Assembly (NCBI GenBank): GCA_016193065.1
Contig: JACPSX010000106.1
Coordinates: 1-23,917, forward strand
Direction: 5' to 3'
Source of the DNA: Candidatus Tectimicrobiota bacterium
Lineage (GTDB): Bacteria; JACPSX01
DNA length: 23,917 bases
This document shows positions 1 to 23,917 of the stretch, in pieces. A program made the translations under genes and the position numbers. Position 1 is the first letter of the stretch. Every line of letters begins with the position of its first letter. Below the pieces are notes generated by a model, which was not told the origin of the DNA, did no database searches, and worked only from the letters and a program-made list of their open reading frames with translations.

Positions 1-1
1 C

Positions 2-1147
2 CCCTTCCCGCCGGGGCTGCACGCCAGGCTGCTGCCGAACGGGAACCTCTTGTTCGCCGGCAGGAGCGGCAAGGTGGATCCTCCCGATCGGCCCGGCGTG
101 GGTAAGTACCCCATGGGCGGCGCCGCCGGGTGGCTCATCGAGATGGACTGGAACGGGAAGATCCTCTTCCAGTATCGCGACCCGAGCATGCACCATGACT
201 TCCACCCGATGCCCAACGGGAACTACATTTACGTGGCCTGGGATAAAGTGCCCAAGGACCTCCAGAACAAGGTACGCGGAGGCTACAAGGGGTCCGAGCA
301 CCACTCCGACGGGTCCATGTTCGCGGACAAGCTCGTGGAGGTCAACCCCAGGGGCGAGGTCGTCTGGGAATGGCGCGCCATCGATCACTTCGACGTGAAC
401 GTTGACATCATCGGGCCGGTCCACCCCCGAGAGGAATGGTCCCACTTCAACAACGTGGACGTGATGGAAAACGGCAACATCCTGACGGACGGCCGGCACC
501 TGGACAGCATGATGATCATCGACAAGAAGACCGGGAACATCATCTGGCGGTGGGGCAGCGTGGCCTACCTGGATGAGGGCGGGACGATCGAGTTCTGCCG
601 CGGCATCAACACCATGGGCGGCCAGCACGACTGCAATGAGATCCCCACGGGGTATCCCGGCGCGGGAAACATCATCTGCTACGACAACGGGATGTACGTG
701 GACGAGTCCCGAGCCGTCGAGGTGGACCCGAAGACGAACAAGGTCGTCTGGGAGTCGAAGCAGCACGGGAAGTATGCCCGGCTGGGTGGCATTGGGAGGA
801 AACACTTCTCGAACTTCATCAGCGGCGCGGAGAGGCTCCCCAACGGGAACACCCTGATCACGGACGGCGCCAACGGCCGCATCTTCGAGGTCACCCCGCA
901 GCAGGAGGTCGTCTGGGAGTACGTGAGCGGGTACTTCACGGCCCCCACCTACCAGGGAGCGATGTTCCGCTCTCACCGGTATGCTGTGGACTACGTGCCG
1001 CAGTTCAAGAACCTGAAGCCCGCCAGGGGTCCCGCCGTGGTGCCCCCGGACGTGTCGAAGTTCCGCGTGGCCCCGCAGGCCGAAAAGGCGAAGGAGGAAG
1101 GCAAGGAAAAAGAGGAAGAGCTGGCTCCTCGGATTCCCAGGTACTGA
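2..1147 (+). CDS. Arylsulfotransferase (ASST)-like beta-propeller protein, 5'-partial
   Basis: The reading frame is open from base 2 and already shows a propeller repeat (LPNGNLLFAGRSG) before the first possible start, so the N-terminus and any signal peptide lie outside the window. Seen: repeated blades of the form 'PNGN-L-D' followed by 'EV-P---VVWE', several His-containing turns (MHHDFHPMPNGN, WSHFNN, GGQHDCNE, GRKHFSNF), and a Lys/Glu-rich C-terminal tail ending PRIPRY. This matches the ASST/arylsulfotransferase fold, whose known members move sulfuryl groups between aryl compounds in the periplasm through an active-site His. I cannot assign the catalytic His without an alignment, so enzymatic activity is unproven. 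It is a paralog of the gene starting at 1525 and shares the same tail architecture. A strong hairpin at 1167-1190 ends the transcript. Confidence 0.85.
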   Translation, partial: PFPPGLHARLLPNGNLLFAGRSGKVDPPDRPGVGKYPMGGAAGWLIEMDWNGKILFQYRDPSMHHDFHPMPNGNYIYVAWDKVPKDLQNKVRGGYKGSEHHSDGSMFADKLVEVNPRGEVVWEWRAIDHFDVNVDIIGPVHPREEWSHFNNVDVMENGNILTDGRHLDSMMIIDKKTGNIIWRWGSVAYLDEGGTIEFCRGINTMGGQHDCNEIPTGYPGAGNIICYDNGMYVDESRAVEVDPKTNKVVWESKQHGKYARLGGIGRKHFSNFISGAERLPNGNTLITDGANGRIFEVTPQQEVVWEYVSGYFTAPTYQGAMFRSHRYAVDYVPQFKNLKPARGPAVVPPDVSKFRVAPQAEKAKEEGKEKEEELAPRIPRY

Positions 1148-1166
1148 TCAGCGGAAAGGAGTGGTT

Positions 1167-1190
1167 CGGGCGGGGAGAAATCCCCGCCCG
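1167..1190 (+). terminator. Rho-independent-type terminator hairpin
   Basis: A perfect 10-bp stem (CGGGCGGGGA / TCCCCGCCCG) closes a GAAA tetraloop 20 bases after the stop of the first propeller gene. It is followed by ACGTTTCCCC, a weak T tract. It separates that gene from the promoter region of the next unit. Confidence 0.75.
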
Positions 1191-1276
1191 ACGTTTCCCC
1201 GGATTAAGTCAAGAACCTGCATCCGCTATCGACGGGCCCATTCCTGCCGGGAGACTCTTAGCCAGGCCGGCACCGT

Positions 1277-1323
1277 GTTACTTCTCGGTAACCATCCCCC
1301 TCTGAGAGTTTCGCTTCGGTAAC
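1277..1323. promoter_or_regulatory. Paired palindromic upstream activator sites, unit 1
   Basis: Two 16-bp sites, GTTACTTCTCGGTAAC (1277-1292) and GTTTCGCTTCGGTAAC (1308-1323), start 31 bp apart. Each is an imperfect inverted repeat of the family found at five other places in the window. The second ends 75 bp before the sigma-54 promoter at 1398, a normal distance for enhancer sites bound by a sigma-54 activator. Confidence 0.75.
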
Positions 1324-1397
1324 GGCTGCTTCATGCCTCCTGGGCTCACATCGGCCGCTAGACCCCTTTTTCCAACGGATTCATTGGGTTGCCCGGG

Positions 1398-1413
1398 TGG
1401 CATGATCATTGCT
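1398..1413 (+). promoter_or_regulatory. Sigma-54 (-24/-12) promoter for ASST-2 and the radical SAM gene
   Basis: TGGCATGATCATTGCT matches the sigma-54 consensus TGGCACG-N4-TTGCW at all key GG and GC positions with correct spacing. The predicted start of transcription is near 1424, giving a leader of about 100 nt before the ATG at 1525. Confidence 0.8.
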
Positions 1414-1524
1414 GCGAGAGGAAAGAAGGAGGGAGATGTTTCGCTCCTACATAGGGAGAAGGAAGTTGGGATAACAATCATTTCAACAGGGAAATGAAGA
1501 GTCCATTTTACAGGGAGCTATACG

Positions 1525-3015
1525 ATGAAAAAGCTTTTCCTCATACTGGCAATATCTTCCTTGGCATTGATTCCGGCAACGCTTCTTGCATTTCCAACCG
1601 TCTACCCGACCGGAACAACGATCTACAAGCCTGAGAAGTGCTGGAATGGCTACACAGTTTTGCAGAACGCCGGAATCAAGTGGACGGAAGGCCGGGAAGG
1701 CGGCACTGTTTTGATCGACATGAACGGAAACGTTCTCAGCGAGTGGCCGAACATTCATTTCTTTCCGGCCAAGATTTTGCCCGGCGGCCACATCATGGGA
1801 TACATGGGATCCGACGGACCCGGTCACGAGTCGTCCAAGAAGCTGGTCCAGATGGACTGGAACGGCAATGTTGTCTGGCAGTTTGAGATGGCCGGGCAGG
1901 AACACGACTTCCAGAGAGAAGGAAACCCCGTCGGCTACTACGCGCCCGGCATGGAGCCCAAGGTCGACCGGGGAAACACCCTGACCCTCGTCTACAGGAA
2001 GAACATCAAGAAGCCCCAGATCAGCCCCCAGCCTCTGACGGACACGGCGTTCCTGGAAGTGACCTGGGACGGGAGGGTCGTCTGGGAGTGGCTGCAGAGC
2101 GATCACTTCGAGGAGATGGAGTTCAGCGAGGAGGCCAGGAACGCCATGTCCCGATCTCCGAGCGGAGGGGACTGGGCCCACATCAACAACATGAACGTCC
2201 TCGGTCCCAACACGTGGTACGACATGGGCGACCAGCGCTTCCACCCCGACAACATCATCTATGACGCCCGGGTTCTCAACATTATAGCCATCATCGACAA
2301 GAAGACCGGCAAGCTCGTCTGGAAGGTGGGTCCGGATTACACCGCGACTCCGGCCCTGCGGAAGCTCGGGCAGATCATCGGCCCCCATCAGGCCCACATG
2401 ATCCCCAGGGGGCTCCCGGGGGAGGGGAACATCCTGGTTTTCGACAACGGGGGCTTCGCAGGGTACGGTAACCCGAATCCCGGCTCCCCGACCGGCATGT
2501 ACAACGCCCTCCGGGATTACTCCCGGGTCATCGAGTTTGATCCGGTGACGATGGAGATCGTCTGGGAGTATTCCATGAGGGCTGCGGGCCACCTGCCGAG
2601 AATCGAGGGCCACAAGTTTTACAGCCCCTACATGAGCGGGGCCCAGCGGCTCCCCAACGGCAACACTCTGATCACGGAAGCTGCCTCGGGTCGCGTTTTT
2701 GAGGTAACTCCGGAGCGGGAGATCGTCTGGGAGTTCGTAAGCCCGTTCTTCTACCCGGGGAACCAGGGGATTGGCGGGGACCCCACACGCCAGTATCCAC
2801 CCATCAACCATCTGTATCGAGCCTACCGGGTCCCTTACGGGTGGGTTCCGCAGGTGAAAAAGCCCAAGGAAACGTCCGTGATTCCTCCTCCCAACTCAGA
2901 ATTGCGGGTCCCTCAGAGCGCGCCGGCGACGTCTGTGAAGCCCGCGGAGACGCAGAGACCCGCCAGGAAAGAGGAGAGGGAAGAAGAACAGTATCCCCAA
3001 CCCCTGAGATATTAG
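1525..3015 (+). CDS. Secreted ASST-like beta-propeller protein (paralog 2)
   Basis: The 496-aa protein starts with a Sec-type signal peptide: Lys2-Lys3, a hydrophobic core at about 4-21, and likely cleavage after Ala22. It is therefore exported, probably to the periplasm. The rest is a six-bladed-type propeller with repeated 'DMNGNVLSEWP', 'DWNGNVVWQFE', 'DPVTMEIVWEY' and 'PNGNTLITEA' blades and His-rich turns (GQEHDF, WAHINN, GPHQAHM), typical of the arylsulfotransferase family. The C-terminal tail is Pro-rich then Lys/Arg/Glu-rich and ends PQPLRY, like the upstream paralog. The ATG at 1525 is preceded by CAGGGAGC as ribosome site. A sigma-54 promoter with paired activator sites lies upstream, and the radical SAM gene follows 48 bases after the stop, so they are probably co-transcribed. 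Sulfotransferase activity is inference; a non-catalytic propeller is possible. Confidence 0.88.
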   Translation: MKKLFLILAISSLALIPATLLAFPTVYPTGTTIYKPEKCWNGYTVLQNAGIKWTEGREGGTVLIDMNGNVLSEWPNIHFFPAKILPGGHIMGYMGSDGPGHESSKKLVQMDWNGNVVWQFEMAGQEHDFQREGNPVGYYAPGMEPKVDRGNTLTLVYRKNIKKPQISPQPLTDTAFLEVTWDGRVVWEWLQSDHFEEMEFSEEARNAMSRSPSGGDWAHINNMNVLGPNTWYDMGDQRFHPDNIIYDARVLNIIAIIDKKTGKLVWKVGPDYTATPALRKLGQIIGPHQAHMIPRGLPGEGNILVFDNGGFAGYGNPNPGSPTGMYNALRDYSRVIEFDPVTMEIVWEYSMRAAGHLPRIEGHKFYSPYMSGAQRLPNGNTLITEAASGRVFEVTPEREIVWEFVSPFFYPGNQGIGGDPTRQYPPINHLYRAYRVPYGWVPQVKKPKETSVIPPPNSELRVPQSAPATSVKPAETQRPARKEEREEEQYPQPLRY

Positions 3016-3063
3016 TTGCCCAGATGTCAGAACGGAATATCGACATCCGGCGGTTACACGCGC

Positions 3064-4161
3064 ATGTTCGGCCATCTTGTGGAGTGGGTGAAAGAGCAGG
3101 TACGCGGGAGGCAGTTCGAGGCCGTTCAGATCGAGGTGACCTCCCGCTGCATCCAGCGCTGCGTCATGTGCCCGAGAGTCGCCCTGGCGGACCGTTGGCC
3201 GGAGCTGGATCTCCCCTGGGAAGCCTTCCAGCGCAGCGCCCGGGCTTTCCACCGGACAAAGTTCGTCTACCTCCAGGGGTGGGGAGAGCCTCTCCTCCAC
3301 CCCCGCCTCTATGACATGATCGCCCTGGCCAAAGACGCCGGGTGCCGGGTGGGATTTACCAGCAACGGCATGCTTCTGGATCTGCTTGCAGGCAAGCGGC
3401 TCCTGGCCCTGGACCTGGACCTCCTGGCCATCTCCATTGCCGGCGCCACCCGGCGCACGCACGAGAGCATCCGGGTCGGCTCGGACTTCCCCACGGTCCT
3501 GGACAACGTTCGCCGGTTCCTGATCTTGAAGGCAAAGCAGCGCAGCAGGAAGCCGAAGGTCGAGATCTTCTTTCTCATGACGAAAACCAACATGGCCGAG
3601 CTGCCTCAGGCAGTGGATCTTGCTGCATCCCTGGGAGTGGACGAACTGGTGGCCACCAACCTGGATTACGCCGTCACGCCCGAGCATGACGATCTCAAGG
3701 CGTTCTCCTGGAAGCCTCAGAAGAGCCCCTTCGTTTGGTTCCTAGAGGAGGCGAGGAAGAGAGCTCAACGAGCCGGTCTTAGCTTCCGCCCCTATCCGCT
3801 GGATCCCGAGGAGGCGGCCGTCTGTGAGGCCAACCCGACGAAGATCCTGTTCATTTCCTGCGACGGCTGGGTGTCGCCCTGCAACTACATGGGCCTGCCT
3901 GGGCGGAGCGACGTCCCGCGGCGCTTTGGAGGCCTGTCGTTGACGGTTCCCCGTCTTCGGTTCGGGAACGTCCTGGATCAAGAGCTGCTGGAGATATGGG
4001 AGAGTCCAGCCTACCGGGCGTTTCGCCGGCAGTTCGAGGAGCGCCTTGTAGGGAACCTGATGCGGGCGCTCAGCGCGACCGTAGGCAGCGGGTCAGTTTC
4101 CAATCAAAAGGTGCCGCCGCCCGAGCCCTGCCGCACCTGCTACAAGCTCTACGGATTGTGA
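3064..4161 (+). CDS. Radical SAM protein with SPASM-like C-terminal cysteines
   Basis: This 365-aa protein carries the radical SAM [4Fe-4S] motif CxxxCxxC at Cys29, Cys33 and Cys36 (SRCIQRCVMCPR), then a 'GWGEPLLHP' segment and 'GFTSNGMLL' as in the family barrel. Near the C-terminus Cys266 and Cys273 (ISCDGWVSPCNY) and Cys356/Cys359 (EPCRTCYKL) resemble the SPASM/twitch auxiliary-cluster arrangement of peptide- and protein-modifying members. I chose ATG 3064; the frame is open back to a TTG at 3016, but that start abuts the previous stop and adds no conserved sequence. No strong ribosome site is visible, so translation may be coupled to the propeller gene. Context suggests modification of a co-regulated exported protein, but the substrate is unknown. 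Confidence 0.85.
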   Translation: MFGHLVEWVKEQVRGRQFEAVQIEVTSRCIQRCVMCPRVALADRWPELDLPWEAFQRSARAFHRTKFVYLQGWGEPLLHPRLYDMIALAKDAGCRVGFTSNGMLLDLLAGKRLLALDLDLLAISIAGATRRTHESIRVGSDFPTVLDNVRRFLILKAKQRSRKPKVEIFFLMTKTNMAELPQAVDLAASLGVDELVATNLDYAVTPEHDDLKAFSWKPQKSPFVWFLEEARKRAQRAGLSFRPYPLDPEEAAVCEANPTKILFISCDGWVSPCNYMGLPGRSDVPRRFGGLSLTVPRLRFGNVLDQELLEIWESPAYRAFRRQFEERLVGNLMRALSATVGSGSVSNQKVPPPEPCRTCYKLYGL

Positions 4162-4177
4162 CCCCTTTGAGATCCCG

Positions 4178-4215
4178 GTTACCGTGCGGTAACGGAAACG
4201 TTTCCGGCCGGTAAC
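4178..4215. promoter_or_regulatory. Paired palindromic upstream activator sites, unit 2
   Basis: GTTACCGTGCGGTAAC (4178-4193) is a perfect 7-bp inverted repeat with a 2-bp centre. GTTTCCGGCCGGTAAC (4200-4215) follows 22 bp later, the closest spacing of the six pairs. The second site ends 75 bp before the sigma-54 box at 4290, the same distance as in unit 1. Confidence 0.8.
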
Positions 4216-4289
4216 TCTCCCCTGCACACTCTTTCTCCCTTTTAACGTAACCCCGCTTTTTCCCATGGGGTTCTCCAGGGTTGTCCAAA

Positions 4290-4305
4290 CGGCATGGTCA
4301 TTGCT
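4290..4305 (+). promoter_or_regulatory. Sigma-54 promoter for tatA
   Basis: CGGCATGGTCATTGCT keeps the -24 GG and -12 GC with the correct 10-base spacing. The predicted transcription start is near 4316, about 108 nt before the tatA ATG. Confidence 0.78.
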
Positions 4306-4423
4306 TGAAAAGTTCATTGAAAAAGTGTGCTTGACCCTAAACTTGCCTGGAGCAATCTCAAGAAGGAAGAAGACCAACAACGGCGAGGGAAAAGGCCGCG
4401 GTTTGATGTTGGGAGGTGAGCGG

Positions 4424-4603
4424 ATGTTTGGACTGGGACTCCCTGAACTGATCATTATTCTGGTGATCGGCATGATCTTCTTCGGGGTGGGCAAGTTGCC
4501 TGAACTGGGCGGAAATCTTGGGAAGTGCATCCACAATTTTCGCAAAGCTCATAAAGAACTCGAAGAAGTCGATGCACCAAAAGAAGAGAAAAAACAAACA
4601 TAA
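4424..4603 (+). CDS. tatA: Twin-arginine translocase subunit TatA/TatE family
   Basis: The 59-aa protein has the TatA layout: a short N-terminus ([11 protein letters not shown]), one membrane helix at about residues 6-21, the hinge [11 protein letters not shown], an amphipathic helix ([17 protein letters not shown]) and a charged tail. TatA forms the protein-conducting part of the Tat pathway for folded, cofactor-bearing proteins. The start at 4424 is supported by GGGAGGTGAG just upstream and by the fit to family N-termini; longer in-frame extensions have no TatA character. The gene stands alone, without tatB or tatC nearby, but has its own sigma-54 promoter and activator sites. Two Tat-dependent molybdoenzymes under the same type of promoter lie further downstream, so it probably boosts export capacity for them. 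Confidence 0.9.
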
Positions 4604-4794
4604 CGGCCTGAGTGATATCCCCCACTCTCTGGGTCGAGTCCCCCTCATTTCGGCGGCTTGCACTTTGCTTACTGATTCATTTCCTTCAGACTCCTCAAGG
4701 AAGAATCAACTATCTCAAATAGATAGGTCGTGCCCATATCTTTCCCGTTTATGAATCTCAAGTAGGCATGGTTCTTGCGATTCCAATATTGACA

Positions 4795-5032
4795 TGAGAC
4801 CAGGGAAGGGTTTCACGTCTTCTTTCTCTGTATAGCGATCCAGCGAAGCAGGGTCACCGCTTGATTCGCTAAACCGCACGTCAACTGTTCTGCTCTCCAC
4901 CCTTCCTCGGGTAAGATCAAGATCAACCATCCCTATGTTCTTTTGGAAAGGGGGTGCCGCCGAGAAGCCCATAAGCCTGCATGCGTCCACTAGGGTCTCA
5001 TTGCTGGGGTTAAGTCTCTGGAGGAACGTACG
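4795..5032 (+). repeat. Upstream segment shared with 12081-12320 (small-protein family, copy A)
   Basis: From about 4795 to the ATG at 5033 the sequence is recognisably homologous to about 12081-12320. Shared stretches include the ACCAGGGA start, AGCAGGGTCA, a CTGTTCTGCTCT/CACCCT block, TCGGGAAGATCAAGAT-like, and GGTGCCGCCGAGGAG-like, in the same order. Thus the repeated unit is larger than the ORF and includes about 240 bp of untranslated upstream DNA. The rest of the gap from 4604 to 4794 shows nothing I can assign. Confidence 0.6.
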
Positions 5033-5365
5033 ATGGAACAATCTCTTGCTGATGGTTGCTTCACTCAGGACCGCAAGCACTTTTACCTCGAGTTCCTGGA
5101 ATTTGTCCACCGGTATCCCGAAATGAAGGTTTCCCTTTACGTCCCCCGAAATGACCTGCCCCTCCTGGCTAAAAAGGAGTGTTCCTCCATTGTCTGCGAT
5201 CTACTGGACCTCTGCGAATCCGGCCGGCTCACCCTTATCGGAACGATGCCCAGACCTCATCTGCTCGAATATCTTCGTGGAGTCGGAAAAGGCCAGAGCA
5301 ACCCGATCCTCTTCCAAGAGGAACGAGTAGGACGTTATACGGATTCTCACCCGGGTGTGGCGTGA
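5033..5365 (+). CDS. Unrecognised ~110-aa family protein, copy A
   Basis: The 110-aa product is closely related to the proteins at 8798-9133 (minus) and 12321-12653. Conserved features are the N-terminus M(E/D)QSL--G-F-Q-RK-FY-EFLEF, then RYPE, a LYVP-ND-PLLA block, an EC-SIV motif and LCESGRL---G-MPR-HLL-YLR. Differences between copies fall largely at third codon positions of this frame, and a GGAGGAAC ribosome site is kept before each start, so it is a real coding frame. There is no signal peptide or membrane segment. I do not recognise a known domain; the alternating beta/alpha look (SLYVP, PLLA, ESGRLTLIG) suggests a small soluble alpha/beta fold. The end differs from the other copies (HPGVA) and the following DNA is rearranged. 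Confidence 0.65.
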   Translation: MEQSLADGCFTQDRKHFYLEFLEFVHRYPEMKVSLYVPRNDLPLLAKKECSSIVCDLLDLCESGRLTLIGTMPRPHLLEYLRGVGKGQSNPILFQEERVGRYTDSHPGVA

Positions 5366-5469
5366 GAGGCTGAACCGATTTCTGGGAGGACTCTGGAACC
5401 TTGCCTGCTACTCCCGGGTCTAATAAATAAAAAATATACGCGTTGCGAAGCTCACGAAGAGGAGTCGCG

Positions 5470-5706
5470 ATGGCGCGAACCATGAAAGCATTCGTGGTGA
5501 GGCGGATCGGCGAAGTGGGGAGGATGGAGAAGCCGGTTCCCGAACCAGGTCTGAACGATGGCATCGTGAAGACCACGGCGGCGCTCCTCTGTACCTCCGA
5601 TGTGCATACCGTAGCGGGTGCAATTGGGGAACGGACTGATCTTACGCTGGGCTATGAGGCCGTAGGGATTATTTTCAAGCTTAAGCCCTTGATCTCTTTT
5701 GAGTAA
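5470..5706 (+). pseudogene. Zinc-type alcohol dehydrogenase, N-terminal fragment
   Basis: After an AAGAGGAG ribosome site, the frame encodes about 78 residues. They match the N-terminus of medium-chain, isopropanol-type alcohol dehydrogenases: MKAFVVRRIGEVG-MEKP-PEPG, then the zinc-binding start CTSDVHTVAGAIGERTDL, then LGYEAVGII. The family normally continues for about 350 residues. Here it breaks off right after the 'EAVG' region with FKLKPLISFE and a stop, so the remaining catalytic and Rossmann domains are absent. The usual 'GHEAVG' is 'GYEAVG', losing the zinc-ligand position normally held by that His region. This is a truncated relic in a rearranged stretch. Confidence 0.75.
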
Positions 5707-5740
5707 TATGCGTCCTACTACCGCATATGGGAGGAGCGTC

Positions 5741-5950
5741 ATGAAGTGCGAGCGCTGCTTGGGCCCGATGGTTTCCGAACGTGTGCTGTACCAGGGCAGG
5801 GTATTCCACATGTGGAAGTGCCTGATGTGCGGCGACCTCATCGACTGGATCATCCTGTTGAACCGATCGGATCCTTCCCTGGTGGAGGAAGCGTTGAACG
5901 AGAAAAGCGAAGAAATGTTTCAAGAGGAGGTCCGCTCCCACTGTGCCTGA
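5741..5950 (+). CDS. Small zinc-ribbon-like protein
   Basis: The 69-aa protein starts MKCERCLGPMVSER and has a second pair CLMC about 25 residues later, giving CxxC...CxxC, the pattern of a small zinc ribbon. After that it is hydrophobic (DLIDWIILLN) then acidic. A strong GGGAGGAGC site precedes the ATG at 5741, which I prefer over the in-frame upstream ATG. Similar 'MKCPRC-G-MV' short proteins are common and uncharacterised. It lies between the truncated dehydrogenase and a truncated small-protein copy, so it may have been carried there by rearrangement. Function unknown. Confidence 0.6.
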   Translation: MKCERCLGPMVSERVLYQGRVFHMWKCLMCGDLIDWIILLNRSDPSLVEEALNEKSEEMFQEEVRSHCA

Positions 5951-5957
5951 GGAACGT

Positions 5958-6047
5958 ATGATGGATCAGTCCCTCTCTGCTGGTTGCTTCACTCAGGACC
6001 GCAAGCACTTCCGCACCCGCGCCATCATGACCACACTCCCGAGGTAA
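5958..6047 (+). pseudogene. Truncated small-protein family copy (copy D)
   Basis: GAGGAACGT-ATGATG starts a frame whose first 18 codons (MMDQSLSAGCFTQDRKHF) match copies A, B and C. At about 6011 the DNA switches to unrelated sequence, which is the 3' end of the opposite-strand acyltransferase gene. The frame ends eleven foreign codons later. It is a broken fourth copy and marks a recombination junction. Confidence 0.7.
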
Positions 6048-6966
6048 AAGGCCAGAGGATCGGGTGCCCCTGCCGCCGGTACTCGCAGAATTCATACCGG
6101 AGGAACGGATAGCCTCCCCACTTCTCCTTGAACCGTCTGATCCCTTCATTTACCCCCAACCCGAGATGAATGTAACCCTTTCCACGTTCCCTGGCGAGAT
6201 TCACCATTTCGAACTTCTCCTTGAACCGTCTGATCCCTTCATTTACCCCCAACCCAAGATGAATGTAACCCTTTCCACGTTCCCTGGCGAGATTCACCAT
6301 TTCGAGAAACATGAGGTCCGAGGCGCCGGGAACATAGTGTCTCTTGGAATGGCAGCCCACCACATAGGTGGCAAAGTTCTGCGCGCCAAGCTCAACCACG
6401 TAAAAAGCCGACACCTTCCCTTCCCGGTTCCAGACGGTTAAAACCGCTGCGGTGGCCGATTTAGCTGTATACTCCTCCATACTGAGGAAAAGCCTTTCGA
6501 TTCGGGGGCCCGGTTTCTCCCTCTTCAGAAATTCAGAGATGACGTCCTGGTGGGCTTTCCCGATCCCTGTGCCCCGCACAACCGCCAGATCCCTAGCGGC
6601 CTTGTCAACGATCCGCTGGAGGGGTTTCTTCAGCTCGAATCCCTGGAGTTCCAGTTTATAGTAGGAGTCACTTTCTCTCTCCTGGCGCAGGTGTACCATT
6701 CCCGGAGGAACCTCGGGGACGATGAACCATAAGTATTCGGGTTGAAAGGTCTTCATGATGCCATGGACGACCCTCTCGAAATCCGTGCCGGCAAAGTTAC
6801 CTGTAATGGGATACCCCACAAGGATAAGCCAGTTGTCCTTTGCGAAGAAGACATAGTCATCGATGAGAAATGGTTCTCCCCGTGAGATGAGGGCCATCAA
6901 GCTCACGGTGTGCTCGGGAACATAGGCGTTGGCCAGAATGTATCTCTCTTCATCCGGTGAGATCAT
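6025..6966 (-). CDS. GNAT/FemAB-like acyltransferase with internal duplication
   Basis: The 313-aa protein shares its whole length with the gene just upstream on the same strand (AYVPEH, ISR-EP, DYV, YYKLEL/YYRLDL, HYVPGASDL, LGLGVNEGI-FK-KW-G-PF--YEFC). The C-terminal half, with 'GASDL---E', 'HLGLG' and 'RFKEKWGG', resembles GNAT/FemAB-type acetyl- or aminoacyl-transferases. Its start overlaps the upstream stop by four bases (ATGA), so the two are translationally coupled. A 31-residue block near the C-terminus is present twice because of a 93-bp tandem repeat (6121-6306). The extra copy falls in the conserved acyl-CoA-binding-like region and could impair folding. The 3' end lies against a recombination junction with the truncated copy at 5958. 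The substrate is unknown. Confidence 0.65.
   Translation of the reverse strand: MISPDEERYILANAYVPEHTVSLMALISRGEPFLIDDYVFFAKDNWLILVGYPITGNFAGTDFERVVHGIMKTFQPEYLWFIVPEVPPGMVHLRQERESDSYYKLELQGFELKKPLQRIVDKAARDLAVVRGTGIGKAHQDVISEFLKREKPGPRIERLFLSMEEYTAKSATAAVLTVWNREGKVSAFYVVELGAQNFATYVVGCHSKRHYVPGASDLMFLEMVNLARERGKGYIHLGLGVNEGIRRFKEKFEMVNLARERGKGYIHLGLGVNEGIRRFKEKWGGYPFLRYEFCEYRRQGHPILWPFTSGVWS
6121..6306. repeat. 93-bp tandem duplication inside the acyltransferase gene
   Basis: Bases 6121-6213 and 6214-6306 are nearly identical head-to-tail copies that differ at two positions (CCCGAG versus CCCAAG, and the last base). The length is a multiple of three, so the reading frame is kept and 31 residues are repeated. 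The paralog at 6963-7865 has the block once. Confidence 0.9.
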
Positions 6967-7865
6967 AACCTTTCCAAGAGGCTCTCGAAAAGCGACCTGG
7001 GACTCGGCTGGTACCGGCAGAACTCATAGCTGAGGAAGGGCCTTCCCTCCCATTTCAGCTTGAAGTGCGCCACCCCTTCATGAATCCCCAGGCCAAGGTT
7101 GATAAAGGCATTTTCCTTCTCCTGAGCGGTGGTCAGCACTTCGTGCAGGAGAAGGTCTGATGCCCCTGGAACATAATGCTTTGGTGAGCAAAAATTGAAT
7201 TGATAAAATGCGTACTCCTTGCTGCCGAACTCCGCCACATCGAAGGCGACCAGGTTCCCCGCCCCATCTCTCGCGCTGAAGACTTCGGCCGTAGGAACCG
7301 CAGAAACGTATGCTGGGACCCTTTCAAAAATGTATCGAGTCTCCTCACGGAGCTGGCGGGAATCGAGAAACTCACGGATTAACCGCGTGTGCTCCTTGTG
7401 AATCTCCCCGGCACGCTCAACCTGTAGCTCTTTCGATGCCCGCCGTATCATATTTCGGACCTTCGCAGGGATGCTCATCTGCGAAAGATCCAGCCGGTAG
7501 TAATGGTCGCAGTTGCGCTCCCGAACGGGCACTCGCACCATGGAGATCACCGGCGCGGTGAGGGCCACATACGCTGGCTTGAATCGTGAAATTGCCGACC
7601 GGAGGGCCTCCATTAGCGACTTTTCATCGAAGGGAGACCGCAGGGGATAGCCGATGAAGAGGAGAGTCTCTTCAGCACGGTAACACACATAGTCCCCGAG
7701 AAGATACGGCTCTGCCCGGGAAATGGCAGTCACATAGCCCGGCAGGTGCTCCGGCACATAGGCATGGCTCGCAATGAAATCTGCTTCAGAAGGCGTGATC
7801 ATTCGGAGACCTAAATCTTCCCAATGGATCGCCCCTCGATCCGGTTCCCGCAAGATCGATGTCAC
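6963..7865 (-). CDS. GNAT/FemAB-like acyltransferase, first gene of pair
   Basis: The 300-aa product is the intact paralog of the following gene. It has an N-terminal domain (AYVPEHLPGYVTAISRAEPYLLGDYV), a middle helical part, and a C-terminal acyltransferase-like domain (HYVPGASDLLLHEVL, INLGLGIHEGVAHFKLKWEGRPF, YEFCRY). The start is given as GTG 7865, which puts it 23 bases after the predicted transcription start. An internal ATG at 7802 (MITPSEADF) aligns with the start of the downstream paralog and is a fair alternative. A sigma-70-type promoter is at 7895-7923. No substrate or pathway can be deduced; FemAB/GNAT relatives act on peptidoglycan precursors, lipids or small molecules. Confidence 0.65.
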   Translation of the reverse strand: MTSILREPDRGAIHWEDLGLRMITPSEADFIASHAYVPEHLPGYVTAISRAEPYLLGDYVCYRAEETLLFIGYPLRSPFDEKSLMEALRSAISRFKPAYVALTAPVISMVRVPVRERNCDHYYRLDLSQMSIPAKVRNMIRRASKELQVERAGEIHKEHTRLIREFLDSRQLREETRYIFERVPAYVSAVPTAEVFSARDGAGNLVAFDVAEFGSKEYAFYQFNFCSPKHYVPGASDLLLHEVLTTAQEKENAFINLGLGIHEGVAHFKLKWEGRPFLSYEFCRYQPSPRSLFESLLERL

Positions 7866-7894
7866 TTTTCCGACCAGAATTTACCTCTGTACAA

Positions 7895-7923
7895 AGCCTA
7901 TATCCGGGGACAAGGGAAGTCAA
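7895..7923 (-). promoter_or_regulatory. Sigma-70-type promoter for the acyltransferase pair
   Basis: On the minus strand, TTGACT (7923-7918) and TAGGCT (7900-7895) are separated by 17 bases. Transcription would start near 7888, just ahead of the GTG at 7865. Confidence 0.4.
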
Positions 7924-7970
7924 AAGGAGGGTGAAAAACTCCAGGAGAATCCCCTTACGCTGCCGTCTGG

Positions 7971-8018
7971 GTTACCGCCAGGTAACCGTTTCCTCCTGAA
8001 ATGTTTCCATTCGGTAAC
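7971..8018. promoter_or_regulatory. Paired palindromic upstream activator sites, unit 3 (orphan)
   Basis: GTTACCGCCAGGTAAC (7971-7986) and GTTTCCATTCGGTAAC (8003-8018) start 32 bp apart and are followed by a pyrimidine-rich tract as in the other units. No gene follows on the plus strand, and no sigma-54 box faces the minus-strand acyltransferase genes. Confidence 0.7.
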
Positions 8019-8078
8019 CTCTGCCTTGCTCTCTTCTCCTCTTTCCCGTGGATTGGCCCTAATCCGAAGAAAACAAAC

Positions 8079-8094
8079 TGGGTTGATGCGTGCT
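8079..8094 (+). promoter_or_regulatory. Degenerate sigma-54-like box of unit 3
   Basis: TGGGTTGATGCGTGCT keeps the GG and TGC elements at the right spacing but has lost CAC and one T of the -12 element. It lies 61 bp after the activator pair instead of 73-78. It may be a decayed promoter or a weak one transcribing the structured non-coding stretch behind it. Confidence 0.35.
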
Positions 8095-8099
8095 GTTGG

Positions 8100-8358
8100 C
8101 CCGCAGGTCCTGACACCCGCCAGGCGCGGGTACCCACAAAGTGGGTGCGGGTCGCCTCCTCGATCCGCGCTCCGTCACCCTGACGAGGGTCCCCGACCAA
8201 GCCCGCTTGCGCGGGCTCGGTGCCCGGCGCGGCTCTGCGGAGGCTTCCCCGGCGTCACCCGTGGGCCTGCGTCGAATGACCGCGGCGGGGAATTTCGGAT
8301 TGGGATTGGCTCTTCCCTCAAGAGGTTTCTCCGAGAAGAGGTCGGCGGCAACGATTGG
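8100..8358. other. Non-coding stretch rich in hairpins
   Basis: No convincing coding frame is present. Several perfect stem-loops can be read: ACCCAC-AAA-GTGGGT (8132-8146), ACCCT-GACG-AGGGT (about 8177-8190) and AGCCCGC-TTGC-GCGGGCT (8200-8217). It lies between the orphan sigma-54-like box and the 3' end of the minus-strand membrane-protein gene. It could be a structured RNA, a terminator region for the opposing gene, or the remnant of a lost gene. Confidence 0.4.
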
Positions 8359-8808
8359 TTAATAGGACAGGACCGTAAGGAAAAGCCCGACAAGCCATGC
8401 AAGCACGAGGAAGGTCGGCAGGGTAACCGAGATGAAAGTGGTAGAGCGAATTCGAAACTGACCTTTGCGAACCTCCTCTGGAAAGGCTTCCTCGGAAGGA
8501 ACAGCGCTCGATTGCCCGGGACCCCCCGCGAGCTTCTCAATAAACCAGGCCGCGTCCAGGGCATAGAAAACCCAAAATACATCGATCACTACAACCAGAA
8601 AAACGATAAGAGATCGGACTGAAATCGAGGAGGATAGAGTTTCGCCAACGATCGCGAGAGCATTCAGCGCCAGAATAAATCCCGATCGACGTTTCAGCAG
8701 TTGAGCTTGATATTGAACAGAACGAGATTGTGGTGCAAGCTCCGCTGAAAGTCTCTCGATCAACACGCGTTTATCCCCTCCCTTATCTTTCAACTCTTCA
8801 CGCCGCAT
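8359..8808 (-). CDS. Small integral membrane protein
   Basis: The 149-aa protein has a charged N-terminus (MRREELKDKGGDKR), then three likely membrane segments: about residues 43-58 (GFILALNALAIVGETL), 66-85 (SLIVFLVVVIDVFWVFYAL) and 125-147 (ISVTLPTFLVLAWLVGLFL). A hydrophilic loop of about 40 residues precedes the last. The start codon lies inside the last codons of the upstream small-protein gene: the two overlap by 11 bases, so translation is probably coupled. No known family is firmly recognised. The layout of a short soluble head, a membrane hairpin and RRSGF before the first helix is vaguely like SLATT/Pycsar-type membrane modules, but this is only resemblance. Confidence 0.6.
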   Translation of the reverse strand: MRREELKDKGGDKRVLIERLSAELAPQSRSVQYQAQLLKRRSGFILALNALAIVGETLSSSISVRSLIVFLVVVIDVFWVFYALDAAWFIEKLAGGPGQSSAVPSEEAFPEEVRKGQFRIRSTTFISVTLPTFLVLAWLVGLFLTVLSY

Positions 8809-9133
8809 CCGGGTGGAAATCTGTAGAACTCCCTATACTTTCTTCTTGGAAGAGGATCGGGTTGCTCTGGGCTTTTCCGACTTCACGGAGATATTCAAGG
8901 AGATGAGGCCTGGGCATCATGCCCACGAGGGTGAGCCGGCCGGATTCGCAGAGATCCAGCAGGTCGCGGACAATCGAGAAACACTCCTCTTTGGCCAGAA
9001 GGGGGAAGTCGTTTTGAGGAACGTAAAGGCAGATTTGCACCTCAGGATACCGGCGGGTAAACTCCAGGAACTCGAGGTAAAAGTGCTTGCGCCCCTGAAC
9101 GAAGCAACCAACGGAAAGGGACTGATCCATCAT
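8798..9133 (-). CDS. Unrecognised ~110-aa family protein, copy B
   Basis: The 111-aa protein is the inverted full-length copy of the family also at 5033 and 12321. It keeps the block from MMDQSLSVGCFVQGRKHFY through RYPE, LYVPQNDFPLLA, ECFSIVRDLLDLCESGRL to MPRPHLLEYLRE, and ends FHPDAA. A GGAGGAACCC site lies just before the double ATG. The upstream homology is short here: CATTGCTGGGGTTAAG-like, then CTGGAGGAAC, up to about 9180. It overlaps the membrane-protein gene by 11 bases. The family's repeated presence ahead of unrelated genes (membrane protein here, glycosyltransferase at 12666) suggests a portable small gene. Function unknown. Confidence 0.65.
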   Translation of the reverse strand: MMDQSLSVGCFVQGRKHFYLEFLEFTRRYPEVQICLYVPQNDFPLLAKEECFSIVRDLLDLCESGRLTLVGMMPRPHLLEYLREVGKAQSNPILFQEESIGSSTDFHPDAA

Positions 9134-9238
9134 GGGTTCCTCCAGGGGCTCAACCCCAGCAATAAGATCCTGACCGAAATCCCTAGATCGTGCGGCGGCG
9201 ACCCGGTCTCATGAAGACCAGGTCGGGGCGAAGGTGAG

Positions 9239-9270
9239 CACGACACATGTCACCACGGGTACTTGTCGTG
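9239..9270 (-). terminator. Hairpin directly after the NHLP-like gene
   Basis: CACGACA (9239-9245) pairs with TGTCGTG (9264-9270) around an 18-base loop, starting at the base after the minus-strand stop codon. There is no T tract, so a stability or processing role is as likely as termination. Confidence 0.35.
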
Positions 9271-9516
9271 TCATCCGGTTGGTTCATCAGGGGCTGGTCC
9301 GCCACGGACGTAGAGTCGACAGATCCGGCCGTCAATGCAAGCGCCCAACGCCTCCAAGGGCCTTTGTGGAATCCGGGATAGCGCTTCCAATTCCTCTTGG
9401 GACAACTCCAGTCCGGCGTGCAAAGAAGCGATCGCCGGATCCGAAAAGAACTCTTCGCGGAATCCTTCATCCGTGACCAGCTTGCCCAAAGTTCTCTCGA
9501 CTTCCCGTTGGCTCAC
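9271..9516 (-). CDS. Os1348-like NHLP-clan small protein
   Basis: The 81-aa protein begins SQREVERTLGKLVTDEGFRE and continues EFFSDPAIASL, then LSQEELEALSRI. This is the 'helix, D--FR--L--DP, L--EEL-AL' pattern of the Os1348 family in the NHLP clan, which is related to nitrile-hydratase-like leader peptides of RiPP precursors. A Cys-containing tail follows (ACIDGRICRLYV). I chose GTG 9516 because a near-perfect GGAGGTGA lies 6 bases upstream; the in-frame ATG at 9531 overlaps that ribosome site. A sigma-54-like box at 9549-9564 would start transcription about 22 nt ahead. No RiPP-modifying enzyme is adjacent, although a radical SAM protein is encoded elsewhere in the window. Members of this family are often unlinked to RiPP genes, so function is unknown. 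Confidence 0.6.
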   Translation of the reverse strand: MSQREVERTLGKLVTDEGFREEFFSDPAIASLHAGLELSQEELEALSRIPQRPLEALGACIDGRICRLYVRGGPAPDEPTG

Positions 9517-9548
9517 GTGAATCACCTCCATGGACTTTTTCTTAGTAG

Positions 9549-9564
9549 AGCAAAGGGTATACCA
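9549..9564 (-). promoter_or_regulatory. Sigma-54-like promoter for the NHLP-like gene
   Basis: Read on the minus strand, TGGTATACCCTTTGCT has the -24 GG and the TTGCT -12 element at exact sigma-54 spacing. The predicted start near 9538 leaves a 22-nt leader containing the GGAGGTGA site. No full palindromic pair is seen upstream; only a GTTAC half-site lies near 9593-9597. Confidence 0.45.
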
Positions 9565-9702
9565 AACTCCCGGATCGACCGTACCTCATTGCGGAGTAAC
9601 AAGTTGCTGGCACCCGGGGGAATCGGATGGCAGGAAGGCTGGTGGTTGAGCTGCAGAAAGCTGGAGAATTCTCTACAATCTGTGCAGAAATAAACAACGC
9701 GG

Positions 9703-11913
<2,211 letters not shown>

Positions 11914-11980
11914 GATAGTCCTCCCCTGGTGAGAATCTATCTCAACGGAAAGGCACTTGTATTTTGGTGGGGCAGATCGA

Positions 11981-12008
11981 ATTATACACATTGCGGCCGG
12001 CCCGTCAA
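11981..12008 (-). promoter_or_regulatory. Sigma-70-type promoter of the activator gene
   Basis: On the minus strand TTGACG (12008-12003) and a perfect TATAAT (11986-11981) are 16 bases apart. The start would be near 11974, leaving about 60 nt before ATG 11913. It suggests housekeeping rather than sigma-54 expression of the activator. Confidence 0.65.
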
Positions 12009-12080
12009 ATCAAAATTGGAAACTTTCTCTTCCTGCTATTGACAAGAGAGAGTGCAGAATCCAAATTTTATTTTATATAG

Positions 12081-12320
12081 AGAACCAGGGATGGGTTTCG
12101 CGTTTTCCTCCTAAGTATAACAATCCAGGGAAGCAGGGTCATCCGCTCGATTCCCTAAACCCCACGGAAGCTGTTCTGCTCTTCACCCTCCCTCGGGAAG
12201 ATCAAGATTAACCATCCTTATATTTTTGGGGGAAAGGAGGTGCCGCCGAGGAGTCAACAAACCCGCCTAATTCCGCGAGAGTCTTACTGTGGGGGGGAAA
12301 ACCTGTGGAGGAAACTTACC
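12081..12320 (+). repeat. Upstream segment shared with 4795-5032 (small-protein family, copy C)
   Basis: About 240 bp before ATG 12321 parallel the region before copy A (5033) in the same order, with scattered substitutions and small indels. The homology begins near ACCAGGGATGGGTTTC and runs into the start codon. Nothing else is evident in the 12009-12320 gap. Confidence 0.6.
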
Positions 12321-12653
12321 ATGGAGCAGTCCCTCTCTCCCGGTTTCTTCGTTCAGGGTCGCAAGCTATTTTATACGGAGTTTTTGGAGTTTGCCGGCCG
12401 CTATCCCGAAATGAGGATCTCCCTTTACGTTCCCCAAAATGACCTCCCTCTCCTGGCCAATGAGGAGTGCTCCTCGATTGTCCGCGGTCTCCTGAACCTC
12501 TGCGAATCCGGCCGCCTTATCCTGATGGGAATGATTCCCAGGTCTCATCTCCTCGCCTATCTCCGTGAAATCCGAACAGGATTCAGAAACCCACTCCTCC
12601 CGCCAGATGAAATTCCAGGGAACCCTATGGATCCCTATCCGGATGCGGCATGA
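12321..12653 (+). CDS. Unrecognised ~110-aa family protein, copy C
   Basis: This is the most divergent full copy of the family at 5033 and 8798. It keeps the MEQSLSPGFFVQGRKLFY start, EFLEFAGRYPE, LYVPQNDLPLLA, ECSSIVRGLLNLCESGRL and IPRSHLLAYLRE. The tail is different (EIPGNPMDPYPDAA). A GGAGGAAAC site lies 9 bases before the ATG. The stop is 12 bases before the glycosyltransferase start, so they are very likely one operon. The divergence with retained frame and motif argues that the protein is functional and under selection. No known domain recognised. Confidence 0.68.
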   Translation: MEQSLSPGFFVQGRKLFYTEFLEFAGRYPEMRISLYVPQNDLPLLANEECSSIVRGLLNLCESGRLILMGMIPRSHLLAYLREIRTGFRNPLLPPDEIPGNPMDPYPDAA

Positions 12654-12665
12654 GGGGGCGAACAG

Positions 12666-13829
12666 ATGAGAATCGCCTTACTGGCCTGGGAGTCTCTGCA
12701 CTCGATTCCCGTCGGGGGAGTGGGAGTTCACGTCACCGAATTGGCGGCGGCCCTGGAGCGCAAAGGTCACGAGGTCCACGTGTTCACCCGCATGGGGCCG
12801 GGTCAACCCCATCTGGAGCGGATTCACGGAGTCTGGTACCACCGCTGCCCTTTTGGTTTCAACCCCAACTTCGTGGACGAAATCCAGAACATGTGCCGCT
12901 CCTTCGTCCACCACCTGTTTGCCGCCGAGGACTACATGGGGGCCCACTTTGACGTGGTTCATGCCCACGACTGGCTCACCTCCAACGCCATGGTCTGGAT
13001 CAAGCAGGGCCGAGGGCGCAGAGTGATCTTGACGATCCACTCCACGGAGTACGGCCGCTGCGGCAACAACTTCTGGGGGGGGCAATCGGCCCGCATCCGG
13101 GATCACGAGCGCCACGGAACCTACTGTGCCGACCGGGTCATCACCGTCTCCAAGGCCCTGAAAGGAGAGGTGATGTGGATGTACAATCTTCCTGACTGGA
13201 AGGTGGAGGTGGCCTATAACGGGGTCAACGTCCATAACTTCGACGGCTGGATCCCCGATCCGGGGGCGATCCGGAAGAGTTATGGCATTGGCCCGATCGA
13301 CCCGATGGTGCTCTTTTCCGGACGGATGACCTCCCAGAAGGGGCCCGATCTCCTGCTGGAGGCCGTCCCCATGATTTTGCGCTACTACCCTCGCGCCAAG
13401 TTTGTCTTCGCGGGGGAGGGGGACATGCGGGGTGCTTGTGAGCACAGAGCCCGGCAGATGGGGGTGGCGCACGCCTGCCGCTTTTTAGGACATCGCGGCG
13501 GCATGGAACTCCACAACCTCTATAAGATCTGTGACGTGGTGTGTGTCCCCAGCCGGAACGAGCCTTTCGGCATCACGATCCTGGAGGCGTGGAGCGCCGG
13601 CAAGCCCGTGGTGGCATCCAAGAACGGAGGCCCGGACGAAATCGTCTGGCACGAGGTGACGGGCTTGAAGATCTATGCAACTCCGGAGTCCGTGGCCTGG
13701 GGCCTCGGCACCCTGTTCACGAACTTCGAGTGGGCTCGCTGGATGGGGAGGAACGGCCGGGTCGCCGCGGAGGCAGCTTTTTCCTGGGACTTCGTAGCAG
13801 ATCGAGTATTGGGGGCATACGCCACCTGA
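12666..13829 (+). CDS. GT4-family glycosyltransferase
   Basis: The 387-aa protein has the GT-B fold layout. The N-terminal half starts MRIALLAWESLHSIPVGGVGVHVTELAAAL with a Gly-rich loop, followed by HVFTRMG and VVHAHDWLT. The C-terminal nucleotide-sugar half includes VLFSGRMTSQKGPDLLLEA, FAGEGDM, FLGHRGG and the E-x7-E motif EPFGITILE (about 299-307), then AWSAGKPVVASKNGGPDEIV. This is the GT4 type, close to glycogen/starch-synthase-like and lipopolysaccharide or exopolysaccharide transferases. It acts in the cytoplasm on an NDP- or UDP-sugar. A GAGGGGG site precedes the ATG. It follows the small-protein copy C by 12 bases; donor and acceptor are unknown. Confidence 0.9.
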   Translation: MRIALLAWESLHSIPVGGVGVHVTELAAALERKGHEVHVFTRMGPGQPHLERIHGVWYHRCPFGFNPNFVDEIQNMCRSFVHHLFAAEDYMGAHFDVVHAHDWLTSNAMVWIKQGRGRRVILTIHSTEYGRCGNNFWGGQSARIRDHERHGTYCADRVITVSKALKGEVMWMYNLPDWKVEVAYNGVNVHNFDGWIPDPGAIRKSYGIGPIDPMVLFSGRMTSQKGPDLLLEAVPMILRYYPRAKFVFAGEGDMRGACEHRARQMGVAHACRFLGHRGGMELHNLYKICDVVCVPSRNEPFGITILEAWSAGKPVVASKNGGPDEIVWHEVTGLKIYATPESVAWGLGTLFTNFEWARWMGRNGRVAAEAAFSWDFVADRVLGAYAT

Positions 13830-13857
13830 GCCTAGAAAAATGAAAAGAGCCCTCGCA

Positions 13858-13882
13858 GAGTCCGGTCCGGGTAGCCGGACTC
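13858..13882 (+). other. Hairpin between glycosyltransferase and YbaK-type gene
   Basis: GAGTCCGG (13858-13865) pairs with CCGGACTC (13875-13882) around a 9-base loop, just upstream of the ACAGGAGGTG ribosome site. With no T tract it may modulate rather than end transcription. Confidence 0.4.
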
Positions 13883-13897
13883 CACAGGAGGTGTGTT

Positions 13898-14368
13898 ATG
13901 AGTATGGTGAAGCGGCTGCGGGAATTCTTGGATTCCCACAGCGTCGGGTATGAGGTAATCCCACACCGGGAGGAATACACCAGCCAGGAGATTGCCGCTG
14001 CCGGCCACATCTCCAGCAAGGCTATGGCCAAGGTGGTTATGATCAGGCGGGGGGCGGGGTTCGTGATGGCCGTCCTGCCGGCCGCATGCAAGGTGAGTAC
14101 GGACCGGCTCGAGAAGATCTTTGACGAACCGGGCATCGCCATCGCCCGCGAGCATGAGTTTGCTGAATTGTTCCCGGATTGCGAGACAGGAGCGATGCCG
14201 CCTTTCGGCAACCTGTACGGGCTGGAGGTGTACGTGGATGAGGAAATCACCAAGTACCCCCGAATCGTCTTCCAGGCGGGAAACCACTACGAGCTCGCGT
14301 CCCTGAGCTACGCTGCCTTCAGCCGGCTGGTGCAGCCCAAAGTTGGCGAGTTCTGTTCACACGTTTGA
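13898..14368 (+). CDS. YbaK/EbsC-type aminoacyl-tRNA deacylase domain protein
   Basis: The 156-aa protein matches the YbaK/ProRS editing-domain fold: an N-terminal helix (MVKRLREFLDSHSVGYEVIPHRE), 'YTSQEIAAAGHISSKAMAKVVMIR', 'FVMAVLPAACKVS', and the glycine/proline segment GAMPPFGNLYGLEVYVDEEI. Family members hydrolyse mischarged aminoacyl-tRNAs in the cytoplasm, typically Ala- or Cys-tRNA(Pro). The active-site Lys is probably in the SSKAMAKVV region. A strong AGGAGGTG precedes the ATG. It follows the glycosyltransferase by 68 bases and is followed at once by activator-site unit 4, so it is not part of the sigma-54 regulon. Confidence 0.88.
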   Translation: MSMVKRLREFLDSHSVGYEVIPHREEYTSQEIAAAGHISSKAMAKVVMIRRGAGFVMAVLPAACKVSTDRLEKIFDEPGIAIAREHEFAELFPDCETGAMPPFGNLYGLEVYVDEEITKYPRIVFQAGNHYELASLSYAAFSRLVQPKVGEFCSHV

Positions 14369-14392
14369 GGGACTTCCCCCTCTTGGGTTCGG

Positions 14393-14440
14393 GTTACCGT
14401 CCGGTAACCCTTTCTTCCCTGTATGTTGCCATTTGGTAAC
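14393..14440. promoter_or_regulatory. Paired palindromic upstream activator sites, unit 4
   Basis: GTTACCGTCCGGTAAC (14393-14408) is the core of a perfect inverted repeat of nine base pairs per arm (14391-14410), the best site in the window. GTTGCCATTTGGTAAC (14425-14440) follows 32 bp later. The second site ends 74 bp before the sigma-54 box at 14514. Confidence 0.82.
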
Positions 14441-14513
14441 CTTCTCTCCCGATCCTCTAGTCTACCCTTTGATGTAAAGGCTCTTCTCCGGCATTTTCCC
14501 CGGCGCATCCAAG

Positions 14514-14529
14514 CGGTATGTCCCTTGCT
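14514..14529 (+). promoter_or_regulatory. Sigma-54 promoter for the cytochrome c gene
   Basis: CGGTATGTCCCTTGCT keeps GG, TTGC and spacing. The predicted start near 14540 gives a 50-nt leader to a tiny ORF at 14590 and 103 nt to the cytochrome gene. Confidence 0.72.
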
Positions 14530-14589
14530 ATGGGACAGCATGAAAGGAGTAATCTGCCTGAATCTGTCCTGGCGTGAAAGGAGAAAGGC

Positions 14590-14646
14590 ATGAGCAATAA
14601 GTCGGAAGAAAAGCACGTTCCTGCGCGGGAGGACGTGTCGCCATGA
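14590..14646 (+). CDS. Possible 18-codon leader ORF
   Basis: After AAAGGAGAAAGGC an ATG opens a frame for MSNKSEEKHVPAREDVSP. Its stop overlaps the cytochrome ATG as ATGA. The good ribosome site and the coupling suggest it may be translated to feed ribosomes to the cytochrome gene, but the length is too short for any composition test. Confidence 0.3.
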   Translation: MSNKSEEKHVPAREDVSP

Positions 14647-15008
14647 AACGTTCGCTTCGCCAATTCACTTCGATCCTCTGCGCTGGCTTGTTCCTGCTCT
14701 CTTTGCTTTTCGTTTCCTCAGCCCTTTTGGCTCAGGACAAGAAGACACCGACCTCGGTAGAAAGAGGGGACAAGCTGTTTGAGGAATTGAAGTGCGGAGA
14801 CTGTCATTTCAAGGGTCACGATGGGGAGGGTCCAGGAAAAGATCTCTCGAAGGAGGGAACCAAGCGGGACCAGCAGTGGCTCATGAATTATTTGAAGGAA
14901 TTTCAGACTACCCATTCGAAGTACACGCAGGCGTTCCAGGAGAGTGAGATCCAGGATCTGAGTGCCTATCTGTTGAGTGACAGATCCTGTTCGGAAAAGT
15001 GCCATTAG
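14643..15008 (+). CDS. Small exported c-type cytochrome
   Basis: The 121-aa protein has a Sec signal peptide (MKRSLRQ, hydrophobic 9-29, cleavage near ALLAQ) and a class-I-like heme site CGDCH at about residues 50-54, followed by FKGHDGEGPGKDLSKEG. The C-terminal helix region (DLSAYLLS) is typical of cytochrome c. The only internal Met of the mature part is in QWLMNYLKEF, so it is the likely axial ligand if there is one. The protein ends CSEKCH, a CxxxCH that could be an unusual second heme site or just a disulfide pair. A GGGAGGACG site precedes the ATG. It is under sigma-54 unit 4 and precedes the molybdoenzyme operon, so it probably carries electrons in the periplasm to or from those enzymes. 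Confidence 0.85.
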   Translation: MKRSLRQFTSILCAGLFLLSLLFVSSALLAQDKKTPTSVERGDKLFEELKCGDCHFKGHDGEGPGKDLSKEGTKRDQQWLMNYLKEFQTTHSKYTQAFQESEIQDLSAYLLSDRSCSEKCH

Positions 15009-15057
15009 ATCGTTGCGGACTCAGGGACGAGCGACAGGACTGGCACTCGGCGGTCGC

Positions 15058-15105
15058 GTTACCACAGAGTAACTGCAACGGACCGCTATGTCACCGGTCG
15101 GTAAC
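15058..15105. promoter_or_regulatory. Paired palindromic upstream activator sites, unit 5
   Basis: GTTACCACAGAGTAAC (15058-15073) and GTCACCGGTCGGTAAC (15090-15105) start 32 bp apart. The second ends 73 bp before the sigma-54 box at 15178. Confidence 0.78.
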
Positions 15106-15177
15106 CTGCTCTCCGCGTTCATCCAACGCTTCCGTCTCTGGACCTGGTTTATCAACGAGTTGATCCCTGCGCGCGGA

Positions 15178-15193
15178 AGGCACGGTCCTTGCT
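15178..15193 (+). promoter_or_regulatory. Sigma-54 promoter of the molybdoenzyme operon
   Basis: AGGCACGGTCCTTGCT matches the consensus at GGCACG and TTGCT. The start near 15204 lies after the longest open frame's first codon (15189) and so supports ATG 15282 as the gene start. Confidence 0.82.
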
Positions 15194-15281
15194 CTTCCCT
15201 AAGAAAGGAGAAACATTCTTCCAATTGCAGTCCCAGCGGACGGAGGCGCCGCTGTTCAACCGGCAATGGGAGGTCAACCCG

Positions 15282-17531
15282 ATGAGCGGCAACAGTCTGT
15301 TGTCTCAGGATCTGACCCGGCGAACTTTTCTCAAGGCCGCGGCGGCGTGCGCGGCGGTCGGCGAGGCGCTTCTTGGAAGGCCCGCTTCCGTGCTCGCGCA
15401 GATGCCCGCTGTGTCTCCACCGACCCGTGAGGAAATCATCCCCACCATCTGCTCGGGATGTCACAACGACTGCGGCATGCTCGTGCACGTCAGAGAGGGC
15501 CTTATCCGGTCCATCGAGGGGAACCCGGATCATCCCATGAACCAGGGTTCGCTGTGTCCCAAGGGGAGGTCCATGAGCGAGCTGGTCTACTCCCCTTACC
15601 GGATCAAGCGCCCGCTGCTGCGGGTCGGCGAGAGAGGGGAAGGAAAGTGGAAGGAGATCTCCTGGGACGAAGCGCTGAATACCATCTCCGCCCGGCTGAA
15701 GGAAATCAAAGAAAAGCACGGCCCGCAGACTCTTCTGACGACCTCCGGCGCCCCCGTGTATGAAGGGATTCGCAACGCCTTCGCGCAGTTCTACTCCCTT
15801 TACGGAACGCCGAATACCTGGGGGACCGCTCTGTGCTCGTCTCCCATCGAGCTGGTCATGAGAGCCGATTACGGCTTCCGGGAAGAGAACGACTACCTCA
15901 GCAGCCCGCTGATCATCGTCTGGGGGGCCAACCCCTTTGCTTCCATGCGCCCCGGTCACAACATGGCCTACGAGGTGAGCGGCGTCTGCAGCCCCCTTCT
16001 GGAGGCGAAGGAAAAGGGGGCCAAGCTGGTCGTCATCGATCCCATCCACACGGAGACCGCGGCCAAGGCGGACATCTGGGTTCCCATTCGACCCGGCACG
16101 GACGGGGCCCTGGCTCTGGCCATGCTCCACGTCATCATCACCGAAGGCCTGTACGACGCGGATTTCGTGCGGAACTGGACCACCGGTTTTGAGGAGCTCA
16201 AGAGCCACGTTCAACCGTACACCCCCGAATGGGCCTCCCCGATCACGGACGTCCCCGCCAAGCGGATCCGCGAGCTCGCGATCCTGTACGGGACAACGAG
16301 GCCGGCGATCATCCGGACCGGCAACACCTTCGCAAACCACACGAACGGCTGTCAGGCCGTGCACGCCCTGAGTTCCCTGATCGCGATCACGGGCAACCTG
16401 GACGTTCCGGGAGGATCCGTCTGCTTTGCCGGAGGTAGAGGCGACTACACCATCCTGACCGCGTCACCGGCCACCGCGAGGCCCAAAGAGCCTCACATGC
16501 TGGCCAAGCAATACCCCCTCCAGATGACCGGCCCCGCCGTCCTCGATTCGATCTTCACCGGGAAGCCGTACACGCCCCGCGCTCTGTTCTGCTACCACAG
16601 CAACTTCCTGCTCAGCAACGTGGACTACCAGCGAACCCGGGAAGCCCTGAACAAGCTGGAGTTCATCGTGGTCGTGGACATCTTCATGACGCGATCCATC
16701 GAAGAGCTCGCGGACGTGGCGCTGCCGGACACGAGCTTCCTCGAGAGGTACGACTACCGCACGCATCCCTCGGCCCGGGGCGGAGTCGTGGCGTTGGGCC
16801 GGCCCGTGGTTCCCCCCCGGCACGAATCGAGACCCTGGTACGAGATCGAGCAGGACCTGGCCAAGAGGATGGGCTTTGCGGACAAGTATCCCTGGCACAC
16901 CGCCGAGGAATTCATCGACTACATCGTCAAGCCCTCGAAGCTCACCTTCAAGAAGCTCAAGGAGACCCCCGTCCAGTACGTGGGGAAGCACGTGTGGCGC
17001 AAGTACGAGGCGGGGCTGCTCAGGAGCGATCGGAAGCCCGGATTCAACACGCCCTCGGGCAAAGTCGAGCTGTACAATTCCACGTTCAAGAAGCACGGAT
17101 ACGATCCGCTGCCCACGTACCGTGAGCCCGCGGAAAGCCCCGTGAGCACGCCGGAGATCGCCAAGGATTACCCCCTGATCGCGGTCAACCGCCGCTCTCC
17201 GTTATTCGTCCATTTCAAGTACCGCAATCTCCCCTACCTGCGGGAAGTGGAGCCGGAGCCCGTGGTGTGTCTGCACCCGCGGGATGCCGGAGCGCGCGCA
17301 ATCCGGGACGGAGACTGGGTGATCATCACTTCGCCGCGCGGCCGCATCCGGCAGAAGGCCATAGTCACCGAGAGAGTGAAGCCCGGCGTCGCCCTGATCG
17401 ACGGAGGCTGGGGAAACTCCTGGGATCACAGGGACGCGTGTTTCAACGCCTTGAGCGACAACCTCAAGCGGGACCCCATCGGGCAGCAACCGTCCATCGC
17501 CTCCTTCCTTTGCCAGGTCGGTAAGGCGTGA
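15282..17531 (+). CDS. Tat-exported molybdopterin oxidoreductase, catalytic subunit 1
   Basis: This 749-aa protein belongs to the DMSO-reductase superfamily. A Tat signal (DLTRRTFLKAAAA, Arg13-Arg14) directs the folded enzyme to the periplasm. The [4Fe-4S] site is Cys57, Cys60, Cys64 and Cys92 (CSGCHNDC...LCPKG). The likely Mo/W ligand is Cys185 in TALCSSP, placing it with Cys-type enzymes (polysulfide, thiosulfate, arsenate, tetrathionate reductases, periplasmic nitrate reductase). MGD-binding segments such as VIDPIHTETAAKADIWVPIRPGTDGALALAML and the C-terminal domain (HPRDAGARAIRDGDWVIITSPRG) are complete. GGGAGG precedes ATG 15282. It is the first gene of an operon with an NrfD subunit 25 bases on and a second catalytic subunit. 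The substrate cannot be told from sequence. Confidence 0.92.
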   Translation: MSGNSLLSQDLTRRTFLKAAAACAAVGEALLGRPASVLAQMPAVSPPTREEIIPTICSGCHNDCGMLVHVREGLIRSIEGNPDHPMNQGSLCPKGRSMSELVYSPYRIKRPLLRVGERGEGKWKEISWDEALNTISARLKEIKEKHGPQTLLTTSGAPVYEGIRNAFAQFYSLYGTPNTWGTALCSSPIELVMRADYGFREENDYLSSPLIIVWGANPFASMRPGHNMAYEVSGVCSPLLEAKEKGAKLVVIDPIHTETAAKADIWVPIRPGTDGALALAMLHVIITEGLYDADFVRNWTTGFEELKSHVQPYTPEWASPITDVPAKRIRELAILYGTTRPAIIRTGNTFANHTNGCQAVHALSSLIAITGNLDVPGGSVCFAGGRGDYTILTASPATARPKEPHMLAKQYPLQMTGPAVLDSIFTGKPYTPRALFCYHSNFLLSNVDYQRTREALNKLEFIVVVDIFMTRSIEELADVALPDTSFLERYDYRTHPSARGGVVALGRPVVPPRHESRPWYEIEQDLAKRMGFADKYPWHTAEEFIDYIVKPSKLTFKKLKETPVQYVGKHVWRKYEAGLLRSDRKPGFNTPSGKVELYNSTFKKHGYDPLPTYREPAESPVSTPEIAKDYPLIAVNRRSPLFVHFKYRNLPYLREVEPEPVVCLHPRDAGARAIRDGDWVIITSPRGRIRQKAIVTERVKPGVALIDGGWGNSWDHRDACFNALSDNLKRDPIGQQPSIASFLCQVGKA

Positions 17532-17556
17532 CGGGGAAGGCTGCCGGGGAGAAAGC

Positions 17557-18525
17557 ATGAGCGAACTGCAAACCGTATGGAGTTGGCTGCCGGCCATTTA
17601 TTTCTTTCTGGGAGGACTGGGCGCGGGGGCCTTTTGCACCGTTGCGGTCCTGGCGCTGGTCACCGGCGAACGATTCAGGGGGACCGTACGGTTCGGTGCC
17701 TGGACGGCTACGGTGGTCACGACCGCGGGCACCCTGGCCCTGCTTCTGGACGTGGGAGCGCCCTGGCGTGCTCTCGTCCTTTTCAAGAGCTTCGTGAACT
17801 TCCAATCCTGGATGACCATCGGCGCCTGGTTCCTGTTCGCCGCCATTTTGCTCCAGGGTCTTTACGCCCTTCTCTGGACGGACGGAGTCCTGCAGTGGTC
17901 CGAGGGCTTCTGGAAGCCGCTGCGGGAGAAGCGTGCCTTGTGGCGGGCCCTGGTGGCGGCCATCGGTATCCTCGTCAGCCTCGTGGTCGCGGCTTACACG
18001 GGAATCCTTCTGGGAGTCCTCCCCTTCCGTCCCTTCTGGAACACCTGGCTTCTCCCGGCGCTGTTCACGGCGTCAGCGCTTGAGACCGGGACGGCAGTGG
18101 TCACCGCCCATGCTTCCCTGCGCGAGCAGGGCGAAGGGGTGGAGCGGCTGCGGAAAGTTCTGGAGGTCTCCATCACCGTCCTGATCGTTATCGAGGCCGC
18201 CATTCTTGGATACTACGTCCTGTCGGCGGTCGCCGGCTCCCTGGATTCGTCCCGAGCGGCGCGCTTGCTGACCCGAGGAGCACTCGGCCCGATCTTCTGG
18301 ATTCTGGTCGTCGGTTTGGGACTCGTGGTCCCCTTTTTTATCTGCGTCACCCGGTTGAGCGGACTCACCAAGCGCAGGACGGCCCTGCTGCCGGTCGCCG
18401 GAATCGCCTCGTGCCTCCTGGGCGCTTTCTCGCTCAGGTCCGTGATTCTCTGGGCAGGGATTCCGGCGTCTCTTTCCAGCCCGGGCTTGTCGCAGATCAC
18501 GGCAGGGATACGCTTCATACCCTAG
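17557..18525 (+). CDS. NrfD/PsrC-family membrane subunit
   Basis: The 322-aa protein is largely hydrophobic with about eight membrane segments. It starts WSWLPAIYFFLGGLGAGAFC, the conserved first helix of NrfD-like quinone-interacting subunits, and has the typical FNFQSWMTIGAWFL-like second region and WNTWLLPALFTASALETG. Such subunits anchor periplasmic Mo/Fe-S complexes and exchange electrons with menaquinone. GGGGAGAAAGC precedes the ATG. It lies between the two catalytic genes, so it probably serves both. There is no heme-binding pattern. Confidence 0.9.
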   Translation: MSELQTVWSWLPAIYFFLGGLGAGAFCTVAVLALVTGERFRGTVRFGAWTATVVTTAGTLALLLDVGAPWRALVLFKSFVNFQSWMTIGAWFLFAAILLQGLYALLWTDGVLQWSEGFWKPLREKRALWRALVAAIGILVSLVVAAYTGILLGVLPFRPFWNTWLLPALFTASALETGTAVVTAHASLREQGEGVERLRKVLEVSITVLIVIEAAILGYYVLSAVAGSLDSSRAARLLTRGALGPIFWILVVGLGLVVPFFICVTRLSGLTKRRTALLPVAGIASCLLGAFSLRSVILWAGIPASLSSPGLSQITAGIRFIP

Positions 18526-18558
18526 GAGCCGCAACCGGGGAGAGTTAAGGAGGAAGAC

Positions 18559-20829
18559 ATGAACGCGCGAGAATCGTCGGTTGGCTGGAGTTTGAGCCGG
18601 CGCACGTTCCTCAAGGCCACCGGGGCCCTGGGGGCGGCTCTTGCTCTGCGGGAGAGTTGCGAAGGCGTGCTTCGCAGCGGCCCCGCCCGCGCCGCCGCGG
18701 CGCAGGCTCAGCCGGAAAAGGAAACGGTGGTTCCCACCATCTGCGGGGGCTGCCATCAGAACTGCGGGATGCTCGTCCATGTCAGGGGCGGCAGGGTCGT
18801 TTCCGTCGAGGGCAACCCCGATCATCCCATGAACAGCGGCGATCTGTGCCCGAAGGCGCAGGCTGCCTCTCAGATTCTCTACGCCCCGGACCGCCTGAAA
18901 TATCCTCTCCTGCGGGCCGGCAAGAGGGGCGAAGGGAAGTGGAAGAGAATCTCCTGGGACGAGGCCCTGGACTTCATGGCCAACAAGCTCAAGGAAGTGC
19001 GGGACAAATACGGACCCATGGCCCTGGCCATGTCCACCGCGGCTCCGGTCATGCAGTGCAGCCGGACCACGTTTGTCCAGTTTCCGGCCGTGTACGGCAC
19101 TCCCAACCGGATGAGCGGCAACAACTGCTACGTCAACCGGATGCTCGCCCTGGTCGCCACCTTCGGATACCGGGCGGAAGACGACTACGACCAGACCCGG
19201 CTGATCCTGCTCTGGGGCGGCAACCCCCTTGCTTCCATGCGGGCGGGCTCCTACGCCGCATACGACGGGCTTCAGCGGCCGATCCTGGATGCCATCGAGC
19301 GCGGGGCCAAGCTGATCGTCATCGATCCCATCTATACCGACACGGCGGCCAAGGCCCAGCAGTGGATCCCCATCCGGCCGGGCACCGACGGCGCCCTGGC
19401 GCTGGCGATGCTCCACGTCATCATCAACGAAGGTCTGTACGACCGGGGCTTCGTACAGGACTGGACGGTCGGGTTCACAGAGCTTACCGAGCTCGTCCAG
19501 GACTACCCGCCCGAGAAGGTGGCGCGGATCACCTCGGTCCCGGCGGAAACCATCCGGAGCCTGGCCCGGGAGTACGCGATCACCAAACCCGCGCTCATCC
19601 ACGAGGCCAACGCCTGGGCGTTTCACACCAACGGCACCCAGACTTGCCGGGCGATCGCCTGCCTGATGGCAGTCACCGGAAACCTGGATGCCCCGGGAGG
19701 GCCGGTCTGCTTCCCCGGCTCCGCGGGCGACCGCCTCACTGTGGTGGAAGATCTGCCTCCCACCGTGCAAGTTGCCGCCAAGCCGCTGGGGGCGGACAAG
19801 TACCGGCTCATGCCCAACGGGCCGTCGGTGTTCGACGCCATGAGCTCGGGGAAACCCTACCCCATCAAGGCCCTGATCGTCTTCCACAGCGACCCCATCG
19901 TGGTCCTGCAAGACGGCAACCGCCAGCGCGACGTGTTCGCCAAGAACCTGGACTTCCTGGCCGTGATCGACATCTTCCACACCCCCACGACTCAGATGGC
20001 GGACATTGTCCTGCCGGATACCACGTTCCTGGAGCGCCTGGATTACCGGCATCACCCCAGCGCCAGAGGCGCCATCGTGGCCTTGCGCCAGCCCGTGGTG
20101 AAGCCCATGTACGAGTCCCTGCCCGGCTATGACATCGAGCTCAAGCTGGCGGCGCGCATGGGGTTCCTGGACAAGTACCCGTGGAAGAGCGGCGAGGAAA
20201 TGCTGAACCACATCCTCAAGCCCTCCAAGGTCACGGTGCAGGACCTGCGGAAGAAGCCCGTGCAGTTCATCACCGGCCCCATGGTGTACAAGAAGTACGA
20301 GAAGGGGCTGCTGCGGCCCGACAAGAAGCCGGGTTTTGCCACCCCATCCGGGAAGGTGGAGCTTTCCTCCAGCGTGTTCCAGAAGGCGGGCTACGACCCG
20401 CTGCCGAGGTACATCGAGCCGGCGGAGAGTCCGGTGAGCACGCCGGAACTGGCCAAACGGTACCCCCTGATCGGCATGAGCCGGCGGTCGGCGACCTTCG
20501 TGCACTCGAAGTACCGGAACATCCCCTGGCTCCGTGAAATCGAAAGCGAACCTTTCATCCGGGTCAACCCCGAGGACGCCGCCAAGCGGGGAATCGCGGA
20601 CGGGAACCTGGTGATCGCGGAAACCAAGAGGGGGCAGATCAGGATGCGCGCCAAGGTCACCTCCACGGTCACGCCCGGGGTCGTGCTGATCGACGGCTGC
20701 TGGTGGAAGCCGGAAAACTTGAGCGACCTGAGCTGGACCCTGAACGCGTTGATCGACATGGAGGCGCGCGACCCCATAGGAAACCTGGCCACGCTTTCGT
20801 CGTTCCTATGCGAGATCAAGAAAGCGTAG
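18559..20829 (+). CDS. Tat-exported molybdopterin oxidoreductase, catalytic subunit 2
   Basis: The 756-aa protein is a paralog of the product at 15282 along its whole length. Tat signal SLSRRTFLKATGALGAA (Arg14-Arg15); [4Fe-4S] ligands Cys62, Cys65, Cys69 and Cys97; predicted Mo ligand Cys190 in GNNCYVNR, which aligns with Cys185 of subunit 1 although the surrounding residues differ (GNNCYVN versus TALCSSP). The MGD-binding segments (VIDPIYTDTAAKAQQWIPIRPGTDGAL) are nearly the same, while the segments around the ligand and at about 270-300 residues differ, so substrate preference may differ. AAGGAGGAAG precedes ATG 18559. It is followed 17 bases later by the Fe-S subunit. Both catalytic subunits seem to share one NrfD and one Fe-S protein. 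Confidence 0.92.
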   Translation: MNARESSVGWSLSRRTFLKATGALGAALALRESCEGVLRSGPARAAAAQAQPEKETVVPTICGGCHQNCGMLVHVRGGRVVSVEGNPDHPMNSGDLCPKAQAASQILYAPDRLKYPLLRAGKRGEGKWKRISWDEALDFMANKLKEVRDKYGPMALAMSTAAPVMQCSRTTFVQFPAVYGTPNRMSGNNCYVNRMLALVATFGYRAEDDYDQTRLILLWGGNPLASMRAGSYAAYDGLQRPILDAIERGAKLIVIDPIYTDTAAKAQQWIPIRPGTDGALALAMLHVIINEGLYDRGFVQDWTVGFTELTELVQDYPPEKVARITSVPAETIRSLAREYAITKPALIHEANAWAFHTNGTQTCRAIACLMAVTGNLDAPGGPVCFPGSAGDRLTVVEDLPPTVQVAAKPLGADKYRLMPNGPSVFDAMSSGKPYPIKALIVFHSDPIVVLQDGNRQRDVFAKNLDFLAVIDIFHTPTTQMADIVLPDTTFLERLDYRHHPSARGAIVALRQPVVKPMYESLPGYDIELKLAARMGFLDKYPWKSGEEMLNHILKPSKVTVQDLRKKPVQFITGPMVYKKYEKGLLRPDKKPGFATPSGKVELSSSVFQKAGYDPLPRYIEPAESPVSTPELAKRYPLIGMSRRSATFVHSKYRNIPWLREIESEPFIRVNPEDAAKRGIADGNLVIAETKRGQIRMRAKVTSTVTPGVVLIDGCWWKPENLSDLSWTLNALIDMEARDPIGNLATLSSFLCEIKKA

Positions 20830-20845
20830 GGGAGGGAGAAAAGCC

Positions 20846-21382
20846 ATGCAAAGAGGATTCTACGTCGATACGGAACGCTGCGTGGGCTGCCGCTCCTGCG
20901 AAGTGTCGTGCAAGCAATGGAACGCCCTCCCGCCCTACGTGCTGGGCAAGACCGGACCCAGATGGCGGAGGGTCGTATCTATTGAAAGCGGGACCTACCC
21001 CGCCCCGCTGCTCGTCAACGTTTCCACGGCCTGCATGCATTGCGGCAAGCCCGCCTGCGCGGCGGTATGTCCCACGGGGGCCATTACGAAGCGCATCGAG
21101 GACGGCATTGTGGTGGTGAACAAGGACAAGTGCATCGGGTGCCGCTATTGCTCCTTCGCCTGCCCCTTCGGCGTGCCTCAATACGGCGAGGACGGCTTGA
21201 TGCAGAAGTGCAATCTCTGTCTGGAGCGCGTGGAGCGGGGGGAGGATCCGGCCTGTGTGGCATCCTGTCCGGGCAAGGCGCTGCATGCCGGCACGATGGA
21301 GGATATGTCGAAGCTGGCCTCGAGGAAAGCGGGCCGCAAGCTCGCGGGAGCCACCCAGCCGTCCATCCTGATCTCCCGGTAG
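20846..21382 (+). CDS. DmsB/PsrB-type four-cluster ferredoxin subunit
   Basis: The 178-aa protein has four Cys groups of the DmsB/PsrB/NrfC family: CVGCRSCEVSC (Cys12, 15, 18, 22), CMHCGKPACAAVCP, CIGCRYCSFACP and CNLC...CVASCP. It would hold four [4Fe-4S] clusters and pass electrons between the molybdoenzyme and the NrfD subunit on the periplasmic side. It has no signal peptide, so it would travel with a Tat-carrying partner. GGGAGGGAG precedes the ATG. It sits directly after catalytic subunit 2. Confidence 0.93.
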   Translation: MQRGFYVDTERCVGCRSCEVSCKQWNALPPYVLGKTGPRWRRVVSIESGTYPAPLLVNVSTACMHCGKPACAAVCPTGAITKRIEDGIVVVNKDKCIGCRYCSFACPFGVPQYGEDGLMQKCNLCLERVERGEDPACVASCPGKALHAGTMEDMSKLASRKAGRKLAGATQPSILISR

Positions 21383-21390
21383 CCCCTGGA

Positions 21391-21436
21391 GGTCGGAGTC
21401 GGAGGAGCCCTGCTCCGGTCGCCGCGGCTTCCGACC
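21391..21436 (+). other. Nested hairpin between Fe-S subunit and chaperone genes
   Basis: GGTCGGA (21391-21397) pairs with TCCGACC (21430-21436), with an inner GGAG/CTCC pairing. With no T tract it may act in mRNA processing or stability. Confidence 0.35.
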
Positions 21437-21475
21437 GGCGCAGGGAGCGCCGTTCCGAGAAGGAAGAGGGAACCG

Positions 21476-22210
21476 ATGTCAGAACGTCGGGAACGAGCCG
21501 GGATTCTGGAGACCCTTCGGGACCGCTACGCCACCTATGGTTTCCTGTCCCGGATTTACCGGGAGGAACTCACCGGCCCGCTGCTGCGCGAGATGGCCGG
21601 CTCTGCGTCCTTGCAGGACGCGCCGGCCCCGGACAGCGAAGGTTTGACGATGATTCAGGAGTTCGCCGGGGGTCTACAGCGAGCCGATCTGGAAGAAGTC
21701 GAGTGGGATCTGGCAGCGGAGTACGCCGGCCTGTTCCTGAGCGGCGCCCATTCCGTATCCCCCTACGAATCGGTCTACACGAGCAGGGTGATGCAGGAGG
21801 CGCGGGACGAAGTTCTCAAGATCTACATGGGGGAGGGACTGGAGGTATCTCAGGGTTGCAACGAGCCCGAAGATCACCTCGCCATCGAGCTGGAATTGAT
21901 GCGCCGGCTCTGCCAGAAGACCATCGACAGTATGGAACAGGATGATCTCCGGACCGCCCTGCGCTGTCTGGAAAGGCAAGAGCAGTTCCTTGCCCGACAC
22001 CTTCAAGCCTGGGTCCCCAGATTCTGCGCGGACATGGAGAAGGCCGCGCGCTCGGGCTTCTACAAGGGGATCGCCAAGGTCACGGGCGAGTTCCTTGCGC
22101 TCGACAAAGAAACCATCCGTGAACTGATCGAGGCGGTGAAAGACGGGATAAGCTCCGGCGCTCCCCCGCCGCCTCCTTTGAGCCACGATCGGCGCTTCGC
22201 GCCCGGGTAG
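21476..22210 (+). CDS. TorD/DmsD-family molybdoenzyme chaperone
   Basis: The 244-aa cytoplasmic, helix-rich protein has the family pattern: an N-terminal RDRYATYGFLSRIYREEL, AAEYAGLFLSG, SPYESVYTSRVMQEA and, about ten residues later, a conserved EPEDHLAIELELMRRL. TorD/DmsD proteins bind the Tat signal and apo-enzyme and hold it until the molybdopterin cofactor is inserted. Its clients are most likely the two catalytic subunits upstream. The C-terminal 25 residues (PPPPPLSHDRRFAPG) are Pro-rich and not conserved. GAAGGAAGAGGG precedes the ATG. Confidence 0.9.
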   Translation: MSERRERAGILETLRDRYATYGFLSRIYREELTGPLLREMAGSASLQDAPAPDSEGLTMIQEFAGGLQRADLEEVEWDLAAEYAGLFLSGAHSVSPYESVYTSRVMQEARDEVLKIYMGEGLEVSQGCNEPEDHLAIELELMRRLCQKTIDSMEQDDLRTALRCLERQEQFLARHLQAWVPRFCADMEKAARSGFYKGIAKVTGEFLALDKETIRELIEAVKDGISSGAPPPPPLSHDRRFAPG

Positions 22211-22213
22211 ATT

Positions 22214-22247
22214 CCGGGGGCACGCAACTTAGGGCCGATGCCCCCGG
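22214..22247 (+). terminator. Strong hairpin after the chaperone gene
   Basis: CCGGGGGCA (22214-22222) pairs perfectly with TGCCCCCGG (22239-22247) around a 16-base loop, then CCTCCGAGTTCTTT. It may be a weak terminator or attenuator that lowers expression of the last ferredoxin gene. Confidence 0.5.
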
Positions 22248-22262
22248 CCTCCGAGTTCTTTC

Positions 22263-23438
22263 GTGCCGGGACTGGAGATTGAACAAATCGTGCAGATGCT
22301 AACCTCTCTGGAGAGCCGGGCCATCAAGGTCCATGCCCTGCAGTGTTCCAAGTTGCGACACCGTCGCTCCACCTGCGCCCTGTGCGCCGACCATTGTCCC
22401 GTGAAAGCCATCACCTGGGAAGAATCACTGCAGGTCGACCCGGAGAAATGTACGGGCTGCGGGATCTGTGCGGCCGTCTGCCCGACGGGAGCTCTGGAGG
22501 CTCGGAACCCGACGAACCTGGAGCTGTGCACCCGAATTCAGGAACTGGCCAAAACCGAGACTTCCATAGTCTTCGCCTGCCCCACCTACCTGAGAGGCGC
22601 GGAGGGGGCAGACGATCGCCGTCTCCGGGTCAATTGCCTGGGGCGTCTCGATGAATCCATCCTGGCGGGGGCTCTCTCTGTCGGAATTCAGTCCGTCCGT
22701 CTGCTGGCCGGCGCCTGCGCGTCATGCCCTCACGCCATCGGCCTCGCCGTTGCCGAGCAGGTCACGCACAGGACAAACGCGCTGCTCGGGGCCTTCGGCA
22801 TCTCCGCGAGGATCCGTGTGAGCCTGGAGCCGCCTTGCGCGCCGGAGCCGCCGGCTCAGCCCTCCGCGCCGTCCGCAGGCCTCTCCCGGCGCTCCTTCTT
22901 CCGTCTGCTGACGCGGGAGACGGCCCGCAAAGCCGCGGTCGGCGTCGAGAGCATCCTGGGCATTCCAAACGCCCGGACCCAAAAACCGGAAAAAGGGGAA
23001 CTGCCTGCCGCCCTGCCCGCCAAACGGAGGCTCCTCCTGGCGGCATTGCGGCGGATCGGGAAGTCGGTCGCCGCCGAATCCCCTGCCGACGGCGGTCTGT
23101 GGGCCCGGTTCGGCTTCAAGGAAGCCTGCAACGGCTGCCAGATGTGCGCGTTTTTCTGCCCCACCGGGGCATTGAGCAAAGTTCAAGAAGGAGGAAAGGT
23201 CGGCGTCACTTTCCGGACCTCTCATTGCACCGCCTGCCGCCTTTGCCAGGAGATCTGCGATTGCGGCGCTGTAACCCTCTCCTCCACCGTGGACCTGAGC
23301 AAAGTGCTGGCGGACTCCGTGGATGTGCTGTTGATGCAGGAAGTGAAGGCCTGTCCCTGGCTGGAATCCCCGGAGGAGAGAATCAAGAGAATCCTCTCGG
23401 AAATGTTTCCAAACGGAAACAGCCGTTCGGGATTGTAA
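22263..23438 (+). CDS. Multi-cluster ferredoxin with hydrogenase-delta-like and NapF-like parts
   Basis: The 391-aa protein has an N-terminal Fe-S part (CALCADHCP at 38-45 with an extra Cys28, and CTGCGICAAVCP at 63-74). A middle part follows (VNCLGRLDESILAGALSVGIQSVRLLAGACASCPHAIG), resembling Fe-S carriers of MvhD-like hydrogenase/heterodisulfide partners. The C-terminal ferredoxin (CNGCQMCAFFCP and CTACRLCQEICDCG) is preceded by LSRRSFFRLLTRE near 206-218, the motif that starts NapF-type proteins, so this looks like a fusion. It is predicted cytoplasmic and may link the operon to another electron pool. The start is uncertain: GTG 22263 fits the frame but has a weak ribosome site; ATG 22296 is an alternative. 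Activator unit 6 overlaps its last codons. Confidence 0.82.
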   Translation: MPGLEIEQIVQMLTSLESRAIKVHALQCSKLRHRRSTCALCADHCPVKAITWEESLQVDPEKCTGCGICAAVCPTGALEARNPTNLELCTRIQELAKTETSIVFACPTYLRGAEGADDRRLRVNCLGRLDESILAGALSVGIQSVRLLAGACASCPHAIGLAVAEQVTHRTNALLGAFGISARIRVSLEPPCAPEPPAQPSAPSAGLSRRSFFRLLTRETARKAAVGVESILGIPNARTQKPEKGELPAALPAKRRLLLAALRRIGKSVAAESPADGGLWARFGFKEACNGCQMCAFFCPTGALSKVQEGGKVGVTFRTSHCTACRLCQEICDCGAVTLSSTVDLSKVLADSVDVLLMQEVKACPWLESPEERIKRILSEMFPNGNSRSGL

Positions 23439-23450
23439 CCATTCGGTAAC
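23405..23450. promoter_or_regulatory. Paired palindromic upstream activator sites, unit 6
   Basis: GTTTCCAAACGGAAAC (23405-23420) lies inside the 3' end of the ferredoxin gene and GTAACCATTCGGTAAC (23435-23450) just after it, 30 bp apart. The second ends 78 bp before the sigma-54 box at 23528. Confidence 0.7.
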
Positions 23451-23527
23451 GTCTTCCCTTTCTTCCCGCGGCCGATGGCGGAAATCAAGTCCTTCCATTC
23501 GCGGCGGTTCGGCGCGCTCTTTCCCTG

Positions 23528-23543
23528 TGGTACGGTCATTGCT
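23528..23543 (+). promoter_or_regulatory. Sigma-54 promoter for the last gene
   Basis: TGGTACGGTCATTGCT keeps GG, ACG and TTGCT at correct spacing. The start near 23554 leaves a 62-nt leader before ATG 23616. Confidence 0.78.
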
Positions 23544-23615
23544 GGCATGGACTCCCGGGTGCAACAGAGCGGGACCCCGGCGTGGAGGTTTGTTCCGAAC
23601 GCGAGGGAGGAAGGC

Positions 23616-23917
23616 ATGGACCCTTACGACGTCGTATTGATTCAAAGCCCCTGTCAGGTAGTCCGCCGCCTGGAGGAACGGGAGAGCCACATCCAGACAA
23701 ACATCCGCCGGATCACCGACCTGATCGGGTTTCTCTTCCACCGCATCGGCGAGGTCAAGCTGGCGGTTACCGGGGAGTATTCCCTGTTCGGCCAGTACCG
23801 CCCCAGATCCACGGAGGAATGGATCGAAATCGCCCTGCCCAGCCCCATCTTCGCCACGGATCTGCTCGGAGGGACGGCCAGGAAGTTCGAGATTTACCTG
23901 GTCGGCCACTTCCTGGA
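23616..23917 (+). CDS. Unrecognised protein, 3'-partial
   Basis: ATG 23616 after GAGGGAGGAAGGC opens a frame of 100 codons that runs off the window. It begins MDPYDVVLIQSPCQVVRRLE and continues with an amphipathic helix (HIQTNIRRITDLIGFLFHRI), then beta-like segments (VKLAVTGEYSLFGQY, WIEIALPSP, KFEIYLVGHFL). It has no signal peptide or membrane segment. I recognise no family. Its position under a sigma-54 promoter with paired activator sites makes it a member of the putative regulon. Confidence 0.6.
   Translation, partial: MDPYDVVLIQSPCQVVRRLEERESHIQTNIRRITDLIGFLFHRIGEVKLAVTGEYSLFGQYRPRSTEEWIEIALPSPIFATDLLGGTARKFEIYLVGHFL

What the first reader, a model, noticed from the sequence alone, without database searches (positions are those of the whole stretch)
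1277..23543. A sigma-54 regulon marked by paired GTTWCCGNNCGGTAAC palindromes
Seen: twelve 16-bp sites in six pairs (1277/1308, 4178/4200, 7971/8003, 14393/14425, 15058/15090, 23405/23435). All begin with GT and eleven of twelve end GTAAC. In five of the six pairs the two sites are 30-32 bp apart, and one pair is 22 bp apart, about three or two helical turns. In five units the second site ends 73-78 bp before a -24/-12 box (1398, 4290, 14514, 15178, 23528). Such fixed geometry is hard to get by chance. The units face ASST-2/radical SAM, tatA, cytochrome c, the molybdoenzyme operon and an unknown gene, so these would be switched on together. The palindrome does not match NtrC, NifA or NorR sites that I know.
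Basis: partly seen in the sequence, partly recalled or inferred. Interest (0 to 1): 0.88.

Follow-up and report, generated by a model that had tools for sequence, protein, structure and literature searches.

The report
Two-component sulfur-respiration regulon with paired enhancers
The repeated DNA signs look like genuine docking sites for a sensor-driven gene activator that appears to switch on a whole set of sulfur-respiration genes, including the core sulfite reductase operon whose control is poorly known, and a small free-standing DNA-binding protein may act at the same sites.

Summary
In detail: all twelve palindromes and five -24/-12 boxes are at the stated places, far above chance. A whole-genome scan finds nine pairs, six in the window and three elsewhere; eight have a box 65-78 bp past the second site. 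The three new units head the dissimilatory sulfite reductase (dsr) operon, a YeiH-type exporter and another molybdoenzyme operon: a sulfur-respiration regulon.

The likely binder is not the window's GAF activator (9703-11919) but a response regulator on contig C274, beside a histidine kinase with a periplasmic CXXCH (heme c) motif. In five genomes its gene precedes a pair, a box and a molybdoenzyme gene; in a sixth it shares a contig with the dsr and yeiH pairs. Site form (GTT-N10-AAC, 16 bp) and recognition helix resemble AioR, so the class is known; regulator and targets are new.

The 7971/8003 pair looks like a yeiH enhancer cut from its promoter by a dispersed repeat. Unexpected: six genomes encode a short stand-alone Fis-type protein with the same helix, whose reading frame ends inside the enhancer pair and is under purifying selection. 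All binding and regulation are inferred; rpoN was not found in this 86%-complete genome.

The parts
1277..1323 (+). enhancer pair (GTTACTTCTCGGTAAC / GTTTCGCTTCGGTAAC, spacing 31) for the ASST-2 and radical SAM genes
1398..1413 (+). -24/-12 box TGGCATGATCATTGCT, 74 bp past the second site
1525..3015 (+). arylsulfotransferase-family protein (ASST-2), first target gene
   Evidence: Pfam PF05935
3046..4161 (+). radical SAM/SPASM protein; relatives lie next to the response regulator in G058 (70%) and on the regulator's contig in G043 (60%)
4178..4215 (+). enhancer pair, spacing 22
4290..4305 (+). -24/-12 box CGGCATGGTCATTGCT, 74 bp past the second site
4424..4603 (+). tatA
   Evidence: PF02416; start read
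7971..8018 (+). enhancer pair, spacing 32, without a box; 54 bp around it are 87% identical to the yeiH enhancer of contig C9
8056..8302 (.). dispersed repeat (further copies on C274) that starts 37 bp after the pair, in front of where the -24/-12 box is expected
9703..11919 (-). GAF-GAF-AAA-Fis sigma-54 activator; the activator nearest by, considered and disfavoured as binder
14393..14440 (+). enhancer pair, spacing 32
14514..14529 (+). -24/-12 box CGGTATGTCCCTTGCT, 73 bp past the second site
14643..15008 (+). c-type cytochrome
   Evidence: PF00034
15058..15105 (+). enhancer pair, spacing 32
15178..15193 (+). -24/-12 box AGGCACGGTCCTTGCT, 72 bp past the second site
15279..23438 (+). operon: Tat-signal molybdoenzyme (thiosulfate/polysulfide-reductase-like), NrfD, second molybdoenzyme, Fe-S subunit, TorD-like chaperone, ferredoxin
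23405..23450 (+). enhancer pair, spacing 30, overlapping the end of the ferredoxin gene
23528..23543 (+). -24/-12 box TGGTACGGTCATTGCT, 77 bp past the second site
23616..23917 (+). start of a carbon-nitrogen hydrolase-like gene; the contig end overlaps contig C9 by 336 bp at 98.2%

Best explanation
The pairs are tandem enhancers for one sigma-54 two-component system. A membrane histidine kinase with a periplasmic c-heme motif senses a redox or sulfur signal and phosphorylates the NtrC-type response regulator encoded at C274:7944-9287. The Fis-type HTH of the regulator binds the 16-bp palindromes as dimers. Two dimers sit on one face of the helix (spacing two or three turns here) and assemble a AAA+ oligomer, which opens sigma-54 polymerase at the box 65-86 bp downstream. 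This switches on together a sulfur-respiration set: the dsr operon, a YeiH-type exporter, thiosulfate/polysulfide-reductase-like and other molybdoenzymes with their cytochrome, chaperone and tatA, arylsulfotransferase and radical SAM genes. Shown: sites, geometry, genome scan, linkage of regulator and sites, conservation of the helix and of CXXCH. Inferred: binding, phosphorylation, the signal, activation, and that one regulator serves all nine pairs.
For: Sites and boxes. In own C274, G042, G061, G144 and G145 a pair with spacing 31 and a box lies directly downstream of this regulator (or of the small HTH gene after it), followed by a molybdoenzyme. In G043 one contig carries the kinase end, regulator, radical SAM gene, yeiH pair and dsr pair; in G058 the regulator is followed by the radical SAM gene. 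Of the 14 own sigma-54 activators whose C-terminal HTH could be read, only this one has the helix LGISRKTLWKKM. AioR, whose GTT-N10-AAC site is footprinted (PMC5335332), has LGISRTTLWEKM and lies upstream of its own site, box and molybdoenzyme. CXXCH is kept in 7 of 7 kinases. Box distances fall at 64-66, 72-78 and 85-86, steps of about one helical turn. In the public genome scan a strong box 40-95 bp away occurs for 15 of 40 pairs at spacings 30-34 and 42-45, against 1 of 91 at other spacings.
Against: No binding or expression data. rpoN was not found in the 86%-complete genome, though about 15 activators with strong sigma-54-interaction domains are present. G041 has dsr and yeiH pairs but no regulator above 47% identity, possibly through incompleteness. 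G058 has the regulator but no pair in the 460 bp behind it. The spacing classes were partly chosen after seeing the data.
Confidence: 0.78

Rival explanations
1. The GAF-GAF-AAA-Fis activator encoded in the window (9703-11919) binds the pairs, as an FhlA- or NifA-like one-component activator.
For: It lies among the pairs and has an intact sigma-54-interaction domain and Fis HTH.
Against: No match at E 1e-100 in seven of the eight other pair-bearing genomes tested; in the eighth only 39% identity, or the AAA-HTH part of a response regulator. Its helix [15 protein letters not shown] is unlike that of the regulators found beside such sites. No pair lies directly before its gene.
Confidence: 0.1
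2. The small stand-alone Fis-type HTH protein is the main ligand of the sites (a repressor or architectural protein), and the response regulator binds elsewhere.
For: Same recognition helix; its gene ends inside the pair in six genomes; under purifying selection.
Against: Not found beside 8 of the 9 own pairs or in the G061 locus, while the regulator-pair linkage stands there. Two palindromes at a fixed distance from a -24/-12 box are typical of activators.
Confidence: 0.07
3. The palindromes belong to an unrelated regulator (TetR-like or other), and their position before boxes is incidental.
For: GTTACC-N4-GGTAAC pairs also occur in Roseobacter, Nostoc, mycobacteria and Clostridia, mostly at other spacings and without boxes.
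Against: 8 of 9 own pairs lie at a fixed distance from a box; boxes go with particular spacings in other phyla; repeated linkage to a sigma-54 response regulator.
Confidence: 0.03

Closest known systems
AioXSR / AioR regulon (arsenite oxidase; AioR site footprinted in Agrobacterium GW4, PMC5335332)
   Same: Sigma-54 response regulator with a related recognition helix; 16-bp GTT-N10-AAC site; order kinase, regulator, site, -24/-12 box, molybdoenzyme
   Different: Inner bases ACC...GGT instead of CGG...CCG; two sites instead of one; no PhnD-like AioX gene next to kinase and regulator; kinase with CXXCH; targets are dsr and PhsA/PsrA-like enzymes
NrfSR / LurSR of Desulfovibrio (PMC6456213, PMC5701242)
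   Same: Sigma-54 response regulators with 16-bp sites, several per promoter, controlling anaerobic energy metabolism
   Different: LurR sites read like GTCCGCTTTTCAAGAC; targets are nrfHA, nap and lactate oxidation; dsr and sulfite are not mentioned in the D. vulgaris sigma-54 survey (PMC4641369)
ArxXSR (anaerobic arsenite oxidase)
   Same: GTTACC-N4-GGTAAC pairs with boxes stand before ArrA/ArxA-like operons; regulators with LGISRKNLWE(K/R)M and a PhnD-like protein are neighbours in L155 and L131
   Different: Spacing 42-45; PhnD-like sensor; ArxR's role has not been shown experimentally (PMC6683785)
Fis (as parallel for the small HTH protein)
   Same: Free-standing Fis-family HTH
   Different: About 72-86 aa, helix identical to that of the local regulator, encoded at the enhancer; an origin of Fis from NtrC is recalled from memory, not checked

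Membership tests
sigma-54 two-component regulon | -24/-12 promoters at fixed distance from tandem upstream sites | tested here: met
   8 of 9 pairs, 65-78 bp
sigma-54 two-component regulon | cognate regulator with receiver, sigma-54-interaction domain and Fis HTH beside a kinase gene | tested here: met
   C274 6488-9287
sigma-54 two-component regulon | rpoN in the genome | tested here: inconclusive
   not found in a MAG of 86% completeness
sigma-54 two-component regulon | binding and sigma-54-dependent transcription | not testable with these tools
   needs gel shift and 5' ends
AioXSR / AioR | 16-bp GTT-N10-AAC palindrome | tested here: met
   16 of 18 own sites start GTT and 18 of 18 end AAC; AioR consensus from PMC5335332
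AioXSR / AioR | PhnD-like arsenite-binding AioX beside the kinase | tested here: not met
   no such gene directly next to kinase and regulator on C274 (ORFs); the kinase has CXXCH instead
AioXSR / AioR | arsenite oxidase as target | tested here: not met
   targets are PhsA/PsrA-like, FDH-like and dsr
NrfSR / LurSR | LurR-type inner bases (GTCC...AGAC); nrfHA or lactate targets | tested here: not met
   different inner bases; no such target among the nine units
one-component GAF activator (FhlA/NifA type) as binder | activator travels with its sites in relatives | tested here: not met
   no match in 7 of 8 other pair-bearing genomes, 39% in the eighth

The most novel reading that the evidence does not exclude
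Dissimilatory sulfite respiration in this uncultured lineage is switched by a heme-sensing sigma-54 two-component system, and a free-standing Fis-type protein, derived from the DNA-binding domain of that kind of regulator and encoded so that its stop codon lies in the enhancer, competes for the same palindromes as a built-in brake (in the dsr lineage its gene follows the exporter gene that the same system would activate).
Probability: 0.3. Interest if true: 0.8.

Novelty: new variant of a known kind. Interest (0 to 1): 0.62.

Why it matters
The searches made here turned up no account of a dedicated switch for a reductive dsr operon, the central enzyme of sulfite and sulfate respiration. This locus names a candidate switch, its exact sites and its regulon, so the question becomes directly testable. 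It also extends the AioR/NrfR-like class of 16-bp enhancers to sulfur respiration, gives predicted sites for the unproven ArxR, and offers a clear case of a regulator-type DNA-binding domain living on as a separate gene at the enhancer.

Tried and rejected
The window's own GAF activator as binder. Relatives of the assembly through the kinship tool: only 'same domain' genomes, none with pairs. NrfR/LurR motif from the papers: different inner bases. A single-site search at 2 mismatches is not specific on its own (17 sites against 8 for the reversed control); pairing gives the specificity. Singletons on C34, C139 and C188 have no pair partner. DsrD behind dsrB, assumed at first from memory, was not confirmed, and the 'dsrD' row was read from wrong coordinates and is not used. 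The L155 and L131 rows of the identity table were typed out of register and are not used. aprA was not found, so sulfate as the acceptor is not supported. The D. vulgaris NrfR paper is not held. The search of G042's phylum scored only four candidates per genome.

Full report
Observation. The twelve palindromes and five boxes are at the stated coordinates. Dinucleotide shuffles of the window give on average 0.06 hits above the matrix score that all twelve sites exceed, and no pairs. Over the 18 sites now known in the genome, positions 1, 2, 5, 12, 14, 15 and 16 (G T.. C...... G. A A C) never vary.

Genome scan. The window is a whole contig (C65) of a 2.9-Mb metagenome-assembled genome. Paired sites occur at three more places: C274:9326/9357, C9:8520/8551 and C9:10586/10618. 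The reversed pattern found none in this genome. Eight of nine pairs have a -24/-12 box 65-78 bp downstream, P about 1e-14 given the density of such boxes on these contigs. Across 16 pairs from seven genomes the distances fall at 64-66, 72-78 and 85-86, that is in steps of about one helical turn. Spacings within pairs are 22 and 30-32 here, and 42-43 or 45 in the proteobacterial loci, again close to whole turns.

Targets. In the window: arylsulfotransferase and radical SAM genes, tatA, cytochrome c, an operon with two thiosulfate/polysulfide-reductase-like molybdoenzymes, and the start of a carbon-nitrogen hydrolase-like gene. On C9: an exporter of the YeiH family, and an operon with an FAD protein, dsrA, dsrB, a CobB-like gene in the place of dsrN, dsrC and dsrM. 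On C274: a phosphodiesterase-family gene, an FDH-like molybdoenzyme, an Fe-S subunit and NrfD. The right end of the window overlaps the end of C9 by 336 bp at 98.2%, so eight of the nine pairs probably lie in one island of about 38 kb; this is inference. aprA was not found, which fits a sulfite, thiosulfate or organosulfur respirer better than a sulfate reducer, with the caveat of 86% completeness.

Who binds. Two activators are candidates by position: the GAF type in the window, and a response regulator on C274 whose stop codon is 38 bp before a pair. A scan of public genomes for paired sites, made without reference to any regulator, returned a Methylomirabilota genome with dsr and yeiH pairs (L052), a deltaproteobacterial genome with kinase, regulator, pair, box and molybdoenzyme (L118), and a genome labelled Chloroflexi with regulator, radical SAM gene, yeiH and dsr (L126). 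The regulators in the last two are 76% and 80% identical to that of C274. A search of 95 genomes of the Methylomirabilota genome's phylum found five more at 72-80%; in three of these (G061, G144, G145) the pair, box and molybdoenzyme follow. G058 continues directly into the radical SAM gene without a visible pair, and the G120 gene lies at a contig edge. The GAF activator has no ortholog in the pair-bearing genomes tested. Only the C274 regulator among the 14 own activators with a readable HTH carries LGISRKTLWKKM. AioR, whose site GTTCGGATTTCCGAAC is footprinted (PMC5335332), has LGISRTTLWEKM and lies just before its own site, box and molybdoenzyme on plasmid pSinA. The match of helix class, site form and gene order is the main argument.

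Signal. Seven of seven kinase orthologs keep one CXXCH in the region between the two apparent membrane spans, which points to a c-type heme. In Desulfobacterota, paired sites near nrfA or kinase genes stand beside kinases with the Tll0287-like domain in two loci (L084, L120). The signal itself (redox state, sulfite, polysulfide) is not known.

The broken unit. The 54 bp around 7971/8003 are 87% identical to the yeiH enhancer of C9, and a dispersed repeat with copies on C274 begins at 8056, in front of where the box should be (about 8091). This would explain why the pair has no box.

The small HTH gene. In own dsr, G041 dsr, G043 dsr, G042, G144 and G145 a short frame (about 72-86 aa) with a Pfam HTH_8 domain and the helix LGISRKTLWKK(L/M) lies directly before the pair and stops inside it; in four of the six (G041, G043, G144, G145) the TAA of the first palindrome is the stop codon. 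Changes fall mostly at third codon positions. dN/dS is about 0.08-0.15 among the three dsr copies and 0.09-0.36 over all comparisons that could be estimated, so it is probably a gene and not a relic, although start codons and ribosome sites are not clear. Its HTH is 56-68% identical to that of the regulator. A role as competitor at the same sites is a hypothesis.

Wider view. In the public scan, boxes go with spacings of about three and four turns: 15 of 40 pairs against 1 of 91 at other spacings. The four-turn class stands before ferredoxin and ArrA/ArxA-like operons in Thioalkalivibrio, Hydrogenophaga, Tepidimonas and others, and in two loci next to a regulator, kinase and PhnD-like protein. 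This gives predicted sites for ArxR, whose role was untested as of PMC6683785. Palindromes of the same form without boxes in Roseobacter, Nostoc, mycobacteria and Clostridia probably belong to other regulators.

Limits. No experiment. rpoN was not found, although about 15 activators with strong sigma-54-interaction domains are present; the gene may lie in the missing part. G041 lacks a close regulator ortholog. Organism identity is not settled: the kinship tool knew only same-domain relatives, while DsrA and DsrB are 79-87% identical to those of genomes labelled Methylomirabilota and Chloroflexi.

Noticed in passing
contig C9 (L037) minus strand about 8539-8790; L213, L212, L211, L209, L210 at the pairs: Short stand-alone Fis-type HTH gene whose stop codon lies inside the enhancer pair; conserved in six genomes under purifying selection.
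   Followed up: yes
7971-8302: Enhancer pair like that of the yeiH promoter, cut off from any box by a dispersed repeat.
   Followed up: partly
4992-5368, 5946-6010, 8794-9171, 12321-12576: Another dispersed repeat with a frame of about 110 aa (EQSL..GCF.Q.RK.FY.EFLEF).
   Followed up: no
6025-6966: Protein with an exact internal duplication (EMVNLARERGKGYIHLGLGVNEGIRRFKEK twice); no Pfam family.
   Followed up: no
C9 (L037) 12781-14154: One frame joins the first half of a carbon-nitrogen hydrolase to a TctC protein; real fusion or assembly join.
   Followed up: no
L046, L057, L122, L125, L130, L147, L155, L131: GTTACC-N4-GGTAAC pairs 42-45 bp apart with a -24/-12 box; before ferredoxin/ArxA-like operons in several of them: candidate ArxR sites.
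   Followed up: partly
L083, L084, L120, L144, L161: Pairs of the same form near nrfA, nap-type or Tll0287-like kinase genes in Desulfobacterota.
   Followed up: partly
L068, L095, L103, L116, L135, L138 (Roseobacter group): GTTACCCRYGGGTAAC pairs without boxes; another, unidentified regulator.
   Followed up: no
L235 1330 and 1396: Two sites 66 bp apart just before a regulator 52% identical to that of C274, with helix SRKTLWEKI.
   Followed up: no

Follow-up and report, generated by a model that had tools for sequence, protein, structure and literature searches.

A compact operon in a Candidatus Tectimicrobiota genome (assembly GCA_016193065.1, contig JACPSX010000106.1) encodes two paralogous Cys-ligated molybdoenzyme catalytic subunits, here called MopA and MopB, beside a single NrfD-type membrane subunit and a single Fe-S subunit. 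We analysed the whole stretch of 23,917 nucleotides (the window) and, from comparison of the encoded proteins, consider it probable that MopA and MopB are interchangeable catalytic subunits with diverged active sites that serve one quinone module. A first-pass annotation had reported the two catalytic genes, the NrfD gene and the Fe-S gene; all four were recovered at the same positions, and Pfam domains confirm them. The features discussed below are as follows.

14643–15008, + strand: exported monohaem class I cytochrome c (Pfam PF00034), 273 nt upstream of MopA
15178–15192, + strand: sigma-54-like -24/-12 site AGGCACGGTCCTTGC, weak, with one mismatch, 90 nt before MopA
15282–17531, + strand: MopA, Tat-exported catalytic subunit of 749 aa; FS0 [4Fe-4S] cysteines 57/60/64/92 and metal-ligand Cys185 (TALCSSP)
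17557–18525, + strand: NrfD/PsrC-type quinone-reactive membrane subunit of 322 aa (Pfam PF03916, E=6e-37), with Asp65 and Arg294 kept
18559–20829, + strand: MopB, catalytic subunit of 756 aa paralogous to MopA; FS0 cysteines 62/65/69/97 and metal-ligand Cys190 (GNNCYVN)
20846–21382, + strand: DmsB/PsrB-type electron-transfer (Fe-S) subunit of 178 aa, with 16 cysteines in four [4Fe-4S] motifs and no signal peptide
21476–22210, + strand: TorD/DmsD-type maturation chaperone of 244 aa (Pfam PF02613, E=1.5e-33; NCBIfam TorD 104 bits, under the cut-off of 132)
22263–23438, + strand: second multi-[4Fe-4S] protein (ferredoxin) with a GTG start and a weak NapF-like C-terminal part (residues 285–363)

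The gaps between the MopA, NrfD, MopB and Fe-S genes are 25, 33 and 16 nt. The cluster holds one NrfD gene and one DmsB-type Fe-S gene, with NrfD lying between the two catalytic genes as first described. The unit runs on beyond position 21382 with the TorD chaperone and then the ferredoxin, on the same strand and across short gaps; the ferredoxin probably assists maturation or electron transfer in the cytoplasm, and the upstream cytochrome c is a possible partner of the operon. Sigma-54 control of the operon was considered and rejected, the number of such sites in the window (three, against 1.3 expected) being within chance.

MopA and MopB are catalytic subunits of the DMSO-reductase family with a Cys metal ligand. 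Both carry the Pfam domains Molybdop_Fe4S4, Molybdopterin, Molydop_binding and TAT_signal; given the E-values for PF00384 in the two catalytic subunits (1e-43 and 4e-45) and for the NrfD domain, chance is excluded for these assignments. The Tat signals, FS0 ligands and metal-ligand cysteines attributed to both proteins by the first-pass annotation are present: each has the motif RRTFLKA (Pfam Tat signal 24.1 bits in MopB and 21.9 bits in MopA, the latter slightly under the cut-off of 22.7), and Cys185 of MopA and Cys190 of MopB align with Cys173 of PsrA and Cys141 of acetylene hydratase. The Fe-S subunit scores 167 bits against the NCBIfam DmsB model, under its cut-off of 214, and also matches Pfam domains. 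By alignment, Asp65 of the NrfD subunit occupies the position of His74 in E. coli NrfD and Arg294, in TM8, that of Arg306; in NrfD proteins the acidic or His residue has been assigned to quinone protonation and the TM8 arginine to gating of proton transfer (PMC8076601). The operon thus encodes the parts of a complex iron-sulfur molybdoenzyme with an NrfD anchor, namely a Mo/W-bisPGD catalytic subunit with an FS0 cluster and Tat signal, a four-cluster ferredoxin subunit, and an NrfD protein with an acidic quinone-site residue and the TM8 arginine.

The two catalytic subunits share 54% identity across 708 aligned positions, and each is the closest relative of the other in the sampled genomes. 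The next homologue in the same genome is 31% identical over most of the length, and the best match to MopB elsewhere, across 386 genomes spanning the domain, is 42% identical. No close orthologue was found in those 386 genomes and six further phylum samples of 1 to 24 genomes each, nor among the plasmids, phages and viral contigs searched. In a peptide-pattern scan of one genome per species (84,980 species), which may overlook moderately similar relatives, the best match reached 39–41%, or 39% over the best segment. The source genome is a metagenome-assembled genome, 86% complete; no other species of its phylum is in the genome set. A tree of 42 homologues joins MopA and MopB in a single clade (support 1.0; branch lengths 0.50 and 0.40); the branches are long, and the duplication is therefore old. 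Acetylene hydratase, the PsrA clade and DmsA/YnfE/YnfF all lie outside this clade. The first-pass annotation had named phylogeny as its check, with placement of both subunits in one characterised single-substrate clade as the outcome that would count against it; they do share a clade, and no characterised enzyme falls inside it. The identity of 54% rules out two unrelated enzyme types, so that the earlier description of 'two different' molybdoenzymes stands for the ligand loops and not for the enzymes as types. Recent gene conversion between the copies was also rejected, as no long stretch is nearly identical between them (90% in the best 60-nt window).

Both copies look functional, judged by their conserved positions: a set of 26 other homologues has 59 conserved columns, and MopA matches 55 of these and MopB 56. 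Neither gene contains a stop, and identity between them by codon position (0.65, 0.72 and 0.47 at positions 1, 2 and 3) fits long purifying selection on both. Decay of one copy is ruled out by the conserved positions together with the codon-position bias in both.

The earlier claim that the neighbours of the metal ligand differ was evaluated against 44 other homologue pairs of 45–65% overall identity, which are mutually non-independent, so the result is a ranking and carries no p-value. Over the 17-residue segment that surrounds the ligand (MopA 177–193), MopA and MopB are 24% identical versus a mean of 64% in these pairs, and the claim holds; a single pair scores below MopA and MopB (0.11), and both its members lack the ligand Cys. 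The low value is no alignment artefact, because the segment aligns without gaps. The FS0 domain (MopA 52–110), by which the catalytic subunit touches the Fe-S subunit in known complexes, is by contrast 61% identical versus a mean of 49%. As read from these alignments, the active site is changed in one or both copies and the electron-exit domain is conserved. Such divergence of the loop can also arise from relaxed constraint in one copy, with no new substrate.

Two paralogous catalytic subunits on one module is an already known layout. The ynfEFGH-dmsD operon of E. coli and Salmonella (gene order ynfE, ynfF, ynfG, ynfH, dmsD in E. coli) likewise combines two paralogous Tat-exported catalytic subunits with single copies of a four-cluster Fe-S subunit, a membrane subunit and a TorD/DmsD-type chaperone, and the present operon has the same set: two paralogous catalytic genes, one Fe-S gene, one anchor and one chaperone. 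A published survey recognised ynf operons by the presence of two dmsA copies (PMC4464133). What differs here is the Cys ligand, the NrfD anchor and the strong divergence of the ligand loops. YnfE and YnfF, like DmsA, have a Ser ligand; they belong to the DmsA/YnfE family, whose model MopA and MopB match at 342 and 361 bits, below the cut-off of 777.7; and they are 71% identical with similar loops.

This precedent gives some weight to a reading of MopA and MopB as isoenzymes, as proposed for YnfE and YnfF, in which both would act on the same substrate, one would dominate, and the duplication would amount to dosage or kinetic tuning. YnfE and YnfF have been described as selenate reductase isoenzymes (PMC12724226), and Salmonella YnfF adds little to selenate reduction (PMC5203670), in keeping with such a role. 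Against it, the ligand loop that is so diverged here is 76% identical between YnfE and YnfF, and both MopA and MopB are well preserved elsewhere; we regard isoenzymes as rather unlikely.

Other characterised systems share parts of the architecture. PsrABC and PhsABC (2vpw) have a Cys-ligated periplasmic catalytic subunit, a four-cluster Fe-S subunit and an NrfD-type membrane subunit, but a single catalytic subunit per module. MopA and MopB score 363 and 350 bits against the PhsA model, under its cut-off of 694, and fall in a different clade from PsrA, which the tree represents by one reference sequence; membership of either the PsrA/PhsA or the DmsA/YnfE group is ruled out by the model cut-offs and the tree position. 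The active-site residues His145 and Arg332 of PsrA are conserved in neither protein, the alignment being locally uncertain there. Structure models of the two proteins (mean pLDDT 78 and 77) gave PsrA (2vpw) as the top match for MopB (Z 39.9, rmsd 3.0 over 669 residues) and acetylene hydratase (2e7z) for MopA (Z 37.5, rmsd 3.2 over 663 residues), and at the level of these predicted models the matches indicate a shared fold only. Acetylene hydratase is about 30% identical to the present subunits, and its ligand Cys141 and its Lys48 are conserved in them. However, its catalytic Asp13, after the second FS0 Cys, is replaced by His61 in MopA and His66 in MopB, and exchange of Asp13 for Ala abolishes its activity (PMC12096430); acetylene hydration as the function is thus ruled out for both. 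It also performs a net non-redox hydration, whereas MopA and MopB have Tat signals and Fe-S and NrfD partners.

Operons of the nrfD-hybA-bisC type with a TorD-type chaperone have the same subunit types and a chaperone but are described as two to three ORFs with a single catalytic gene (PMC4464133). Sampled neighbourhoods in which a catalytic homologue, an NrfD gene and an Fe-S gene occur together (L086, L089, L094, L095, L097, L102 and, in L031, the second cluster) all have a single catalytic gene for each NrfD, and the present layout is therefore unusual in the sample; we found no other NrfD operon with two catalytic subunits in the literature searched, which was covered in part. The first-pass view that the operon departs from the usual single catalytic subunit is borne out among these neighbourhoods, but not as a general novelty, given ynfEFGH-dmsD.

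We propose that the catalytic-subunit gene of one membrane-bound complex iron-sulfur molybdoenzyme operon was duplicated long ago. MopA and MopB would be matured by the TorD-type chaperone of the operon and then exported by Tat, the Fe-S subunit presumably travelling together with its Tat partner. Either one would bind the shared four-cluster Fe-S subunit and NrfD anchor, giving two alternative three-subunit enzymes that face the periplasm, with electrons drawn from, or given to, one quinone module. Because the active-site loops have diverged, different substrates are most likely, and these would probably be related. The suggestion of two enzymes for related substrates on one quinone module, one of those put forward in the first-pass annotation, is accordingly the best-supported reading of two intact copies with a conserved FS0 domain and diverged ligand surroundings. 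When a catalytic subunit exported by Tat is coupled to a four-cluster Fe-S and NrfD module, the enzyme is mostly a quinol-driven periplasmic reductase, as in PsrABC, ArrABC and DmsABC. Since such modules mostly serve this purpose, two related reductive respirations are favoured, and menaquinol-driven reduction is more likely than oxidation. We give a slim chance to MopA and MopB catalysing different reactions on the shared module, perhaps a reduction and an oxidation, as disproportionation needs, with the Fe-S and NrfD subunits as an exchangeable docking platform.

It is similarly improbable, in our estimate, that one of the two works with another Fe-S/NrfD pair, or as a soluble periplasmic enzyme passing electrons to the upstream cytochrome c, and that the shared operon reflects co-regulation only. 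The source genome has 11 NrfD matches and many other catalytic homologues, so MopA or MopB could use partners encoded elsewhere, and further Fe-S/NrfD genes are present. In addition, the nearest outside homologues (38–42%) have no adjoining NrfD gene, nearly all have no adjoining Fe-S gene, and a cytochrome c gene does lie upstream of MopA. The short gaps within the operon and the conservation of the FS0 domain in both copies argue against such separate partners. A catalytic heterodimer, in which a single complex would hold MopA, MopB and the shared Fe-S and NrfD subunits and carry out, say, a two-step or paired reaction, would suit two catalytic genes per Fe-S and NrfD gene with NrfD between them, but is very unlikely: no docking surface or fusion points towards a MopA–MopB complex, and the precedent is read as alternative use of the module, the foreign catalytic subunit SrnA complementing selenate reduction in an E. 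coli ynfEF deletion and being proposed to use YnfG and YnfH (PMC12724226).

Taken as alternative subunits of one quinone module, MopA and MopB resemble a case of neofunctionalisation in a respiratory complex, with the electron exit kept constant, the active site changed and both versions retained beside one module. They add to the catalytic subunits an uncharacterised clade that belongs to neither the PsrA nor the DmsA group. If the reading is confirmed, they would form a natural pair for mapping the residues that set substrate choice around a Cys-ligated Mo/W centre, and would indicate that respiratory range can grow without duplication of the energy-conserving part.

Adjoining the TorD/DmsD-type chaperone gene of the MopA/MopB operon is a gene for a ferredoxin-like protein (22263-23438), which contains three C..C..C...C motifs and an internal SRRSFF stretch, and which has a NapF-like C-terminus and a weak match to FlpD. 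At the start of the window lie two tandem arylsulfotransferase-like paralogues (PF05935; 2-1147 and 1525-3015); after them come a radical SAM/SPASM gene and one of the TatA family.

The window also contains several repeats. An element of ~520 nt is present in at least three copies (4799-5323, 12084-12611 and, on the minus strand, 8798-9133) and carries a small ORF of ~110 amino acids (FYLEFLEF..RYPE...SLYVP.ND.PLLA..EC), for which no Pfam match was found. Within a minus-strand ORF (6025-6966), a near-perfect 93-bp tandem repeat (6120-6305) duplicates MVNLARERGKGYIHLGLGVNEGIRRFKEKF in frame. Short repeats resembling TTCGGTAAC occur at four sites (1307, 8002, 14424 and 23434), for the most part intergenic.

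The Desulfocapsa/Desulfobulbaceae loci L036-L049 carry related catalytic genes that are seemingly divided into two ORFs, as at L037 (9001-9600). There the two ORFs are joined by an in-frame TGA located precisely at the metal-ligand position (RYUHSP), an arrangement resembling selenocysteine formate dehydrogenase.

The genome to which the window belongs (contigs C25, C274, C20, C149, C34, C131 and others; loci L094-L107) encodes 11 NrfD matches and many further catalytic homologues of the DMSO-reductase family, including one QrcB-like and one distant TtrA-like protein. Together, the NrfD matches and catalytic homologues suggest that the organism is a versatile anaerobic respirer.
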